Below are positions 1 to 64,000 of a stretch of DNA of 64,000 bases, in pieces. Each line of letters opens with the position of its first letter. Within the stretch, counting starts at the first letter, position 1. The stretch comes from Catellatospora citrea (GTDB lineage: Bacteria; Actinomycetota; Actinomycetes; Mycobacteriales; Micromonosporaceae), in NCBI RefSeq assembly GCF_003610235.1, contig NZ_RAPR01000001.1:5146001-5210000 (forward strand), given 5' to 3'. The notes under the pieces were generated by a model that saw nothing but the letters and a program-made list of their open reading frames with translations, was not told the DNA's origin and did not search any database. Made by a program: the position numbers and the translations under genes.

Positions 1-2
1 CC

Positions 3-2291
3 ATGCTGGCCCGCGAGCCCGGCACGGCTGTGCCGCAGGTCGAGAACGCGCCGTCCGACGGCAGCGAGCGGCCCACGCCCAACGGCCTGGCGGTGCTCTC
101 GCCGGTCGGCAGCGGTCGCCTGCAGGGCTTCTGGGTGGAGACCGCCACCGCCCCGATGACCGCCCCGACGCTCAACGACGTCCGCGGCGGGCGGCCGGAC
201 CGGGTGTTCCCCGGGCACTCCCGGCGGCTGACCGCGGCCGGGTACGACGAGACCTACGGGCCCGCCGCGGGCACCCCGTCCTGGAAGGTGTTCCCGCCGC
301 TCGCCGGACGGGTCACTGAGGGGTCGTTCCGCGGCCTGCTGCCGGGCACGGCCACCGTCACCGCGTCCCGCGGGTCGGCGTCCGGCCGGCTCACCATGAC
401 CGTGCTGAACCGGCTGGCGCGGATCAGCCCGACCACGGGCCGGTTGTCGCTGGCCGGGGCGGGCAGCACCGGCGGCTTCGGCGTGCTCGGCTTCGACGCC
501 GAGGCGCTGAGCGCGCCGATCGAGGCCGACGAGGTGAAGCTGAGCTACGACACGTCGATCGTGGACATCGCCCCGGACGGCGCGGGCGGCTTCCGGGTCA
601 CCGGCAAGGCCGACGGCGGCACCGTCGTCGAGCTGGCCGTCGACGGCAAGACGACCCGGGTCGGCGTCACCGTCGGCTCGCGCGAGGTGGTCGTCGCGAA
701 CTTCGACGACGCCGCCGCCTGGAAGTGCACCACCGCCCGCGCGACCTGCGCGGTCTCCGCCGTGCCGGGCCACGACGGGCTGGGCCTGCGCATGTCGTAC
801 GACTTCACGCAGTCCACCGGCACGCGCACCTCGTACGCCACCCCGCCCGCGCTGATCGAGCTGCCCGGGCAGCCGCTCGCGGTGAGCATGTGGGTCAACC
901 CGGAGGCCGGGCGCGGCGAGTGGGCGCGGCTGCAGGTGTACGACGCCACCGGCGCGCTCGTCCCCGCGTTCAGCGGGCCGTACCTCACCGGCGCCGGCTG
1001 GCAGAAGATCGAGTTCCCGGTGCCGGCCGGGCTGCAGCACCCGCTGAAGTTCCGCTGGTTCTACCCCGCGGAGATCAAGCCGGAGGCCTCCTACACCAAC
1101 GCGATCGTCATCGACGATCTCGCCGTCAAGCTCCCGGCCACCATCGACGTCCCGGCCGACCCGGCGTACGAGCGGGACTTCGTGATCCGCGACGGCGCCG
1201 CCGCGGACGAGAAGTGGCGCTTCGCGGTCATGTCCGACGCCCAGTTCGTGGCCCGCAACCCGGACAGCGACCTGGTCCGCAACGCCCGGCGCACGCTGCG
1301 CGAGATCAAGGCGGCCGCACCGGACTTCCTCGTGATCAACGGCGACTTCGTCGACGAGGCCGCCCCGGCCGACATCGCGCTGGCCAAGCAGATCCTCGAC
1401 GAGGAACTGGGCGGCACGCTGCCGTACTACTACGTGCCCGGCAATCACGAGATCATGGGACCCGGCAACCTGGACAACTGGCGGGCCGTGTTCGGCGAGA
1501 CCCACCGCGTCGTCGACCACCGGGGCACCCGCCTCGTCATGCTCGACTCCTCGAAGGGCACCCTGCGCGGCGGCGGCTTCGACCAGGTGCTGATGCTGCG
1601 GCAGGCGCTCGACGAGGCGGCGGACGACCCGGCGATCGGCTCGGTCGCCGTGTTCTTCCACCACCCGCCCCGGGACCCCACCCCGGTGCAGGCCAGCGAG
1701 CTGGCCGAGGCGAAGGAGGTGGCCACCGTGGAGCGCTGGCTGGCCGACTTCCAGTGGGCCTCGGGCAAGGGCGCGGCCATGGTGAACAGCCACGTCGGCA
1801 CCTTCGCGGCGAGCAAGGTCGACGGGGTGCCGTACCTGATCAACGGGAACTCGGGCAAGGCCCCGTCCACCTCGCCCGCCGAGGGCGGCTTCACGGGCTG
1901 GACCATGGTCGGCGTCGACCCGGTCAGCCCGCTGGAGTGGCTGGTGCCGCGCCTGTTCCCGCAGGCCGGGGTCGCGGACTGGTTCCACGCCGAGATCCGC
2001 CCGCACGTGGACACGCTGGACCTCAGCGCGCCCGCGACGCTGGCGGTCGGCGCGACCGGCCCGGTGTCGGCGGTGGTCACCCAGGCCGGACGCGCCGTGC
2101 CGGTGGCCTACCCGGTCTCCGCGGACTGGGCGGGCACGGTCCACATCGGCCCGGCCCGAACGGCTCCCCGGGCCGCGGTCGCCGCGTACGACCCCGCGAC
2201 CGGCCACCTCACGGCCCTGCGCCGGGGCACCGCCACCCTGACCGTGACCGTCAACGCCGTGACCACCACCGCGACGATCACCGTGGCCTGA
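3..2291 (+). CDS. Secreted phosphodiester glycosidase / metallophosphoesterase with Ig-like domains (5' truncated)
   Basis: The frame is already open at the window edge, so the true start is probably upstream; 762 codons are visible. The first ~50 residues (SDGSERPTPNGLAVL) look like the last strand of a NAGPA-type phosphodiester glycosidase domain. Ig/BIG2-like beta segments follow to about residue 230, then a jelly-roll-like carbohydrate-binding region (~230-380), a calcineurin-like metallophosphoesterase (~405-640) and a C-terminal BIG2-like repeat. Visible metal-site motifs are SDAQ (D412), NGDF (D448), GNHE (residues 480-483), H553 and H597. In the first motif Gln replaces the usual His, as in some other members of the superfamily. 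Large multidomain proteins of this kind are normally exported, but the signal peptide would lie outside the window. Substrate unknown. The gene ends just before a large hairpin and converges on the next gene. Confidence 0.8.
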   Translation: MLAREPGTAVPQVENAPSDGSERPTPNGLAVLSPVGSGRLQGFWVETATAPMTAPTLNDVRGGRPDRVFPGHSRRLTAAGYDETYGPAAGTPSWKVFPPLAGRVTEGSFRGLLPGTATVTASRGSASGRLTMTVLNRLARISPTTGRLSLAGAGSTGGFGVLGFDAEALSAPIEADEVKLSYDTSIVDIAPDGAGGFRVTGKADGGTVVELAVDGKTTRVGVTVGSREVVVANFDDAAAWKCTTARATCAVSAVPGHDGLGLRMSYDFTQSTGTRTSYATPPALIELPGQPLAVSMWVNPEAGRGEWARLQVYDATGALVPAFSGPYLTGAGWQKIEFPVPAGLQHPLKFRWFYPAEIKPEASYTNAIVIDDLAVKLPATIDVPADPAYERDFVIRDGAAADEKWRFAVMSDAQFVARNPDSDLVRNARRTLREIKAAAPDFLVINGDFVDEAAPADIALAKQILDEELGGTLPYYYVPGNHEIMGPGNLDNWRAVFGETHRVVDHRGTRLVMLDSSKGTLRGGGFDQVLMLRQALDEAADDPAIGSVAVFFHHPPRDPTPVQASELAEAKEVATVERWLADFQWASGKGAAMVNSHVGTFAASKVDGVPYLINGNSGKAPSTSPAEGGFTGWTMVGVDPVSPLEWLVPRLFPQAGVADWFHAEIRPHVDTLDLSAPATLAVGATGPVSAVVTQAGRAVPVAYPVSADWAGTVHIGPARTAPRAAVAAYDPATGHLTALRRGTATLTVTVNAVTTTATITVA

Positions 2292-2302
2292 CCCCCCGAG
2301 CA

Positions 2303-2363
2303 GCAACTCTTAAAGACTCGCGGCCTCAGAGTGCTTCTGAGGCCGCGAGTCTTTAAGAGTTGC
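2303..2363. repeat. Palindrome family A, copy 1 (putative bidirectional terminator)
   Basis: A perfect 28-bp inverted repeat (arms 2303-2330 and 2336-2363) with a 5-nt loop, GTGCT. The arm begins GCAACTCTTAAAGACTCGCG. It sits between two convergent genes, so it could end transcription from both sides. Near-identical hairpins recur at 26338, 54144 and 60298, which marks it as a dispersed element and not just a local terminator. No T-tract follows beyond the TTTAAGAG inside the arm. Confidence 0.9.
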
Positions 2364-2416
2364 GCCAGGAGGGGGCCGCGGGGGTCGGTGCGCGGCGAGA
2401 GCCGGGGCGGGGGGGG

Positions 2417-3004
2417 TCAGGGGATGAGGTCGGTTACGGGGATGGTGGCCCAGTCGAGGCGGGGGACCGAGATGCGGTCGCCGGGGTGGAAGACGCCGGT
2501 GGACTCGTACACGTCGGTCTCGTCGAGCTGGTAGGTGTGCACGACGAGTTCGGGCAGCGGTTCGATGCGCCAGTAGCAGGGGATGCCGGCATCGGCGTAC
2601 TCGGCGTGCTTGTGCTTGCGGTCGGCGGTCTGCGTGCCCGGGCTGACGATCTCGACGGCGAGCAGCACGGCCTTGGGCGGGAAGCTGAACCAGTCGAGGT
2701 TCACCGCGTCCCGGCGCACCACCAGCACGTCGGGGTTGCGCCGGTGGTCGTCGGCGATGCGGATCTCCTGCTCGTGCAGCGCGGTGAGGTGCTCCGGGCA
2801 CCGGCGGAGCAGGCTGTTCACGAGCCTCATCATGACGATCTGGTGCCGGGCTGTGGGAGGCGTCATGACGTGCAGCACTCCGTCCACGAGCTCGATCCGG
2901 GGATCCGGGGGCAGGGCGTCGTACTCGTCAGGGGTTACCGTCACCGCGCTCGGCAGCGTGATGTGCGCCCCGTCCTGGGCGACCTTCGGTGACGGCCTCG
3001 TCAT
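2417..3004 (-). CDS. Uma2 family (DUF820) putative restriction-type endonuclease
   Basis: A 195-residue protein with the Uma2/DUF820 pattern of the PD-(D/E)XK nuclease fold: the N-terminal LPPDPRIELVDGVL strand, RNPDVLVVR (Asp of the active site), LAVEIVSPGT (acidic residue at the second position) and DRKHKHAEYADAGIPCYW (Lys and the terminal helix). Length and motif order match the family. These genes are common, often multicopy, in cyanobacteria and actinobacteria; no physiological role is established. It is a single gene facing the truncated phosphoesterase gene, with the RNA repair operon downstream in the opposite sense of reading order. The family call is firm; nuclease activity is inferred. 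Confidence 0.82.
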   Translation of the reverse strand: MTRPSPKVAQDGAHITLPSAVTVTPDEYDALPPDPRIELVDGVLHVMTPPTARHQIVMMRLVNSLLRRCPEHLTALHEQEIRIADDHRRNPDVLVVRRDAVNLDWFSFPPKAVLLAVEIVSPGTQTADRKHKHAEYADAGIPCYWRIEPLPELVVHTYQLDETDVYESTGVFHPGDRISVPRLDWATIPVTDLIP

Positions 3005-3039
3005 CTCGTCCTCTCGACCGATGTCTGTCCATCCATGTT

Positions 3040-3087
3040 AGGAAGGGCACCCTGCATTACCTATAGCGATGTGAAGGCGCCCTTCCT
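3040..3087. repeat. Palindrome family D, copy 1
   Basis: Inverted arms AGGAAGGGC (3040-3048) and GCCCTTCCT (3079-3087) enclose a spacer containing CTATAGCGATGTG. A related element at 44612-44688 shares the GTTA-AAGGGCACC start, the ATA(G)CGATGTG core and the GCCCTTCCTT end. It lies immediately 3' of the kinase/phosphatase gene, so it may act as its terminator. Confidence 0.7.
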
Positions 3088-3092
3088 TCGGG

Positions 3093-3974
3093 TCAGAAAT
3101 CGCCCTCGGCGACCTGGAAGACGGTGAGGCCGAGTTCGCGCCACATGCGGACGACCTGCTTGCGGTCGTCGAGGACGGCGACGACGTACCAGGCGTCGCG
3201 GATCTCGTTCTCGAAGATCTCGCGCTTGACCACGGAGTCCTTGCGCTGGTCGCCGGTGACCCGCATGTGCAGGGCCGCGTAGGGGACACCGACGTGCTCG
3301 TCCAGCCAGGCGGCGGAGGACTCGCGGCAGGCGTCGACGCGGCCGGAGCAGTAGACGATCGCGTGGCCCGCGGCGTGCAGGGCGCGGACCGCGTCGATCA
3401 CCGGCTGGTGCGGCAGGTCGAGGTGGACCCGGGTGTGGTCGTACGGGCTGCGGTCGCCCATCAGCGCCACCGTGCCGTCGAGGTCGACCAGCACCGCCCG
3501 GGGCAGGTCCGGGCGCGGCTCGTAGACCAGGCGCGGGCCGGGCTGCGGCAGCACCAGCGGCTCGCGGCGTCCGGCGAGGTAACGCTCGTGCATGCGCTCG
3601 ATCACCTCGGCGCCGACCCGCTCGCCCTCCGGCCGCGCCGCGTCGCGCTCCAGGCACACGGCCACCGGCACGTCCGTGAAGTCGCGCACGGTGACCTGCG
3701 CGCCGCAGTCGATCGCGAGGTCGGCCAGCTCGCGCACGACCCGGGCGCGCAGGTTGGTGTCGTCGCAGATCACGTCCGAGCCTGCCTTCAGCAGGGCCTC
3801 GACCTGGGCCCGCTGCGCGACGGTGACCTGCCGCTCCGCCCAGCCCTCACCGAGGTTGCCGCCGTGCAGCATGCGCCGCAGGTCGTCGCGGTTGACCCGG
3901 ACGCCGGGCTGCTGCTTGGCCCAGGTCGTCTTGCCCGAGCCGGGCAGGCCGCGGGTGATGGTGAGGGTGGGCAT
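3093..3974 (-). CDS. T4 Pnkp-like polynucleotide 5'-kinase / 3'-phosphatase
   Basis: This 293-residue protein has the whole domain order of phage T4 polynucleotide kinase-phosphatase. The N-terminal P-loop kinase has Walker A GLPGSGKTT (residues 9-17, Lys15) and a following NRDDLRRM segment. The C-terminal acylphosphatase domain has DLDGT (Asp164, Asp166), RSPYDH, YCSGR and DDRKQVVRMWRELGLTVFQV. Spacing agrees closely with T4 Pnkp. The enzyme family converts 2',3'-cyclic-phosphate and 5'-OH RNA ends into ligatable 3'-OH and 5'-phosphate ends. It lies 21 nt downstream of an Rnl1-like RNA ligase gene on the same strand, so the two form a healing-and-sealing RNA repair pair. Physiological targets are not known. 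Confidence 0.93.
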   Translation of the reverse strand: MPTLTITRGLPGSGKTTWAKQQPGVRVNRDDLRRMLHGGNLGEGWAERQVTVAQRAQVEALLKAGSDVICDDTNLRARVVRELADLAIDCGAQVTVRDFTDVPVAVCLERDAARPEGERVGAEVIERMHERYLAGRREPLVLPQPGPRLVYEPRPDLPRAVLVDLDGTVALMGDRSPYDHTRVHLDLPHQPVIDAVRALHAAGHAIVYCSGRVDACRESSAAWLDEHVGVPYAALHMRVTGDQRKDSVVKREIFENEIRDAWYVVAVLDDRKQVVRMWRELGLTVFQVAEGDF

Positions 3975-3995
3975 CGCGTGTGGCTCCCGTCGTGG

Positions 3996-5084
3996 TCATT
4001 CGTCGTCGAAGGTACGGCCGTGCGGTCGCTCGTCGCCGTCGGGCTTGAGTTCCTCCCAGAGCTGGCGGTACGGCTTGCCGTCCAGGTGCGCGAACAGGTA
4101 GCCGCGCAGCGGGTGCCGCCCCGCGACCATGGCGTAGTCCTTGCGCGTCCAGCCGTCGGGCAGCCCCTCCATGATCTCGTCGTGCACCTGCGCCACCTGC
4201 TTCTCCAGCTCGGCCAGGCCGGTGGTGAGGCGGGTGGCCAGCTCCGTGACCCAGCCGTGGAACTCGTCGGGCAGCGGCTCGGCGATCTCCGCGACCGTGG
4301 CACCCTCGCCGAGTGCCGCCCACACGCCACGAGCGCTCAGCCCGGTGACGATGCGGTGCAGGTGCACGTACTCCTCGTACTTGATCTTCACGCGGACGTC
4401 GCTGCCGAGCGCGTGCACGACCAGGCCCTCCCGGCCCGGCCGGGCGGGCGCGGCCAGCGCCTGCTCGAACGTCGGGTAGGCGAACGTCTCCACCACCGGG
4501 CCGGGCCAGTCGGCCACGGCGCTCGGCGGGAACGAGCGCCCGGTCGCGATCTCCACCGCGCCGAGCAGCATCAGGTCGTTCATGCCGCCGTAGTCGACCA
4601 CGATCCGGTTGCCGGGGTAGATGATCTCCACGAGCACGGTCAGCCCCGCCGGGGGCGCCCAGTGCGGGTAGCGCTCGCGGAGCAGCGCCGTCGCGTGGCG
4701 GGCCTGGTCCGAGGCGAACGAGCCGCGGGTGGCCACGGCCGGGCCGTCCGGCGTCGGGTAGACGATGCCCAGCGAGCCGTCTGCCTTGTCGGTCACCACC
4801 ACCGGCTCGTCCAGGGCGATCACGGCCGCGCCCGGCTGCCCGTGGTTGAAGAACTTCACCAGCGGTCGCGCCAGCACCGTCCCACCGGCATCACTGATCA
4901 ACCCACGGCACGCGAGTGTCACTTCGTCCCACAGGTTCGCGTACGTGCACTTCTCCGTGTAGTTGTAGATCGTGAGCGGCAGCTCCGGGTGGACCTGCGC
5001 GCGGACGAGCCCCTCGGCGATGGCGCGGGCCAGCGCGTCGGGCGGGAAGATAGCGGCGAGGGTCGTTGTTGTGGTGGGGGACAT
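3996..5084 (-). CDS. T4 Rnl1-like RNA ligase
   Basis: A 362-residue nucleotidyltransferase. Motif I is KADGSLG with Lys100 as probable AMP-accepting lysine (T4 Rnl1 uses Lys99), followed by ATRGSFAS, an LVEIIYPGNRIVVDY segment (motif III-like), EGLVV (motif IV) and VKIKYEEYV (motif V). The C-terminal third is helical and more variable, as in Rnl1-like enzymes. Residues 35-80 (NYTEKCTYANLWDEV, CRGLI, KFFNHG) match the N-terminal adenylyltransferase region. It is the first gene of a two-gene operon with the kinase/phosphatase. The ATG at 5084 is the only well-placed start; the 184-bp gap to rpmE carries a TACTGGTCAGT palindrome that could control it. Confidence 0.92.
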   Translation of the reverse strand: MSPTTTTTLAAIFPPDALARAIAEGLVRAQVHPELPLTIYNYTEKCTYANLWDEVTLACRGLISDAGGTVLARPLVKFFNHGQPGAAVIALDEPVVVTDKADGSLGIVYPTPDGPAVATRGSFASDQARHATALLRERYPHWAPPAGLTVLVEIIYPGNRIVVDYGGMNDLMLLGAVEIATGRSFPPSAVADWPGPVVETFAYPTFEQALAAPARPGREGLVVHALGSDVRVKIKYEEYVHLHRIVTGLSARGVWAALGEGATVAEIAEPLPDEFHGWVTELATRLTTGLAELEKQVAQVHDEIMEGLPDGWTRKDYAMVAGRHPLRGYLFAHLDGKPYRQLWEELKPDGDERPHGRTFDDE

Positions 5085-5161
5085 GGCCGGAGACGCTACG
5101 AGACTTCCTCGCCGAACGCAGCCGAGTTAGCCGCTGAAGATCGCGAACGAGGTGGATGGCA

Positions 5162-5173
5162 TACTGGTCAGTC
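5162..5173. promoter_or_regulatory. Possible TetR-type operator TACTGGTCAGTC
   Basis: An imperfect palindrome in the divergent region between the RNA ligase gene (start 5084) and rpmE (start 5269). The same TACTGGTC(A/G)GTA core occurs at 41685-41696 before the aldehyde dehydrogenase and 52259-52270 before crotonyl-CoA carboxylase/reductase. Assignment to a TetR-family regulator is inference from the shape of the site. Confidence 0.3.
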
Positions 5174-5268
5174 GGCCACCGGGACTGGTTCACGCCCGAG
5201 CCGTCCGGACGAGCGTCCGGCGGTGTTGACAGCGACCCAGCGCCCACGAACATGAAAGGACCGTGACT

Positions 5269-5493
5269 ATGAAGTCCGGTATTCACCCGCAGTACAACGA
5301 GACCACCGTCACCTGCTCCTGTGGCAGCACCTTCACCACCCGCAGCACCGCCAAGGGCGGTTCGATCCACGCCGAGACCTGCAGCGCCTGCCACCCGTTC
5401 TACACGGGCAAGCAGCGCGTCATGGACACGGCCGGCCGGGTGGCCAAGTTCCAGGCCAAGTACGCCAAGGTCGCCAAGAAGGACGCCAAGTAG
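5269..5493 (+). CDS. rpmE: 50S ribosomal protein L31 (zinc-binding form)
   Basis: A 74-residue L31, beginning MKSGIHPQY and containing the family signature HPFYTGKQR. Four cysteines (CSCGS and CSACH) mark the zinc-containing C+ form, not the zinc-free paralogue. The ATG at 5269 follows AAGGA at 5256-5260 by 8 nt; an in-frame GTG at 5263 is less well placed. A TTGACA box at 5226-5231 may be the -35 element, but no convincing -10 follows at normal spacing. prfA lies 84 nt downstream on the same strand, a common actinobacterial arrangement. Confidence 0.97.
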
Positions 5494-5504
5494 CTGTCGT
5501 GACG

Positions 5505-5534
5505 ACGCCCGCTCCGTGCACACGGGGCGGGCGT
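5505..5534 (+). terminator. Hairpin between rpmE and prfA
   Basis: Arms 5505-5518 and 5521-5534 (ACGCCCGCTCCGTG and CACGGGGCGGGCGT, one G-T pair) form a 14-bp GC-rich stem just after the rpmE stop. There is no T-tract. It may terminate or attenuate read-through from rpmE into prfA. Confidence 0.55.
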
Positions 5535-5577
5535 TGTGCTGTTGCAGGTCCCATCGCTGTCGAGTGAGGATTCGGAC

Positions 5578-6666
5578 ATGAGTAACGAACGGCTCACCGC
5601 GCTGCTGGCCGAGTACGCGGAGCTGGAGGCGCGGCTGGCGGATCCGTCGATCCACGCCGACCAGGCCGCGGCGCGCAAGGTCGGCCGGCGCTTCGCCGAG
5701 CTCACCCCGATCCACAAGACGGCGCACGAGCTGGACGCGGCGCGGGCCGATCTAGAGGCCGCGCGCGAGCTGGCCGCGATCGACCCGGACTTCGCGACCG
5801 AGGCGGTCAGCCTGGAACAGCGCCTGCCGGAGCTGGAGGAGAAGCTCGCCGAGCTACTCGCCCCGCGCGACCCCAACGACGCCAAGGACGTGATCCTGGA
5901 GATCAAGTCCGGCGAGGGCGGCGAGGAGTCCGCGCTGTTCGCGGGCGACCTGCTGCGCATGTACCTGCGCTACGCCGAGCGCCGCGGCTGGATCACCGAG
6001 GTGCTCGACTCCCAGGACTCCGACCTCGGCGGCGTCAAGGACGTCTCGGTCGCCATCAAGACCCGCGGCGTGCCCGACGGCGGCAACGGCGTCTGGTCCC
6101 GCCTCAAGTGGGAGGGCGGCGTGCACCGCGTCCAGCGCGTCCCCGCCACCGAGTCCCAGGGCCGCATCCACACCTCCGCCGCGGGCGTCCTCGTCATGCC
6201 CGAAGCCGAGGACACCGAGGTCGAGATCGACACCGGCGACCTGCGCATCGACGTCTACCGCTCGCAGGGCGCGGGCGGCCAGTCCGTCAACACCACCGAC
6301 TCCGCCGTACGCATCACGCACATCCCCACCGGCACGGTCGTCACCTGCCAGAACGAGCGCTCCCAACTCCAGAACAAGGACAAGGCGATGCGCATGCTCC
6401 GCGCCAAACTCGCCCAGCTCGCCGAGGAGCAGGCCCTCGCCGCCGCCGCCGACGCCCGCAAGGCCCAGATCCGCACGGTGGACCGCTCCGAACGCATCCG
6501 CACCTACAACTACCCGCAGAACCGCATCACCGACCACCGCATCGGCTACACCGCCTACAACCTCGACCTCGCCATCGGCGGCGACATGGACGGCGTCCTC
6601 GAAGCCCTCACCACCGCCGACCGCACCGCCCGCCTCGCCGGCGAAACCGAACTCTCCCGCTCCTGA
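5578..6666 (+). CDS. prfA: Peptide chain release factor 1
   Basis: A 362-residue class I release factor that reads UAA and UAG. The peptidyl-tRNA hydrolysis motif is GAGGQSVN, and the codon-recognition tripeptide PAT lies in [17 protein letters not shown], which marks RF1 and not RF2 (SPF). The N-terminal helical domain and C-terminal [11 protein letters not shown] are also typical. The ATG at 5578 has GAGGA 7 nt upstream; an upstream in-frame start at 5536 lacks a Shine-Dalgarno sequence and adds atypical residues. The Gln of GGQ is the expected substrate of PrmC, encoded about 3 kb downstream on the same strand beyond an inserted, oppositely transcribed ABC exporter operon. Confidence 0.98.
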
Positions 6667-6671
6667 CCCTC

Positions 6672-6760
6672 AGGATCCCGACGATCTTGCGCGGGCTGTG
6701 GGTATGACACGGGCAAAAGCCCCGTATCCCCAACAGTTCCCGCAAGATCGTCGGGATCTT
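6672..6760. repeat. Palindrome family B, copy 1
   Basis: Outer arms GATCCCGACGATCTTGCG (6674-6691) and its exact reverse complement (6741-6758) flank a ~49-bp centre that folds on itself (CTGTGGGTAT against ATCCCCAACAG, and ACGGG against CCCGT). The element fills the gap between convergent prfA and the ABC permease gene. Related copies occur at 37875-37965 and 46606-46680. Confidence 0.85.
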
Positions 6761-6764
6761 GGGG

Positions 6765-7553
6765 TCAGTGGCCGGCGGAGTCGTAGCGGCGTAGGCCGAG
6801 GCGGAAGACCAGACGGGCGAGGTAGACGCAGTAGAGGGCTACCAGGGGGGTCAGCAGGCCGAGCCAGGCGGATTCCTTGCCCAGCAGCCAGGAGGCGGGG
6901 AAGAAGCTGATGAAGGCGTACGGGACCAGCACGGTGAAGGTCGCGCGGACCGCGGTGCCGTAGATGCTGAGCGGGTACTTGGCCATGTCGCCGGTGCGGA
7001 TCAGGGTCATCGCGAAGACCGGGTGGTTGCCGCCGACCCAGAACGACGCCGCGTTGCCCAGCACGATCAGCGACAGCAGGATCGTGGCGCTGCCGGCCAG
7101 CAGGACCAGCGCGCCGGCGACCCGGGTGGGGCTCCAGTCGATGTCGGAGTTGGCCAGGCCCCAGCCGATCATCGCGCCGCCGCCGATGAGGTCGCCGATG
7201 CCGTGCATGCCGATCCCCGCGCTGATCACCTGGACCAGCACCGGAGCCGGCCGGGTCAGCGGGTAGTCCAGCTCACCATGGTTGATCTTGCCGGCGAGTC
7301 GCCAGGTGCCCTCGAAGAAGAGCGGCCCCAGGCCGTTGACGAAGCCGTACGTCCCGGCGAGCAGCACCGCCTCCGGGAACGACCAGCCGTTGAGGGCCGG
7401 CACGTGGGAGAAGACCGCGCTCAGGAAGACCAGGTTGAGCACCTGGAACAGCAGCCCGGCGACGACGAGGACCCAGAAGTCCGCCTCGTACTCCAGCACC
7501 GCGCGCAGGTGCGCGCCGAGGCTGCGCCGGTAGATCCGCAGCGTACGACGCAC
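6765..7553 (-). CDS. ABC-2 type exporter permease (DUF990-like), second subunit
   Basis: A 262-residue membrane protein with about six hydrophobic segments and the ABC2_membrane_6/DUF990 features [12 protein letters not shown] and [11 protein letters not shown] place the start at the GTG at 7553, because GGAGG at 7559-7563 lies 5 nt upstream of it; a longer reading from 7580 would overlap the preceding gene. It starts 1 nt after the stop of a second permease gene and is last in a three-gene operon: ATPase (8337-9389), permease (7555-8340), permease. The two permeases probably form a heterodimeric pore. The substrate is unknown. Confidence 0.85.
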
Positions 7554-7554
7554 G

Positions 7555-8340
7555 TCAGCCTCCGTGGACGGTGAGGGCACGCAGCGCGCGCCGCCAGACG
7601 AGCCGGGCGCCCCACCACAGCACCAGCACCCAGGCGGCCTGCACGGCCAGCAGCCGCAGCGCCTCCCAGCCGGTGGCCTGGCCCAGGTAGAGCGCGGCGG
7701 GGGTGGCGGTGATGCTGGCGAACGGCAGCACCGCCGCGGGGCCCGCCAGCCACGCGGGCAGCAGCGCCAGCGGGATCAGCGCGCCCGAGAACAGGGTGAC
7801 GACCGCGTCCTTGGCCCACGAGACGCCCATGAAGTTCTGCGTCCAGAAGCATGCCATCGTCGTGATGTACGCGATCGCGAACTTCAGCGGCGCCACCAGC
7901 AGGAAGCTCACCGCGAACAGCAGCGCCTGCGCGGGTCCGGGCACGACCAGGCCGCCGGTGAACGTCACGATGGCCGTGGCGGCGATCGCGATCGCGATGA
8001 ACTCCGTGGCCAGCCCGCCCATGTGCTCGCTGAACCGGGCCCACTGGTAGTCCAGCGGCTTGGTCAGGTCGGTGGCCACGTGGCCGTCGAGGATGCGATT
8101 GGCCATCCACCAGTCGCCGTACGCCGAGCCGATGGACGCGGTGGCCCAGCCCACCAGCAGGTAGGCCTTCATCCGGTCCCAGTCGTAGCCGCCGATCGTG
8201 CCCTGGGACAGCAGCGCGTGCCACACGGCCAGCGAGCCGGCCAGGAAGGTCGCGCCGCCGATCCACAGGATCAGCGAGTTCAGCCGGTAGGTGAGGATGC
8301 GCCGCGTCGACATCCGCAGCAGCCCCCAATAGGGTTTCAT
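7555..8340 (-). CDS. ABC-2 type exporter permease (DUF990-like), first subunit
   Basis: A 261-residue protein with six predicted membrane spans, starting MKPYWGLLRMSTRRILTYR. The segment ILDGHVATDLTKPLDYQW corresponds to the family's conserved cytoplasmic elbow after the first helices. Its ATG at 8338-8340 overlaps the ATPase stop codon (ATGA), so translation is probably coupled. It pairs with the 6765-7553 permease. No substrate can be inferred. Confidence 0.86.
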   Translation of the reverse strand: MKPYWGLLRMSTRRILTYRLNSLILWIGGATFLAGSLAVWHALLSQGTIGGYDWDRMKAYLLVGWATASIGSAYGDWWMANRILDGHVATDLTKPLDYQWARFSEHMGGLATEFIAIAIAATAIVTFTGGLVVPGPAQALLFAVSFLLVAPLKFAIAYITTMACFWTQNFMGVSWAKDAVVTLFSGALIPLALLPAWLAGPAAVLPFASITATPAALYLGQATGWEALRLLAVQAAWVLVLWWGARLVWRRALRALTVHGG

Positions 8341-9389
8341 GCCTTCTCCCGGCTGCGCTCGTCGGCGGCATGAGCGGAACCGGGCTCCGGGATCCGCAGC
8401 AGCTCCCCGGCGTAGACCTTGCGCACCACGTCCTCGATGGCCGGTTCGTCCAGGTGCAGCTCGCCGACCTCGACGACATCCAGCACCCCGGCGATGATCT
8501 GCCCGGCGGTGTGGGTGAAGCGGTCGAAGGTGACGGTGACCTCGGTCGGGCTGTCGCCCGCGACGACCTCGACGTCGGGCAGCCGCTCGGCGAGCTTCTC
8601 GACCGGGGTCGGCTCGGCCAGTTGCAGGCGCATCCGGCGTACCCGGGCGAAGCGGTCCTTCATCTGCGCCAGCGGACCGTCGAAGATCTTGCGGCCCTCG
8701 TCGATGATGACGATCCGCTCGCACACGTCCTCGATGTCGCCCAGGTCATGGGTGGTCAGCATCAGCGTGGTGCCGTCCTCGCGCAGCTCGCGCAGGAACT
8801 GCCGGACCCGGTCCTTGACCGAGATGTCGAGCCCGATGGTCGGCTCGTCCAGGTAGACGATCTTCGGCTGGTGCAGCAGCGCCGCCGCCAGGTCGGCGCG
8901 CATGCGCTGGCCGAGCGACAGCTTGCGGGCCACCACGGGCAGCAGGTCGGCCAGGCCGAGCACCTCGTCGAGGCGTTCCAGGCGCTGCTTGTAGAAGGCG
9001 GGGCTCAGGTCGTACATGTCGCGCAGCAGGCCCAGCGACTCGCGGACCGGCAGGTCCCACCACAGCTGGGTGCGCTGGCCGAACAGCACGCCGATGTTGC
9101 GGGCGTTGACCACCCGGTCGGTGTGCGGCTCGGCCCCGGCCACCCGCACCGTGCCCGCGGTCGGCACCAGGATGCCGGTGAGCAGCTTGATCGTGGTGGA
9201 TTTGCCCGCGCCGTTGGGCCCCACGTACGCCACGGACTCGCCCGCCTCGATGGACAGGTCGATGCCGTCCACCGCCCGGAAGTCCTTGAACCTCCGCTGC
9301 ACCAGATGTTTCAGCGAGCCGCGCAGACCCGGATCCTTCTCGGGCCGACGGAAGATCTTCGTCAGGCCACGGGCCTCCACCAACGACAT
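8337..9389 (-). CDS. ABC-2 exporter ATP-binding protein
   Basis: A 350-residue ATPase with Walker A GPNGAGKST, Q-loop FGQRTQLWWDLPV, Walker B IVYLDEPTIGLD and switch His in LTTHD. The signature reads LSLGQRM instead of LSGGQ, which is usual in this DUF990-linked subfamily along with the N-terminal insertion FRRPEKDPGLRGSLKHL and the ~100-residue C-terminal extension. First gene of the three-gene exporter operon. The start region is 105 bp from divergent prmC, so the two may share a control region. Confidence 0.92.
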   Translation of the reverse strand: MSLVEARGLTKIFRRPEKDPGLRGSLKHLVQRRFKDFRAVDGIDLSIEAGESVAYVGPNGAGKSTTIKLLTGILVPTAGTVRVAGAEPHTDRVVNARNIGVLFGQRTQLWWDLPVRESLGLLRDMYDLSPAFYKQRLERLDEVLGLADLLPVVARKLSLGQRMRADLAAALLHQPKIVYLDEPTIGLDISVKDRVRQFLRELREDGTTLMLTTHDLGDIEDVCERIVIIDEGRKIFDGPLAQMKDRFARVRRMRLQLAEPTPVEKLAERLPDVEVVAGDSPTEVTVTFDRFTHTAGQIIAGVLDVVEVGELHLDEPAIEDVVRKVYAGELLRIPEPGSAHAADERSREKA

Positions 9390-9494
9390 GCGCCGACCAT
9401 GTCAGCGTGCTCCCGAGGGGTCAACCGGATTCTCGCGCACCGTCCCGGTGCGGGGCCCGGCCGGTTCCTCTCCCGCAGCCGCTAGGTTGATCGG

Positions 9495-10307
9495 GTGCCC
9501 GTGCTCTCCGCCCAGCTCCGCGCCGCCGCAGCCCGACTCGCCGCGGCCGGGATCGACTCGCCCCGGGTCGAGGCGGAGCTGCTGGCCGCGCACGTGCTCG
9601 GGGTCGCCCGCGGCCGCCTGCTGCTGATCGACGACGTCACCGACCCGCAGGCCGAGGCCCTGGCCGAGCTGGTGCGCCGCCGCGCCGAGCGGGTGCCGCT
9701 GCAGCACCTGACCGGCACCGCCCCGTTCCTCGACCGGGAGCTGCTGGTCGGCCCCGGTGTGTTCATCCCGCGCCCGGAGACGGAGCTGCTGGCCCGGTGG
9801 GGGATCGAGTCGCTGCGCGGGGTGGCCGACCCGGTCGTCCTGGACCTGTGCAGCGGATCCGGCGCGCTGGCCGTCGCGCTGGCCGACGCGCGCCCCGACG
9901 CGACCGTGTACGCCGTCGAACGCAGCGACGACGCCCTGCCCTGGCTGCGCCGCAACGTCGCCGGAACACAGGTCGAGGTGATCCCCGGCGACGTCCGCGA
10001 CGTCGCGCTGCCCGCCCCGGCCGACCTGGTCCTGTGCAACCCGCCCTACGTGCCGCTGTCCGTGGCGGTGCCGCCCGAGGTCGCGCACGACCCCGCCGAG
10101 GCGGTCTTCTCCGGCGAGCACGGCCTCGACCTCATCCCCGTGATCATCGCCCGCGCCGCCGAGGTGCTCCGCGACGGCGGCCGCCTCGGCATCGAGCACG
10201 ACGACACCCATACCCCCGCCATGGCCGCCCTCCTCACCGGCTGGCGCGCCGTCACCACCCACCCCGACCTCGCCGGCCGCCCCCGCTTCACCACCGCCCT
10301 GAAGTAG
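9495..10307 (+). CDS. prmC: Release factor glutamine methyltransferase
   Basis: A 270-residue S-adenosylmethionine-dependent N5-glutamine methyltransferase. It shows the N-terminal helical domain, LQHLTGTAPFLDRELLVGPGVFIPRPETELL, the SAM-binding DLCSGSGALAVALA, and the catalytic NPPY motif (from Asn182). It methylates the GGQ glutamine of RF1 and RF2 and belongs with prfA functionally. The start is GTG at 9495, preceded by a weak purine stretch. The last ~25 residues (RAVTTHPDLAGRPRFTTAL) are the normal C-terminal end, so the gene is complete. Confidence 0.96.
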   Translation: MPVLSAQLRAAAARLAAAGIDSPRVEAELLAAHVLGVARGRLLLIDDVTDPQAEALAELVRRRAERVPLQHLTGTAPFLDRELLVGPGVFIPRPETELLARWGIESLRGVADPVVLDLCSGSGALAVALADARPDATVYAVERSDDALPWLRRNVAGTQVEVIPGDVRDVALPAPADLVLCNPPYVPLSVAVPPEVAHDPAEAVFSGEHGLDLIPVIIARAAEVLRDGGRLGIEHDDTHTPAMAALLTGWRAVTTHPDLAGRPRFTTALK

Positions 10308-10317
10308 GAAGCCGCCC

Positions 10318-10361
10318 GTCCGCCGCGCGATCGCGGGGTGTGGTGGGGGAGGGCGGCGGAC
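10318..10361 (+). terminator. Possible hairpin after prmC
   Basis: Arms GTCCGCCGC (10318-10326) and GCGGCGGAC (10353-10361) flank a G-rich 26-nt spacer. There is no T-tract, so the terminator assignment is tentative; sua5 follows about 50 nt later on the same strand. Confidence 0.35.
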
Positions 10362-10408
10362 CTGCTGTCCGGTGGGTGGGAGGCGTGTGTGCCGAATGCG
10401 AACAGCGC

Positions 10409-11077
10409 ATGACAGACTGGCTCACCGTGAGGCTCTACGACTGCCGCGACGTCGTCGAACGTGACCGGGGGATCCAGGCCGCGATCGACGCCGTATCCAG
10501 TGGCGACCTTGTGGTCCTGCCGACCGACACGGTGTACGGCATCGGTGCCGACGCCTTCAAGCCCTGGGCGGTGACCAACCTGCTCAGCGCCAAGGGGCGG
10601 GGCCGGCACATGCCGCCGCCGGTGCTGGTCGGCTCCCGGCACACCCTGGACGGCCTGGTGATGCGGCTGCCGTCGGTGGCCCGTGACCTGGTCGAGGCCT
10701 TCTGGCCGGGCGCGCTGACGATCGTCGTCGAGCAGGCGCCGAGCCTGCAGTGGGATCTCGGGGAGACCGGCGGCACGGTGGCCGTACGCATGCCCCTGCA
10801 CCCCGTCGCGCTGGAGGTGCTGCGCAAGACCGGCCCGATGGCCGTCTCCTCGGCGAACCTCACCGGCCAGCCCGCGGCGCTCACCGCCGAGCAGGCCCGC
10901 GAACAGCTCAGCTACAAGGTCAGCGTGTACCTGGAGGCGGGGGAGTGCCCCAGCCCGGTGCCGTCGACGATCGTGGACGTCACCGGCGACCGGCCGCGGG
11001 TGCTGCGCGCCGGGGCGATCAGCCTCGACCAGCTGCGCGAGGTCGCCGACGACATCGCCGGTCCGGAGGAGTCGTGA
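10409..11077 (+). CDS. L-threonylcarbamoyladenylate synthase (Sua5/YwlC family)
   Basis: A 222-residue YrdC-fold enzyme that makes threonylcarbamoyl-AMP for the t6A37 modification of ANN-decoding tRNAs. Typical segments are GDLVVLPTDTVYGIGADAF, the KGRG loop, FWPGALTIVV, VAVRMPLHP, SSANLTGQPA and PSTIVDVTG. It is the short, YrdC-only form without the C-terminal Sua5 domain. I use the ATG at 10409; a GTG at 10427 (VRLYDC) would also give a normal protein, and neither has a strong ribosome binding site. The stop overlaps the ATG of the phosphatase gene by one base (TGATG). The prmC-sua5 adjacency is widespread. Confidence 0.93.
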   Translation: MTDWLTVRLYDCRDVVERDRGIQAAIDAVSSGDLVVLPTDTVYGIGADAFKPWAVTNLLSAKGRGRHMPPPVLVGSRHTLDGLVMRLPSVARDLVEAFWPGALTIVVEQAPSLQWDLGETGGTVAVRMPLHPVALEVLRKTGPMAVSSANLTGQPAALTAEQAREQLSYKVSVYLEAGECPSPVPSTIVDVTGDRPRVLRAGAISLDQLREVADDIAGPEES

Positions 11078-11679
11078 TGGCGCCGTTCACGGTCCTGCAC
11101 GTGTGCATGGGCAACATCTGCCGGTCCCCGATGGCCGAGCGCCTGCTCGCGCTGGCGGTCACCGAGCAGGCCGGCCCGGTGGGCGCCGACCTGGTGCTGT
11201 CGCATTCCGCCGGCACCGGCGGCTGGCACGAGGGCGAGGAGATGAACCCGCCCGCGGCCCGCCAGGTGCGCTCGCGCGGCGGCTCGCCCGACGACTTCAG
11301 CGCCCGCAAGCTGCGCGCGGAGCACATCGAGGCGGCGGACCTGATCCTGACCGCGACCGCCGACCAGTACGACTACGTGGTCGCGCTGCGCCCCGACGCC
11401 GCCGACCGCACCTTCGTGCTCGGCGAGTTCGGCCGTTTGCTCCCTGGCGTCGACCCGTCGACCCTTCCCCCCGCCGACCGCACCCCCGACGCGGTGTACA
11501 CCCGCGGGGTGGCCCTCGTCGCCGCCGTCGCCGCCGCCCGCAACGGCGAACCGGCCCAGGCCAAGGACGACCTCGACGACCCGTGGGGCCGCGGCGACCA
11601 GGTCTTCGCCCGCGTCGCCGACGAGATCCAGTCCACCGTCCACCCCCTCACCGCAGTCCTCCTCCCCCCACTGCCGTGA
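11077..11679 (+). CDS. Low-molecular-weight protein-tyrosine phosphatase
   Basis: A 200-residue phosphatase with the P-loop VCMGNICRSPMAERLL (C-X5-R-S) near the N-terminus and the general-acid Asp probably in LDDPWGRG. The fold elements SAGTGGWHEG and LRAEHIEAADLILT are typical of LMW-PTP. Length is slightly above the usual 150-165 because of a longer middle. Translationally coupled to sua5 (overlap TGATG), as in other actinobacteria. The physiological substrate is unknown. Confidence 0.9.
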   Translation: MAPFTVLHVCMGNICRSPMAERLLALAVTEQAGPVGADLVLSHSAGTGGWHEGEEMNPPAARQVRSRGGSPDDFSARKLRAEHIEAADLILTATADQYDYVVALRPDAADRTFVLGEFGRLLPGVDPSTLPPADRTPDAVYTRGVALVAAVAAARNGEPAQAKDDLDDPWGRGDQVFARVADEIQSTVHPLTAVLLPPLP

Positions 11680-11700
11680 CCAACCCCACGCCCCCACCTG

Positions 11701-11760
11701 GTTGATCATGAACCTGTGGCACGGTTGGTCGGCGTGTCGTTGGCACAACATCCTGATGAC
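11701..11760. repeat. Palindrome family C, copy 1 (degenerate)
   Basis: Begins GTTGATCATGAACCTGTGGC and ends in an imperfect inverse, TGGCACAACATCCTGATGAC. Better copies occur at 12173-12233 and 31724-31778. Copies 1 and 2 bracket the small membrane-protein gene 11772-12173. Confidence 0.6.
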
Positions 11761-11771
11761 CTTGAGGCGTG

Positions 11772-12173
11772 ATGCTCGGTAAGCGGCTGAAGTTCCTGCC
11801 GTTCATGCTCGGCGTGACCGCGGTGGTGGCCGTGGTGGCGCCGCTGGTGGCGTACCTGGTGGTCGGGTCGCAGGCGGCGTTGGGCGTGCTGGCGGGGGTG
11901 GCCCTGGTGGCGGCGAGTTACCTGCTGTCCAGCTTCGTGATCGCCTGGGCGGACTCGATCAGCCCGAAGCTGGTGCTGTCGGTCGGGCTGCTGATGTATG
12001 GCGTCAAGTTCACCGTGCTGTTCCTGGTGCTGGCCGTGATCGCGCAGACGGGCTGGGCGGGCCTGCGGCCCATGGCGATCGGCATCGGCATCGCCGCGAT
12101 CGCGTGGACCATCGGCCACGCCTGGTGGCTCTGGCACGCCAAGATCCCCTACATCGACGAGCCGCAGAAATAG
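11772..12173 (+). CDS. Putative ATP synthase protein I-like membrane protein
   Basis: A 133-residue protein with four hydrophobic spans (roughly residues 10-30, 35-57, 68-88 and 94-120) and a short charged C-terminus (HAKIPYIDEPQK). Size, topology and position upstream of the ATP synthase genes fit the AtpI/UncI assembly-factor family, but no diagnostic motif is visible, so the call is tentative. ATG at 11772 follows GAGG by 4 nt. The gene is bracketed by two family C palindromes and separated from atpZ by an oppositely oriented lipoprotein gene, so it is not in the main atp operon. Confidence 0.6.
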   Translation: MLGKRLKFLPFMLGVTAVVAVVAPLVAYLVVGSQAALGVLAGVALVAASYLLSSFVIAWADSISPKLVLSVGLLMYGVKFTVLFLVLAVIAQTGWAGLRPMAIGIGIAAIAWTIGHAWWLWHAKIPYIDEPQK

Positions 12174-12233
12174 TTGATCATGAAGTTGTGGCCGTGACGC
12201 GCCGTCGAACCGTGCCATAAGTTCATGATCAAC
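12173..12233. repeat. Palindrome family C, copy 2
   Basis: Arms GTTGATCATGAAGTTGTGGC and GCCATAAGTTCATGATCAAC pair with two mismatches around the centre CGTGACGCGCCGTCGAACCGT. The centre is nearly identical to that of copy 3 at 31724. It lies between the convergent AtpI-like and lipoprotein genes, starting at the last base of the former. Confidence 0.8.
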
Positions 12234-12247
12234 CCGGTTGTCGCGGG

Positions 12248-12706
12248 TCAGCCGAAGATGGGTGGGCGGCAGGGGTCCTTGACGGCGCCGGAGATGAGGT
12301 TGTCGCCCTCGGTGTCCTTGCGGGAGGTGCGCGACCAGTCGACGACGGTGCGGAAGGTGCCGGTGCGGCAGCTGATGCTCAGGTCCTTGGACTGGTACTT
12401 CAGTTCGGCGGCGTAGGTGGCCTTGCCCTTGAGGGTGTGTGTGCGGGAGGCCACACTGCGCCATACGTCACCGTCGCGGCGTTCGATTTTGATCTTCAGA
12501 ACCAGGCTCTCGGCGCCGGGGGTGGCGCACCGGTAGCGGACGCGCCCGGCGAAGCTGTCCCGGTCCTCGGCGGCCTTCGGACCATCGACGACGACCGTGC
12601 AGTGCACCGGCTTGGTCGATTCCCGGTCGTCGTTGCCGCGTGGCTCACAACCGCTGCTCAATGCTGTGAGCAGCACGAAAACTACAGGTATCGTGAGCTT
12701 GCGCAT
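12248..12706 (-). CDS. Putative lipoprotein
   Basis: A 152-residue protein of unknown function. The N-terminus MRKLTIPVVFVLLTALSSGC is a type II signal peptide with lipobox LSSGC (Cys20), so it should be anchored to the outer face of the membrane. The mature part has four further cysteines (CTVVVDG, RCATPG, SCRTG, DPCRPP), which could form two disulphides, and alternating beta strands. It lies opposite to the surrounding atp genes. No family recognised. Confidence 0.75.
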   Translation of the reverse strand: MRKLTIPVVFVLLTALSSGCEPRGNDDRESTKPVHCTVVVDGPKAAEDRDSFAGRVRYRCATPGAESLVLKIKIERRDGDVWRSVASRTHTLKGKATYAAELKYQSKDLSISCRTGTFRTVVDWSRTSRKDTEGDNLISGAVKDPCRPPIFG

Positions 12707-12888
12707 TGCCGCACCGCCGTGGGGGAGAACGGAAGGGTTGTCTCCATCTCAGCGGTTCGACGCGGTTAAATCAACATCGATCTCATCCTTGTGGAAGTTG
12801 ACGTGCTGTCGACCTGGTGATGAACATCGCTCGCGTACGGGGGGTGCGTCGTCCGCTGCAGGGGGTGGCTGATATTGTTCGCCGCGTC

Positions 12889-13104
12889 ATGGCCGATGAC
12901 CAGCCTCCGAAGCGCCCTCACACAGAGGGCGCCGATGCGGGTTGGGCGGCCATCGGGTATCTCCTCGGCGGAATGTTCGTCTGGGGAGGGGTCGGGTGGC
13001 TCATCGATAAGTGGCTGGGACTCCCCAACGTCGGGCTGTTGATCGGTTTGATCGGCGGCGCGGCCGCCGGGGTCTATCTGACCGTGAAAAGACTGGACGG
13101 GTGA
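12889..13104 (+). CDS. atpZ: AtpZ/AtpI-type small ATP synthase protein
   Basis: A 71-residue protein with two membrane helices, AAIGYLLGGMFVWGGVGWLIDKWLG and a second Gly-rich helix GLLIGLIGGAAAGVYLTV. This matches the AtpZ / F0F1-ATPase subunit family, which occurs at the head of atp operons and is linked to c-ring assembly or Mg2+ uptake. I choose the ATG at 12889 (MADDQPP); longer readings from 12817 add atypical sequence. There is no Shine-Dalgarno; TATTGT at 12873-12878 could be a -10 box for a leaderless transcript. atpB follows 28 nt later. Confidence 0.8.
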   Translation: MADDQPPKRPHTEGADAGWAAIGYLLGGMFVWGGVGWLIDKWLGLPNVGLLIGLIGGAAAGVYLTVKRLDG

Positions 13105-13132
13105 CCGTGCCCGATCGACGGAGGATGACAGG

Positions 13133-13933
13133 TTGATTACGCAGCCGGGTTTCCTTGCCTCGGAGTTTCCCCCTGGCGTGGATGTCTTCGACTACAAGAC
13201 CCTGATCCCGTCGCTCGAAGGCAGCATGTGGGCCGGAGCCTTCACCAAGCTGAGCCTCCTGGTCTGGATGGCGGTCGCCATCGTCATCGTCTTCTTCCTC
13301 GTGACGTACCGCAACCCCACGCTGGTGCCGACCAAGAAGCAGTGGCTCGCCGAGTCGGTCTACGGCGTCGTGCGCAACAACATCGCCACTGACATCATCG
13401 GCCCGCAGGGCGTGCGCTTCGCGCCGTACCTGGCGACGATCTTCTGCTTCGTCTTCGTGACGAACCTGTGGAGCATCGTGCCGTTCGCGCAGATCTCCCC
13501 CAACTCTCACCTGGCCTTCCCGGCCGTGCTGGCTGTGCTGACCTGGCTGGTCTACATCGGCCTCGGCATCAAGAAGCACGGCCTGCTGGGTTACCTCAAG
13601 CACTCCACGGTGCAGCCGGGCGTGCCGTGGTGGGTGCACCCGATCCTGGTTCCGATCGAGTTCCTCTCGAACCTGATCCTGCGCCCGATCACGCTGGCCG
13701 TCCGTCTCTTCGCGAACATGTTCGCCGGCCACATGATCCTGCTGGTGTTCACCCTCGGTGGCGTGGCCCTGTGGAACGCGGGCCCGCTGCTGCTGAAGCC
13801 CGCCGCGATCGGCAGCTGGGTGTTCGCCGTCGTGATGACGCTGTTCGAGCTGTTCATCCTCAGCCTGCAGGCATACGTGTTCACGCTGCTGTCGGCGACC
13901 TACTTCCAGAGCTCGATCTCCGAAGAGCACTGA
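13133..13933 (+). CDS. atpB: F0F1 ATP synthase subunit a
   Basis: A 266-residue integral membrane subunit that forms the proton half-channels. The essential arginine lies in ILRPITLAVRLFANMFAGHMI; the last helix FELFILSLQAYVFTLLSATYF is also canonical. Translation starts at a TTG (13133) preceded by GGAGG at 13120-13124, 8 nt upstream, giving MITQPGFL. First large gene of the operon atpZ-B-E-F-H-A-G-D. Confidence 0.97.
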   Translation: MITQPGFLASEFPPGVDVFDYKTLIPSLEGSMWAGAFTKLSLLVWMAVAIVIVFFLVTYRNPTLVPTKKQWLAESVYGVVRNNIATDIIGPQGVRFAPYLATIFCFVFVTNLWSIVPFAQISPNSHLAFPAVLAVLTWLVYIGLGIKKHGLLGYLKHSTVQPGVPWWVHPILVPIEFLSNLILRPITLAVRLFANMFAGHMILLVFTLGGVALWNAGPLLLKPAAIGSWVFAVVMTLFELFILSLQAYVFTLLSATYFQSSISEEH

Positions 13934-14068
13934 GCTCCGGCGCACCGAGACACCCGCGCCGCGTGGCGCGACACACTCTGGCTTTCGATCCACAACTGAA
14001 GATCGCTCATACCTGTAACCAAAAACGTGCGCGTGACTGGCACGCGTCGAACTCAGGAGGAAACCAAC

Positions 14069-14275
14069 ATGACCGGCAGCCTTAACGTCATCGGCTACGG
14101 CATCGCCGCCCTCGGCCCGGGTATCGGCGTGGGTCTGGTCTTCGCCGCCTACATCCAGGCGACCGCCCGTCAGCCCGAGAGCGCCGGCCTCACCCGCACC
14201 TACATGTTCATGGGCTTCGCCGTCGTCGAGGCGCTGGCCCTGCTGGGCCTGGTTCTCGCGTTCGCCATCAAGTAA
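14069..14275 (+). CDS. atpE: F0F1 ATP synthase subunit c
   Basis: A 68-residue proteolipid that forms the rotor ring. Helix 1 has the glycine pattern GPGIGVG, the loop is ARQPE, and helix 2 has the ion-binding glutamate in GFAVVEALALLG. A strong ribosome binding site CAGGAGG (14054-14060) precedes the ATG by 8 nt, in line with the high stoichiometry of this subunit. The 135-bp gap from atpB contains no other gene. Confidence 0.97.
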   Translation: MTGSLNVIGYGIAALGPGIGVGLVFAAYIQATARQPESAGLTRTYMFMGFAVVEALALLGLVLAFAIK

Positions 14276-14349
14276 GTAGCGAGCCCGAGCGCCGAGCCGA
14301 TCCGGTGACCGGTCCGCGACGGCCGGTCACCGCCGAAGGGGAGTGACCT

Positions 14350-14901
14350 ATGTACATCGCACAAGAGGCGCCTGGCGCGCCCGCTGAGCACGCTGAATAC
14401 AACGTGCTCGGTGTGCCGCTGGCTGAGGTGATCGTCGGCCTCATCGCCTTCGGCGTCCTGCTGTTCGTGCTGACCAAGTTCGTGTTCCCGCGTATGGAGA
14501 GCATGTTCCAGCAGCGCGTCGAGGCCATCGAGGGTGGTCTCGTCAAGGCGGAGAAGGCTCAGGCCGAGGCCGCGGCCCTGCTGTCGCAGTACAAGGCGCA
14601 GCTGGCCGAGGCTCGCACGGAGGCCGCGCGCATCCGTGACGAGGCCCGCGCCGACGCCGAGGGCATCCGTGCCGACGTGCTCGGCAAGGCCCGCGAGGAG
14701 TCCGACCGCATCATCGCGGCCGGTCGCGAGCAGCTGGCCGGCGAGCGGGCGAGCATCGTCCGTGAGCTGCGCACCGAGATGGGTTCGCTCGCGGTCAGCC
14801 TGGCCGGCAAGATCGTTGGCGAGTCGCTGGAGGACGAGGCCCGTCGTCGTGGCACCGTCGAGCGCGCGCTCGCGGACCTCGAGAGCGCCGGAGCCCGCTG
14901 A
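14350..14901 (+). CDS. atpF: F0F1 ATP synthase subunit b
   Basis: A 183-residue peripheral-stalk subunit. One membrane helix (AEVIVGLIAFGVLLFVLTKFVF, about residues 24-45) is followed by a long charged helix with repeats such as KAEKAQAEAAALLSQYKAQL and RDEARADAEGIRADV. GGGGAG lies just upstream of the ATG. The stop overlaps the atpH start (TGATG). Confidence 0.96.
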   Translation: MYIAQEAPGAPAEHAEYNVLGVPLAEVIVGLIAFGVLLFVLTKFVFPRMESMFQQRVEAIEGGLVKAEKAQAEAAALLSQYKAQLAEARTEAARIRDEARADAEGIRADVLGKAREESDRIIAAGREQLAGERASIVRELRTEMGSLAVSLAGKIVGESLEDEARRRGTVERALADLESAGAR

Positions 14902-15722
14902 TGCAGGCGGCAAGCCGAGAGTCGTACGCCGCGGCGCGCGCGGCGCTGGAGGCCTCCACGGGAGGCGCCGGCGCCGCCGCCACGGCGGTGACCGCGCAGG
15001 AGCTGCTGTCCTTCGCGGATCTGCTGGCTCGCGAGCCGCGGCTGCGCCGCGCGCTGTCCGACCCCTCCCGTCCCGGCGAGGAGCGCGGCGAGCTCGCCGC
15101 GGGCCTGCTGGCGGGCAAGGTCGGCCAGGGCACGGTCGACCTCGTCAAGGTGCTCGCGTCCGGCCGCTGGTCGGCCGCGTCGGAGCTGCTGGAGGCCGCT
15201 GAGCGGCTCGGCGTCGACGCGCTGCTGGCCTCGGCCGAGCTGGCCGGCGACCTCAACGAGGTCGAGGACGAGCTGTTCCGCTTCGGGCAGATCGTCGACG
15301 GCGACCCGCAGCTGGCCGCCACGATCGGCGAGTTCGTCGTGCCGGTGGCGCGCCGGGCCGAGCTGGTCCGGGGTCTGCTCCAGGGCAAGGCGAAGCCGGT
15401 CACGGTGACTCTGGCGGAGCTGGCGGTGCGGGGCTTCGGCGGCCGCACGTTCGGCAACGGCATCACCCGCCTGGTGGAGCTGGCCGCGGAGCGCCGCGAG
15501 GCGCAGGTCGCCTACGTCACGGTCGCCGAGTCGCTGACCGAGGCGGAGGAGGCCCGGCTGGCCTCGTCCCTGTCCGCCATCTACGGCCGTCAGGTCTCGG
15601 TGAAGGTAACCGTCGACCCCGCGGTGCTGGGTGGGCTGCGCGTGCAGGTCGGCAGCGACCTCTACGACGGCACCATCGCACGGCGGCTGGCCGCAGTCCG
15701 CAACGCGCTCGCCGGCAAGTGA
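14901..15722 (+). CDS. atpH: F0F1 ATP synthase subunit delta
   Basis: A 273-residue delta subunit, which links the peripheral stalk to the F1 head. It starts MQAASRESYAAARAAL and ends with the conserved VDPAVLGGLRVQVGSDLYDGTIARRL. It is longer than the E. coli subunit (177 residues), as is usual in actinobacteria. Its ATG overlaps the atpF stop by one base. Confidence 0.96.
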   Translation: MQAASRESYAAARAALEASTGGAGAAATAVTAQELLSFADLLAREPRLRRALSDPSRPGEERGELAAGLLAGKVGQGTVDLVKVLASGRWSAASELLEAAERLGVDALLASAELAGDLNEVEDELFRFGQIVDGDPQLAATIGEFVVPVARRAELVRGLLQGKAKPVTVTLAELAVRGFGGRTFGNGITRLVELAAERREAQVAYVTVAESLTEAEEARLASSLSAIYGRQVSVKVTVDPAVLGGLRVQVGSDLYDGTIARRLAAVRNALAGK

Positions 15723-15850
15723 GCGCCGGAGTGCCGGCTGACGCCTGGATGCGCCGCTTGAGCGGTGGCGCGCCGGGACGAACCGCACTCCGTGAGAACC
15801 GCAACCGAACCTGACTTTTGACAGTCACGACACCCGTTAGGAAGCTGAGG

Positions 15851-17485
15851 ATGGCCGAGCTGACCATCTCGTCCGAGGAGATCCGTGGAGCGCTTGAGCG
15901 TTTCGTCTCCTCGTACGCGCCCGAGATCTCCCGCGAGGAGGTCGGCGTCGTCACCGAGGCCGGTGACGGCATCGCCAAGGTGGAGGGTCTCCCCTCGACC
16001 ATGGCCAACGAGCTGCTGGAGTTCGCGGACGGCACCCTGGGTGTCGCGCTGAACCTCGACGTCCGCGAGATCGGTGTCGTCGTTCTGGGAGCCTTCGAGG
16101 GCATCGAGGAGGGCCAGCCGGTCAAGCGCACCGGCCGTGTTCTCTCCGTGCCGGTGGGCGACAAGTTCCTGGGCCGCGTGGTGAACCCGCTGGGTGAGCC
16201 GATCGACGGCCTGGGCGAGATCGCCAACGAGGGCTTCCGCGAGCTGGAGCTGCAGGCTCCGAACGTGATGGTCCGCAAGTCGGTGCACGAGCCCCTGGCG
16301 ACCGGCATCAAGGCCATCGACGCGATGACCCCGATCGGCCGTGGCCAGCGTCAGCTGATCATCGGCGACCGCAAGACCGGCAAGACCTCGGTGGCGCTGG
16401 ACGCGATCATCAACCAGCGTGACAACTGGAAGTCCGGCGACCCGGTCAAGCAGGTGCGCTGCATCTACGTCGCGATCGGCCAGAAGGCCTCCACCATCGC
16501 GTCCGTCAAGGGCACGCTGGAGCAGGCCGGCGCGATGGAGTACACCACCATCGTCGCGTCGCCCGCGTCGGACCCGGCCGGCTTCAAGTACCTGTCGCCG
16601 TACGCCGGCTCGGCCATCGGCCAGCACTGGATGTACGCCGGCAAGCACGTTCTGATCGTCTTCGACGACCTGAGCAAGCAGGCCGAGGCCTACCGCGCCG
16701 TGTCGCTGCTGCTGCGCCGCCCGCCGGGCCGTGAGGCCTACCCGGGTGACGTCTTCTACCTGCACTCGCGTCTGCTGGAGCGTTGCGCGAAGCTGTCGGA
16801 CGAGCTGGGCGCGGGCTCGATGACCGGTCTGCCGATCATCGAGACGAAGGCCGGCGACATCTCGGCGTTCATCCCGACCAACGTCATCTCCATCACCGAC
16901 GGACAGATCTTCCTCGAGGAGTCCCTGTTCAACTCGGGTGTGCGGCCGGCCATCAACGTCGGCACGTCGGTCTCCCGGGTCGGTGGCTCGGCGCAGACCA
17001 AGCCGATGCGCAAGGTCTCCGGCCGCCTGCGTCTGGACCTGGCCCAGTACCGCGAGCTGGAGGCGTTCGCCGCCTTCGCCTCGGACCTGGACCGGACCTC
17101 GCTGGCCCAGCTGGAGAAGGGCGGCCGGCTGGTCGAGCTGCTCAAGCAGCAGAACTTCTCGCCGTACCCGATGGAGGAGCAGGCCGTCTCGATCTGGTCC
17201 GGCACCGAGGGCAAGCTCGACGACATCCCGGTCGCCGACGTGCGCCGCTTCGAGGCCGAGTTCCTGCAGCACCTGCGCAGCTCGCACAGCGACGTGCTGA
17301 AGACGATCGCGTCCGGCACCTGGGACGACGACGTCGCGGCCAAGCTCGACAGCGTGATCACCGAGTTCAAGAAGGGCTTCCTGCCCGCCGAGGACTCCCA
17401 GGTGGTCGTGGACGTCGAGGCCGAGGCGCTCGAGGGCGACGAGAAGACCGAGACCGTCACCCGCATCGTGGCTGAGAAGAAGTAG
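15851..17485 (+). CDS. atpA: F0F1 ATP synthase subunit alpha
   Basis: A 544-residue noncatalytic nucleotide-binding subunit. Walker A is GDRKTGKTS (from Gly172); the signatures GSGxxxT-like [20 protein letters not shown] and [15 protein letters not shown] are present. The ATG at 15851 ([10 protein letters not shown]) has AGGAAG 6 nt upstream; an in-frame start at 15818 lacks this. A 128-bp gap separates it from atpH. The C-terminal acidic tail ([17 protein letters not shown]) is an actinobacterial extension. Confidence 0.98.
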
Positions 17486-17487
17486 CC

Positions 17488-19850
<2,363 letters not shown>

Positions 19851-19861
19851 GTCCGTTCGCA

Positions 19862-19902
19862 GCAAAGGGGCGCCTCTTCCACCGGGAGAGGCGCCCCTTT
19901 GC
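19862..19902 (+). terminator. Terminator after atpD
   Basis: A perfect 16-bp GC-rich stem (GCAAAGGGGCGCCTCT at 19862-19877; AGAGGCGCCCCTTTGC at 19887-19902) with a 9-nt loop, 11 nt after the atpD stop. Without a T-tract it is of the actinobacterial I-shaped type. Confidence 0.8.
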
Positions 19903-19975
19903 CGTCGACCCCGGCCGGGTTCGTTCGGTGGGACGATGCAGGAGCCAACGTCGCATCTGCCTCGTTAGCCACATC

Positions 19976-21247
19976 ATGGTGGCGAAACGGTGGCGTACGG
20001 CGGCGCGGTGGGCACGCTGGAGCGTGCTGGGCGGTACGGCACTGATGCTGCTCAGCGGCGCCTCCCTGGTCACCGTGGACCGGGTGATCGCGCGCTACGA
20101 GGGCGCGATCCACAAGGAGGACCTCTTCGGCGACGAGTCCGGCCGCCAGGCGCCGCCGCGGCCCGAGGACATCAGGGGACCGCTCAACATCCTGCTGGCG
20201 GGCATCGACCCGCGGCACGACGACCCGTTCTGGATCCCGCGGGCCGACTCGATCCTGGTCATGCACATCCCCGCGGGCCTGGACCGCGGCTACCTGTTCT
20301 CGCTGCCCCGGGACCTGCTGGTGGCCATCCCGCCGTTCGCGAAGTCCGGCTACGGCGGCAACCCCGCGGACAAGCTCGCGCACGCGATGTACTTCGGCTC
20401 GATGGTGCCCGGCGACCGGCGCGCCAACCACGCCCAGGGCTTCGAGCTGCTGGCCGCGACGGTCAGCCAGTACACCGGGATCGCCCGGTTCGACGCCGGG
20501 GCGATCATCGACTTCAGCGGCTTCAAGGACGTCATCGACGCGCTCGGCGGGATCGACATGACGGTCGACGAGCGGGTCGCCTCGATCCACCTGGAGCCCG
20601 ACGGCGATCCCCGGGACCGGGGCCCCGGCAGCACCGGCTACGTCGGCGAGCAGATGGTCTACGAGCCGGGCCTGCGCCACTTCAAGGGCTGGCAGGCGCT
20701 GGACTACGCCCGGCAGCGCTACGTGACCGGCGGCGACTACGCCCGCCAGCGGCACCAGCAGCAGCTGGTCCGCGCGATGATCTCCAAGGCGTTCAGCGAC
20801 GACGTGCTGACCGACCCGGTGCAGATGGACACCGTGCTGCGGGCGGCCGGGCAGTCGCTCACCTTCAGCGGCCGCGGGCACAGCGTGATCGACTGGGCCT
20901 TCGCGTTGCAGGACCTGCGCCCCGGCACCGTGCACATGATGAAGCTGTCCGGGGGCGGAGTGGGCCGCTACGTCGTCGACAAGGGCAAGGACGACGACGA
21001 GGGCGACGACGGCGGCGGCGACGACGGCGGCGATGACGGCGACGACGGCGGTGGGGACGACGACGACGGCGACGACGGGGACGACGGCGACAAGAAGGAC
21101 GACAAGAAGAAGAAGTCCAAGCCCAAGATGAAGTACCAGTACCTGGGCGAGCAGCTGGACGGCTATGCCCGCCAGTTCCTCGCCTCGGTCGCCGCCGGCT
21201 CGGTCGAGAACTTCGTGGCGTTCCATCCGGAAATGCTGAGTAAGTGA
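19976..21247 (+). CDS. LCP (LytR-CpsA-Psr) family cell-wall ligase with Asp/Gly-rich insertion
   Basis: A 423-residue protein: an N-terminal cytoplasmic patch and membrane anchor (about residues 12-35), then an extracellular LCP domain with LNILLAGIDPR, RADSILVMHIP, LFSLPRDLLVAIP, FSGFKDVIDALGGIDMTVDERV, GWQALDYARQRYVTGGDYARQRHQQQLVRAM. These carry the Asp/Arg pattern of LCP phosphotransferases, which attach polymers such as arabinogalactan or teichoic acids to peptidoglycan. Residues ~336-385 are a low-complexity acidic run of Asp and Gly followed by a Lys-rich patch. The frame then returns to normal sequence (YQYLGEQLDGYARQFLASV), so this is an insertion and not a frameshift. It sits between atpD and atpC. 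Confidence 0.9.
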   Translation: MVAKRWRTAARWARWSVLGGTALMLLSGASLVTVDRVIARYEGAIHKEDLFGDESGRQAPPRPEDIRGPLNILLAGIDPRHDDPFWIPRADSILVMHIPAGLDRGYLFSLPRDLLVAIPPFAKSGYGGNPADKLAHAMYFGSMVPGDRRANHAQGFELLAATVSQYTGIARFDAGAIIDFSGFKDVIDALGGIDMTVDERVASIHLEPDGDPRDRGPGSTGYVGEQMVYEPGLRHFKGWQALDYARQRYVTGGDYARQRHQQQLVRAMISKAFSDDVLTDPVQMDTVLRAAGQSLTFSGRGHSVIDWAFALQDLRPGTVHMMKLSGGGVGRYVVDKGKDDDEGDDGGGDDGGDDGDDGGGDDDDGDDGDDGDKKDDKKKKSKPKMKYQYLGEQLDGYARQFLASVAAGSVENFVAFHPEMLSK

Positions 21248-21344
21248 GAGTGGCCCGCAGCTCACACTGACCGGTCCTGGTGGGGACCGCTGATCACCGG
21301 CGGTTAGACTCGCTGCACCAATCTTGCACACCTGAGGAGTCATC

Positions 21345-21629
21345 GTGGCCAAGCTGCTCCAGGTCGAGCTCGTCGCCGTCGAGGAGAAGGTCTGGTCCGG
21401 GCAGGCCGAGATGGTCATCGCCCGCACCACCGAGGGCGAGCTGGGCGTGCTGCCCAGCCACGCGCCGCTGCTCGGCCAACTGGCCAACCCGGGCGGGGTG
21501 CGCATCATCCTCCCCGGCGGCGAGGAGAGGGCCTACGACGTCCACGGCGGCTTCCTGTCGGTCACGACCGAGGGCGTGACGGTCCTGGCGGAGACCGCGA
21601 CCCCGGTCGCCCCGGCCGCGCGCCACTGA
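21345..21629 (+). CDS. atpC: F0F1 ATP synthase subunit epsilon
   Basis: A 94-residue epsilon subunit containing only the N-terminal beta-sandwich (VELVAVEEKVWSGQAEMVIARTTEGELGVLPSHAPLLGQL, then VHGGFLSVTTEGVTVLAETA). The C-terminal regulatory helical hairpin is missing or minimal, as in mycobacterial epsilon, which is about 120 residues. GTG start at 21345 with GAGGAG upstream. It is separated from atpD by a terminator and the LCP gene, so its level must be set by a separate promoter or by read-through. DUF2550 follows 22 nt downstream. Confidence 0.95.
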   Translation: MAKLLQVELVAVEEKVWSGQAEMVIARTTEGELGVLPSHAPLLGQLANPGGVRIILPGGEERAYDVHGGFLSVTTEGVTVLAETATPVAPAARH

Positions 21630-21651
21630 GCGACCAGCGCCCCCGACGACG

Positions 21652-22074
21652 ATGAGGTCGCTGCTCGAAGTAGTCGCCATCGGCCTCGTCGTCCTGCTCG
21701 CCCTGCTGGCGGGCCTCTTCGTGCGCCGCGAGGTGTTCGCGCGCGGCCACGGCACCGTCGAGCTCTACCTCCGGCTGCGGCAGACGGCCGGAGGCCGCGG
21801 CTGGGCGCCCGGCTTCGCCCAGTTCCGCGGCGACGAGCTGCGCTGGTACCGGATGTTCAGCCTCTCCCCGCGCCCCCGCCGCACGCTCTCGCGCCGCGAC
21901 CTGAAGGTGATCGCCCGACGCGCGCCCAGCGAGGAGGAGTCGGTGCTGGTGCCCGCCGACTGGGTGGTGCTGCAGTGCGCCGACTCGCGGGCCCAGGTGG
22001 AGATCGCCATGCCGCTGCACACGGTCACCGGCTTCCTCTCCTGGCTCGAAGCCGCCGCCCCCTACTCGACATAG
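21652..22074 (+). CDS. DUF2550 family membrane-anchored protein
   Basis: A 140-residue protein with one N-terminal transmembrane helix (LLEVVAIGLVVLLALLAGLF) and a cytoplasmic domain containing RGWAPGFAQFRGDELRWYRMFSLSPRPRRTLSRRDL. The composition and position next to atpC match DUF2550, an actinobacterial family of unknown function regularly found downstream of the ATP synthase genes. It probably shares a transcript with atpC. Confidence 0.85.
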   Translation: MRSLLEVVAIGLVVLLALLAGLFVRREVFARGHGTVELYLRLRQTAGGRGWAPGFAQFRGDELRWYRMFSLSPRPRRTLSRRDLKVIARRAPSEEESVLVPADWVVLQCADSRAQVEIAMPLHTVTGFLSWLEAAAPYST

Positions 22075-22096
22075 CGCATGCCGGGCCGACCCCTGA

Positions 22097-22891
22097 TCAG
22101 GGTGCCGGCGCGCGGCGGTAGCGGTGCAGGGCGAGCGGGATCGCGAGCAGCAGGGCCGCGGCGATCCAGGTCAACGCCAGCGGGTACGCCGAGGGCGGGG
22201 TCGCGCCGGAACCCGCGGGTTCGTTGCCCCACAGCAGGCGCAGCGCCGTGACGACGACGGAGACGGGGTTCGCCTCGGCGAGCGGGCGCAGCCACGACGG
22301 CATGGTGTCCGGCGGCGCCAGCACGTTCGACACGAACGTCAACGGGATCAGGCACACCGGCACCAGCACCCGGGCCGCGCCAGGGCCGCGTACGGACAGT
22401 CCCACGACCACGGACAGCCACGTGACGGCGTACCCGAAGGTCAGGACCAGCAGGAAGCCCGCCGCGGCCGCAGCGGGGCCGCTGTGCACGCGCCAGCCCG
22501 CGATCACCCCCGTCGCCGCCGCGACCGCCGCCGTCATCGCGATCCGGACCAGGTCCGCCGCGGTACGCCCGAACAGCACCGCGGAGGCGGGCACGGGCAG
22601 CGTGCGGAACCGGTCGACCACGCCGCCGCGCACGTCCTGCGCGACGCCCACCGCGGCCAGCCCGGCGGTGATCGCGACCGCCTGCACGAGCAGGCCCGGG
22701 GCCAGGAACCCGGGATAGGAGGCCACCCCCGGCACCGCGACCACGCCGCTCAGCACCACGCCGAACAGCAGCATGAACAGCACGGGTTGCAGCAGGGGCA
22801 GCACCAGCAGGCGCGGCTCCCGCCGGCCGCGCAGCAGCCCGCGCCGGGCCGTGACCCACACGTCCTGCGCCGCCGCCGCCAACTCGCTCAT
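22097..22891 (-). CDS. ABC-2 type exporter permease (DrrB-like)
   Basis: A 264-residue membrane protein with about six spans, including LLVLPLLQPVLFMLLFGVVLSG, and the family signature RFRTLPVPASAVLFGRTAADL. It resembles DrrB-type daunorubicin-resistance permeases. The downstream partner of the 22947-23918 ATPase; a 20-codon reading frame links the two genes through overlapping start and stop codons. The stop codon lies inside a 12-bp palindrome CCCTGATCAGGG (22091-22102) shared with the convergent DUF2550 gene end. Substrate unknown. Confidence 0.88.
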   Translation of the reverse strand: MSELAAAAQDVWVTARRGLLRGRREPRLLVLPLLQPVLFMLLFGVVLSGVVAVPGVASYPGFLAPGLLVQAVAITAGLAAVGVAQDVRGGVVDRFRTLPVPASAVLFGRTAADLVRIAMTAAVAAATGVIAGWRVHSGPAAAAAGFLLVLTFGYAVTWLSVVVGLSVRGPGAARVLVPVCLIPLTFVSNVLAPPDTMPSWLRPLAEANPVSVVVTALRLLWGNEPAGSGATPPSAYPLALTWIAAALLLAIPLALHRYRRAPAP

Positions 22892-22950
22892 GCCGTCCCC
22901 TCGCTGCGCTCGTCGGCGGTATGCCGAAGGTTCATGATCCGCTCGCTCAT
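22888..22950 (-). CDS. 20-codon linker reading frame between ABC genes
   Basis: Encodes MSERIMNLRHTADERSEGTA. Its ATG overlaps the ATPase stop (ATGA at 22947-22950) and its TGA overlaps the permease start (ATGA at 22888-22891), so ribosomes could pass from gene to gene without leaving the message. Whether the peptide itself matters is unknown. The stretch CGCCGACGAGCGCAGC also occurs at the junction of the other ABC operon (about 8350-8370), so it may be a dispersed sequence and not a gene. Confidence 0.3.
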   Translation of the reverse strand: MSERIMNLRHTADERSEGTA

Positions 22951-23918
22951 GCGCGGGCTTCCTCGTCGGCCAGGGTCGGGGTGGCGGCCTGGCCGGTGAG
23001 CTTGCGGAACACGTCGTCGAGGCTGGCCCGGTGGATGCCGATGTCGACCGGTTCGACGCCCGCCGCGTCGAGCCGGCGGACCAGTTCGACCAGGGCCGGG
23101 GTGCCCGCCACGACCGGCGCCTGGACCAGGTGCTGATCCAGGAAGACCACGGCCCGGCCGCCGCAGACCCGGTTCAGGATGTCCTCGGCGACCTGGGTCT
23201 CGGCCCGGTTGCCCAGCACCACCTGCAGCCGGTCGCCGCCGATGTGCCGGGTCAGCTCGTCCGGCGTGCCGCGGGTGAGCACGTGGCCGCGGTCGAGCAC
23301 CACGATCTGATCGGCGAGCTCGTCGGCCTCGTCCAGGTGCCGGGTCGCCAGCAGCAGGGTCGTGCCGGCGCGTACCCGTTCGCTGATCACGTCCCAGATG
23401 CCCAGCCGGCTGCGCTGGTCCAGCCCGGCGGTGGGCTCGTCGAGCAGGACCACGGGCGGCGCGTTCACCAGCGCGGCGGCCAGGTCGAGCCGGCGGCGCA
23501 TACCGGCCGGGTAGCAGCGCACGGGCCGGTGCGCGGCCTCGCTCAGGTGGAACCGCTCCAGCAGCTCCTCGGCCCGCACCCGGGCCCGCCGCCGGCCGAG
23601 CCGGTGCAGGCGGCCGAGCTGCTCCAGGTTCTCGAAGCCGGTGAGGAAGTCGTCGACGGCCGGGCGCTGCCCGCACATGCCGATGTCCTGGCGTGCCCAG
23701 CGCGGGCGGGACAGCACGTCGACGCCGTTGACCAGGCAGCTGCCCGCGTCGGGGCGCAGCAGGGTGGCCATGATCCGCACCGCGGTGGTCTTGCCGGCCC
23801 GATCCGGTCCGAGCAGGCCCAGCACGGTGCCCTCCGGCACGCTCAGGGACAGGCCGGCCAGGGCGGTCACCGAGCCGTACCGCTTGACCAGCCCTTCCGC
23901 GACGATCGCAGCGGCCAT
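22947..23918 (-). CDS. ABC-2 exporter ATP-binding protein (DrrA-like) with atypical motifs
   Basis: An ATPase of 323 residues from the ATG at 23918 (a GTG at 23924 would add two). Walker A is GPDRAGKTTA, with Asp-Arg in place of the usual Asn-Gly; the signature is YPAGMRRRLDL instead of YSGGMRRRLDL; Walker B VVLLDEPTAGLD is normal; the switch region is ATRHLDEADELAD. The C-terminal ~80 residues have the DrrA-type extension ending in a conserved LDDVFRKLTG. Altered signature residues are seen in DrrA relatives, but Pro-Ala here is unusual. Forms an exporter with the 22097-22891 permease. Confidence 0.86.
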   Translation of the reverse strand: MAAAIVAEGLVKRYGSVTALAGLSLSVPEGTVLGLLGPDRAGKTTAVRIMATLLRPDAGSCLVNGVDVLSRPRWARQDIGMCGQRPAVDDFLTGFENLEQLGRLHRLGRRRARVRAEELLERFHLSEAAHRPVRCYPAGMRRRLDLAAALVNAPPVVLLDEPTAGLDQRSRLGIWDVISERVRAGTTLLLATRHLDEADELADQIVVLDRGHVLTRGTPDELTRHIGGDRLQVVLGNRAETQVAEDILNRVCGGRAVVFLDQHLVQAPVVAGTPALVELVRRLDAAGVEPVDIGIHRASLDDVFRKLTGQAATPTLADEEARA

Positions 23919-23966
23919 GGACACACGGTAGTCACGGTATGGACCCGGCGCGCCGGATCCGCCCTT

Positions 23967-24353
23967 TTACCGGGTCGCGACCAGTTCGACCTCGTAGCCC
24001 TGGGTGTCCTCCAGGTATGCCGCGTAGCTGTCCGGGCCGCCCGCGTGCGGGTGCCGGTCGGCGAACAGCAGCCGCCAGCCGTGCTCGCCCGCCGCCGCGA
24101 CCAGCCGGTCCACGTCGGCGGGAGACCCCGCGTGCAGCGCCAGGTGGTTCAGCCCGGGTGCGCGCCGCTCGTGCCGGTCGCCGACCAGGTCGGGCGAACT
24201 CTCGAAGACGACGTACGCCGTGCCGTGCCGCCAGGAGACCCCGGCGTCCCAGCGCTGGTGCTCGACCCAGCCCAGCTCGGTCAGCAGCCAGCCCCAGGAA
24301 CGCTCGGTCGCCGCCAGGTCCGGCACCCACACCTCGACGTGGTGCAGGCTCAC
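23967..24353 (-). CDS. VOC (glyoxalase/bleomycin-resistance fold) family protein
   Basis: A 128-residue metalloprotein-fold protein with two beta-alpha-beta-beta-beta units: LHHVEVWVPDLAATERSWGWLL and LNHLALHAGSPADVDRLV, with possible metal ligands at the two His positions and in GYEVELVAT. The GTG start at 24353 overlaps the stop of the adenosyltransferase gene (GTGA), so the two are coupled. The substrate cannot be told from sequence; a role connected with B12 or CoA metabolism is only a neighbourhood guess. Confidence 0.8.
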   Translation of the reverse strand: MSLHHVEVWVPDLAATERSWGWLLTELGWVEHQRWDAGVSWRHGTAYVVFESSPDLVGDRHERRAPGLNHLALHAGSPADVDRLVAAAGEHGWRLLFADRHPHAGGPDSYAAYLEDTQGYEVELVATR

Positions 24354-24928
24354 CGGTTGGCCCCGGGCACCCACTTCACGTCGGCCGTGCCATCGGAATT
24401 GGCGACTCTTCCGAGGATGAACAGCAGATCGGAGAGCCGGTTGAGATACTGTGCGGGCAGCGGGCCGGTGCGCTCCGCGTCCACGCTCAGCAGCGCGAAC
24501 GAGGAACGTTCCGCGCGCCGGGCGGTGGTTCGCGCGACGTGCAGCAGGGCCGCACCCGGCGAACCCCCCGGCAGGATAAAAGAATCCAGCTTGGTCAGTC
24601 GTGCGTTGAACTCGTCGCACCAGCCTTCCAGGCGGGTGACGTAGTCCTGCGTGACGCGCAGCGGCGGGTACTTCGGATCGGGGGTGATCGGGTTGCACAG
24701 GTCGGCGCCCACGTCGAACAGATCGTTCTGGATGAGGGTCAGCACGTTGCGCACATCATCGGCTAGGTTGCCCAGAGCGAGCGCCACCCCCAAGGCGGCG
24801 TTGCACTCGTCCACATCGGCGTACGCGGTGATGCGCGGATCGGTCTTGTCCACGCGCTCGCCGTTGCCGAGCGCGGTGGTGCCGGCGTCGCCGGTCCTGG
24901 TGTAGATGCGGGTGAGGTGAACAGCCAT
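24350..24928 (-). CDS. Cob(I)alamin adenosyltransferase, PduO type
   Basis: A 192-residue trimeric helical-bundle enzyme that makes adenosylcobalamin. Diagnostic segments are the ATP-binding [23 protein letters not shown] near the N-terminus, [37 protein letters not shown] and [12 protein letters not shown]. AdoCbl is the cofactor of the ethylmalonyl-CoA mutase encoded at 29670, so this gene serves that pathway among others. It is divergent from murA, with 85 bp between the starts. Confidence 0.95.
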
Positions 24929-25013
24929 GACAGCGAGCCTAATGGTGGCCGACGGTGGTGACTCCGTCGGCGCGTTGCTGGCGGGCGTCCGGACGGGGGG
25001 TCCGGCTTCTACG

Positions 25014-26303
25014 ATGGCCGACGTGGATGTGATCCGGGTCAAGGGCGGCGTACGACTGGCCGGCGAGGTCGGCGTGGTCGGCGCGAAGAACAGCGCGCTC
25101 AAACTGATGGCGGCGGCGTTACTGGCCGAGGGCGAGAGCGTGATCACCAACGTGCCGCGCATTACCGACATAGCGCTGATGGGGGAGGTGCTGCGGCGGC
25201 TGGGCGCGGACGTGGTCTTCTCCGATGACCGGGTGCGCATCAACGTGCCTGCCAGGCTGCACCCCGAGGCTGACTACGAGCTGGTCCGCCGGTTGCGGGC
25301 GTCGATCTGCGTGCTCGGGCCGCTGCTGGCGCGCTGCGGCCGGGTGCGGGTCGCGCACCCGGGCGGCGACGCGATCGGCTCCCGCGGGCTGGACATGCAC
25401 GTGTCCGGCCTGGCGAAGATGGGCGCGGACATCAGCGGCGAGCACGGCTTCGTCGTCGCCGAGGCCCCGTCGGGCCTGCACGGCGCGAAGATCAGCTTGG
25501 ACTTCCCGAGCGTCGGCGCGACCGAGAACCTGCTGATGGCGGCCGTGCTGGCGCGCGGCACCACGGTGATCGACAACGTGGCGCGCGAGCCGGAGATCGT
25601 CGACATCTGCCGGATGCTGACCGGGATGGGCGCGCGCATCGAGGGCGCGGGCACCTCCGAGCTGACCGTGCACGGCGTCGAGGCGCTCCGGCCCGTCGAG
25701 CACGCCACCATCGGCGACCGCATCGTCGCCGGCACCTGGGCCTTCGGGGCCGCGATGACCCGCGGCGACGTCACCGTGCGCGGCATCGACCCGCGCTGCC
25801 TGGAGATCGCCCTGGACAAGATCCAGCAGGCGGGCGGCTCGGTCGACTACGGCCCCGACTGGTTCCGGGTGCGCATCGCCGACCGGCCCACCGCGGTCGA
25901 CGTACGCACGCTGCCCTTCCCGGGTTTCGCCACCGACCTGCTGCCGATGGCCATCGGCATGGCCGCGGTGGCCGACGGCGTCTCGCTGATCACGGAGAAC
26001 ATCTTCGACGGGCGGTTCATGTTCGCCGAGGAGCTCAAGCGGCTCGGCGCGGACATCCGCATCGAGGGCCACCACGCGATGGTCCGGGGCCGGGAGAACC
26101 TGTCCAGCGCCGAGGTCACCGCGAGCGACATCCGGGCCGGAGCCGGGCTGGTCATCGCCGGCCTGTGCGGCGACGGCGTGACCACGGTCCGCGCCGTGCA
26201 CCACATCGACCGCGGCTACCCCGACTTCGCCGGCGACCTGCGCGCCCTCGGCGTCGAAGTCGAACGCGCCGAAACCCCCGCCGACCCCGAATACGGCTTC
26301 TGA
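25014..26303 (+). CDS. murA: UDP-N-acetylglucosamine 1-carboxyvinyltransferase (Cys-to-Asp form)
   Basis: A 429-residue enolpyruvyl transferase for the first committed step of peptidoglycan synthesis. Conserved Lys in GAKNSALK (Lys25), [28 protein letters not shown] and [22 protein letters not shown] identify the family. The active-site loop reads [15 protein letters not shown], so Asp119 replaces the catalytic Cys115 of the E. coli enzyme. This substitution is known in mycobacterial and other actinobacterial MurA and makes the enzyme insensitive to fosfomycin. Start ATG at 25014 ([12 protein letters not shown]); upstream in-frame codons encode non-conserved sequence. Ends just before palindrome A2. 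Confidence 0.97.
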
Positions 26304-26337
26304 CCCGCCCCCGCCCCGCCCCCGGCGCTCCCGTGCC

Positions 26338-26398
26338 GCAACTCTTACAGACTCGCGGCCTCAGAGACGGTCTGAGGCCGCGAGTCTTTAAGAGTTGC
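26338..26398. repeat. Palindrome family A, copy 2
   Basis: Arms 26338-26365 and 26371-26398 (28 bp, one mismatch at 26348) with loop GACGG. Arms are identical to copy 1 at 2303 apart from that base; only the loop differs. It lies between convergent murA and the DUF2007-like gene. Confidence 0.9.
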
Positions 26399-26463
26399 GC
26401 GGCCGCGGGCCGCGGGGCGCGGGCGTGGGGCCGGGTGCCGGCGGCGTTGACGGCAACCGGGGA

Positions 26464-26784
26464 TCAGCGGGTCTCGCCGACGACGCGGCGGGCGCGGCTG
26501 ACCTCGTCGGCGAAGACCAGCACCCGGATTCGCCCGTCGGGTGCGGTGGCGAGTGTGGCTCGGATGCCGACGCTGTGCAGGTGCTCGCGGATGAGCGTCG
26601 CGTCGGCGAGGGTACGAACGACGGCGGCACTGGCGAGCAGGCCGTAGTCGTCGAGGGCGGGGCTCGGCGCGACCGGGGCGGGTGTCTCGGCGTCGCGCTG
26701 CAGGCCGCGGTGCAGCACCACGGCGAGGACCGCGATCGTCAGGATCGCGACCATCGGGCCGGCGAGATAGGCACTAGCAGGCAT
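26464..26784 (-). CDS. Membrane-anchored DUF2007-like signal-transducing protein
   Basis: A 106-residue protein with one N-terminal transmembrane helix (YLAGPMVAILTIAVLAVVLHRGL) and a C-terminal alpha/beta domain VVRTLADATLIREHLHSVGIRATLATAPDGRIRVLVFADEVSRARRVV that fits the DUF2007 (putative prokaryotic signal transducing protein) pattern. The ATG at 26784 (MPASAYLAG) is used; longer readings lack family-like sequence. Function unknown. Its 5' region abuts the promoter of the 3-hydroxybutyryl-CoA dehydrogenase gene. Confidence 0.7.
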   Translation of the reverse strand: MPASAYLAGPMVAILTIAVLAVVLHRGLQRDAETPAPVAPSPALDDYGLLASAAVVRTLADATLIREHLHSVGIRATLATAPDGRIRVLVFADEVSRARRVVGETR

Positions 26785-26833
26785 GATCCCAGTCTGCACC
26801 TCCGTGGCGGGGTCGCGAGGCCGTTCGCACCCT

Positions 26834-26851
26834 CCTGAGCGATCGTTTAGG
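26834..26851. promoter_or_regulatory. EMC-pathway palindrome, site 1 (before hbd)
   Basis: CCTGAGCGATCGTTTAGG, 14 of 18 positions symmetric with a perfect CGATCG core, 74 nt upstream of the 3-hydroxybutyryl-CoA dehydrogenase start. Related sites stand before four other ethylmalonyl-CoA pathway units (29644, 44770, 52310, 52842). Probably the operator of a shared regulator. Confidence 0.6.
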
Positions 26852-26925
26852 CTCGACGCGTTCGGCCGTGCGTCCACCGGCCGCCGGACGACACCGGATC
26901 ATGTTCCCCAGTGGGAGGCAGTGCA

Positions 26926-27774
26926 ATGGCAGGGAAGCTCGCGGTCATCGGGGCGGGACTCATGGGCGCCGGCATCGCCCAGGTGGCGGCGCAGGCCGGT
27001 TGGCAGGTCACGCTGCGCGACCTCGACGACGCGGCCACCGGGCGCGGCCTGGACGGCATCCGCACCTCGCTGGGCCGGTTCGCCGCCAAGGGCACCATCA
27101 CCGAACAGGACGCCCAGGACGCGCTGGCACGTATCACCACCACCACGGACCTCGAGGCCGCGGCCGAGGCCGACATCGTGATCGAGGCGGTGTTCGAGAA
27201 GCTGGAGATCAAGCAGGAGGTCTTCCGGGCGCTGGACCGCATCTGCAAGCCGGACGCGGTGCTCGGCACCAACACCTCCGCCATCCCGATCACCCAGATC
27301 GCCGCCGCCACCTCCCGGCCCGAGATGGTGGTGGGCACCCACTTCTTCTCCCCGGTGCCGATGATGAAGCTGTGCGAGCTGGTCCGCGGCCACCGCACCA
27401 GCGACGAGACGCTGGCCACCGCGCGGGCGTTCGCCGAGGGCATCGGCAAGACCTGCATCGTGGTGAACCGCGACATCGCCGGCTTCGTCACCACCCGCCT
27501 GATCGCGGCGCTGGTCGTGGAGGCGGTCAAGCTGGTCGAGTCCGGGGTGTGCACGCCCGAGGACCTCGACACGGCCTGCAAGCTGGGCTTCGGCCACGCC
27601 ATGGGCCCGCTGGCCACCACCGACCTGACCGGCGTGGACATCCTGGCGCACGCGGCGCGCAACATCTACACCGACACCGCCGACCCGAAGTTCTTCCCGC
27701 CGGAGCTGCTCCAGCGCATGGTCACGGCCGGTGAGCTGGGCCGCAAGAGCGGCAAGGGCTTCTACACGTACTGA
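26926..27774 (+). CDS. 3-hydroxybutyryl-CoA dehydrogenase
   Basis: A 282-residue NAD(P)-dependent enzyme that interconverts acetoacetyl-CoA and 3-hydroxybutyryl-CoA. Rossmann motif GAGLMGAGIAQ, LGTNTSAIPITQIA, the catalytic His-Glu pair in GTHFFSPVPMMKLCE, and the C-terminal TAGELGRKSGKGFYTY are present. ATG at 26926 has GGGAGG 7 nt upstream. The upstream palindrome at 26834 groups it with the ethylmalonyl-CoA pathway genes. A second, tandem-fused homologue is at 44796. It is followed by a 34-bp palindromic terminator. Confidence 0.94.
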   Translation: MAGKLAVIGAGLMGAGIAQVAAQAGWQVTLRDLDDAATGRGLDGIRTSLGRFAAKGTITEQDAQDALARITTTTDLEAAAEADIVIEAVFEKLEIKQEVFRALDRICKPDAVLGTNTSAIPITQIAAATSRPEMVVGTHFFSPVPMMKLCELVRGHRTSDETLATARAFAEGIGKTCIVVNRDIAGFVTTRLIAALVVEAVKLVESGVCTPEDLDTACKLGFGHAMGPLATTDLTGVDILAHAARNIYTDTADPKFFPPELLQRMVTAGELGRKSGKGFYTY

Positions 27775-27782
27775 TCGGCGGC

Positions 27783-27816
27783 ACGCCGCGCGGTGCTCGC
27801 GAGCACCGCGCGGCGT
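27783..27816. terminator. Bidirectional terminator palindrome
   Basis: A perfect 34-bp palindrome without spacer (arms 27783-27799 and 27800-27816, ACGCCGCGCGGTGCTCG and its complement) between the convergent hbd and ABC permease genes. It does not belong to any of the dispersed families. Confidence 0.75.
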
Positions 27817-27822
27817 CGCGCG

Positions 27823-28683
27823 TCAGCCGTCTCGCTTGGTCGTCCAGCGGAAACCGACCAGGCACAGGATCAGGCCGCCGACACACCAGGCGGCGAGCAC
27901 CAGGGCGACCCGGCCCAGCTCGTACGAGCCGGCGACCTCCTGGCTGGCGAACGACTCGGGCAGGAACACGCTGCGCAGGCCCTGGCACATCCACTTGAGC
28001 GGGAACAGCGCGGCGAACTGCTGCATCCAGTGCGGCAGGTCGTTGTACTCGAAGAACACGCCCGAGGTGAACTGCAGGATCAACGCGATCGGGGTGACCA
28101 CGGCAGGCCCGGAGCGGCCGGTCTTGGCGACGCCGGAGAAGGCGATGCCGCACAGCGTGCAGGCGATCAGGCCGAGCACGCTGACCCAGCCGAAGGTGAA
28201 CCACTTCTGCCCGGTGTCGGGCAGCCGCAGGTCGTAGAGCGCCACCGCGACGCCCAGCAGGAGGACGACGGCGATGAACGCGAGCGCCGCCACGCACAGG
28301 ATCTTGCCGGCGAAGAAGACCCACTTCGGCATCGGCGTGCCGCGGTAGCGCTTGAGCACGCCCCGGTCCCGCTCGATGGGGATGGTGATGGCCAGGTTCT
28401 GGAAACCGGTCGCCATGATGCCCGAGGCGATCATGCCGGTGACGAAGTACTGCGACAGGGTCACCGCGGGGACTTCGCCCTCCGGCGTAATGATCACGCT
28501 GCCGAAGATCGACCCGAAGATCAGCATCAGCATCACGGGGAAGAGCAGCGTGAAGACCAGGGACTCCCGGGTACGCACGAACTGCTTGAACTCGATCCCG
28601 CCCTGCGCCAGGGCCAGGCTCAGCCCGCTCGTCTGCCGCACGGCGGGCCGCACCGCCTCCCGCTCCGTGGTCTGCGTGCTCAC
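27823..28683 (-). CDS. ABC-2 type exporter permease
   Basis: A 286-residue permease with six spans, for example LVFTLLFPVMLMLIFGSIFGSVII and ILCVAALAFIAVVLLLGVAVALY, and the ABC-2 signature ERDRGVLKRYRGTPM. The GTG start at 28683 overlaps the ATPase stop (GTGA). The cluster is divergent from the ethylmalonyl-CoA mutase gene. Substrate unknown. Confidence 0.88.
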   Translation of the reverse strand: MSTQTTEREAVRPAVRQTSGLSLALAQGGIEFKQFVRTRESLVFTLLFPVMLMLIFGSIFGSVIITPEGEVPAVTLSQYFVTGMIASGIMATGFQNLAITIPIERDRGVLKRYRGTPMPKWVFFAGKILCVAALAFIAVVLLLGVAVALYDLRLPDTGQKWFTFGWVSVLGLIACTLCGIAFSGVAKTGRSGPAVVTPIALILQFTSGVFFEYNDLPHWMQQFAALFPLKWMCQGLRSVFLPESFASQEVAGSYELGRVALVLAAWCVGGLILCLVGFRWTTKRDG

Positions 28684-29555
28684 GACGCCTCCTGCCCGTT
28701 CTCGCCGATCATCTTCAGGTAGACGTCCTCCAGCGTGGGCCGGGTGACGGTCAGCTCCGGCACCTCGCCGCCGAACGAGGCGGCCAGCCGCTGCACCACC
28801 TCGGTGGGCCGGTCGGTCTCCTCGCTGCGCGGCCCGCCCTCGTCGCGCCAGCTCACCGTGGCCGTGGCCAGGTGCCGCCCGCCCAGCTCGGCGGGGGTCG
28901 ACACGGCGATCATGGTGCCGCGGGCGATCACGCCGACCCGGTCCGCCAGCGCCTCGGCCTCGTCCAGGTAGTGCGTGGTCAGCAGGATGGTGGTGCCGGT
29001 GTGCGAGAGCTGGCGGATCAGGTCCCAGAACTCGCGCCGCGCGGCCGGGTCGAAGCCCGTCGTCGGCTCGTCGAGGAACAGCACCTCGGGCTGGTTGACG
29101 ATGCCCAGCGCCACGTCGAGGCGGCGCTTCTGGCCGCCGGACAGGGTGTGCGTGCGCGAGTTCGCCTTCTCGGTCAGCCCGACCCGCTCGATGACCTCGT
29201 CGGGGTCGGCCGGGTTCGGGTAGAAGCGGGCGAAGTGGCGTACCACCTCGTGCACCTTGAGCTCGTCGAACTCGCCGGTGCCCTGCAGCACGATGCCGAC
29301 CCGGCGACGCCAGTCGCGGTCGGCCTTGGCCGGGTCGATGCCGAGCACGGACACGGTGCCGGAGTCCCGGGCGCGGAAGCCCTCCAGGATCTCGACCGTC
29401 GTGGTCTTGCCCGCCCCGTTGGGGCCCAGCAGCGCGAACACCTCGCCCGGCGGGACGGCCAGGTCGACCCCCGCGACGGCCACGTTGTCCGCATAGGATT
29501 TCCGCAGCCCGGAAACGCTGATCGCCAGCTCTTCGTGAGTCACACCCGGCACCAT
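28680..29555 (-). CDS. ABC-2 exporter ATP-binding protein
   Basis: A 291-residue ATPase with canonical motifs: Walker A GPNGAGKTTT, Q-loop VLQGTGEFDELKV, signature LSGGQKRRLDVALG, Walker B VLFLDEPTTGFD and switch LTTHYLDEAEALADR. A ~60-residue C-terminal domain ends in TVTRPTLEDVYLKMIG. Pairs with the permease downstream. Its start is 114 bp from that of the divergent mutase gene, and the operator-like site at 29644 lies between them. Confidence 0.93.
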   Translation of the reverse strand: MVPGVTHEELAISVSGLRKSYADNVAVAGVDLAVPPGEVFALLGPNGAGKTTTVEILEGFRARDSGTVSVLGIDPAKADRDWRRRVGIVLQGTGEFDELKVHEVVRHFARFYPNPADPDEVIERVGLTEKANSRTHTLSGGQKRRLDVALGIVNQPEVLFLDEPTTGFDPAARREFWDLIRQLSHTGTTILLTTHYLDEAEALADRVGVIARGTMIAVSTPAELGGRHLATATVSWRDEGGPRSEETDRPTEVVQRLAASFGGEVPELTVTRPTLEDVYLKMIGENGQEAS

Positions 29556-29643
29556 ACGTCAGGGCCGCATAGAGACCCGCCGGTGCTCGGCCGGGCGCGA
29601 GCGACGCCACGAACCCCAGTGAGATTCTTCACCGGCACAAGTT

Positions 29644-29661
29644 ACTGAACGTTCACTTAGC
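29644..29661. promoter_or_regulatory. EMC-pathway palindrome, site 2 (before ecm)
   Basis: ACTGAACGTTCACTTAGC, aligning to CCTGAGCGATCGTTTAGG at 12 of 16 central positions, with its own symmetric core TGAACGTTCA. It ends 8 nt before the ATG of the ethylmalonyl-CoA mutase gene, so binding here would block initiation. Confidence 0.5.
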
Positions 29662-29669
29662 ATCGGCGT

Positions 29670-31661
29670 ATGGAGCCTCGTCTCGCCGATCGTGACCGTC
29701 CCTGGGTCATGCGCACCTACGCCGGCCACTCGAACGCGGCGGCCACCAACGCGCTCTTCCGGCGGAACCTGGCCAAGGGCCAGACCGGCCTGTCGGTGGC
29801 GTTCGACCTGCCCACGCAGACCGGCTACGACCCGGACCACGAGCTGGCCGCGGGCGAGGTGGGCCGGGTCGGCGTGCCGGTGGCGCACCTCGGCGACGCG
29901 CGGGCCCTGTTCGACGGGATCGACCTCGCCGCCGCGAACACCAGCATGACCATCAACGCCACCGCGATGTGGCTGCTCGCGCTGTACGTCACCGTCGCGC
30001 AGGAGCAGGGCGCGGACCCGGCGGCGCTGGCCGGGACCACCCAGAACGACATCATCAAGGAGTACCTGTCGCGCGGGACGTACATCTTCCCGCCCGGCCC
30101 GTCGCTGCGCCTGACCACCGACGTCGTCGCGTGGACGGTGGCCAACGCGCCCGCCTGGAACCCGGTCAACATCTGCTCGTACCACCTGCAGGAGGCCGGT
30201 GCGACGCCCGTGCAGGAGGTCGGCTTCGCGCTGGCCACCGCCGTCGCGGTGCTGGACCGGGTGCGCGACGGCGGCCAGGTGCCGCCCGAGCGCATGGGCG
30301 AGGTCGTGCAGCGCGTCTCGTTCTTCGTCAACTCCGGCGTGCGCTTCGTCGAGGAGATGGCGAAGATGCGCGCGTTCAACCGGCTCTGGGACGAGATCAC
30401 CCGCGACCGGTACGGCGTCACCGACGCCAAGCAGCGACGACTGCGCTACGGCGTACAGGTCAACTCGCTGGGGCTGACCGAGTCGCAGCCGGAGAACAAC
30501 GTCGCCCGGATCGTGCTGGAGATGCTGGGCGTCACCATGTCCCGCGACGCTCGCGCCCGTGCCGTGCAGCTGCCCGCCTGGAACGAGGCCCTCGGCCTGC
30601 CCCGCCCCTGGGACCAGCAGTGGTCCCTGCGCCTGCAGCAGGTCCTGGCGTACGAGTCCGACCTGCTGGAGTACCCCGACCTGTTCGCCGGGTCGCACGT
30701 GGTCGAGGCGCTGGTCGACGAGATCGCCGACGGCGCGCGCAAGCAGCTCGCCGAGGTGCTGGAACTCGGCGGCGCGGTCGCCGCGGTGGAGGGCGGGCAC
30801 CTCAAGAGCGCCCTGGTCGCCTCGCTGGCCCGCCGTCGCGGGCGGGTCGAGTCCGGGCAGGACGTGGTGGTCGGCGTCAACCGGTTCGTCGAGACCGAGG
30901 CGTCGCCGCTGACCGCGGCGGGCGCGCAGGCCATCGAGCAGGTCGACCCGGCCGCGGAGAAGGCCGCGATCGATGCCGTGCAGCGCTGGCGCGCCGAGCG
31001 CGACGGGTCGGCGGCCGCCGACGCGCTGGACCGGCTGCGCGCCGACGCCGCCGGATCGCGCAACCTGATGGCCGCCACCCTGGAGTGTGTGCGGGCCGGG
31101 GTGACCACGGGGGAGTGGGCCGGCGTGCTACGCGAGGTGTTCGGCGAGTACCGCGCGCCCACCGGGCTGAGCAGCGGTGTCTCGGGCAGCGCGGACGGGT
31201 CGCTGGCCCGGGTCCGCGAGCGGGTGCACGCCACGGCCCGCGAGCTGGCGCGCCCGGCGCTGCGGCTGCTGGTCGGCAAGCCCGGCCTGGACGGGCACTC
31301 CAACGGCGCGGAGCAGATCGCCGTACGGGCCCGCGACGCCGGATTCGAGGTCGTCTACCAGGGCATCCGCCTGACCCCGGCGCAGATCGTCGCCGCGGCG
31401 GTGCAGGAGGACGTGGACCTGGTCGGCCTGTCCGTGCTGTCCGGCTCGCACCTCAACGCGGTGCCCGCGGTGCTGGCCGGCCTGCGCGCGGCCGGCCTGC
31501 CCGACCTGCCGGTCGTCGTCGGCGGCATCATCCCCGAGGACGACGCCGAGGTGCTGCGTGAGGCCGGGGTGGCCCGCGTCTTCACCCCCAAGGACTTCGC
31601 CTTGACCGACATCATGGCCGAGCTGGTCACCGTCGTACGCGAACGCCACGGCCTGACCTGA
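29670..31661 (+). CDS. Adenosylcobalamin-dependent ethylmalonyl-CoA mutase (MeaA/Ecm type)
   Basis: A 663-residue single-chain mutase. The substrate half starts DRPWVMRTYAGHSNAAATNALFRR and KGQTGLSVAFDLPTQTGYD, which follows the MeaA/ethylmalonyl-CoA mutase pattern rather than methylmalonyl-CoA mutase. The C-terminal B12-binding domain has GKPGLDGHSNGAEQIAV (Asp541, His543 as cobalt ligand), SVLSGSHL and GGIIPEDD. It converts ethylmalonyl-CoA to methylsuccinyl-CoA in the ethylmalonyl-CoA pathway. Other pathway genes are at 26926, 44796, 50758, 52350 and 52895, with the chaperone gene meaB at 54236. An isobutyryl-CoA mutase function is less likely, since both domains are on one chain and the N-terminus is MeaA-like. 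Confidence 0.92.
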   Translation: MEPRLADRDRPWVMRTYAGHSNAAATNALFRRNLAKGQTGLSVAFDLPTQTGYDPDHELAAGEVGRVGVPVAHLGDARALFDGIDLAAANTSMTINATAMWLLALYVTVAQEQGADPAALAGTTQNDIIKEYLSRGTYIFPPGPSLRLTTDVVAWTVANAPAWNPVNICSYHLQEAGATPVQEVGFALATAVAVLDRVRDGGQVPPERMGEVVQRVSFFVNSGVRFVEEMAKMRAFNRLWDEITRDRYGVTDAKQRRLRYGVQVNSLGLTESQPENNVARIVLEMLGVTMSRDARARAVQLPAWNEALGLPRPWDQQWSLRLQQVLAYESDLLEYPDLFAGSHVVEALVDEIADGARKQLAEVLELGGAVAAVEGGHLKSALVASLARRRGRVESGQDVVVGVNRFVETEASPLTAAGAQAIEQVDPAAEKAAIDAVQRWRAERDGSAAADALDRLRADAAGSRNLMAATLECVRAGVTTGEWAGVLREVFGEYRAPTGLSSGVSGSADGSLARVRERVHATARELARPALRLLVGKPGLDGHSNGAEQIAVRARDAGFEVVYQGIRLTPAQIVAAAVQEDVDLVGLSVLSGSHLNAVPAVLAGLRAAGLPDLPVVVGGIIPEDDAEVLREAGVARVFTPKDFALTDIMAELVTVVRERHGLT

Positions 31662-31723
31662 CACCCACCCACCCGCCCGGCCCGCCTCACCTGGTTGGGA
31701 CACGCCGTCCGACGATCCGGATC

Positions 31724-31778
31724 GATCATGAAGTTGTGGACGTGACACGCCGTCGAGCCGTGCCACAAGTTCATGATC
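31724..31778. repeat. Palindrome family C, copy 3
   Basis: GATCATGAAGTTGTGG near 31724 and CCACAAGTTCATGATC ending at 31778 are exact inverse arms around CGTGACACGCCGTCGAGCCG, almost the same centre as copy 2 at 12173. It lies between convergent ecm and the coiled-coil membrane-protein gene. Confidence 0.85.
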
Positions 31779-31810
31779 AACGCGGCGGCGCGGCGGGCGC
31801 GGCCTGGGGG

Positions 31811-32467
31811 TTAGGCGAGGGTGAGGGCGGTGGTGGCGAGCATGCCGGCCAGGATGGTGAGGGCGATGGCGCCGGGGTCGAGGCGGGCGCCGAACCAGCG
31901 GTCGGCCAGGTCGCGGGCCGGTAGCAGGCCCGAGAGCGGCGCGCCGAGCAGGATCAGCCAGCCGGCGAGCAGGCCGACCGGGCCCTGTGCCTGCAGGAAG
32001 GCCGCGAGCAGGGTGACCACGGCGGCACACGCCGCGCCGAGGGCGAACAGCAGCGGGAGGATCAGCGGGGGCAGTTTCTCGCCGCCGCGCCGGGCCCGGT
32101 CGATGCGCGCGGCCGCGGTCTCCAGCAGGGCGATCGGGTCGGTGGTCGCGGAGGCGGGCTGCTCGGGCAGTGGCAGCGGCGGCGGCACGGGGCCCAGGCG
32201 GCGGCCGCGACGGCCGCGTACCTCCTTCAGCTCGTCCCACAGCGCGCCCGCCGCGAGGTCGGTCTGCGCGACGAGGCGCTGCGCGTGCGCCATCCGGGCG
32301 CTCGCCGCGACCACCGCGTCGTCGGCGGCGGCGAGGTCGTGTTCGATGGTGGCGATGCCGTCCGCGTGGGACTGCACGGCCGCGGTCAGCGCCGTCTCGT
32401 GCCGCCGGGACGCGGCGACCAGGTCGGCGATCAGCGCGCGGTAGCGGACCGTCGGCGGGGAGGTCAC
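31811..32467 (-). CDS. Coiled-coil membrane protein of the FtsK-like operon
   Basis: A 218-residue protein of no recognised family. Residues ~1-90 are helical and charged (AAVQSHADGIATIEHDLAAADDAVVA, LVAQTDLAAGALWDELKEVRGR), consistent with a coiled coil. Three hydrophobic segments follow at about 131-157, 162-184 and 200-218, the last at the very C-terminus. The GTG start at 32467 overlaps the stop of the ATPase gene (GTGA). It is the last gene of the four-gene operon 36444-31811 and the only clearly membrane-embedded member, so it could form or anchor a membrane complex for the ATPase. Confidence 0.75.
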   Translation of the reverse strand: MTSPPTVRYRALIADLVAASRRHETALTAAVQSHADGIATIEHDLAAADDAVVAASARMAHAQRLVAQTDLAAGALWDELKEVRGRRGRRLGPVPPPLPLPEQPASATTDPIALLETAAARIDRARRGGEKLPPLILPLLFALGAACAAVVTLLAAFLQAQGPVGLLAGWLILLGAPLSGLLPARDLADRWFGARLDPGAIALTILAGMLATTALTLA

Positions 32468-35172
32468 GGGGCCACCTCGTACGGGATGATGATCTGTGCG
32501 CGCTGGTGCACCGCGCGGTCGAAGTGCAGGGCGCGGTTGAGCCGGGGGAACCAGGGCGGGCCGCCGGGCTGCGGGTAGAGCGCGGACAGCTCGGGCCCGT
32601 GCACGTCCAGCGCCACCCAGGCGCCGATCGCGTCGAAGCGCGCACCGGGGCCGCCGAGGTCGTCGCGCAGCCGGGCGACGGTGCGCCACCAGCCGAGCAG
32701 GTGGGTGCGCCGCTCCGGTCCCCGGGCCAGCACGGTGCGCAGCAGCTCGTGGCCGCTCGGCAGGCCGGGGCCCGGTTTGGCGGCCAGTTTCGCGGCGACC
32801 GCGTCCATGGCGAAGCCGAACACGTAGTGCGGCTGCTCGTCGGTGGCTTCGGCCAGCTCGGCCAGCAGGGCGGTGACACCGTCGGCGTCGTACCAGTCGC
32901 AGCGGTGGCGGGCGTCTAGCACCGCGTGCAGCGACTTCGCGGGCGTGGTCGCGTCGGAGTCCAGGCACAGCACGCTGAACCGGGCCGAGCCGGAGGTGTG
33001 CTGGCTGCCCAGGGCGTGCCCGGCGGCCAGCAGCACCGCGCAGGCCTCGTCGGCGCGGGTGCCGAGCACGGCCAGGTTGCGGCCGGGCGCGCGGTTCAGC
33101 CGCAGCGTCGCGGGGCGGCCGGCGACGTCGATGGTCTCGCCGAGCAGGGCGACCGCGCCCACCGCGGCAGGCAGCTCCGGCGCGGGCGGCGGCGGCAGCA
33201 GCGGGAACAGCGGGCGGGAGTCGCCGTCGAACAGCCGCGGCGGTTCGGCCCCCTCGGGCCGGGCCGACCACAGCTGCTCCTGCAGCCCGAGCCAGGTCGC
33301 CCGGTCGCCCGCGTCGGGCAGGCGGACGATGGTGTTCGCCGACGGCACGCCCGAGTCGGCGTTGACCACCGCGTGGCAGCGCGGGATCAGCTCGGCGGCC
33401 AGGTTCACATCGGACAGGATGCGGCGGGCCTTGGGCAGCGCGATGCGCAGCGTGAACTGCGAGACCAGGCCGGAGCGGCCCCACAGCGCCTCGATGCCGG
33501 ACACGTCCTGGCTGGCCAGCACCAGGTGGATGCCCTGCGAGCGGCCCCGCCGGGCCAGATCCTCCAGCAGGTCCACGGCCTCGCTGGTGACCGCGTCGCG
33601 CGCGCCGAGCAGCACCTGGAACTCGTCGATGACGGCGACGATGCGCGGCCAGGCACCGGCCGGATCCTCGGCCCGCAGCTCGGCGAGCTTGGTCGCCTCG
33701 TGCTGCTTGGCGGCGGCGGCCCGGCGCTTGAGCTCCTCGGCCAGGTGCCGCAGCAGCGCCAGGCCGAACTCCCGATCGCTGTTGACGTTGACGCCGACCA
33801 GCCGCACCTGCGGCAGCCAGCTGGGGTCGCGGGTGCCGGGGGCGAAGCGGGCGAAGGACACGCCCTCCTTGAAGTCCAGCAGGTACAGCGACAGCTCGCC
33901 GGGGGAGTAGCGGGTGGCCAGCGCGGCCAGCCAGCAGTAGATCAGGTTCGTCTTGCCCGAGCCGGACGGGCCGCCGATCAGGGCGTGCGGCGGATCGTCG
34001 CCGAGCACCAGCTCGACGAGGCGGCCGTCGGTGCCCTCGCCGATCGGCGCGCGCAGCGCCTCGGCCGAGGACTGCTGCCAGATCTCGTCGGGCAGCAGCG
34101 CGGCGAACGGCACCGGCGGCGGCCCGGCGGTGGCCTGCTCGGCCAGCGCCCGGCAGACCCCGGTGACCAGGGCCGCGCCGGGCGGGGCGTCCAGCCGCAC
34201 CGGGATCTCGCCGGTGAGGCTCGTGCGCGCGGTGCCGTTGGCCCGGATCGCGATCGTCTCCACGTCGGTGTCGGCGGTGAGTTCGAAACCTCGGCTGATC
34301 AGGTGTACGCCGGCCGCGACGCCGGTGCGGGCGACCCGGTCGAGCTGGGCGCGCTCGGCCTTGGACAGCTCCGCGCCGTTCGGGTCGGCCAGCAGCACGG
34401 CCACCCGCCACGGCTCCGGGCGGCGGCCGGTCTCCGCGGCCAGCTCGGCCACGCTCAGGTAGACCCCGCCGAGCACGTTCTCGTTGATCCGGCGGATCTG
34501 CTCGGCGAGGTCGTCGAGCAGCGGGCCGAGCCCGCCCGGCCCGAGGTACGAGATCAGGCCCGCCGGGGCCAGCGGGGCGAGCCCGGCCAGCGCTCCGCCG
34601 AGGCGGCCCGGGTCGTACACGCTGATCCGCAGCGAACCGGGCGGCACCGACGCCAGCGCGCGCAGCAGCATCGCCCCGATCAGGGCGTCCACCGCGGCCG
34701 CGCCGTCCCCGGACACGCCCAGGTGCGCGGTGTCCAGCAGCGGCACCAAAGCCGGGACGGGCACGTTCGGGGCAGGCTCCTGCACCAGCGAGCCGATCCG
34801 CAGCAGTCCGGGGGTGAGCCCGGCCTGCGGCTCGGGGCGCATGCCGGGTCGCCACGACGCCCACGGGCTGCCCGCGGTGCCCGGCGCGGCCGCCTCGGCG
34901 AGCCCGAGCAGGCCCCGGCCGAGTTTCGCGGTCTCCCGCTCGCGGCGGGCCCGTGCCTCGGCCAGCGCCGTGTCGCGCGTCGACAGCAGCTCGTCGCGTC
35001 GTCTGGGGGCCGACAGCCGGACGGCGTCGAGCTGCGCGAGCGCGGCGGCCCGGGCGGCCGCGGTGGCCGCCAGCGAGGCGCGCGCGGCGTGCCGGGCCGC
35101 GGCCAGTTCCCTGCGTACCGCCGCGACGATCCCTCGGCTGGTCGGCGCAGTCGCGGCGTCCTGCTCAGCCAC
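32464..35172 (-). CDS. FtsK/SpoIIIE-type ATPase with three EccC-like modules
   Basis: A 902-residue protein. Residues 1-90 are an Ala/Arg-rich coiled coil. The central module (about 380-620) is a full FtsK/SpoIIIE domain: Walker A IGGPSGSGKTN (Lys407), LLDFKEGVSFARF, Walker B IVAVIDEFQVLL and the sensor-like VLASQDVSG. Residues ~147-300 (TAHLGVSGDGAAAVDALIGAMLLRAL) and ~680-860 (GRNLAVLGTRADEACAVLLAAG) look like two more modules whose P-loops have lost Gly-Lys-Ser/Thr. Three tandem modules recall EccC of type VII secretion, where modules 2 and 3 are regulatory. No N-terminal transmembrane pair is seen. It starts at GTG 35172, overlapping the upstream gene by 8 nt. Protein or DNA translocation are both possible. 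Confidence 0.85.
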   Translation of the reverse strand: MAEQDAATAPTSRGIVAAVRRELAAARHAARASLAATAAARAAALAQLDAVRLSAPRRRDELLSTRDTALAEARARRERETAKLGRGLLGLAEAAAPGTAGSPWASWRPGMRPEPQAGLTPGLLRIGSLVQEPAPNVPVPALVPLLDTAHLGVSGDGAAAVDALIGAMLLRALASVPPGSLRISVYDPGRLGGALAGLAPLAPAGLISYLGPGGLGPLLDDLAEQIRRINENVLGGVYLSVAELAAETGRRPEPWRVAVLLADPNGAELSKAERAQLDRVARTGVAAGVHLISRGFELTADTDVETIAIRANGTARTSLTGEIPVRLDAPPGAALVTGVCRALAEQATAGPPPVPFAALLPDEIWQQSSAEALRAPIGEGTDGRLVELVLGDDPPHALIGGPSGSGKTNLIYCWLAALATRYSPGELSLYLLDFKEGVSFARFAPGTRDPSWLPQVRLVGVNVNSDREFGLALLRHLAEELKRRAAAAKQHEATKLAELRAEDPAGAWPRIVAVIDEFQVLLGARDAVTSEAVDLLEDLARRGRSQGIHLVLASQDVSGIEALWGRSGLVSQFTLRIALPKARRILSDVNLAAELIPRCHAVVNADSGVPSANTIVRLPDAGDRATWLGLQEQLWSARPEGAEPPRLFDGDSRPLFPLLPPPPAPELPAAVGAVALLGETIDVAGRPATLRLNRAPGRNLAVLGTRADEACAVLLAAGHALGSQHTSGSARFSVLCLDSDATTPAKSLHAVLDARHRCDWYDADGVTALLAELAEATDEQPHYVFGFAMDAVAAKLAAKPGPGLPSGHELLRTVLARGPERRTHLLGWWRTVARLRDDLGGPGARFDAIGAWVALDVHGPELSALYPQPGGPPWFPRLNRALHFDRAVHQRAQIIIPYEVAP

Positions 35173-36175
35173 CGCTGCGGCGGCGAGCCGTGGACTGCGT
35201 GACGCGGCCCAGCTCGTCGACGGCGGAGCGGCGGCGGCCGCTGTCGGTGATGCGCAGCGCGGCCCGGTGGGCCTCGGCCCGTTCCGTGGCCCGCTGCTGC
35301 GCGGCCCCGGCGGCGGCCCGTTCGGCCTCGATGATCTGGTTCAGCTCGTCGGCCGCCCGGCCGTTGGCCCGCAGCAGCGCGGCGACCAGCAGCGCGGCGG
35401 CGGTGGCGGCGTCCACCGGGTGGGTGGGCGGGCGGTCGGCGGTGCGCTGGGGCGAGGTGTGGCAGACCCGCGCCACGATCTCCTCGGCCGCCTCGGCGGG
35501 CAGCTGCGGCAGCAGCTCCGCGGGCAGCGGCAGGGCCGCCCGGCGCACCCGGGCCAGATCCTCCAGCCGTGGCGGGTAGCCGACCAGGTCGGCGGCGAGA
35601 TGGCGCAGCAGCGGCGGCGCAATCGCGGCCAGGCCCAGCCCGACGGCTGGACCCGCCGCGGCCAGGTGGCGGTGCAGCCGCCTGCGGTCGCCGTCGTGTG
35701 CCGCCTGTACGCAGCGGCGCAGCAGCTCGGCGCTGGACTGTGCGGCGTCGGCGCGGTCGCCCGTGAGCGTGGACGCGGAGAAGGACTCGCCGGTCAGCGC
35801 GGCGATCCGCTCGCCCCACCAGTCGGCCAGCCGGCAGTCACCGGAGCCGCTGACCTCGCCGCGCGGGGCCTGCGCGGGCACGGACTGCTGCCAGCCCTCG
35901 TCGTGCCGGGCGTGGGTGTCGACGGGCATGCCCAGCGCCAGCGCGTACTCGTCGAGCCGGTCCTGGGCGACGCGCAGCGCGGCGGCGGCGTGGTCCAGGC
36001 GCTCGACGGCGCGGCTCAGATCGGGCACGCTGACCGGGGTCGCGCTGTGGTGCAGCACCCAGGCGAGCAGCCCGGTCGCGCTGCGCAGGCGCTCGGCGGC
36101 GGCGGAGACCTGCGGCAGGGGCAGTTCCTCGCGGGCGACGCGCAGCTGGTCGGCAAGATCTTGAACGAGGCTCAT
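35165..36175 (-). CDS. Helical protein of unknown function in the FtsK-like operon
   Basis: A 336-residue, almost entirely alpha-helical protein without recognised family. The N-terminal ~85 residues (MSLVQDLADQLRVAREELPL, then RAVERLDHAAAALRVAQDRLDEYALALGM) form helical pairs similar in style to the small protein encoded just upstream. The C-terminal part has AAGAAQQRATERAEAHRAALRITDSGRR, a charged long helix. No signal peptide or membrane span is seen. ATG at 36175, 8 nt after the small gene; it overlaps the ATPase start by 8 nt. Translational coupling suggests a complex with the ATPase. Confidence 0.7.
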   Translation of the reverse strand: MSLVQDLADQLRVAREELPLPQVSAAAERLRSATGLLAWVLHHSATPVSVPDLSRAVERLDHAAAALRVAQDRLDEYALALGMPVDTHARHDEGWQQSVPAQAPRGEVSGSGDCRLADWWGERIAALTGESFSASTLTGDRADAAQSSAELLRRCVQAAHDGDRRRLHRHLAAAGPAVGLGLAAIAPPLLRHLAADLVGYPPRLEDLARVRRAALPLPAELLPQLPAEAAEEIVARVCHTSPQRTADRPPTHPVDAATAAALLVAALLRANGRAADELNQIIEAERAAAGAAQQRATERAEAHRAALRITDSGRRRSAVDELGRVTQSTARRRSGG

Positions 36176-36183
36176 GCCGCCGC

Positions 36184-36444
36184 TCACAACGTCGCGACGT
36201 ACGACTCGGCCTGCTCCACCGCATGCAGCGTCGCGGTGAGGCACTCCTCGAGTTCCGAGGCGGCCTGGGCGAGTGCGGCCTGCGCGGCGGTGACGGCCTC
36301 GTGCCCGGAGCCCTCGACCGCGGTGGCGAGGCTGAGCTGGGCCTCGCCGAGCCGGTCGTTGGCGGAACGGACCGCGTCCTGGCCTTCCTGCACATGCAGC
36401 ATGGCGGCATCGATGGCGGCTTTGACCTCGGCGACGCTGGCCAC
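36184..36444 (-). CDS. Small helical-hairpin protein (WXG100-like size, no WXG motif)
   Basis: An 86-residue acidic protein starting MASVAEVKAAIDAAMLHVQE. It reads as two amphipathic helices of about 38 residues separated by a turn EGSGHEAVT at mid-length, the layout of WXG100 (EsxA-type) substrates, but there is no Trp-X-Gly and no tryptophan at all. The GTG start at 36444 has GGAGG 5 nt upstream. First gene of the operon followed by the 336-residue protein, the EccC-like ATPase and the membrane protein. The likeness to secreted Esx proteins is structural inference only. Confidence 0.72.
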   Translation of the reverse strand: MASVAEVKAAIDAAMLHVQEGQDAVRSANDRLGEAQLSLATAVEGSGHEAVTAAQAALAQAASELEECLTATLHAVEQAESYVATL

Positions 36445-36536
36445 GGCACCTCCACGGGGGATCGGATGGAATTCCTCCGCGAGAGTATGACGTTTTCGCC
36501 CGTTTATAACCCTTTCGCCACGCCTGACGGCGACAG

Positions 36537-37139
36537 CTACTTTTCCGACAGTGCCCTGACCGTGCGACGCTGCCGCCGCCTTCGGGAAACGGTCACCATC
36601 CACCAGACCAGGCCGATCAGGAAGACGACCACCAGGAACGGGATGATGATGGCGACGACCGACAGGCTCGCGCTCGCGCCGTCCTCGACCGTGGACACCA
36701 CGGGAGCCGCCACGCCGAGCGTCGCCGCGTTCATCACCGGGCGGGCGACCGCCTTCGTGCTGTGCACGGTGAGCGCGATGAGCAGCCCGATCACGATCGG
36801 TATCCACAACTTCTGCGTCCACAGCGCCGACGGGTCGGTGACCGTGACCGTCTCGGAGCCCGAACCCGCGGCGAACGCCATGCCGCCCGCGGTCGGCCGG
36901 ACCACGGTCTGCACCACGTCGTTGACGCTGTCCACCACCGGCACCTTGTCGGCGACGAACTCGATCGCCAGCAGCACCGCGAGGATGAGCAGCACCCACC
37001 CGTTGCTCAGCCACGACCAGGCCGAAGGCAGATTGATCAGGTTCGTGTAGCGGTCCAGCATGCCGATCACCAGCAGCGGTATGTACGCATTGAGCCCCGC
37101 GGCCGTGGCCAGCCCCGTGCCGGTCAGAAGTTCGAGCAC
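36537..37139 (-). CDS. DUF4126 family membrane protein
   Basis: A ~200-residue protein with about five hydrophobic segments. The N-terminus ELLTGTGLATAAGLNAYIPLLVIGMLDRY, the later ADKVPVVDSVNDVVQTVVRPTAGGMAFAA and STVEDGASASLSVVAIIIPFLVVVF match DUF4126. The start is uncertain: GTG at 37139 is chosen because family members begin near ELLTG; a GTG at 37166 would add nine residues. Function unknown. It is divergent from nucS. Confidence 0.82.
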   Translation of the reverse strand: MLELLTGTGLATAAGLNAYIPLLVIGMLDRYTNLINLPSAWSWLSNGWVLLILAVLLAIEFVADKVPVVDSVNDVVQTVVRPTAGGMAFAAGSGSETVTVTDPSALWTQKLWIPIVIGLLIALTVHSTKAVARPVMNAATLGVAAPVVSTVEDGASASLSVVAIIIPFLVVVFLIGLVWWMVTVSRRRRQRRTVRALSEK

Positions 37140-37210
37140 GCCCCCAGCATGCCCCGCCCGCGCCACGGACGCGAACGCTACGGCGGATACGCGTCCCTTA
37201 GGCTGGTTCG

Positions 37211-37870
37211 GTGCGTCTCGTCATCGCCCGGTGCACCGTCGACTATGTCGGACGGCTGTCATCCCACCTCCCCTCCGCCAAACGCCTGCTCATCGTGAAG
37301 GCGGACGGTTCGGTCTCGATCCACGCCGACGACCGGGCATACAAGCCGCTGAACTGGATGAGCCCACCCTGCAAGCTGATCGAGGAACCCGGCGTGTGGC
37401 GTGTGGTCAACAAGGCCGGCGAGGAACTGAGGATCGCCCTCGAAGAGGTCTTCGAGGACACCTCCCACGTCTTCGGCCCCGATCCCGGCCTGCAGAAGGA
37501 CGGCGTCGAAGCCCACCTCCAGGAGCTGCTGGCCGCCGCCCCGCACACCTTCGGCGAAGGCTTCACCCTGGTCCGCCGCGAGTACATGACCGCCATCGGC
37601 CCGGTCGACCTCCTCTGCCGCGACGCCGCCAAGGCCCACGTGGCCGTGGAGATCAAACGCCGCGGCGAAATCGACGGCGTAGAACAACTGACCCGCTACC
37701 TGGAACTCCTCAACCGCGACCCCCTGCTGGCCCCCGTCGCCGGCATCTTCGCCGCCCAGGAGATCAAACCCCAGGCCCGAGTCCTCGCCGAAGACCGCGG
37801 CATCCGCTGCGTCGTAGTCGACTACGACCGCCTCCGCGGCACCAAAAAAGACGAACTAACCCTCTTCTGA
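37211..37870 (+). CDS. nucS: Mismatch-specific endonuclease NucS (EndoMS)
   Basis: A 219-residue enzyme of the noncanonical mismatch-repair pathway of actinobacteria and archaea, which lack MutS/MutL. The N-terminal DNA-binding/dimerisation domain is [20 protein letters not shown]. The C-terminal RecB-like nuclease has GPVDLLCRD (catalytic Asp), [23 protein letters not shown] (Glu and Lys) and ends with DELTLF, a sliding-clamp-binding motif at the extreme C-terminus. GTG start at 37211. All catalytic motifs are intact. Confidence 0.95.
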
Positions 37871-37874
37871 ACCC

Positions 37875-37965
37875 CAAGATCCCGACGATCTTGCGCTGCC
37901 TGTGGGTACGACGCGCCCGAATCGGGCATATCCCCAACAGTTCACGCAAGATCGTCGCGATCTTG
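37875..37965. repeat. Palindrome family B, copy 2
   Basis: Arms CAAGATCCCGACGATCTTGCG (first 20 nt at 37875-37894) and its inverse ending at 37965, with one mismatch, enclose CTGTGGGTACG and its inverse CATATCCCCAACAG. The same architecture as copy 1 at 6672. It sits between convergent nucS and the TetR gene. Confidence 0.85.
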
Positions 37966-37967
37966 AG

Positions 37968-38555
37968 TTACGGAGTGAAGCCTCGGCCGACTTTTTCGAG
38001 GGCGGCGTCGACGACCTGGGTGAGGTCGAGGGTGCCGTTGGAGTCGACCCAGGCGAAGAGGGCGGGGAGCATGGCGCCGACGCAGGCGCCGGCCATGATC
38101 TGGACCTCCAGGTCGTCGTCGGGGCGGCCGATGCGGGGGGCGATGGCGGTGCTGATCAGCTTGATGTTGCCGATCAGGCCGTCGAGCAGGCGGGAGCGCA
38201 GCGCGGGGACCGAGTTCTGCAGGCGGCTGCGGAAGAGGATCTTGTCGCGGTCGGCGTCCGGCAGGTTGCTCATCGTGGTGCGTACGGCGTGCCGTAGCGC
38301 GTCGATCGGCCCCAGCTCGGCCGGGGCCGCGGCGACGGCACCGGCCAGCATCGGGTCGTACTCGTCGTCGAGGACGACGTCCTCCTTGGTGGCGAAGTAC
38401 CGGAAGAACGTGCTGGGGGAGATCTCGGCGGCGGCGGCGATCTGCTCGACCGTGGTGGCGTCGTAGCCCTGCTCGGTGAACAATCGCAGCGCGTGCTCCT
38501 GGATCAACCAGCGGGTCTTCTGCTTCTTGCGCTCACGCAACCCCGACGAGCTCAT
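37968..38555 (-). CDS. TetR family transcriptional regulator
   Basis: A 195-residue regulator with the TetR helix-turn-helix TVEQIAAAAEISPSTFFRYFATKEDVVL near the N-terminus and a C-terminal ligand-binding domain. The ATG at 38555 has GTGGAG about 8 nt upstream; a longer reading from 38573 is possible. The start lies inside the 3' end of the MFS gene on the same strand, so both are cotranscribed and the regulator probably controls its own operon through palindromes at 40072-40105. The inducer is unknown. Confidence 0.9.
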   Translation of the reverse strand: MSSSGLRERKKQKTRWLIQEHALRLFTEQGYDATTVEQIAAAAEISPSTFFRYFATKEDVVLDDEYDPMLAGAVAAAPAELGPIDALRHAVRTTMSNLPDADRDKILFRSRLQNSVPALRSRLLDGLIGNIKLISTAIAPRIGRPDDDLEVQIMAGACVGAMLPALFAWVDSNGTLDLTQVVDAALEKVGRGFTP

Positions 38556-40056
38556 GTGCGGATTCTCCACCATCGCCCGGGTCGGGGCGGCGGGCGGGCA
38601 GCAGCAGGGCGGTCAGCGCCGCCCCGACGACCGTGATCGCGGCGCAGCTCCACAGCACCGCGGCCATGCCCGCGACGAACGCGTCGTGCGCGCTCGCCGC
38701 CAGCTCCGGCCGGCCCAGCGCGGCGGCCACGGCGTACGCCCCGGCGGCCGAGTCCTGGGCGGTCCGGGTCGCATCGGCGCCGAGCCCGGCGACGTCGACC
38801 CGTCCGGTGTAGACGGCGTTCAGCAGGCTGCCGAGCAGGGCCACGCCAAGCGCCCCGGCGGCCTGCCGCATGGTCATGGTCAGCGCGGTGCCGGAGCCGG
38901 CCCGCGCCGGGGGCAGCGCGCCGAGCACGGCGTCCATCGCGGGCGCCAGCGCCAGCCCGGTGCCGAAGCCGACGATCGCGCACCAGGCGGCCGCGAAGCC
39001 GTACCCGGTGGTGGGTCCGGTGCTCGCGCCGAGCGCCAGCCCGGCCGCGGTGATGAGCAGGCCCGCGGTCACCGGCAGCCGGTGGCCGATCCGGACGGAC
39101 AGCCGGGCCGCCAGCGGCGACGCCACGAACAGGCCGCCGATCAGGGGCAGCAACCGCACTCCGGTGCCCAGGGCGTCGTAGCCGAACCCGAACGACAGGT
39201 ACTGCGGCACGACGAAGAGCAGGCCGAACAGGCCGAACGAGAGGATCGTGGCGGCGACCGCGCCCCACAGGAAGCCCGGGTCGCCGAACAGCCGCAGGTC
39301 GATCATCGGGTGGCCGGTGCGCCGCTCCCACCATCCGAACGCGGCCAGCAGCAGCACGCCGCCGGTCAGCGCGACCAGCACCAGGGGGTCGCCCCAGCCG
39401 CGTTCGGGCGCGGCGACGATGCCGTACACCAGGGTCACCAGGCCCGTCGTGGAGAGCAGTCCGCCGGGCAGGTCGGCCGGGCGCGGCTGCGGATCGCGGT
39501 TCTCCGGCATGAGCAGCGCCACCGCGATCATGCCCAGCGCCGCGACCGGCACGTTGATCAGGAAGATCGAGCCCCACCAGAAGTGGTCGAGCAGGTAGCC
39601 GCCCACGATCGGCCCGAGCGGGATGCCCAGGCCGAGGCCCAGCATCAGCACCGCGACCGCCTTCGGCCGTTCGGCGGGCGCGAACAGCGCGGGCAGCACG
39701 GCGACCGCGGTCGGGGTGAGGATCGCCGCGCCGAGGCCCATCAGGGTGCGTGCGACCAGCAGCGCGCCCAGCCCGTCGGCGTACACCGAGATCAGCGAGG
39801 CCATGCCGAGCACGGCCAGCCCGATCAGCAGCAGCCGGCGGCGGCCGTACCGGTCGCCCAGCGCCCCGAAGGGCAGCATCAGACCCGCGAACACCAGCAC
39901 GTATGCGTTGACGACCCACTGCAGCCCGTCCGTGCCCGCGTCCAGGTCCGCCGCGATCGTGGGCAGCGCGACGTTGAGCACCGTCCCGTCCAGCCCCACC
40001 GTGAGCACGCTGAGCACCAGCGCGCCCAGCGCCCACCAGCGCCGCCGATCCGACAT
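38533..40056 (-). CDS. MFS drug efflux transporter (DHA2, EmrB/QacA type)
   Basis: A 507-residue transporter with 14 predicted spans. The first helix has LDGTVLNVALPTIAADL (motif D1), then LMLPFGALGDRYGRRRLLLIGL (motif A), LMGLGAAILTPTAVAVLP and GIPLGPIVGGYLLDHFWWGSIFLINVPV (motif C), all as in DHA2 multidrug/H+ antiporters. ATG at 40056 with GGAGG 7 nt upstream. Operon with the TetR gene, whose start overlaps its end by 23 nt. Substrate range cannot be read from the sequence. Confidence 0.93.
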   Translation of the reverse strand: MSDRRRWWALGALVLSVLTVGLDGTVLNVALPTIAADLDAGTDGLQWVVNAYVLVFAGLMLPFGALGDRYGRRRLLLIGLAVLGMASLISVYADGLGALLVARTLMGLGAAILTPTAVAVLPALFAPAERPKAVAVLMLGLGLGIPLGPIVGGYLLDHFWWGSIFLINVPVAALGMIAVALLMPENRDPQPRPADLPGGLLSTTGLVTLVYGIVAAPERGWGDPLVLVALTGGVLLLAAFGWWERRTGHPMIDLRLFGDPGFLWGAVAATILSFGLFGLLFVVPQYLSFGFGYDALGTGVRLLPLIGGLFVASPLAARLSVRIGHRLPVTAGLLITAAGLALGASTGPTTGYGFAAAWCAIVGFGTGLALAPAMDAVLGALPPARAGSGTALTMTMRQAAGALGVALLGSLLNAVYTGRVDVAGLGADATRTAQDSAAGAYAVAAALGRPELAASAHDAFVAGMAAVLWSCAAITVVGAALTALLLPARRPDPGDGGESAHELVGVA

Positions 40057-40071
40057 GACATCGCCTCCAAA

Positions 40072-40105
40072 ATGATAGTCACTAGAAAATGACAGTAGCT
40101 ATCAT
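40072..40105. promoter_or_regulatory. Operator region of the MFS-TetR operon
   Basis: ATGATAG (40072-40078) and CTATCAT (40099-40105) form outer inverted repeats; TAGTCACTA (40076-40084) and TGACAGTAGCTATCA are inner symmetric sites. The stretch is strikingly AT-rich for this genome and directly precedes the MFS start, as expected for TetR autoregulation. Confidence 0.6.
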
Positions 40106-40125
40106 AATTATGGAGCGCAAACGGC

Positions 40126-40155
40126 GAGGCCCCCGGCGGGTGCGCCGGGGGCCTC
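40126..40155 (-). terminator. Terminator of the aldehyde dehydrogenase gene
   Basis: A perfect 13-bp stem GAGGCCCCCGGCG / CGCCGGGGGCCTC (40126-40138, 40143-40155) with a GGTG loop, 13 nt after the aldehyde dehydrogenase stop on the minus strand. Confidence 0.75.
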
Positions 40156-40168
40156 GTGGTGTTCCGGA

Positions 40169-41668
40169 TCAGCGGTCGCGACCGTGCAGCAGCTTCGTCA
40201 CGGTCAGCGCCAGCCGGACCGCCGACGGCTTGCGCTCGAAGGTGAGCAGGGCGGGCAGGCTCGGCAGCCGCCGCCGGGCGATGGCCTTGGCCCGGGTGAA
40301 CTCGCGCAGGCCGTCCGCGCCGTGGATGCGGCCGAAGCCCGACGCGCCGACGCCGCCGAAGGGCAGCGTGGGCAGCACCGCGAACGAGAACGCCGAGTTC
40401 ACCGCGGTCATGCCGGTGCGCAGCCGCCGCGCGATCGCCATGCCGTGGCGCTTGGAGAACACCGCCGAGCCCAGCCCGTACGCGGAGTCGTTGGCCAGCG
40501 TGATCGCCTCCTCGACCGAGGCGACCTTGGTGACCGTGATGGTCGGCCCGAACGTCTCCTCGCGCACCGCGGCCGAGGTCTCCGGCACGTCGACCAGGAT
40601 GGTCGGCTTGACGTACGCGCCCTGCACCGAGTCGGGGCCGCCCAGCAGGGCGCGGCCGCCGCTGTTCAGCGCGTCGTCGATGTGCCGGGCGATGATGTCG
40701 CGCTGGCCGGGCATCGTGATCGGGCCGACCTGCTCGCCGACCGTCAGCTTCTCGGTGCGCGCCACCAGCTTGGCCACGAACGCGTCGTACACCCGCTCGT
40801 GCACGTACGCCCGCTCGATGCCGACGCAGGCCTGCCCGGCGTTGAAGTTGGCGCCCCAGGCCGTCGCCTCGGCCGCCGCGTCGAGGTCGGCGTCGTCGGC
40901 CACGATCAGCGCGTCCTTGCCGCCGCACTCGATGAGCACGGGGGTCAGCGACTCGGCGCAGGCCGCCATCACCTTGCGGCCGGTCGCCGCGGAGCCGGTG
41001 AAGGCCAGCTTGTCCACGCCCGACCGGCACAGCGCCGCGCCGACCTCGCCGGTGCCGTGCACGATCTGCAGCACCGGGTGCTCCGGCACGACCTCGCGGA
41101 ACGCGTCCACGTAGAACTGGCCGACCGCCGGGGTGTACTCGCTGGGCTTGAACACCACGGCGTTGCCCGCGGCCAGCCCGTACGCGATGGAACCGAACGG
41201 GGTGAAGATGGGGAAGTTCCACGGGCCGATGACGCCGATGACGCCGAACGGCTGGTACTCCAGGTGCGCGGCGTACTCCGACTGCATCAGCGAGCCGCCG
41301 ACCCGGCGCGGCCCGAGGATCTTGCGGGCGTGCTTGGCGGCCCAGGCGGCGTGGTCGACCGAGACGACGATCTCCAGCAGCGCCTCGTCGACCGGCTTGC
41401 CGCCCTCGCGGTGCATCAGCTCGGCCAGCTCCTGGATGCGGTTGACCAGCAGGCTGCGCCAGGCCAGCAGGCGTCGGCGGCGCTCACGCCAGCCCAGCCC
41501 GGCCCACCACGCGCCGGCGGCGCGGGCGCGCTCGACGGCGGCGGCGACGTCCGCGGCGGTGGCGACGGGCAGGCGGGCCACCTCGTCACCGGTGGCGGGA
41601 TTCGTCGAGATCAGCTCGCCGGCCTCGACGACACTCGCGCCGGGCGGCAGGGATGAGGTGGTGGTCAC
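40169..41668 (-). CDS. Aldehyde dehydrogenase family protein
   Basis: A 499-residue NAD(P)-dependent aldehyde dehydrogenase. Catalytic Cys lies in FNAGQACVGIERAYV, the general-base Glu in LIECGGKDALIVADDADL, the cofactor loop is AFTGSAATGRKVMAA, and the oxyanion Asn is in PWNFPIFTPFGSI. It resembles succinate-semialdehyde/NADP-dependent members, but the substrate is open. GTG start at 41668. The TACTGGTCAGTA palindrome at 41685-41696 is 16 nt upstream of the start. Confidence 0.92.
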   Translation of the reverse strand: MTTTSSLPPGASVVEAGELISTNPATGDEVARLPVATAADVAAAVERARAAGAWWAGLGWRERRRRLLAWRSLLVNRIQELAELMHREGGKPVDEALLEIVVSVDHAAWAAKHARKILGPRRVGGSLMQSEYAAHLEYQPFGVIGVIGPWNFPIFTPFGSIAYGLAAGNAVVFKPSEYTPAVGQFYVDAFREVVPEHPVLQIVHGTGEVGAALCRSGVDKLAFTGSAATGRKVMAACAESLTPVLIECGGKDALIVADDADLDAAAEATAWGANFNAGQACVGIERAYVHERVYDAFVAKLVARTEKLTVGEQVGPITMPGQRDIIARHIDDALNSGGRALLGGPDSVQGAYVKPTILVDVPETSAAVREETFGPTITVTKVASVEEAITLANDSAYGLGSAVFSKRHGMAIARRLRTGMTAVNSAFSFAVLPTLPFGGVGASGFGRIHGADGLREFTRAKAIARRRLPSLPALLTFERKPSAVRLALTVTKLLHGRDR

Positions 41669-41684
41669 GCGCGCAGTCTAGGCC

Positions 41685-41696
41685 TACTGGTCAGTA
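41685..41696. promoter_or_regulatory. Possible TetR-type operator TACTGGTCAGTA
   Basis: A 12-bp near-perfect palindrome (10 of 12 symmetric) directly upstream of the aldehyde dehydrogenase start and 3' of the SDR gene start-to-end interval. Related to sites at 5162 and 52259. Confidence 0.4.
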
Positions 41697-41709
41697 ATCC
41701 GAAACATCC

Positions 41710-42399
41710 TCACGCATGGAGGTGGTCCTCGATCAGGCGGGCCGCGATCGCGGCCGGGTCCGGGAGCTCGTTGTTCTCGAACAGGTCGAGGAAGCGCTGC
41801 TGTCCGGCGAACCGGGCGGACCGGATCGTCTCCTGCATGCCGGTGTCCATCACCCCCGGGTTGACGATCTCCACCCGGATCCGGGGCTCATCCGCGTACT
41901 GCTCGGCCAGGTGCGCGAAGAACTCCTCCGCCCCGCGCTTGGTCGCCGAGTACGCCGACCAGCCGTCGATGATCCGGTGCGCCGCGCCGGAGGAGACGAA
42001 CATGATCACGGCGCGAGCCGTCGCGGGCAGGGCCGCCAGCAGGGAGTTGGTCAGCAGCATCGGCGCGGTCAGGTTCACCGCGACCGCGTTGGCCAGCTCG
42101 TCGGGCTCCAGGTCGCCGATCGGCCCGATCGGGGCGACCACCGCGGCGTTGTGGATCAGCACCACCTCGTCGGCGTCCGCGATCAGCTCGTTCAGCTCGG
42201 ACGCATGCGGCAGGGTGGACGGCTCGGCCAGCTCGCAGTGGCGCAGGATCAACCGCGGGCCGGCGGCGATGCGCTGCGCGTCGGTGAAGCCGCGACCCAG
42301 CGCCAGCACCGTGGTGTCCTCGTCGGTCTCGAACTGGTTCAGCAGCGCCTCACCCAGCCCGCGGGACACGCCTGTGATCACGACATAACGCACGCTCAC
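41710..42399 (-). CDS. Short-chain dehydrogenase/reductase (sepiapterin-reductase-like)
   Basis: A 229-residue SDR with cofactor motif ITGVSRGLGEALL, HNAAVVAPIG (NAG-like), catalytic Ser in FVSSGAAH and YSATKRGAEEF (Tyr-X3-Lys), and a C-terminal VNPGVMDTGMQ. The combination resembles the sepiapterin reductase/benzil reductase group. GTG start at 42399. It reads toward the aldehyde dehydrogenase gene on the same strand but is separated by 41 nt and an operator-like site. Substrate unknown. Confidence 0.88.
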   Translation of the reverse strand: MSVRYVVITGVSRGLGEALLNQFETDEDTTVLALGRGFTDAQRIAAGPRLILRHCELAEPSTLPHASELNELIADADEVVLIHNAAVVAPIGPIGDLEPDELANAVAVNLTAPMLLTNSLLAALPATARAVIMFVSSGAAHRIIDGWSAYSATKRGAEEFFAHLAEQYADEPRIRVEIVNPGVMDTGMQETIRSARFAGQQRFLDLFENNELPDPAAIAARLIEDHLHA

Positions 42400-42453
42400 A
42401 GGCTAGTCCGTCAGTGGCCGCGCCGGTCGGTCGGCGCGGCCACCCGAGGCCCG

Positions 42454-43530
42454 TCACTCGTATTCGGTGCCGCCCTTGCGGGTGAGGTAGGCGGGGGAGA
42501 CGAGCTTGCCGATGGCGCGGCCGCCGGTCACGGGGCTGTAGCGCTCGGGCGCGGAGCGCACGACCAGGCCCTCGCGCAGGTTCGCGCCCGTGCCGGACAC
42601 CGTCTCGGTGCCGTCGGCCAGCGCGATCAGCTCCTGCTCGGCGTACGGGCCCCGGTAGAGCACCGGGACCAGGGGCACCCCGTGCCCGGCGGCGAGCGGC
42701 GCGTACTCGTCCAGCGTCAGCCAGCGCACGCCTTCCCCGGCGTCCACGCACACGTCGAACACCGCGTAGCCGGGACGCACCCCTGCGTTCGCGCCGTACG
42801 GCAGGTCCTGCACGCCCCGGCCGAACACCTCGCCGAACACGCCGACCCGGTCGGCGCCGAGCGCACCGGCGACCGCGGCGGCGAACGCGGGCACGTCGAA
42901 CGTGCGGATCGCGCGCCAGTAGAGGTTGTGGCCGGTCTCCTTGATGGCCAGGCGCTGCTTGCCGAAGCCCTTCGAGGAGGCGTACACCGCGCCGGTGGCC
43001 GCGACGAGAGTCATCAGCGTGGCCGAGCCGTGGATCTTCTCGGTGGCTATCACCGGCTCGCCGGCCGTGAACAGGTCCGGGTAGCGGCGGATGTTCTCCA
43101 CCTCCAGCCAGGGCAGCAGGTCGGCGGCGGGCTCCATGTCCCCGGCCAGGTGCACCGGCACCGGCGGGTGCCACTTGACCACGCCGAGCAGTTCCGCGAA
43201 GTCCGTGCCCGCCGCGGCCGCCTGGGTCAGGTCCACGTCGGACAGCGCCTTCGGCAGGCAGACGATGCCCTGGGACAGCTCGCCGCGCAGGCGTACCGCG
43301 GTGATGCGGTCCTTGTTCGCGCCCGCCAGCCGACCGGTGAGGCCGAGCTCGGCGATCAGCGGCTCCGGCAGCACGGAGCCTTCGGGCAGGTAGACGGCGT
43401 GGTCCCCGGTGCGGAAGGCGCCTTTGGCGACCACCGCGCGCAGCCGTCCCACCTCGGCGAGTTCGAGCGCGTCGGCATTGGGGTGCGGGTGGATCACCAG
43501 CCGTTCCGCGGTGACCTTGAGTGTCGACAT
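42454..43530 (-). CDS. RNA ligase of the DRB0094 (Deinococcus Rnl, Rnl5) family
   Basis: A 358-residue protein with an N-terminal OB-like domain (STLKVTAERLVIHPHPNADAL, KGAFRTGDHAVYLPEGSVLPE) and a C-terminal nucleotidyltransferase. Motif I is EKIHGSA with Lys165, the position of the nucleophile in the Deinococcus enzyme. Downstream are VFGEVFG (motif IIIa-like), GVRPGYAVFDV, LREGLVVRS (motif IV) and IGKLVSPAYL (motif V). Family members seal 3'-OH/5'-phosphate nicks in which the 3'-OH strand is RNA. Unlike the 3996-5084 ligase it has no end-healing partner next to it. ATG at 43530. Confidence 0.92.
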   Translation of the reverse strand: MSTLKVTAERLVIHPHPNADALELAEVGRLRAVVAKGAFRTGDHAVYLPEGSVLPEPLIAELGLTGRLAGANKDRITAVRLRGELSQGIVCLPKALSDVDLTQAAAAGTDFAELLGVVKWHPPVPVHLAGDMEPAADLLPWLEVENIRRYPDLFTAGEPVIATEKIHGSATLMTLVAATGAVYASSKGFGKQRLAIKETGHNLYWRAIRTFDVPAFAAAVAGALGADRVGVFGEVFGRGVQDLPYGANAGVRPGYAVFDVCVDAGEGVRWLTLDEYAPLAAGHGVPLVPVLYRGPYAEQELIALADGTETVSGTGANLREGLVVRSAPERYSPVTGGRAIGKLVSPAYLTRKGGTEYE

Positions 43531-43662
43531 GCCGAGCATCGTCCCGGCCCCACATCCGCCCAGCAACCGACTTAAGCGTCGGGGCGGATTGTGTGGGCGG
43601 ACACCACTGGCGCGAGGCGTCCGGTGTGGCAGCATCCCGCGCACGGCGTGGGAGGAGCGGAG

Positions 43663-44562
43663 ATGGCTCAGCAGGTGGCGTACCGGATGGAGAGCGTGCC
43701 CGTACGCGGTGGCGAGCTGCGGGTGGGCGTGTGGGGCGACGACGGTCCGGTGCTCGTCGCGGTGCACGGCATCACGTCGTCGCACCTGGCCTGGACACTG
43801 ATCGGGCCCGAGCTGGGCCGCGACCACCGGGTGGTGGCGGTCGACCTGCGCGGCCGCGGCGGCAGCCGCGACCTGCCCGGCCCGTACGGCATGGCCGAGC
43901 ACGCCGCCGACATCGCCGCGGTCGTCCGGGCGTACGCCGACGCCCCCGTCCCCCTGATCGGCCACTCGATGGGCGGCTTCGTGGTCGCGGAGACCGCGCG
44001 CCGCTTCCCGGAGCTGGTCGAGCGCCTGATCCTGGTCGACGGCGGGGCCCCGCTGCCGCTGCCGCCCGGCATCGACGCGTCGGCCGGCCCGGCCGCGCTG
44101 GAGGAGGCGATCGCCACGACGGTGGGCGCCGTCTTCGCCCGGCTGAACATGACCTTCCCCGACCGGGACGCCTACCTGGCGCTGTGGCGGCAACATCCGT
44201 CCTTCGACCCGTGGCCCGAGGGCGCCGACGCGTATCTCGACTACGACCTGGTGGGCGAGGAGCCGCGGATGCGCGCCGCGTGTCGCATGGAGGCCGCGGT
44301 CCGCGACGGGCAGGACCTCTACGCGCTGCCGGGCATGACGCCCGCGCCGCTGCCGCGTCCCGCGGTGTTCCTGCGCGCCCCGCGCGGCATGTTCGACGAT
44401 CCGGACGCCCCGCTCTACACCCCGGGCCGAGCGAGCGAGTGGCTGCCGGGCGCGGCTGAGTCCGACGTGCCGGATGTGAACCACTACACGATCACGCTGG
44501 GCCGCGATGGCGCCGCGGCCGTGGCCGCCGCCGTCCGGGCGGGCACCCGCTGGCCACGCTGA
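43663..44562 (+). CDS. Alpha/beta hydrolase
   Basis: A 299-residue hydrolase. Oxyanion-hole segment VAVHGITSSHLAW, DLRGRGGS, nucleophile elbow LIGHSMGGFV (Ser), an acid residue in the C-terminal third and catalytic His in DVNHYTI complete the fold. A cap region (roughly 130-215) is helical. ATG at 43663 has GGAGG 7 nt upstream. Divergent from the DRB0094-type ligase gene. Substrate unknown; an esterase or haloalkane-dehalogenase-like activity cannot be distinguished. Confidence 0.88.
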   Translation: MAQQVAYRMESVPVRGGELRVGVWGDDGPVLVAVHGITSSHLAWTLIGPELGRDHRVVAVDLRGRGGSRDLPGPYGMAEHAADIAAVVRAYADAPVPLIGHSMGGFVVAETARRFPELVERLILVDGGAPLPLPPGIDASAGPAALEEAIATTVGAVFARLNMTFPDRDAYLALWRQHPSFDPWPEGADAYLDYDLVGEEPRMRAACRMEAAVRDGQDLYALPGMTPAPLPRPAVFLRAPRGMFDDPDAPLYTPGRASEWLPGAAESDVPDVNHYTITLGRDGAAAVAAAVRAGTRWPR

Positions 44563-44611
44563 CCTGCGCGACGACGGCATCCATCCGCCTGCTCGCCCAC
44601 GGGGCCGTTAA

Positions 44612-44688
44612 GAAGGGCACCTTCTACAACGCATAACGATGTGCCGAGCTGCTGCTCGTCTCGCTGACGCGAGCCGATGATGCCCTTC
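44612..44688. repeat. Palindrome family D, copy 2
   Basis: GAAGGGCA (44612-44619) and TGCCCTTC (44681-44688) enclose an internal hairpin (GCTCGTCTCGCTGACGCGAGC). The opening GTTAAGAAGGGCACC and the CATAACGATGTG core match copy 1 at 3040. It lies in the 233-bp gap between the hydrolase and dehydrogenase genes. Confidence 0.65.
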
Positions 44689-44769
44689 CTTCCGCCTGTG
44701 CACGAGTGGCTATGTTCACTTTCGGCACACGATGTGGGAACGCAGCCCCCATGGCAGACTCCCGAGTAG

Positions 44770-44787
44770 CCTTAGCGATCGTTTGGG
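44770..44787. promoter_or_regulatory. EMC-pathway palindrome, site 3 (before the fused dehydrogenase)
   Basis: CCTTAGCGATCGTTTGGG differs from site 1 (26834) at two of 18 positions and keeps the CGATCG core. It ends 8 nt before the chosen ATG, the same distance as site 2 from ecm. Confidence 0.6.
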
Positions 44788-44795
44788 AGATGGGG

Positions 44796-46589
44796 ATGGG
44801 CACTGTGGCTCGCGAAATCAACACGGTCGGCGTGGTCGGCCTCGGCACCATGGGCGCCGGCATCGTCGAGGTATTCGCGCGCAACGGCCTGAACGTCGTG
44901 GCCGTCGAGATCAGCGAGGGCGCACTGGAGCGGGGCCGGGCCAACCTCTCCGGCTCGACCGACCGGGCCGTGACCAAGGGCAAGCTGTCCGCCGAGGACC
45001 GCGACGCGCTGCACGCCCGGGTCGACTTCCAGGTCGGGCTCGCCGCGCTGCACAGCGTCGACTTCGTGATCGAAGCCGTGCCCGAGCACCTGGACCTCAA
45101 GCAGGCGATCTTCGCCGAGCTGGACAAGGTCTGCCCGCCGCACGCCATCCTGGCCACCAACACCAGCTCGCTGTCCGTCACCGAGATCTCCGTGGCCACG
45201 CACCGGCCCAACCAGGTCATAGGCGTGCACTTCTTCAACCCCGCGCCGGTCATGAAGCTGGTCGAGATCATCCGTACCGTGGTGACCGCGCCGGAGGTCG
45301 TCGCCGACGTGGAGGCGCTGTGCGCCCGCCTCGGCAAGACCGACGTGACCATCAGCGACCGGGCCGGGTTCATCGCCAACGCGCTGCTGTTCGGCTACCT
45401 GAACCACGCCGTGACGATGTTCGAGAACCACTACGCCACCCGCGAGGACATCGACGCGGCCATGAAGCTGGGCTGCGGCCTGCCCATGGGCCCGCTGGCG
45501 CTGATGGACCTGATCGGCCTGGACACGGCGTACGAGATCCTGGACACCATGTACCGCCGCGGCGGTCGCGACCGCCGCCACGCCCCGGCGCCGCTGCTCA
45601 AGCAGATGGTCACCGCGGGCCTGCTGGGCCGCAAGACCGGCCGCGGCTTCTACACGTACACCAAGCAGGGCTCGCCGGTCGTCGTCGCCGACGAGCTGAC
45701 CCCGGCCGCCGGAGCGCACGAGGCCAGCCCGCGCCCGATCGGCGCCGTCGGCGTGGTCGGCTCGGGCACCATGGCCACCGGCATCATCGAGGTCTTCGCC
45801 AAGGCCGGCTACGAGGTGCTGAGCGTGACCCGGGGCGCGGAGAAGTCCGCCAAGGTCTGCGAGACGGTCAAGACCTCGCTGAACAAGGGCGTGGTGCGCG
45901 GCAAGCTCACCGAGGCCGAGCGCGACGCCGCCATCGGCCGGATCACCTGGTCCACCAACCTGGACCACCTGGCCGACGTGGACATGGTCGTCGAGGCCGT
46001 GGTGGAGGAGCTGAGCGTCAAGAAGGCGCTGTTCGCCAGCCTCGACGAGATCTGCAAGCCCGGCACCGTGCTGGCCACCACCACGTCGAGCCTGCCGGTC
46101 GTCGAGTGCGCCATGGCGACCCACCGCCCCGCGGACGTGGTCGGCCTGCACTTCTTCAACCCCGCGCAGGTGATGCCGCTGATCGAGGTGGTCGCCACCA
46201 TCCGCACCAGCGCCGCCACCCTGGCCACCGCCGACGCCGTCGTCTCCAGCCTCGGCAAGACCGCCGTCGACTGCGCCGACCGGGCCGGCTTCATCGTCAA
46301 CGCGCTGCTGTTCCCGTACCTCAACGACGCGGTGAAGATGCTGGAGGCCAGCTACGCCACCGCCGACGACATCGACGCCGCCATGAAGCTCGGCTGCGGT
46401 TACCCGATGGGCCCCTTCGAGCTGCTCGACGTGGTCGGCCTCGACGTCTCCCTCGCCATCCAGCGCGAGCTCTACCTCGAACTCCGCGAGCCCGGCTTCT
46501 CCCCGGCCCCCCTCCTGGAGCACCTGGTCACCGCCGGCTACCTGGGCCGCAAGACCGGCCGCGGCTTCCGCGACCACACCCACCGCTGA
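44796..46589 (+). CDS. Tandem-duplicated 3-hydroxyacyl-CoA dehydrogenase
   Basis: A 597-residue protein made of two complete 3-hydroxybutyryl-CoA dehydrogenase units. Unit 1 (about 7-290) has VVGLGTMGAGI, ATNTSSLSVTEI, the His-Glu pair in VHFFNPAPVMKLVE and GLLGRKTGRGFYTY. Unit 2 (about 315-597) has VVGSGTMATGI, ATTTSSLPVVE, LHFFNPAQVMPLIE and GYLGRKTGRGF. Both keep the catalytic residues, so two active sites per chain are expected. Such fusions occur in other actinobacteria. Start: ATG 44796 with GGGAG 6 nt upstream; GTG 44805 is an alternative. The palindrome at 44770 links it to the ethylmalonyl-CoA pathway genes. Confidence 0.92.
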   Translation: MGTVAREINTVGVVGLGTMGAGIVEVFARNGLNVVAVEISEGALERGRANLSGSTDRAVTKGKLSAEDRDALHARVDFQVGLAALHSVDFVIEAVPEHLDLKQAIFAELDKVCPPHAILATNTSSLSVTEISVATHRPNQVIGVHFFNPAPVMKLVEIIRTVVTAPEVVADVEALCARLGKTDVTISDRAGFIANALLFGYLNHAVTMFENHYATREDIDAAMKLGCGLPMGPLALMDLIGLDTAYEILDTMYRRGGRDRRHAPAPLLKQMVTAGLLGRKTGRGFYTYTKQGSPVVVADELTPAAGAHEASPRPIGAVGVVGSGTMATGIIEVFAKAGYEVLSVTRGAEKSAKVCETVKTSLNKGVVRGKLTEAERDAAIGRITWSTNLDHLADVDMVVEAVVEELSVKKALFASLDEICKPGTVLATTTSSLPVVECAMATHRPADVVGLHFFNPAQVMPLIEVVATIRTSAATLATADAVVSSLGKTAVDCADRAGFIVNALLFPYLNDAVKMLEASYATADDIDAAMKLGCGYPMGPFELLDVVGLDVSLAIQRELYLELREPGFSPAPLLEHLVTAGYLGRKTGRGFRDHTHR

Positions 46590-46605
46590 CCTCCACTCCG
46601 GTAGC

Positions 46606-46680
46606 CGACGATCTTGCATGAGTGGCCTCTGTGACACGCGCAAAACGGGCGTGACGGGGACCATTCGTGCAAGATCGTCG
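46606..46680. repeat. Palindrome family B, copy 3 (divergent)
   Basis: Arms CGACGATCTTGC (46606-46617) and GCAAGATCGTCG (46669-46680) match the inner arms of copies 1 and 2; the centre GTGACACGCGCAAAA resembles copy 1. It lies between two genes on the plus strand, unlike copies 1 and 2, which separate convergent genes. Confidence 0.7.
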
Positions 46681-46711
46681 AGTCTCGGGGAGTGCGTCGT
46701 ATCTTGGGGAC

Positions 46712-47038
46712 ATGAGTCCGCGTCGTAACAACAAGAAGGATCGCCCGGAGCGCGATCTGGATGAGGCCATGTCGCGACGCGGGGTGGAGTACGTCCATGA
46801 CGATCCGGACGGGGAGTTCACCGTCCGGCATCTGAGTGGTGAGCGGTCGGACAAGACCTACAAGTGCCCGGGGTGCCATCAGGAGATCCGGCCCGGCGTG
46901 CCGCACGTGGTGGCATGGCCGTCGCAGGGCTGGGGCGACGCGGGCGACCGCAGGCACTGGCACAGCAGCTGCTGGGGGAGCCGCCACCAGCGCAAACCCA
47001 ACGTCGAACGGTCGCGCAACGCGCCCCGTTACGGCTGA
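46712..47038 (+). CDS. Conserved actinobacterial zinc-ribbon-like protein
   Basis: A 108-residue basic protein. After a charged N-terminus (MSPRRNNKKDRPERDL) comes FTVRHLSGERSDKTYKCPGC, then QEIRPGVPHVVAWP and HWHSSCW, ending RSRNAPRYG. The CPGC and HWHxxC elements could bind one zinc. Close relatives in actinobacteria are often labelled ATP/GTP-binding protein, but there is no P-loop here. Function unknown. ATG at 46712 preceded by TTGGGGAC. Confidence 0.8.
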   Translation: MSPRRNNKKDRPERDLDEAMSRRGVEYVHDDPDGEFTVRHLSGERSDKTYKCPGCHQEIRPGVPHVVAWPSQGWGDAGDRRHWHSSCWGSRHQRKPNVERSRNAPRYG

Positions 47039-47104
47039 CCTGCCTGGTGTGATCACCGCGACGTCAGGGGGCAGGGCGGACCGCCGCGCGGGCAGACTGT
47101 AGGC

Positions 47105-47884
47105 GTGACCGCGATCCGTGCCAACTCGATCCTGCCCGCGCGTCGGCAGGACATCGAACTGCATACCGCCGACGGGTTGAAGCTGGTCGGGGAGCTGGCG
47201 CTCCCCGCCGACCGCGACCCGGTCGCCACCCTGATCTGCCTGCACCCGCTGCCGACGCACGGCGGCATGATGGACAGCCACGTGTACCGCAAGGCCGCCT
47301 GGCGGTTGCCCGCACTGGCCGGGATCGCCGTGCTGCGCTTCAACAGCCGCGGCACGTCCAGCGTGCGCGGCACCAGTGAGGGCGCCTTCGACCACGCGGT
47401 GGGGGAGCGCTTCGACGTCGCGGCCGCGATCGAGTACGCCGAGTTCCACGAGCTGCCGAACCTGTGGCTGGTCGGCTGGTCCTTCGGCACCGACCTGGCC
47501 CTCAAGTACGGCTGCGACCCGGCGATCGCCGGCGCGATCCTGCTGTCCCCGCCGCTGCGCTTCTCCAAGCCCGAAGACCTGGCGGTATGGGCCGACTCCG
47601 GCCGCCCGGTGACCGCGCTCGTGCCCGAGCACGACGACTACCTGCGCCCGGCCGAGGCGAAGGAGCGCTTCGCCGCGATCCCGCACGCCGAGGTCGTCGG
47701 CGTGCCCGGCGCGAAGCACCTGTGGGTCGGCGACGCCGAGACGGTGCTGGACGAGATCGTCCGCCGCGTCGCCCCCGGAGTCGAGGTCCCGCTCCCCAAG
47801 GACTGGCCCGGCCCCATGGAATACGGCGACGCCAGCGCGTACGCCGACCGCACCGTCGCCGCGTTCGCCGACAAGCCGGTCTGA
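47105..47884 (+). CDS. Alpha/beta hydrolase (dienelactone-hydrolase-like)
   Basis: A 259-residue hydrolase. LICLHPLPTHGGMMDSHV carries the HP-type oxyanion motif, LRFNSRGTSSVRG follows, the nucleophile elbow is LVGWSFGTDLAL (Ser), the acid probably lies in PEHDDYLRP and the catalytic His in PGAKHLWVG. This matches the short serine hydrolases (YqiA/KANL3-like or DLH-like) that lack a cap domain. GTG start at 47105. Substrate unknown. Confidence 0.85.
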   Translation: MTAIRANSILPARRQDIELHTADGLKLVGELALPADRDPVATLICLHPLPTHGGMMDSHVYRKAAWRLPALAGIAVLRFNSRGTSSVRGTSEGAFDHAVGERFDVAAAIEYAEFHELPNLWLVGWSFGTDLALKYGCDPAIAGAILLSPPLRFSKPEDLAVWADSGRPVTALVPEHDDYLRPAEAKERFAAIPHAEVVGVPGAKHLWVGDAETVLDEIVRRVAPGVEVPLPKDWPGPMEYGDASAYADRTVAAFADKPV

Positions 47885-47908
47885 CCGCGGCACCGCCGCC
47901 GGGTATGG

Positions 47909-47946
47909 AAAAGCCGCTGGGCGTCCCAGGACGCACAGCGGCTTTT
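47909..47946. terminator. Bidirectional terminator
   Basis: AAAAGCCGCTGGGCGTCC (47909-47926) pairs with GGACGCACAGCGGCTTTT (47929-47946) with one mismatch. The flanking A- and T-tracts make it a classical intrinsic terminator in both directions, between convergent genes. Confidence 0.9.
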
Positions 47947-47954
47947 CGTGACTG

Positions 47955-49226
47955 TTACCGGCTGGAGGCCTCGGCGTCGGTGCTGCGCCCGTCCAGGCTG
48001 ATGGTGGGCTCGTTGCCGGCCAGCATGATCGTGGGCTCGTCCCCGGCCTGCGGCTCGACCGGCTTGTCGGTCTGCGGCTTGTCGACCGGGGCGGGCGCTG
48101 CCTGAGCCGCGGGCGGAGCGGGCACGGACAGGGTCTGCGTCGGCGGCTCCTCGTCGGGACGCGACGCCTCGGCGCGGCGGCGCTCGGCCTGCTCGGCGTC
48201 GCGCTGCGCCTTGGCCAGCCGCTCCAGCTCGACGTGCAGCTGCTGCTTCAGCTCGGTCAGCCGGTGCTCCACCTGCGTGATGTCGGCCCGCATCGCCACC
48301 AGTTGGGCCTGGCCGTCCTCGTACTGCTGCTTGGCGGTGTCGGCGGCGGCCTGCTCGGCGGCGGCCCGGCCGCGGGCGAGCGCCACCTCCTGCTCGGCCT
48401 GGTCCGTGCGCTGGGTCGCCTGGGCCTCCACCTCGGACAGTTTGGCCGCGGCCGCGGCGGTCGCCGCGGCGAGCTGCTGCTCGGCCTGGGCGGCGGCGGC
48501 GGCCAGGCGCTGTTCGGCCTCGGTGGCGGCGGCCGCCAGCTGCTGCTCGGCCTGGGCGCGGGTGTCCGCCGTGTGGCGCTCGGACTCGGCGCGCGCGGCG
48601 GCGATCTCCTTGTCGGCCTGGATGCGCCGGGAGGCGGCCTCCTGGGCCGCGGCGGTGCGCAGGCCCTGCGCCTCGACCTGGGAGTGCGCGAGCAGCTCGC
48701 GCGCCTCGGTGCGCAGGCGCTGCGTCTCGTCCATCAGTTCGGCGCGGTGGCGCTCCTCGGCCTTGCGCTCCTCGGCGCGGCGGGAGGCCAGCGCCAGGTC
48801 GAAGTCGCGGGACGCGGTGGCGGCCCGCTCGCGGGCATCGGTGAGCAGGCGCTCGGCCTCGGCGCGCTGGTCGGCGATCTCCTGGGCGGCGCCGTTGCGC
48901 AGGTCGTCGGCCTGGTCCTCGGCGAGCGAGAGGATCTGCTCGACCCGCGCGCCCAGGTGCCGGAAGGAGACCCGGGACGGCACGGCGCGGCGGGCGGCGT
49001 CGGCGAGCTCCAGCTGAAGCTGCTGCACCTGACCGGCGAGCGCCTGCAGCTGCGAGATGGCCTGGTCACGTTCGGCGGCCAGAGTCGCCAGTTCGGACTC
49101 GACCTGGACGACGTATCGGTTCACCTGCTTCTTGTCGAAGCCCTTGAGGGATGTATCGAAGCTTGGTTCCGATGAGACGCCCTCACCGAGCGCGAACAGG
49201 TCTCCGCCGTGCGACATGCGGTCCAT
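47955..49226 (-). CDS. DivIVA-like long coiled-coil protein (paralogue 1)
   Basis: A ~423-residue protein. Near the N-terminus FDTSLKGFDKKQVNRYVVQVESEL resembles the DivIVA-family entry segment (F-x-x-x-L-x-G-[FY]-x-x-x-x-V). Residues ~55-355 are an unbroken Ala/Glu/Arg/Gln-rich coiled coil with near-repeats such as AEQQLAAAATEAEQRLAAA. The C-terminal ~60 residues are Pro/Ala-rich and disordered, with the repeated motif EPTIMLAG / EPTISLDG. Such proteins organise polar growth or division in actinobacteria. Start ATG 49226, with 49217 as an alternative. Downstream paralogue of the 49296-50528 gene. Confidence 0.8.
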   Translation of the reverse strand: MDRMSHGGDLFALGEGVSSEPSFDTSLKGFDKKQVNRYVVQVESELATLAAERDQAISQLQALAGQVQQLQLELADAARRAVPSRVSFRHLGARVEQILSLAEDQADDLRNGAAQEIADQRAEAERLLTDARERAATASRDFDLALASRRAEERKAEERHRAELMDETQRLRTEARELLAHSQVEAQGLRTAAAQEAASRRIQADKEIAAARAESERHTADTRAQAEQQLAAAATEAEQRLAAAAAQAEQQLAAATAAAAAKLSEVEAQATQRTDQAEQEVALARGRAAAEQAAADTAKQQYEDGQAQLVAMRADITQVEHRLTELKQQLHVELERLAKAQRDAEQAERRRAEASRPDEEPPTQTLSVPAPPAAQAAPAPVDKPQTDKPVEPQAGDEPTIMLAGNEPTISLDGRSTDAEASSR

Positions 49227-49242
49227 CTTCACATAAAGAGTC

Positions 49243-49278
49243 ACGCCGCGCCCGACAGGTGCCGGGCGCGGCGTGATC
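49243..49278 (-). terminator. Terminator between the DivIVA-like genes
   Basis: A perfect 14-bp stem TCACGCCGCGCCCG / CGGGCGCGGCGTGA (49243-49256, 49265-49278) with an 8-nt loop, just after the stop of the 49296-50528 gene on the minus strand. It would limit read-through into the second paralogue. Confidence 0.8.
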
Positions 49279-49295
49279 AGATGTGGATCGGGTCG

Positions 49296-50528
49296 TTATT
49301 CGGCCTTCTCGGCCTTCGGCTTCTCCTCGGCCGCCGGGGCGGGCGCGGGGTTGCCGACGCCGGGCACGATGCCGGCCAGGCCGGACAGCATCTGGCCGAG
49401 CTGCGCGGTGACCGCGTTCTTCTGGCGGGTGAGGTCGTCGACCTCGCGACGGGCGGCCGTGGTGGTCAGCTCCGCCTCGTTGCGGGCCTCGGACACCAGG
49501 CGGTGCGCCTCGGCCTTGGCCTCGTTGACGGCCTTCTCCGCGGCGACGCGGGCCTTCTCGGTCGTCTCGACGGCGGTGCGCTCGGACTCGACCCGGCGCG
49601 CCTCGGCGCGCTGCTCGATCTCCTTGGCCCGGTCCTCGGCGGCGCGGGCGCGCTCCTCGGCCTCGCCGACCAGCTTCTGCGTGGCGGCGACGGCGGAGGA
49701 GTGGCGCTGCGACTCCTCGCGCTCGGACTTCTCGCGGCGCTCGGCCAGCTCGAGCTGGAGGGCCTGCAGGTCCTTGTCGCGCTTGTCCCGGGCGTCGGCC
49801 AGCATCTTGGAGGCCTCGGCGCGCTTCTCCTCCGCCTCGCGGGCGGCCTTGGCGCGCAGCTGGGTGATCTCCCGCTCGGCGGTGGCGCGCAGCGTCGCGA
49901 CCTCGCGCTCGACGGTGGCCTTGAGCTCGGCCACCTCGTGCGAGGTGGCGGTGCGCAGCTGCTTGGTCTCGCGGTCGGCGTCGGCGCGCAGCGTGTCGGC
50001 CTCGCGGCGGGCCTGCACCCGGACCTCGGCGGCCTCGCGCTCGGCGGCGGTGCGCAGGTTGCCGGCCTCGCGCTCGGCGGTCGCCTTCATGGCGGCGGCC
50101 TCGGCACGCGCCTTGTCGGTGATCTCGCGGGCCTCGAGGCGGGCCGCGGACAGGATGCCCTCGGACTCGCGCTTGGACTCGCCGCGGTGGTCGTTGGCCT
50201 GCTCCTCGGCGAGGCGCAGGATCTGCTCCACGCGGGTGCCGAGGCCGGACAGGGTGGGGCGGCTGTTCTCTTCCAGCTGCTTGCTCGTGTCGGTCAGCTT
50301 CTGCTCGACCGAGTTGAGGCGCTGCTCAGCCTGGCGCAGACGACGCTGGGCGTCGTTCATGCGCTGCTCGGCCTCCGCACGTGCCTGCTCCGACTGGGCA
50401 AGCTGAGCGTTCAGACGACCGACAAACGCGTTTACCTGCTCGCGGTCGAAACCGCGCAGGACGACTGTGAAGTCTTGTTGGGTATTCGCGCCATCGAAGA
50501 ACGCGACGGAGGAGGGCTGCTGGGACAT
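49296..50528 (-). CDS. DivIVA-like long coiled-coil protein (paralogue 2)
   Basis: A 410-residue protein with DivIVA-like entry segment FTVVLRGFDREQVNAFVGRLNAQL at about residues 20-43, then a continuous coiled coil to about 380 rich in AEREAxxLR heptads (EREVATLRATAEREITQLRAKAAREAEEKRAE), and a short acidic/Pro-Ala tail. Both paralogues share SGLGTRVEQILRLAEEQAND / RHLGARVEQILSLAEDQADD after the first ~90 residues, so they arose by duplication. ATG at 50528 (MSQQPSSVAFF); no clear ribosome binding site. Probably a cytoskeletal or scaffold protein; the exact role is unknown. Confidence 0.82.
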   Translation of the reverse strand: MSQQPSSVAFFDGANTQQDFTVVLRGFDREQVNAFVGRLNAQLAQSEQARAEAEQRMNDAQRRLRQAEQRLNSVEQKLTDTSKQLEENSRPTLSGLGTRVEQILRLAEEQANDHRGESKRESEGILSAARLEAREITDKARAEAAAMKATAEREAGNLRTAAEREAAEVRVQARREADTLRADADRETKQLRTATSHEVAELKATVEREVATLRATAEREITQLRAKAAREAEEKRAEASKMLADARDKRDKDLQALQLELAERREKSEREESQRHSSAVAATQKLVGEAEERARAAEDRAKEIEQRAEARRVESERTAVETTEKARVAAEKAVNEAKAEAHRLVSEARNEAELTTTAARREVDDLTRQKNAVTAQLGQMLSGLAGIVPGVGNPAPAPAAEEKPKAEKAE

Positions 50529-50678
50529 TGGCACATACTCGCAGATGACCCCGGGTGTCGCGCAAGGGCGTGGGGGTACTTTCGCCCACCGGATATGGGT
50601 CGATGGCACGAACGTGCCGGTGACCATAACGGATGGAAGATCCATACCGGAAGCTAATTGCCAGTATTGCCCGAAATG

Positions 50679-50718
50679 CCGGATGGCGGAAGCGCGCCGT
50701 TGCGCTTCCGCCATCCGG
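50679..50718 (-). terminator. Terminator of crotonyl-CoA carboxylase/reductase gene
   Basis: A perfect 17-bp stem CCGGATGGCGGAAGCGC / GCGCTTCCGCCATCCGG (50679-50695, 50702-50718) with a 6-nt loop, about 40 nt after the ccr stop on the minus strand. Confidence 0.85.
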
Positions 50719-50757
50719 GTCCTTCAGCAGCCAGCCTCACCTGCGGTGAGCCGGAGG

Positions 50758-52113
50758 TCACACCCCGCGGAAGCGGTTGATCGCGGGCAGGTGGCGGGCC
50801 CGCTTGGCCTGATCGCGTACGCCCAGACCCTCCGCGGGAGCCAGGCACAGCACGCCGACCTTGCCCTGGTGCGTGTTGCGGTGCACCTCGTAGGCGGCCT
50901 GGCCGGTCTGCTCCAGAGGGAACACCTTGGACAGCGTCGGGTGCACCCGGCCCAGGTCGACCAGGCGGTTGGCCTCCCACGCCTCGCGGTAGTTGGCGAA
51001 GTGGCTGCCCACGATCCGCTTGAGCGACATCCACAGGTAGCGGTTGTCGTACTGGTGCTCGTAGCCGCTGGTCGAGGCGCAGGTGACGATGGTGCCGCCC
51101 TTCTTGGCGACGTACACGCTGGCGCCGAAGGTCTCCCGGCCCGGGTGCTCGAACACGATGTCCGGATCCTCGCCGCCGGTCAGCTCCCGGATGCGCGCGC
51201 CGAAGCGCTTCCACTCCGCCGGATCCTGGGTGTGCTCATCGGACCAGAACCGGTAGCCCTCGGCGGCGCGGTCGATGACCAGGTCGGCACCCATGCGGCG
51301 GCAGATCTCCGCCTTCTCCGGAGAGGACACCACGCACACCGGGATCGCGCCGCCGTGGAGCGCCATCTGCGTGGCGTACGAGCCGAGGCCGCCGCTGGCG
51401 CCCCAGATCAGCACGACATCGCCCTGCTTCATGTTCGCGCCGTGGTGCGACACCAGCTGCCGGTACGCGGTGGAGTTGACCAACCCCGGGCTGGCCGCCT
51501 CCTCCCAGGTCAGGTGGGCGGGCTTGGGCATGAGCTGGTTGGACTTGACGATGGCCAGCTGGGCCAGCCCGCCGAAGTTGGTCTCGAAGCCCCAGATGCG
51601 CTGCTGCGGGTCGAGCATGGTGTCGTCGTGGCCGGCCGCGTCCTCCAGCTCGACGTTGAGGCAGTGCGCCACGACCTGGTCGCCGGCCTGCCACTTCGTC
51701 ACCCCCGGGCCGGTGCGCAGCACCACGCCCGCCGCGTCCGAACCCACCACGTGGTACGGCAGGTCGTGGCGCTTGGTCAACGCCGACAACCGTCCGTACC
51801 GCTTCAGGAAGCCGAACGTCGACAGCGGCTCGAAAATGGACGTCCACACCGTGTTGTAGTTGACCGCGCTGGCCATCACCGCGATCAGCGCCTCACCCGG
51901 CCCCAGCTCGGGGGTGGGCACTTCCTGCAGGTGGAGTGCCTTGCGCGGGTCCTTGTCGCGAGTGGCCAGTCCGTCGAACATGGCGGTCTCGTCCTCGCGT
52001 ACCACCATCCCCTGGTAGGAGGCGGGCACCGGCACGTCGGCCAGGCTGCGCAGCCGCGCGGCGGGGTCGGCCGCGTTCTCGGCTTCCATGATCACGTCGA
52101 GGATGTCTTGCAC
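50758..52113 (-). CDS. ccr: Crotonyl-CoA carboxylase/reductase
   Basis: A 451-residue medium-chain dehydrogenase/reductase that reductively carboxylates crotonyl-CoA to (2S)-ethylmalonyl-CoA with NADPH and CO2. Family hallmarks: AVMASAVNYNTVWTSIFEPLSTF, LPYHVVGSDAAGVV, RIWGFETNFGGLAQ (Phe-Glu of the CO2 pocket), GASGGLGSYATQMALHGG (NADPH site), IVFEHPGRETFGASV (active-site His) and GSHFANYREAWEANRLV. GTG start at 52113 with GGAGG 7 nt upstream; a reading from 52230 adds a basic tail not seen in the family. Two operator-like sites lie in the 236-bp upstream region. Key enzyme of the ethylmalonyl-CoA pathway; also a supplier of ethylmalonyl-CoA for polyketides. Confidence 0.95.
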   Translation of the reverse strand: MQDILDVIMEAENAADPAARLRSLADVPVPASYQGMVVREDETAMFDGLATRDKDPRKALHLQEVPTPELGPGEALIAVMASAVNYNTVWTSIFEPLSTFGFLKRYGRLSALTKRHDLPYHVVGSDAAGVVLRTGPGVTKWQAGDQVVAHCLNVELEDAAGHDDTMLDPQQRIWGFETNFGGLAQLAIVKSNQLMPKPAHLTWEEAASPGLVNSTAYRQLVSHHGANMKQGDVVLIWGASGGLGSYATQMALHGGAIPVCVVSSPEKAEICRRMGADLVIDRAAEGYRFWSDEHTQDPAEWKRFGARIRELTGGEDPDIVFEHPGRETFGASVYVAKKGGTIVTCASTSGYEHQYDNRYLWMSLKRIVGSHFANYREAWEANRLVDLGRVHPTLSKVFPLEQTGQAAYEVHRNTHQGKVGVLCLAPAEGLGVRDQAKRARHLPAINRFRGV

Positions 52114-52258
52114 GGCGCCACCTCCGTGGTGAGGGAACTGCGGCGTCCCGCGCTCGCGCTGCGGGCGGAGTTCCGGGTCTGCGGGCCATCCTTGGCGGGC
52201 CCTCCTGCGGGTCGCCATGTGGTCGGGCACACATGTGCGGTTCAGGTGAGCCGGACGT

Positions 52259-52270
52259 TACTGGTCGGTA
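52259..52270. promoter_or_regulatory. Possible TetR-type operator TACTGGTCGGTA
   Basis: A near-symmetric site between the ccr start (52113) and the stronger palindrome at 52310. Same core as 5162 and 41685. Confidence 0.3.
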
Positions 52271-52309
52271 GCTTTCGCGGGAACGGGTGTGTGAAAAAGT
52301 CCACGCTTT

Positions 52310-52327
52310 ACTTAACGATCATTCAGT
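52310..52327. promoter_or_regulatory. EMC-pathway palindrome, site 4 (before ccr)
   Basis: ACTTAACGATCATTCAGT, symmetric at 14 of 18 positions with a GATC centre. Its complement ACTGAATGATCGTTAAGT aligns with CCTGAGCGATCGTTTAGG of site 1. It lies 197 nt upstream of the ccr start codon, between ccr and the 3' end of the epimerase gene. Confidence 0.55.
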
Positions 52328-52349
52328 CGGGGTGGCCCGCAGGGGCGGT

Positions 52350-52829
52350 TCAGTGGTCGTGGCCGGGCTCCACCAGCTCCACGAGCACGCCGCCGGCGTC
52401 CTTCGGGTGCACGAAGTTGATCCGCGAGCCCGCGGTGCCGCGCTTGGGGGTCTCGTAGAGCAGGCGTACGCCGCGCTCGCGCAGCGCCGCGCACGTCGCG
52501 TCGATGTCGGCGACCGTGTAGGCCATCTGCTGGATGCCGGGGCCGCTGCGGTCCAGGAACCTGCCGATGGGCGAGTCCGGGCGCAGGGGCGCGAGCAGCT
52601 GCACGGCGCCGCCGTCGGGGTTCGGCCCGACCTGGAGCATCGCCTCGCGTACGCCCTGCTCGTCGTTGGTCTCCGTGTGCACGCAGGTCATCCCGAACGT
52701 ACCTTCGTAGAAGGCGATGGCGGCGTCGAGATCCGGCACCGCGATGCCCACGTGATCGATTTGCAGCAGACCCACGAGCTGTGACGGAGTGCTCTGTGAT
52801 GAGGTCGACAGGGATCCGGGTTCGGTCAT
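52350..52829 (-). CDS. Methylmalonyl/ethylmalonyl-CoA epimerase
   Basis: A 159-residue VOC-fold epimerase with LLQIDHVGIAVPDLDAAIAFY, NDEQGVREAMLQVG, LAPLRPDSPIGRFLDRSGPGIQQMAYTVADID and INFVHPKDAGGVLVELVEP, which include the metal His and Glu residues. Length and motifs match methylmalonyl-CoA epimerase; members also act on ethylmalonyl-CoA and would pass the ccr product on to the mutase. Divergent from the acetyl-CoA acetyltransferase gene, with palindrome site 5 in between. ATG at 52829. Confidence 0.94.
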   Translation of the reverse strand: MTEPGSLSTSSQSTPSQLVGLLQIDHVGIAVPDLDAAIAFYEGTFGMTCVHTETNDEQGVREAMLQVGPNPDGGAVQLLAPLRPDSPIGRFLDRSGPGIQQMAYTVADIDATCAALRERGVRLLYETPKRGTAGSRINFVHPKDAGGVLVELVEPGHDH

Positions 52830-52841
52830 GCGGTTAGTCTG

Positions 52842-52859
52842 ACCGAACCATCGTTAAGG
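52842..52859. promoter_or_regulatory. EMC-pathway palindrome, site 5 (epimerase/thiolase divergent region)
   Basis: ACCGAACCATCGTTAAGG matches CCTGAGCGATCGTTTAGG at 12-13 of 18 positions. It lies 12 nt before the epimerase ATG and 35 nt before the acetyltransferase ATG, so one protein could control both. Confidence 0.5.
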
Positions 52860-52894
52860 CGATACGTGAACCAGGCCACTCGGAGGGGTACACC

Positions 52895-54076
52895 ATGACT
52901 TCTGTGATCGTGAGCGGAGCGCGCACCCCGATGGGCCGCCTGCTCGGCAACCTGAAGGACCTGTCGGCCACGCAGCTCGGCTCGGTCGCCATCAAGGCCG
53001 CGCTGGAGCGCGCCGGGGTCTCCCCCGACCAGGTGCAGTACGTGATCATGGGCCAGGTGCTGCAGGCCGGCGGCGGCCAGATCACCGCCCGCCAGGCCGC
53101 CGTCGGCGCCGGCGTGCCGATGAGCGTGCCCGCCCTCACCGTGAACAAGGTCTGCCTGTCCGGCCTCGACGCGATCGCGCTGGCCGACCAGCTGATCCGG
53201 GCCGGCGAGTTCGACATCGTGGTGGCCGGCGGCATGGAGTCCATGACCAACGCCCCGCACCTGCTGATCGGGCAGCGCACCGGCTACAAGTACGGCGACG
53301 TCGTGGTCAAGGACCACATGGCCCACGACGGCCTGTCCGACGCGTGGGACAACTGCTCGATGGGCGAGTCGACCGAGCGCCACAACGGCCGCTACGAGAT
53401 CAGCCGCGCCGAGCAGGACGCCTTCGCCGCCGCGTCGCACCAGCGCGCCGCCGCCGCGATCAAGGACGGCCGCTTCGCCGAGGAGATCGCCCCGGTCACC
53501 ATCCCGGCCCGCAAGGGCGACCCGATCGTGGTCAGCGAGGACGAGGGCGTACGCCCCGACACCACCCCCGACACCCTGGGCAAGCTGCGCCCGGCGTTCG
53601 CCAAGGACGGCACCATCACCGCCGGCTCCTCCTCGCCGATCTCCGACGGCGCGGCCGCGGTCGTGGTCATGCGCAAGGAGAAGGCACAGGAGCTGGGCCT
53701 GACCTGGCTCGCCGAGATCGGCGCGCACGGCAACGTGGCGGGCCCGGACAACTCGCTGCACGCCCAGCCCGCCAACGCCATCAAGCAGGCGCTGGCCAAG
53801 GAGGGCCTGACCACGGCCGACCTCGACCTGGTCGAGATCAACGAGGCGTTCGCCGCGGTCGGCATCCAGTCCACCCGCGAGCTGGGCATCGACCCCGAGA
53901 TCGTGAACGTCAACGGCGGCGCGATCGCCCTGGGCCACCCCATCGGCATGTCCGGCGCCCGCCTCGCCCTCACCCTGGCCCTGGAGCTCAAGCGCCGCGG
54001 CGGCGGCATCGGCGCGGCAGCCCTCTGTGGCGGCGGCGGCCAGGGCGACGCCCTGATCCTCAAGGTCACCCCCTGA
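52895..54076 (+). CDS. Acetyl-CoA C-acetyltransferase
   Basis: A 393-residue thiolase, biosynthetic type, that condenses two acetyl-CoA to acetoacetyl-CoA. Acyl-accepting Cys lies in [15 protein letters not shown] (family usually VCSSG or VCASG), the His in [15 protein letters not shown], and the second Cys in [23 protein letters not shown] is also conserved. ATG at 52895 has CGGAGGGG about 9 nt upstream. It supplies the first step of the ethylmalonyl-CoA pathway. Followed by palindrome A3. Confidence 0.95.
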
Positions 54077-54143
54077 CCCACCACCCCCCGGGGGACGCCG
54101 CTCCGCGCCGCCCCCCGGGCGCTTCGCGCCCCCACCCGTGGCG

Positions 54144-54202
54144 CAACTCTTAAAGAGTCGCGGCATTCCGGGCAACCGGAAGCCGCGACTCTTTAAGAGT
54201 TG
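54144..54202. repeat. Palindrome family A, copy 3
   Basis: CAACTCTTAAAGAGTCGCGG (first 20 nt from 54144) pairs exactly with the end CCGCGACTCTTTAAGAGTTG at 54202. The inner stem TTCCGG/CCGGAA is closed by a GCAA tetraloop, with one bulged A. The outer 13 bp are identical to copies 1 and 2, but the inner stem is different. It lies between the acetyltransferase gene and meaB, which run in the same direction. Confidence 0.88.
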
Positions 54203-54235
54203 ATGCGCACTGCTGACCTGTCCCGCCGTCTGTGA

Positions 54236-55237
54236 ATGGGTGACCTGATGACCGAGTCGAGCATGCCGTCCCCGTCGCCCTCGCCGCAGCGGTCGGTGGC
54301 CGAACTCGTGGCGCGGGCGCGGGAGGGTGAGGCCAGGGCGGTCGCTCGGTTGATCACGCACGTCGAGTCGGGTGCGGCGGCGTTGCCGGAGATCGCGGCG
54401 ACGCTGGCGCCGACCGCGGGCGACGCGATCGTCGTCGGGCTGACCGGCTCGCCGGGCGTGGGCAAGTCGACCACCACCAACGAACTCGTGCGCGCGTTCC
54501 GGGCGGCCGGCAAGCGCGTCGCGGTGCTGGCGATCGATCCGTCCAGCCCGTACACCGGCGGCGCGATCCTCGGCGACCGGATCCGGATGCAGGACCACGC
54601 CACCGACCCGGGCGTCTACATCAGGTCCATGTCCAGCCGAGGCCACCTCGGCGGGCTGTCGGCGGCCACGCCCGCCGCGGTGCGCGTGCTGGCCGGGGTC
54701 GGCTTCGACGTGGTGCTGGTGGAGACCGTCGGGGTGGGCCAGGCCGAGGTCGAGATCGCCTCGCTGGCCGACACCACGCTGGTGCTGCTCGCGCCCGGCA
54801 TGGGCGACGCCATCCAGGCGGTCAAGGCGGGCATCCTCGAGATCGCCGACATCTTCGTCATCAACAAGGCCGACCGCGACGGCGTCGAGGCCACCCACCG
54901 CGACATCCAGGGGATGATCGCCCTCGGCGGCTCGGACCGCGGCCCGGGGGACTGGCGGCCGCGCGTGGTCAAGGCCGTCGCGGCCCGGGCCGAGGGCATC
55001 GACGGCATCATCGCCGCGATCGAGGAGCACCGCACCTGGCTGGTCGACACCGACCAGCTGACGGTCCGCCGCCGCCGCCGCGCCGCCGCCGAGATCGAGG
55101 CCCTGGCCCTGGGCCAGCTGCGCGCCCGCTTCGCCGAACTGCCCGGCGAGGGCCTGTCCGCCCTCGCCGACAAGGTCGTCACCGGCTCCCTCGACCCGTA
55201 CGCGGCGGCCACCCAGCTCCTGGACGAACTGGTCTGA
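54236..55237 (+). CDS. meaB: Methylmalonyl/ethylmalonyl-CoA mutase-associated GTPase MeaB
   Basis: A 333-residue G3E-family GTPase that guards B12-dependent acyl-CoA mutases. Walker A GSPGVGKS (residues 71-78), the switch region LAIDPSSPYTGGAILGDRIRMQDH, MSSRGHLGGLS, VETVGVGQAEVEIASLADTTL and the base-specificity NKAD are intact. The first codon may be ATG 54236 or 54248 (MTESSM); neither has a strong ribosome binding site. The likely client here is the ethylmalonyl-CoA mutase at 29670. Confidence 0.94.
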   Translation: MGDLMTESSMPSPSPSPQRSVAELVARAREGEARAVARLITHVESGAAALPEIAATLAPTAGDAIVVGLTGSPGVGKSTTTNELVRAFRAAGKRVAVLAIDPSSPYTGGAILGDRIRMQDHATDPGVYIRSMSSRGHLGGLSAATPAAVRVLAGVGFDVVLVETVGVGQAEVEIASLADTTLVLLAPGMGDAIQAVKAGILEIADIFVINKADRDGVEATHRDIQGMIALGGSDRGPGDWRPRVVKAVAARAEGIDGIIAAIEEHRTWLVDTDQLTVRRRRRAAAEIEALALGQLRARFAELPGEGLSALADKVVTGSLDPYAAATQLLDELV

Positions 55238-55272
55238 CCGCCTCCGGCGGTGCCCGGACAGGTGGGCCCCAC

Positions 55273-55389
55273 CGCATTTGCTCTGCACCCATTCCCTTGC
55301 TCTGCACCCACGGACGCGACAGCCGGTCGGTGGTCGTGCCCGTTGCGCAGGTGGGTGCAGAGCAAGGAATCGGGTGCAGAGCAAATGCG
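55273..55389. repeat. Palindrome family E with internal tandem repeats
   Basis: Inverse arms of about 39 bp (55273-55311 and 55351-55389) flank a 39-bp spacer. Each arm holds two copies of TTGCTCTGCACCCA spaced 19 bp apart, so the element carries four copies, two per strand (one with a single change). It fills most of the 352-bp gap between meaB and the FtsX-type permease gene; otherwise the gap has no recognisable gene. Confidence 0.85.
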
Positions 55390-55589
55390 CCGGCGGCCAC
55401 TACCCGGCCGCACACGTCCGGTCGTCCGGTGCGCGACGAGGGGGAGCGAGCTAACGCTCCGTGAGCAGGTGATTTCGCCTGGAGCTGCTCGGACGCGGGT
55501 TGGCAACGATAGGCGAAGCGGCTTCACGGGCGGACTGACCAATCGCTAAGGTGTCGGGGCACATAGGGCTCTTACGCGTGGAGGCGATG

Positions 55590-58500
55590 GTGACCGGTTG
55601 GTCCGTCATGATGCGGGGCATCCGGCACCGCTCCGGCCGATCGCTGGTGGTGTTGTCGCTCGCGGCCTTCGCCACCGCCGCGGCGGTGCTCGCCCCGGCA
55701 TACGGCCGCGCCGCGCAGCAGTCGGTGCTGACCGACGCGCTGAGCGCGGCCCCGGCCAGCGCCGCCGCGGTCACCGTGACCGCCGAGGGCAGCGCGAACT
55801 CGGCCGAGGCGGCACACCAGCCGGTCGGTGACACCCAGTCGACCGTGAACGGTGCGCTGGCCAAGGCCCCGCACCTGGCCGCGGTGCTGGACCGGCCGGT
55901 CGGCTCCGTCAGCACGGACACGTCGCTGACCGCCGGCGGCTCCCGGTTCGCCGCCCGGCTGGCCTGGCACCAGGGTGCCTGCGCGCACCTGCGGATCACC
56001 GGCGACTGCGCCATCGACGCCGAGCAGGTGCTGCTCAGCGAGCGTGCCGCGGTCGAGGCCGGGGTCGAGGTCGGCGACAAGGTGTCGGTGCGCCCGGCCC
56101 AGGGCGAGGCACAGCCCCGGTCGTACGAGGTCGTCGGGCTCTACACCCCGCTCGCCCCCGACGAGTCCTACTGGGGCAACAACGGCTACTTCGCGCAGGC
56201 CCAGTCCGGCGGCGAGGGCGCGGCCCGGCTGGACGCCGTGTTCGCCGGCGCCGAGGACGACGTGCGGCTCGGCGACGCGGTGCCGGTGACCCTGTCCGTG
56301 GCCTACCCGCTGCGGCCCGAACTGGTGCGGCTGGACGACGTCACCGCGCTGCGCGGCGAGCTGGGCACGCTCGGCCTGGCGCTGAACGGGTTCGAGCTGC
56401 AGGTCGAGACGGCGCTGCCGGCGATCGTCGAGGACGCGGCCAAGGACCAGGACGCGCTCGCCCGCACCGTGCCGATCATCGCCGTGCCGCTGGTGCTGCT
56501 GGCCTTCGTGGTGCTGCTGCTGCTGGTCGCGGCGCTGACCGAGGAGCGCGGCCCGGAGCTGGCGCTGGCCCGGCTGCGCGGCTACGGCAGCGGCGGCACG
56601 ATCCGCTTCGGACTGGGCGAGACCCTGCTCCTGATCGTCCTCGGCGCTCCGCTCGGCCTGGCGGCCGGCCTGGGCGCGGTCGAGCTGGCCGCCCGGTCGG
56701 TGCTCGCCGAGGGCGTACACGCCGAGATCCGGTGGCCGGTCTTCGCCGCCGCCGCGGGCGGGCTGCTGCTCGCCTGCGTCGCGGCCTGGCTGGCCGCCCG
56801 CGCCACGCTCGGCCGCAGCGTGCTGGGCCTGCTGCGGCGGGTGCCGCAGCGCGGCACCTGGCGGGCGGGCGTCCTGGAGGGCGTGGCCGCGGCACTGGCG
56901 GTCGCCTCGCTGGCCGCGGCGCTGCGTGACCGGTCGGCCCCGCTGGCCCTGCTGGCTCCCGCCGCGCTCGCCATCGTCGCGGGCGTGCTCGCCGGCCGGG
57001 TGCTGAGCCTCTGGTCGCGGGTGCGGCTGGGCCTGGCCCGCCGCCGCGGCCGGCTGCCCGCCATGCTGTCGGCGGCGCAACTGTCGCGCCGACCCGGCGC
57101 GGCCCGCACCGTCGCGGTGCTCACCGCCGCCGTCGCGCTGCTGACCTTCTCCGCCACCGCATGGGACGTCGCGGCGGACGCCCGCGCGCAGCGGGCCGAC
57201 GACGCGCTCGGCGCGCCGACCGTCTACGCCGTCTCCGCGGCGCACCCGCAGGCGCTGGTCAAAGCGCTGGCCGCGGCCGACCCGACGAACCGGTCGATGG
57301 CCGTGGTGCGGGTCGACGAGCTCTACAACAACCAGCGGGTGGAGCTCATCGGCGTGCAGTCCGAGCGGCTGCCCGCCGTCGCCATCTGGCGCGACCACGA
57401 CGCCACCGCACTGTCCGCCCTGGCGGGCCGCCTGCGCGCGGACGTGCCGCAGGTCGCCGAGGTAGGCGGCCAGCTCAGCGCGCGGGTGTCGGTGACCACG
57501 CTCGGCGAGACGCCGGCGCGCCTGGGCGCGGTGGTGTCCGCGCCCGGTGAGCCGCCGAACATCGTCTGGCTGGGCCGGTTGAAGGAGGGCGTGCGCGCCT
57601 ACACCGCCGCCGCGCCGGCCTGCGCGAACACGCAGTGCCGCCTGGTGGGCCTGGCCGTCTCGCGGCAGACCGGGGAGAGCGGCCCGGTGCAGGTCCAGCT
57701 GTCCGTCGAGGAGCTGCGCTCCGGTGGGCAGGTGCTGCCGGTGCGCTTCGGCGAGTCGGCGGCCTGGCGGTTCGTGGTGGACCGCACCCCCAACGCGACC
57801 GTGCGGGTCACCCCCGGCCCGCAGCTCGGCCTCAGCGTGAACTCGGCCGACCAGAGCGACGTGCTCGTCTCGTACCTGGACACGCCCGCGGAACTGCCCG
57901 CGGTGCTGGCCGGCCCGGCGCCGAGCAGCGACGACCCGGACCACTTCGACCTGCCCGCGTTCGGCGAGGCGCCGCAGTCGTTCGGCGTGCTGGAGAAGGC
58001 GGCGGTGCTGCCCCGCGCGGGCGAGCGCGGCCTGCTGTTCGACCTGGACCTGGCGACGCGGGCCGCCGCGGTGACGCAGGGCCTGTCCGACGCGAGCGAC
58101 CTGCGCTACGAGGTGTGGGCCGCGCCGGGCGCCCCGTCCGACCTCGCCGCGAAACTCGCCGGCCAGGGCGTGCGGGTGCTGCGCACGGAGACCGTGCCCG
58201 ACGAGCTGGCCCGGCTGGGCCGCCGCGCCCCCGCACTCGGGCTGCGGCTCTACCTGCTGGCCGGAATCGCGGCCGCGCTGCTCGCGCTGGGCGTGCTCAT
58301 GCTCAGCACCCGGCTGGGCGCCGGCGACCGCCGCGCCGAGCTGGCCGCGCTGCGCGTCACCGGCGTACGCCAGCAGGTGCTGCGCCGCGGCCTGCGGCGG
58401 GAACGGTTCGCGCTGATCGGCCTGCCGATGATCGTCGGATTGCTGGTCGGAGTCGGGGCCGCGGCCCTGATGCTGCCCGGCATCCCGCTGGTCACCGTCG

Positions 58501-58682
58501 GCACGCCCGGAGCGCCGAACCTCACCGGGGACGTGCTCGGCACGCTGGTGCCCGGGCTGACCCTGGACGCGCTGCCGCTGGCCATCGCCGGCGCGGTGCT
58601 GGTGCTCGTGGTGGCGGTGTTGCGCGGCGGCCGGCTGGTCAAGCGGGCCACCCCCGAACTGATCCGAGGAGGCGGCCGGTGA
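55590..58682 (+). CDS. FtsX-like (MacB-type) ABC transporter permease
   Basis: A 1030-residue protein. One N-terminal membrane helix (SLVVLSLAAFATAAAVLAPAYG) precedes a large extracytoplasmic domain; a first set of spans (about 300-500, VPIIAVPLVLLAFVVLLLLVAAL onward), a second extracytoplasmic domain, and C-terminal spans (about 890-1015, LYLLAGIAAALLALGVLMLSTRL) follow in the FtsX pattern. ELALARLRGYG and ELAALRVTGVRQQ are the coupling motifs for the ATPase. GTG 55590 is chosen because GGAGG lies 5 nt upstream; ATG 55587 is too close. Overlaps the ATPase gene. Likely a lipoprotein/peptide exporter or envelope-signalling transporter. Confidence 0.87.
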   Translation: MTGWSVMMRGIRHRSGRSLVVLSLAAFATAAAVLAPAYGRAAQQSVLTDALSAAPASAAAVTVTAEGSANSAEAAHQPVGDTQSTVNGALAKAPHLAAVLDRPVGSVSTDTSLTAGGSRFAARLAWHQGACAHLRITGDCAIDAEQVLLSERAAVEAGVEVGDKVSVRPAQGEAQPRSYEVVGLYTPLAPDESYWGNNGYFAQAQSGGEGAARLDAVFAGAEDDVRLGDAVPVTLSVAYPLRPELVRLDDVTALRGELGTLGLALNGFELQVETALPAIVEDAAKDQDALARTVPIIAVPLVLLAFVVLLLLVAALTEERGPELALARLRGYGSGGTIRFGLGETLLLIVLGAPLGLAAGLGAVELAARSVLAEGVHAEIRWPVFAAAAGGLLLACVAAWLAARATLGRSVLGLLRRVPQRGTWRAGVLEGVAAALAVASLAAALRDRSAPLALLAPAALAIVAGVLAGRVLSLWSRVRLGLARRRGRLPAMLSAAQLSRRPGAARTVAVLTAAVALLTFSATAWDVAADARAQRADDALGAPTVYAVSAAHPQALVKALAAADPTNRSMAVVRVDELYNNQRVELIGVQSERLPAVAIWRDHDATALSALAGRLRADVPQVAEVGGQLSARVSVTTLGETPARLGAVVSAPGEPPNIVWLGRLKEGVRAYTAAAPACANTQCRLVGLAVSRQTGESGPVQVQLSVEELRSGGQVLPVRFGESAAWRFVVDRTPNATVRVTPGPQLGLSVNSADQSDVLVSYLDTPAELPAVLAGPAPSSDDPDHFDLPAFGEAPQSFGVLEKAAVLPRAGERGLLFDLDLATRAAAVTQGLSDASDLRYEVWAAPGAPSDLAAKLAGQGVRVLRTETVPDELARLGRRAPALGLRLYLLAGIAAALLALGVLMLSTRLGAGDRRAELAALRVTGVRQQVLRRGLRRERFALIGLPMIVGLLVGVGAAALMLPGIPLVTVGTPGAPNLTGDVLGTLVPGLTLDALPLAIAGAVLVLVVAVLRGGRLVKRATPELIRGGGR

Positions 58683-59623
58683 ACGGCACCGTTACCTGTC
58701 GCGGCCTGGTCTACATCTACCGGCTGGAGGGCTACGACGTCGTCGCCCTCGGCGGGGTGGACCTGGACATCGCGCCCGGCGAGTCGGTGGCCCTGCTGGG
58801 CCCGTCCGGCTCCGGCAAGTCCACGCTGCTGTCGCTGCTGGCCGGGCTGATCCGGCCGGCCGCCGGGCGGGCCACGGTCGGCGAGACCGACCTGGCCAAG
58901 GCGTCCGAGTCCGACCTCGCCCGGATGCGGGCCACCGAGGTCGGCGTCGTGCTGCAGGGCGCCGAGCGCAACCTGCTGCCGTACCTGACCGCCGAGCAGA
59001 ACGTGCGCTTCGCCCAGCGGGCCGCCCGCGCCCACGGCGTCGGCGACCTGCCCGCCCCGCGGGACGTGCTGGCACTGGTCGGCCTGCTCGGCGTACGCGG
59101 GCGGCTGCGCCAGCGCCCGCACGAGCTGACCCCCGGCGAGCGGCAGCGGCTGGCCCTGGCCGTGGCGCTGGCGCACAAGCCGGGGCTGCTGCTGGCCGAC
59201 GAGCCGACCAGCCAGCTCGACTCGGTCGCCCGCGACGAGGTCATCGCCGCGCTGGAGTCGGTGCGCCGGGCCGGCACGACGGTCGTCGTGGTCACCCACG
59301 ACCCCGAGGTCGGCGCGGGCATGGGCCGCCAGGTCACCATCCGCGACGGGCGGGTCGGCGGCGAGGGACGGCTCGGCGAGGAGTTCGCCGTGGTCGGCCG
59401 GGACGGCTCGGTGCACCTGCCGCCCGACGTGCTGGCGATGCTGCCGCCCGGCACCCGGCTGCGGGTCCACCCGCGCCCCGACGGCACGGTGCTGCTGGCC
59501 CCGGCCCACGCCGCCCAGCCGGGCAGCGAGGTCGTGCCGGCCGACGAGTACGAGCCCGAGGACGACGCGACCGCCTACCGGCGCGGGCAGATCGTTCCCG
59601 ACTACAGCCGTGAGGTGGCCTGA
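58679..59623 (+). CDS. ABC transporter ATPase (LolD/MacB-like) with altered signature
   Basis: A 314-residue ATPase. Walker A GPSGSGKSTL, Walker B LLLADEPTSQLD, switch VVTHDPEVG. The signature reads LTPGERQRLALA instead of LSGGQ. A ~80-residue C-terminal extension (EFAVVGRDGSVHLPPDVLAML, LRVHPRPDGTVLLAP) is unusual for this group and may be regulatory. GTG start overlaps the permease stop (GTGA). Works with the 55590-58682 permease, possibly as a heterodimer with the next ATPase. Confidence 0.88.
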   Translation: MNGTVTCRGLVYIYRLEGYDVVALGGVDLDIAPGESVALLGPSGSGKSTLLSLLAGLIRPAAGRATVGETDLAKASESDLARMRATEVGVVLQGAERNLLPYLTAEQNVRFAQRAARAHGVGDLPAPRDVLALVGLLGVRGRLRQRPHELTPGERQRLALAVALAHKPGLLLADEPTSQLDSVARDEVIAALESVRRAGTTVVVVTHDPEVGAGMGRQVTIRDGRVGGEGRLGEEFAVVGRDGSVHLPPDVLAMLPPGTRLRVHPRPDGTVLLAPAHAAQPGSEVVPADEYEPEDDATAYRRGQIVPDYSREVA

Positions 59624-60279
59624 TGACCCGCAAGCTGCTGGCCGACCGGATCACCATGGCGTACGGCAAGGACCGGGCGGTGCTCCGCGAGATCACCGCA
59701 GCCGCCCAGCCGGGCCGCATCCTGGCCGTCACCGGCGCGTCCGGCGCGGGCAAGACCACGCTGCTCTGGGCGCTGGCCGGGCTGCTGCGCCCCGTCGAGG
59801 GCCAGGTCACCCTCGACGGGACCCCGCTGCGTGACCGTGACCAGGCCGTCACCCACGGCATCATCCTGATCCCGCAGCACAACGGCCTCGCCCCGACCCT
59901 GACCGCGGCCGAGAACGTCCTGGTCGCGCTGGTGTCGGCGGGCGTACGGGCGGCGGACGCGCGCCGGCTCACGGCTGAGGCGCTGGAGCGGGTCGGCCTG
60001 GCCAACCAGGCCGAGCAGCTCGTCGAGGAGCTGTCCGGCGGGCAGCAGCAGCGTACGGCGATCGCCCGCGGCCTGGCCCTGCGCGGCCCGGTGCTGCTGG
60101 CCGACGAGGTCACCAGCGAGCTCGACGCCGCCAACCGCCAGACGGTGCTGACCCTGCTGCGCGCCGAGGCCGAGCGCGGCGCGGCCGTCGTCTTCGCCAC
60201 CCACGACCCGCAGGCAGCCGCCGCCTGCGACGACGAACTCCACCTCGTCGACGGCTACGCCGCCGCCCCCGTCCACTGA
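59623..60279 (+). CDS. ABC transporter ATPase, second subunit
   Basis: A 218-residue ATPase with canonical Walker A GASGAGKTTL, signature LSGGQQQRTAIA, Walker B LLADEVTSELD and switch ATHDPQ. Its ATG overlaps the stop of the preceding ATPase gene (TGATG). The canonical signature here complements the altered one in the preceding ATPase, which would suit a heterodimer with one full ATP site. Followed by palindrome A4. Confidence 0.9.
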   Translation: MTRKLLADRITMAYGKDRAVLREITAAAQPGRILAVTGASGAGKTTLLWALAGLLRPVEGQVTLDGTPLRDRDQAVTHGIILIPQHNGLAPTLTAAENVLVALVSAGVRAADARRLTAEALERVGLANQAEQLVEELSGGQQQRTAIARGLALRGPVLLADEVTSELDAANRQTVLTLLRAEAERGAAVVFATHDPQAAAACDDELHLVDGYAAAPVH

Positions 60280-60297
60280 CCGACCGTCCCTTTTCCC

Positions 60298-60354
60298 AAC
60301 TCTTAAAGACTTGCGGCCTCCGAATAGCTCGGAGGCCGCAAGTCTTTAAGAGTT
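60298..60354. repeat. Palindrome family A, copy 4
   Basis: A perfect 26-bp stem (60298-60323, 60329-60354) with loop ATAGC; the arm begins AACTCTTAAAGACTTGCGGC. It lies between convergent ABC and acylase genes. Compared with copy 1, both arms carry compensating changes (for example CTTGCGG against CCGCAAG), so pairing is kept while sequence drifts. Confidence 0.9.
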
Positions 60355-60373
60355 ACCCAGGAGGCGGGGCGGG

Positions 60374-63300
60374 TCAGCGGGGGTAGATCTCGAGTTCCCA
60401 GAGGGAGTAGCCGTAGGTGGTGGCTCGTTGGACGCCCTGCATGCGGACGTAGCGGGCGTTGACGGGGGTGAAGGCGTTGTTGTCGACGGCGCCGTTGCCG
60501 GTGGTGGTGGACCAGGCGGTGGTCCAGGTGCTGCCGTCGGTGGAGACGTCGATGCGGTACGAGCGCCCGTACGCCGCCTCCCAGCGCAGGATGGTCCGGC
60601 CCACGCTGCGTACGCTGCCCAGGTCGACCGTGATCTGCCTGCTGTCGGCGTAACTGCTGCTCCAGCGGGTGGTCGGGTCGCCGTCGACGGCGTTGCCGAC
60701 CGGGTAGAACAGCTGGCTGCCGTTGGCCGAGACCGGGCGGCCCTGGGCCAGGTTGGCGATGTCCTGGCCGCGCCGGGCCGGGAACGACACCACCTGCTGG
60801 TAGGTCGGCCGGTTCTGCCACGCGGTCAGCGGCGCGGTGATGCCGCCCAGCGCCGACTGGAGGATCGCGTCGGCGCACCACTGGTCCCCGGCGGCGCAGT
60901 GCTCGTCACCGGGGTAGACCGCGCTCGCCGCCTGCCCGTTGGCACTGCCCAGGGTGGACAGCAGCACCGAGCGGCAGGCGCTGAGCACCCCGTTGCCGCA
61001 GTACGTGCGCCCGAGCCCGCCCGCGACCGGGTCGCCGAGCACGGTGCGCACGTCCTTCTCCACGTATCCCCACCAGCCGTGCTGGAACGACGAGCCCTTG
61101 TGCGCCTGGGCCGAGTTGAGCGAGCCGGGCAGGCTGGAGCCGGGGCCGTTCTGGCCGCCGGACGGGGACTCGTTGATCGACATGGCGTCGACCAGTGACT
61201 GGTAGAGGTCGTTGCCGAGCGCGCCCTGGAACTGGCCGCTCACCAGCAGCGGCCACCAGGCGTCGAAGATCCGGATCGCGTCGGCGTGGGCGTACACCTT
61301 CGAGCCGGGGGCGGTCTCGACGCGCCGGGCTCCGGCCTGCTGCCAGGCCTTGAGCTTGCCGACGGCGGTGGCCAACGTGGGATCGGTGACGGCCTGGCTC
61401 TCGATCACGCGGAGCAGGTCGTCGAGCACCTTCCAGCCGCGCAGGTCGGTGACCCCGGCGTTCTCGACCAGGCCGGCCAGCGAGGACCGGGTGAACTTGT
61501 GCCCGCTCGCGAGCGCCGCCTTGACCGGGGCGTCGAGCAGGTCGGCGCGGTGCACCGAGCCGAAGCTGAAGTCGCCGTCGGCCGCGCCGAAGTCCTTGGC
61601 CTGCCGGTTGTTCCAGCTGACGTAGTAGTCCTGGTTCACCGACTGCGGGTGGGTGGCGTTGGCCGCCCAGGTCGCGTTGTTGGTGTCGGGCTGGTAACCC
61701 AGCCACTCGTAGGCGGCGTCGCCGCGTACCGGCAGGTTCGGGTTGTGTCCTGCGGCGCGCTGCGGGTTGCTGCCGGACATGAAGTAGGCGGTGTCGGTGG
61801 AGTTGACGTAGAACCAGTTGAACGAGTAGCCGACGTTGCCCGCGGCGGCCTTGAAGTCAGCGGGGGTGCCCATCGCGGCCGGATCGTTGAACATCTGGAA
61901 GCCGATCGCCGAGTCGGCCTCGTGGCGGTAGGTCGAGCGCAGGCGGGTGAACGCGTGCGGCGCGCCGCCGACGGTGCCGCGCCAGGCCACCAGGCCGAGC
62001 TTGGTGCGATAGGTGACCAGCTTGTACGACCCCGCGGCGGTGCCGTCGGCGGTCGTCGGCGTCCACGCATTGGTGTGCGACAGCTCCTCCATCGCGGTGC
62101 ACACACCCCGGTAGAGGTACTTGTTGCTGGCCAGGGTGGGGGCGCTGCCGTCGGTGGTGCACAGCGGCAGTGAGTACGTGTCGGTGATGTCGTGGGCCGC
62201 GGAGGTGGCGCTCCACGCGTAGTCCTGGCCGCGACCGAGGAGCACGTACAGGTTGAGCCCGGCGAACGCCGCGCCGCGGGCGCTGATGCCGGGGCCCTGC
62301 AACTCCTGCACCATGAGCAGCTGCGGGGAGAAGTAGCCGGTCTGCGGTCCGAACACGGCGATCGGGTGACCGGTCGCCGAGTGCGCGGCGGAGATCACCG
62401 CGGCGTTGGACATGCCCTTGCCCTGGTGGCCGATGGTCAGGCTGCCCAGGGCCGCGGCGATGTCGGACTGCGCGGTGACGGCGCTGTTGGCCGAGCCGGT
62501 GGGGTTGGCGACGACGGGTTCGGCCACGGTCGAGCCCGCGTCGGGCAGCACGACCCCGGCGGCGTTGTCGTCGGCCGCGCCGTACGGGAAGCTCGTGCCG
62601 TCGTGGATGGTCAACACGGTCTCGGGGTCGTTGCGGCTGCGGAACGCGTTCCATACCGCGTCGCCCTCGACCGCGCCGTAGCGGGCCCGCGCGGCCACGC
62701 GGACCAGCGCGGACTCCATCTCGCCGCCGCCACCGCCGCCGAACAGGCCGCCGACCACGCCCGCGATGGCGATCAGGTCGGTCATCGTGAACGCCACCGG
62801 GCCGCCCGCGTTGGTGATCGCGTCGAGGTGGCCGGTGAGCACGTACTCACCGGGGCAGTTGCGGTCGGCCATGCACCTGGCGATGTAGGCGTTGACGCCC
62901 GCGATGTAGTTCTGCACGTCGGTGTAGAGCTGCGCGCCCCGCGTGCCGAGGTTCTGCAGCGCGTTGACCTGTGCCTGGAGGTCGGCTTCGGTGTACGGCG
63001 CGTTGCGCCACACACTCTGCTCCAGCGAGCGGTTGCCCGCCGCGCCGCCCGCGAACGGGGTGAGCGTGCCGCGCCCGACGTGGCGCAGCAGGTCCATGGT
63101 GAACAGGCGGTCCTCGGCGCCGGCGTAACCGGCCCCGAACATGGTCCCGGCCCGGGTGGTGCCGGTGACGTGCGGCGTGCCGGTGGCCTTGTCGCGCACC
63201 ACGGTCACGTCGGAGCGCGGCGCGTAGCTACGTTCGACCTGGCCGGCGGGCACGCCGAACGAGGCGTCGTTGAAGTACGCCGGGATCTGCTCGTCGGTGA

Positions 63301-63598
63301 GCCCGGCGTAGTTGTAGACCAGGTTGGCGTACCGGTCGAGCTGGTCGGCCGAGTGCGCGGGCCGGGTGCCGAACACCTGGTGGCCGAGGATGTCGACGAG
63401 GGTGGCGTTGCCGTTCTGCCCGGGCGGCAGGATGTCGGCGCACTCGGCGAGGCAGTAGTCGTTCGGGGCGAGCACGGCCGCGGCGGCGGGCGCCGCGTTC
63501 GGCACGACCACCGCGAAGGCACCGGCGGTGAGCAGCGCGAACGTGGCGGCGAGGGGGCGTCTTACCCGGAGCTGGGGCAGGGTGGCGCGTCGGGACAT
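60374..63598 (-). CDS. Secreted penicillin acylase family (S45) enzyme with F5/8-type C domain
   Basis: A 1074-residue exported Ntn-hydrolase. The signal peptide is residues 1-41 (RRPLAATFALLTAGAFAVVV, cut after APAAAA). The alpha-chain region has MFGAGYAGAEDRLFTMDLLRHVGRGTL. The beta-chain nucleophile is probably Ser369 in NPTGSANSAV; the family usually has Ser-Asn, here Ala separates them, so autoprocessing needs testing. HSATGHPIAVFGPQTGYFSPQLL and later segments match S45 acylases. Residues ~950-1074 are a coagulation factor 5/8 (discoidin) domain (NAVDGDPTTRWSSSYADSRQ, ARYVRMQGVQR), a carbohydrate-binding module. ATG at 63598 after AAGGGA. Substrate may be an acyl-homoserine lactone or acylated peptide; unknown. 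Confidence 0.88.
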   Translation of the reverse strand: MSRRATLPQLRVRRPLAATFALLTAGAFAVVVPNAAPAAAAVLAPNDYCLAECADILPPGQNGNATLVDILGHQVFGTRPAHSADQLDRYANLVYNYAGLTDEQIPAYFNDASFGVPAGQVERSYAPRSDVTVVRDKATGTPHVTGTTRAGTMFGAGYAGAEDRLFTMDLLRHVGRGTLTPFAGGAAGNRSLEQSVWRNAPYTEADLQAQVNALQNLGTRGAQLYTDVQNYIAGVNAYIARCMADRNCPGEYVLTGHLDAITNAGGPVAFTMTDLIAIAGVVGGLFGGGGGGEMESALVRVAARARYGAVEGDAVWNAFRSRNDPETVLTIHDGTSFPYGAADDNAAGVVLPDAGSTVAEPVVANPTGSANSAVTAQSDIAAALGSLTIGHQGKGMSNAAVISAAHSATGHPIAVFGPQTGYFSPQLLMVQELQGPGISARGAAFAGLNLYVLLGRGQDYAWSATSAAHDITDTYSLPLCTTDGSAPTLASNKYLYRGVCTAMEELSHTNAWTPTTADGTAAGSYKLVTYRTKLGLVAWRGTVGGAPHAFTRLRSTYRHEADSAIGFQMFNDPAAMGTPADFKAAAGNVGYSFNWFYVNSTDTAYFMSGSNPQRAAGHNPNLPVRGDAAYEWLGYQPDTNNATWAANATHPQSVNQDYYVSWNNRQAKDFGAADGDFSFGSVHRADLLDAPVKAALASGHKFTRSSLAGLVENAGVTDLRGWKVLDDLLRVIESQAVTDPTLATAVGKLKAWQQAGARRVETAPGSKVYAHADAIRIFDAWWPLLVSGQFQGALGNDLYQSLVDAMSINESPSGGQNGPGSSLPGSLNSAQAHKGSSFQHGWWGYVEKDVRTVLGDPVAGGLGRTYCGNGVLSACRSVLLSTLGSANGQAASAVYPGDEHCAAGDQWCADAILQSALGGITAPLTAWQNRPTYQQVVSFPARRGQDIANLAQGRPVSANGSQLFYPVGNAVDGDPTTRWSSSYADSRQITVDLGSVRSVGRTILRWEAAYGRSYRIDVSTDGSTWTTAWSTTTGNGAVDNNAFTPVNARYVRMQGVQRATTYGYSLWELEIYPR

Positions 63599-63737
63599 GG
63601 GGTGGATCCCTTCGGCAGGACGGGACGGGGGCCGCTGATCCGCATCGGACAGCAGGCCCACGCGCAGCCTGACGCGACGTGACCGCCGCCGACGCACTTA
63701 CGTGAAGCAATTTCGTGTACCGGATGGTAACGAAGTA

Positions 63738-63772
63738 TTCATCATGATGAAAGAGATGCGCACGATCGTGCG
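63738..63772. promoter_or_regulatory. Two perfect 14-bp palindromes upstream of the acylase gene
   Basis: TTCATCATGATGAA (63738-63751) and CGCACGATCGTGCG (63759-63772) lie 140-175 nt upstream of the acylase start, in a relatively AT-rich stretch. They may be operators. The rest of the 232-bp gap shows CCTGCCGGCAGG and a small CGGCACC/GGTGCCG hairpin (63794-63812) that may end the next gene. Confidence 0.4.
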
Positions 63773-63830
63773 GCCTGCCGGCAGGCGGCGGCACGGCACC
63801 GGTGCGGTGCCGGTGCGGTGTCGGCGGAGG

Positions 63831-64000
63831 TCAGGACAGTGCGGGCAGGGCCGGCCGGTCGGCGCGACCGGCCTGGTACGGGCCGTCGACCTGCTCGCCG
63901 AGCAGCACCCGGCGCACCACGCGCTCGCTGGCCCGGCCGTCCTCCAGGGCGCAGAAGCGCTCCCGGAACGCCGCCCGCCGCTGCCGTGCCCGCTCGTCGT
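63831..64000 (-). CDS. Probable CDP-glycerol glycerophosphotransferase, C-terminal end (partial)
   Basis: The last 56 codons of a minus-strand gene that runs out of the window. The visible end, RRAAFRERFCALEDGRASERV then VRRVLLGEQV, resembles the C-terminus of TagF/TagB-like CDP-glycerol glycerophosphotransferases of teichoic-acid synthesis (family pattern FRERFCxLxDGxASERVVxxVF). Too short to be sure. Confidence 0.55.
   Translation of the reverse strand, partial: DERARQRRAAFRERFCALEDGRASERVVRRVLLGEQVDGPYQAGRADRPALPALS

Follow-up and report, generated by a model that had tools for sequence, protein, structure and literature searches.

The five palindromes scattered over the window (the whole 64-kb stretch of DNA analysed here) are most likely operators of a single autoregulated TetR-family repressor, a homologue of AccR and BkaR encoded about 1 Mb away at C1:4150015-4150608 and called TetR below. 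The regulator seems, from its predicted targets, to govern acyl-CoA metabolism beyond the ethylmalonyl-CoA pathway. An earlier note on this DNA had read the palindromes as marks of a scattered ethylmalonyl-CoA pathway regulon; a scattered regulon it is, with sites that recur before orthologues, but it is not specific to that pathway.

Five operator-like sites in the window

All five palindromes lie where the earlier note had placed them, although only two of the five match its quoted 18-mer at up to three mismatches. Common to all of them is a 16-bp core with 12 fixed positions, CTnAACGnnCGTTnAG, from which each site departs by one or two mismatches, and in the 18-mer register they are imperfect palindromes with 4 to 7 of 9 pairs complementary. 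Within the 64 kb, these five are the only matches to the core at up to two mismatches, and all are intergenic, the non-coding share of the window being about 10%. As had been described, two positions distinguish site 1 from site 3, and 8 nt separate the end of site 2 from the ATG at 29670 and that of site 3 from the ATG at 44796.

The genes beside the sites (Table 1) also proved to be those first named, with the caution that the mutase gene at 29670 scores as methylmalonyl-CoA-mutase-type, none of the family models used separating ethylmalonyl-CoA mutase. The statement that no regulator gene stands next to the sites agrees with our search, in which the single TetR_N match in the window among 150 of 317 candidates scored adjoins none of them. 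The start of ccr is taken from our own gene caller. No Rfam family was found in the window at gathering score.

Table 1. Predicted operators, neighbouring genes and the candidate regulator (congeners, members of the window's genus; positions in the window unless preceded by C1)
Feature	Position	Strand	Description
Site 1, before hbd	26835..26850	+	core CTGAGCGATCGTTTAG, 1 mismatch; kept in 10/10 congeners and 7/12 other family genera
Site 2, before CoA mutase	29645..29660	+	core CTGAACGTTCACTTAG, 2 mismatches; kept in 10/10 congeners and 1/6 other family genera
Site 3, before fused dehydrogenase	44771..44786	+	core CTTAGCGATCGTTTGG, 2 mismatches; kept in 10/10 congeners and 6/8 other family genera
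Site 4, about 200 nt before ccr	52311..52326	-	core CTTAACGATCATTCAG (read on +), 1 mismatch; kept in 10/10 congeners
Site 5, between epimerase and thiolase genes	52843..52858	.	core CCGAACCATCGTTAAG, 2 mismatches; kept in 10/10 congeners
hbd, 3-hydroxybutyryl-CoA dehydrogenase-type	26926..27774	+	strong family-model matches, under the curated cut-offs of those models
meaA, methylmalonyl-type CoA mutase, putative ethylmalonyl-CoA mutase	29670..31661	+	family-model score; presumed substrate
TetR_N gene with MftR-type C-terminal domain	37968-38555		adjoins none of the five sites
Tandem 3-hydroxyacyl-CoA dehydrogenase (fused dehydrogenase)	44796..46589	+	two stretches of one model, over cut-off
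ccr, crotonyl-CoA carboxylase/reductase	50758..52113	-	TIGR01751 over cut-off; frame open to 52230
Methylmalonyl-CoA epimerase	52350..52829	-	TIGR03081 over cut-off
Acetyl-CoA C-acetyltransferase (thiolase)	52895..54076	+	TIGR01930 over cut-off
tetR, candidate regulator	C1:4150015-4150608	-	TetR_N + TetR_C_24; about 1 Mb from the window

Genome-wide occurrence and predicted targets

Across the whole genome the core occurs 20 times at up to one mismatch, against 3 times for the reversed pattern, and 19 of these 20 matches lie outside called genes. Fifteen of the 20 stand upstream of acyl-CoA genes, central-carbon genes or the regulator's own gene. The genes that have such sites in front of them include those for acyl-CoA carboxylase, HMG-CoA lyase, other acyl-CoA dehydrogenases and methylmalonyl-CoA mutase, and in central carbon metabolism those for pyruvate phosphate dikinase (ppdK), fructose bisphosphatase (glpX) and pyruvate kinase (pyk). 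Since the carboxylase, HMG-CoA lyase, ppdK, glpX and pyk genes also have sites, we reject the idea that the regulon covers nothing but the ethylmalonyl-CoA pathway.

At two mismatches the excess is weak (131 matches against 87 for the reversed control), and the meaA, fused-dehydrogenase and thiolase sites therefore rest on conservation rather than on genome count. The survey of two-mismatch targets covered part of the matches, with 20 stretches picked from the match lists. The earlier note had expected a genome scan to find sites before further pathway genes. Such a site stands before a homologue of malyl-CoA/beta-methylmalyl-CoA lyase (2 mismatches) and before its neighbour, an acyl-CoA dehydrogenase gene that is a candidate for methylsuccinyl-CoA dehydrogenase (1 mismatch), whereas the best match upstream of the candidate mesaconyl-CoA hydratase gene has 3 mismatches, and that part of the expectation therefore fails in this genome.

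A candidate regulator with a putative operator of its own

A perfect self-site, with 12 of 12 core positions, lies 41 nt upstream of tetR, and it is perfect in all ten congeners too, two middle bases aside. The gene adjoins acyl-CoA carboxylase, HMG-CoA lyase and acyl-CoA dehydrogenase genes, in an order and orientation that differ from those in Streptomyces. On the NCBIfam equivalog model SACE_7040 the protein scores 224.2 bits, under the cut-off of 250; its best solved-structure match is 4g12, which we take to be the structure of Rv2506 (BkaR), and its next best match in its own genome has 29% identity. Among characterised proteins AccR and BkaR are the nearest to TetR, which has diverged from these homologues and is very probably an altered version with a wider role.

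The outer operator bases here are CTnA..TnAG and not GTTA..TAAC. Among 110 homologues, 79 self-operators were found, and in all 79, cases that share ancestry, the operator type agrees with the putative recognition-helix residue, which is Arg in 54/54 with a GTTA-type and His in 25/25 with a CTnA-type self-operator; in TetR it is His55. Fifty-two homologues have the His helix type: 25 have a C-type self-site and 27, Micromonospora included, have none in the region scanned, several of these loci having sites upstream of accC or accD instead. In this actinomycete lineage a repressor of branched-chain acyl-CoA genes may plausibly have altered its recognition helix, from Arg to His, in step with its operators, from outer G..C to C..G, and, in the window's genus, have taken over central carbon metabolism, that is, the ethylmalonyl-CoA pathway with ppdK, glpX and pyk; we offer this as a tentative proposal. 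If it is true, a single TetR protein would act as the master switch that turns metabolism to the assimilation of acetyl-CoA, in what seems a possible case of a transcription factor and its operators shifting specificity together.

Conservation in related genomes

The sites are conserved upstream of orthologues, as the earlier note's reading implied. In the 300 bp upstream of tetR and the five window genes, a site with at least 10 of the 12 positions is present in 60/60 cases in ten congeners, in 26/55 in other genera of the family and in 1/56 elsewhere (one meaA entry, L125, had no upstream DNA and was left out), and shuffled palindromes average 0.6, 0.4 and 0.5, respectively. Alignments of the six genes among congeners, restricted to loci above an identity limit (for tetR, 9 of 11 genus members), show 71 of 72 fixed core positions invariant and flanks that are 30-76% invariant; counting against this contrast, 9 to 35 of 284 alignment windows equal the site in invariance. 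Outside the genus the targets kept are the carboxylase, lyase, hbd, thiolase and mutase genes. The site before ccr is strong only in the window's genus (0/6 other family genera at 10 of 12 positions), and the epimerase/thiolase site extends to 8/11 other family genera and to 1/8 in other families.

That one repressor acts on all sites, as had been supposed, is probable from the distribution of the motif, which is enriched mainly in genomes holding the candidate TetR. Where a TetR of at least 60% identity is present (24 genomes), the mean is 14.1 motif matches (control 3.1); in the other 17 genomes, which lack such a TetR, it is 2.1 (control 2.4). Of two fragmented assemblies of the same family in which a close TetR was not found, G012 still has 5 matches and G015 has 7, with a control count of 2 for each. 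Targets in relatives were followed up in 5 of the 41 genomes, among the matches listed; part of the listed one-mismatch sites in G002, G017, G019, G022 and G028 precede genes of unrelated look, and one listed match in G028 lies upstream of another TetR gene (L395).

Discussion

We infer that TetR, as a dimer, would occupy the 16-bp palindrome in or close to the promoter and so block transcription, and that a CoA-linked signal, generated from substrates that yield acetyl-CoA or from branched-chain amino acids, would free the DNA of it. Acyl-CoA carboxylases and dehydrogenases, together with the ethylmalonyl-CoA and propionyl/methylmalonyl-CoA steps, would then be switched on together, and in the window's genus some gluconeogenic steps would join the same TetR-controlled induction. 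On this reading ccr gains a candidate regulator, and with it the supply of ethylmalonyl- and methylmalonyl-CoA units does too. The actinomycete family of the window is known for natural products.

Chance as the origin of the palindromes has next to no probability and is rejected: the small difference from the control at two mismatches would be in its favour, and against it stand the counts at one mismatch, the placement of nearly all matches between genes in DNA with so little non-coding sequence, and an upstream conservation far above that of shuffled palindromes. It is improbable, if less so, that another regulator binds the sites and the TetR gene is merely one of its targets. In favour of this, none of the five sites in the window has TetR as a neighbour; the site at C1:4780020 is flanked by a PadR-like gene (named by eye), and a further TetR_N match is found 1.9 kb away from the one at 4811340. 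Yet among the 20 best sites only that at 4150650, before tetR, directly precedes a TetR gene, motif counts follow the presence of the candidate, the helix residue tracks the operator type, and relatives of TetR bind 16-mers in the same register before like genes.

A rather unlikely reading, though the most serious of the alternatives, has TetR as the binder but the sites serving a regulon for branched-chain amino acids and propionate, in which the targets in the ethylmalonyl-CoA pathway and in gluconeogenesis have little physiological importance. The set of targets kept outside the genus, with ccr at 0/6 and meaA at 1/6, speaks for it, whereas the retention of the ccr and meaA sites in 10/10 congeners, and a core almost without change between variable flanks, argue against it.

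The original study of AccR of Streptomyces avermitilis is said to be that of Lyu et al. in 2020. Later papers describe AccR as a TetR-type protein that represses acyl-CoA genes, accD1A1-hmgL-fadE4 among them, through a 16-nt palindromic operator, GTTAA-N6-TTAAC (PMC10933834, PMC8176718). This operator type is present in the same register at the Streptomyces genes whose products share 46-54% identity with our TetR; these homologues, one short contig excepted, adjoin acc, hmgL and fadE-type genes. The present system differs in its outer operator bases (C..G here, G..C there), in its helix residue (His, not Arg) and in its neighbouring carboxylase genes, which are 48-54% and 38-41% alike and lie on the other side; ccr is likewise absent from the AccR targets quoted there (PMC8176718, PMC10933834). 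Neither an AccR-type nor a CTnA-type operator was found at the promoters of 22 ccr loci in 17 genomes (26 searched, mostly Streptomyces), and on that set a ccr operator in common with Streptomyces is rejected.

BkaR of mycobacteria (Rv2506/MSMEG_4718) is described as an autoregulatory TetR repressor that binds as a dimer to a 16-bp palindrome, upstream of the thiolase gene fadA4 to GTTAATCATCGTTAAC, and controls about 10-12 genes including accD1-accA1-fadE19 and fadA4 (PMC3920632). Palindrome length, the predicted autoregulation and the kinds of predicted target, thiolase included, are alike. In contrast, its core is GTTA(N)T(N4)A(N)TAAC, as against the CTnA type here, and its targets described there include no ethylmalonyl-CoA genes (PMC3920632).

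Titles and abstract openings, with subscription journals mostly outside coverage, yielded no published account of the present regulon. CcrR of Methylorubrum extorquens is, by the title of its description, a TetR-family activator of an ethylmalonyl-CoA pathway gene (PMC4207312, PMC10370305); set against TetR by description alone, it shares the family and the pathway but is an activator and proteobacterial. RamB of Paracoccus denitrificans is described as connecting the genes of acetyl-CoA assimilation with intermediates of the ethylmalonyl-CoA pathway, and differs in acting on glyoxylate-cycle genes and in passing from tetramer to dimer with beta-methylmalyl-CoA (PMC10370305).

Five window sites share one core with targets across the genome

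An earlier note had described five related palindromes in the window as marking a scattered ethylmalonyl-CoA pathway regulon. All five are present at the coordinates it gave, and the quoted 18-mer recovers two of them at up to three mismatches. A 16-bp near-palindromic core with 12 fixed positions, CTnAACGnnCGTTnAG, fits all five with one or two mismatches, and matches of that quality occur in the 64 kb at these sites only, each of them intergenic. The adjacent genes encode hbd, a methylmalonyl-type CoA mutase (meaA), a tandem hydroxyacyl-CoA dehydrogenase (the fused dehydrogenase), ccr, methylmalonyl-CoA epimerase, and a thiolase, with a MeaB GTPase gene coming after them. Several sites overlap or adjoin apparent -10 elements picked by eye, such as TAGGCT before hbd and TAGCAT before meaA, a placement that fits repression.

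Across the 9.3-Mb genome, in which the window occupies C1:5146001-5210000, the core has 20 matches at up to one mismatch and the reversed pattern has 3 (at two mismatches, 131 against 87). Nineteen of the 20 lie outside called genes, one of these covering a gene's final four bases; the non-coding share of the window is about 10%. Fifteen stand upstream of acyl-CoA, central-carbon, or tetR genes: tetR itself, two biotin carboxylases (one with a carrier domain), two carboxyltransferases, three acyl-CoA dehydrogenases, hbd, ccr, a methylmalonyl-CoA mutase, a gene that resembles a thioesterase by eye, and the three central-carbon genes in the table. The other five are those of an FAD oxidoreductase, a small unknown gene, and, as given in the table, the F420 reductase, an unclear place, and the inside of a gene. 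Weaker sites, among those listed, lie upstream of HMG-CoA lyase, two thiolases, a B12-binding small subunit, and succinyl-CoA ligase (by eye). The scattered regulon is real, and the carboxylase, pyruvate phosphate dikinase, GlpX, and pyruvate kinase sites make it wider than the ethylmalonyl-CoA pathway.

Coordinates of sites and genes; single coordinates are those of the sites. Boundaries of genes other than those at the five sites were set by a simple purpose-made gene caller trained on eight window genes, so distances are approximate.
Feature	Position	Locus	Observation
Candidate tetR	C1:4150015-4150608 (minus)		perfect core copy 41 nt before gene
Pyruvate phosphate dikinase	G000:C1:2641560	L331	one-mismatch site upstream
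Fructose bisphosphatase GlpX, class II	G000:C1:4811340	L335	one-mismatch site upstream
Pyruvate kinase	G000:C1:2162888	L028	one-mismatch site upstream
NADPH-dependent F420 reductase	G000:C1:5305247	L336	one-mismatch site 15 nt upstream; also in relative G002
Second methylmalonyl-CoA-mutase-type gene	G000:C1:4762128	L341	two-mismatch site overlaps start codon; G002 orthologue has one-mismatch site there
Best site, unclear place	6741651
Best site inside a gene	4094655
FtsX-like membrane protein gene	window 55535-55550 (match)		three-mismatch core match 40 nt upstream
Open frame matching RNA ligase family DRB0094	window 42454-44580 (minus)

The earlier note had also expected sites before further pathway genes. 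For the lyase this was borne out, a malyl-CoA/beta-methylmalyl-CoA lyase homologue having a two-mismatch site 8 nt upstream; the site has one mismatch in G008 and G009, the match in G019 has three, and the site is present in G002 and G007, where the lyase gene lies beyond the stretch examined. Near the lyase, an acyl-CoA dehydrogenase has a one-mismatch site that recurs, at one or two mismatches, in G002, G007, G008, G009, and G019. The gene might be the expected methylsuccinyl-CoA dehydrogenase, an identity that is a guess from the neighbourhood because the nearest solved structure is FadE3. The prediction failed here for mesaconyl-CoA hydratase: the candidate (PF19315), about 4 kb away, has only a three-mismatch match in this genome, and among six relatives examined a two-mismatch match precedes it in G018 only.

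As a set, these targets would move carbon from leucine, propionate, and crotonyl-CoA to succinyl-CoA, and in the window's genus the route would extend towards phosphoenolpyruvate and hexose phosphate. Of the 21 one-mismatch sites in G002, 14 are upstream of orthologues of targets in the window's genome, ccr and hbd among them, and the remainder fall at the second mutase (1), inside a gene (1), and at other genes (5); sites recur before the orthologues of pyruvate phosphate dikinase, fructose bisphosphatase, and pyruvate kinase. Core matches also precede apparent electron-transfer flavoprotein beta genes in G017 (L375) and G019 (L382) and apparent branched-chain aminotransferase genes in G017 (L378), G022 (L371), and G028 (L399), all named by eye, which suggests that the older core of the regulon is the breakdown of branched-chain amino acids. 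Some matches in these five genomes stand before genes of unrelated look, so the target list is not pure.

Conservation of the sites among relatives

We compared the regions upstream of tetR, ccr, meaA, the fused dehydrogenase, hbd, and thiolase over 40 relatives, counting a site at 10 or more of 12 core positions within 300 bp and dropping one meaA region without upstream DNA. Sites were found in 60/60 regions of ten congeners, 26/55 of other family genera, and 1/56 of other families, compared with averages of 0.6, 0.4, and 0.5 (maxima 17, 6, and 12) for 300 shuffled palindromes of the same composition. In congener alignments the fixed positions are invariant in 71 of 72 cases and the flanks at 30-76%; between 9 and 35 of 284 same-length windows equal the site in invariance, so the footprint is not unique judged within the genus alone.

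Outside the genus but within the family, conservation differs by gene: fused dehydrogenase 6/8, hbd 7/12, and thiolase 8/11, versus tetR 4/12, ccr 0/6, and meaA 1/6. Weaker 9/12 traces lie upstream of ccr in G018, G019, and one Dactylosporangium. By this per-gene comparison, hbd, the fused dehydrogenase, and thiolase appear to be long-standing members of the regulon, and ccr and meaA recent additions. Outside the family, only the thiolase site of G028 is conserved; the TetR of that genome is 62% identical.

A candidate TetR-family regulator

Only one of the 20 best sites lies directly upstream of any TetR gene; it is the perfect copy before tetR, whose product we infer to be the binder of the sites. 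This 197-residue protein comprises TetR_N and TetR_C_24 domains, and its next match within its own genome is 29% identical. Its nearest solved structure is 4g12, which we take to be Rv2506, i.e., BkaR. A named-genome scan with the TetR alignment places the close homologues (74-86%) in Micromonospora, Dactylosporangium, Actinoplanes, and other Micromonosporaceae, so the window probably belongs to this family. Core matches number 14.1 on average (control 3.1) in the 24 of 41 genomes that encode a homologue at 60% identity or more, and 2.1 (control 2.4) in the remaining 17; leaving out the window's genus, the former show 8.9 versus 2.8. Two fragmented assemblies from the same family, G012 and G015, run counter to this: no close homologue was found in either, yet they have 5 and 7 matches versus 2 and 2. 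In G028 (L395), a one-mismatch match lies 57 nt upstream of a different, unrelated-looking TetR gene.

In Streptomyces, the homologues (46-54%) have GTTAATGAGCGTTAAC or a variant of it and, one short contig excepted, adjoin acc, hmgL, and fadE-type genes. Their operator agrees with the AccR motif, GTTAA-N6-TTAAC as quoted in PMC10933834. BkaR recognizes GTTA(N)T(N4)A(N)TAAC, including upstream of the thiolase gene fadA4, as supported by gel shift and derepression (PMC3920632). Both share the 16-bp register of the core, whereas the outer pair is G..C in theirs and C..G in the window's lineage. The protein is an AccR/BkaR homologue, predicted to work alike; given these outer bases and a score of 224 bits against the SACE_7040 model, below the 250-bit cut-off, we term it AccR/BkaR-like.

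The operator type is mirrored in the putative recognition helix. Among 110 homologues, a C-type self-operator (at least 11/12 positions) is present in 25, all with Tyr-His; an exact G-type GTTA-N8-TAAC is present in 54, all with Tyr-Arg, four of them with Thr in place of Ser; and 31 have neither. The Arg/His residue, not Thr/Ser, therefore tracks the operator, and by analogy with known TetR structures it would touch DNA. Since the cases share ancestry, the window's genus contributing 11 of the 25, the Arg/His and operator change may be a single event. Self-sites are absent from the region scanned in 27 of 52 His-type homologues, Micromonospora included, and several such loci still have sites before accC or accD; self-control in Micromonospora and kin may have been lost or replaced. 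At L229, L233, L235, L239, L240, L243, and L247, loci of this group, tetR lacks a self-site and sites lie near the accC/accD starts.
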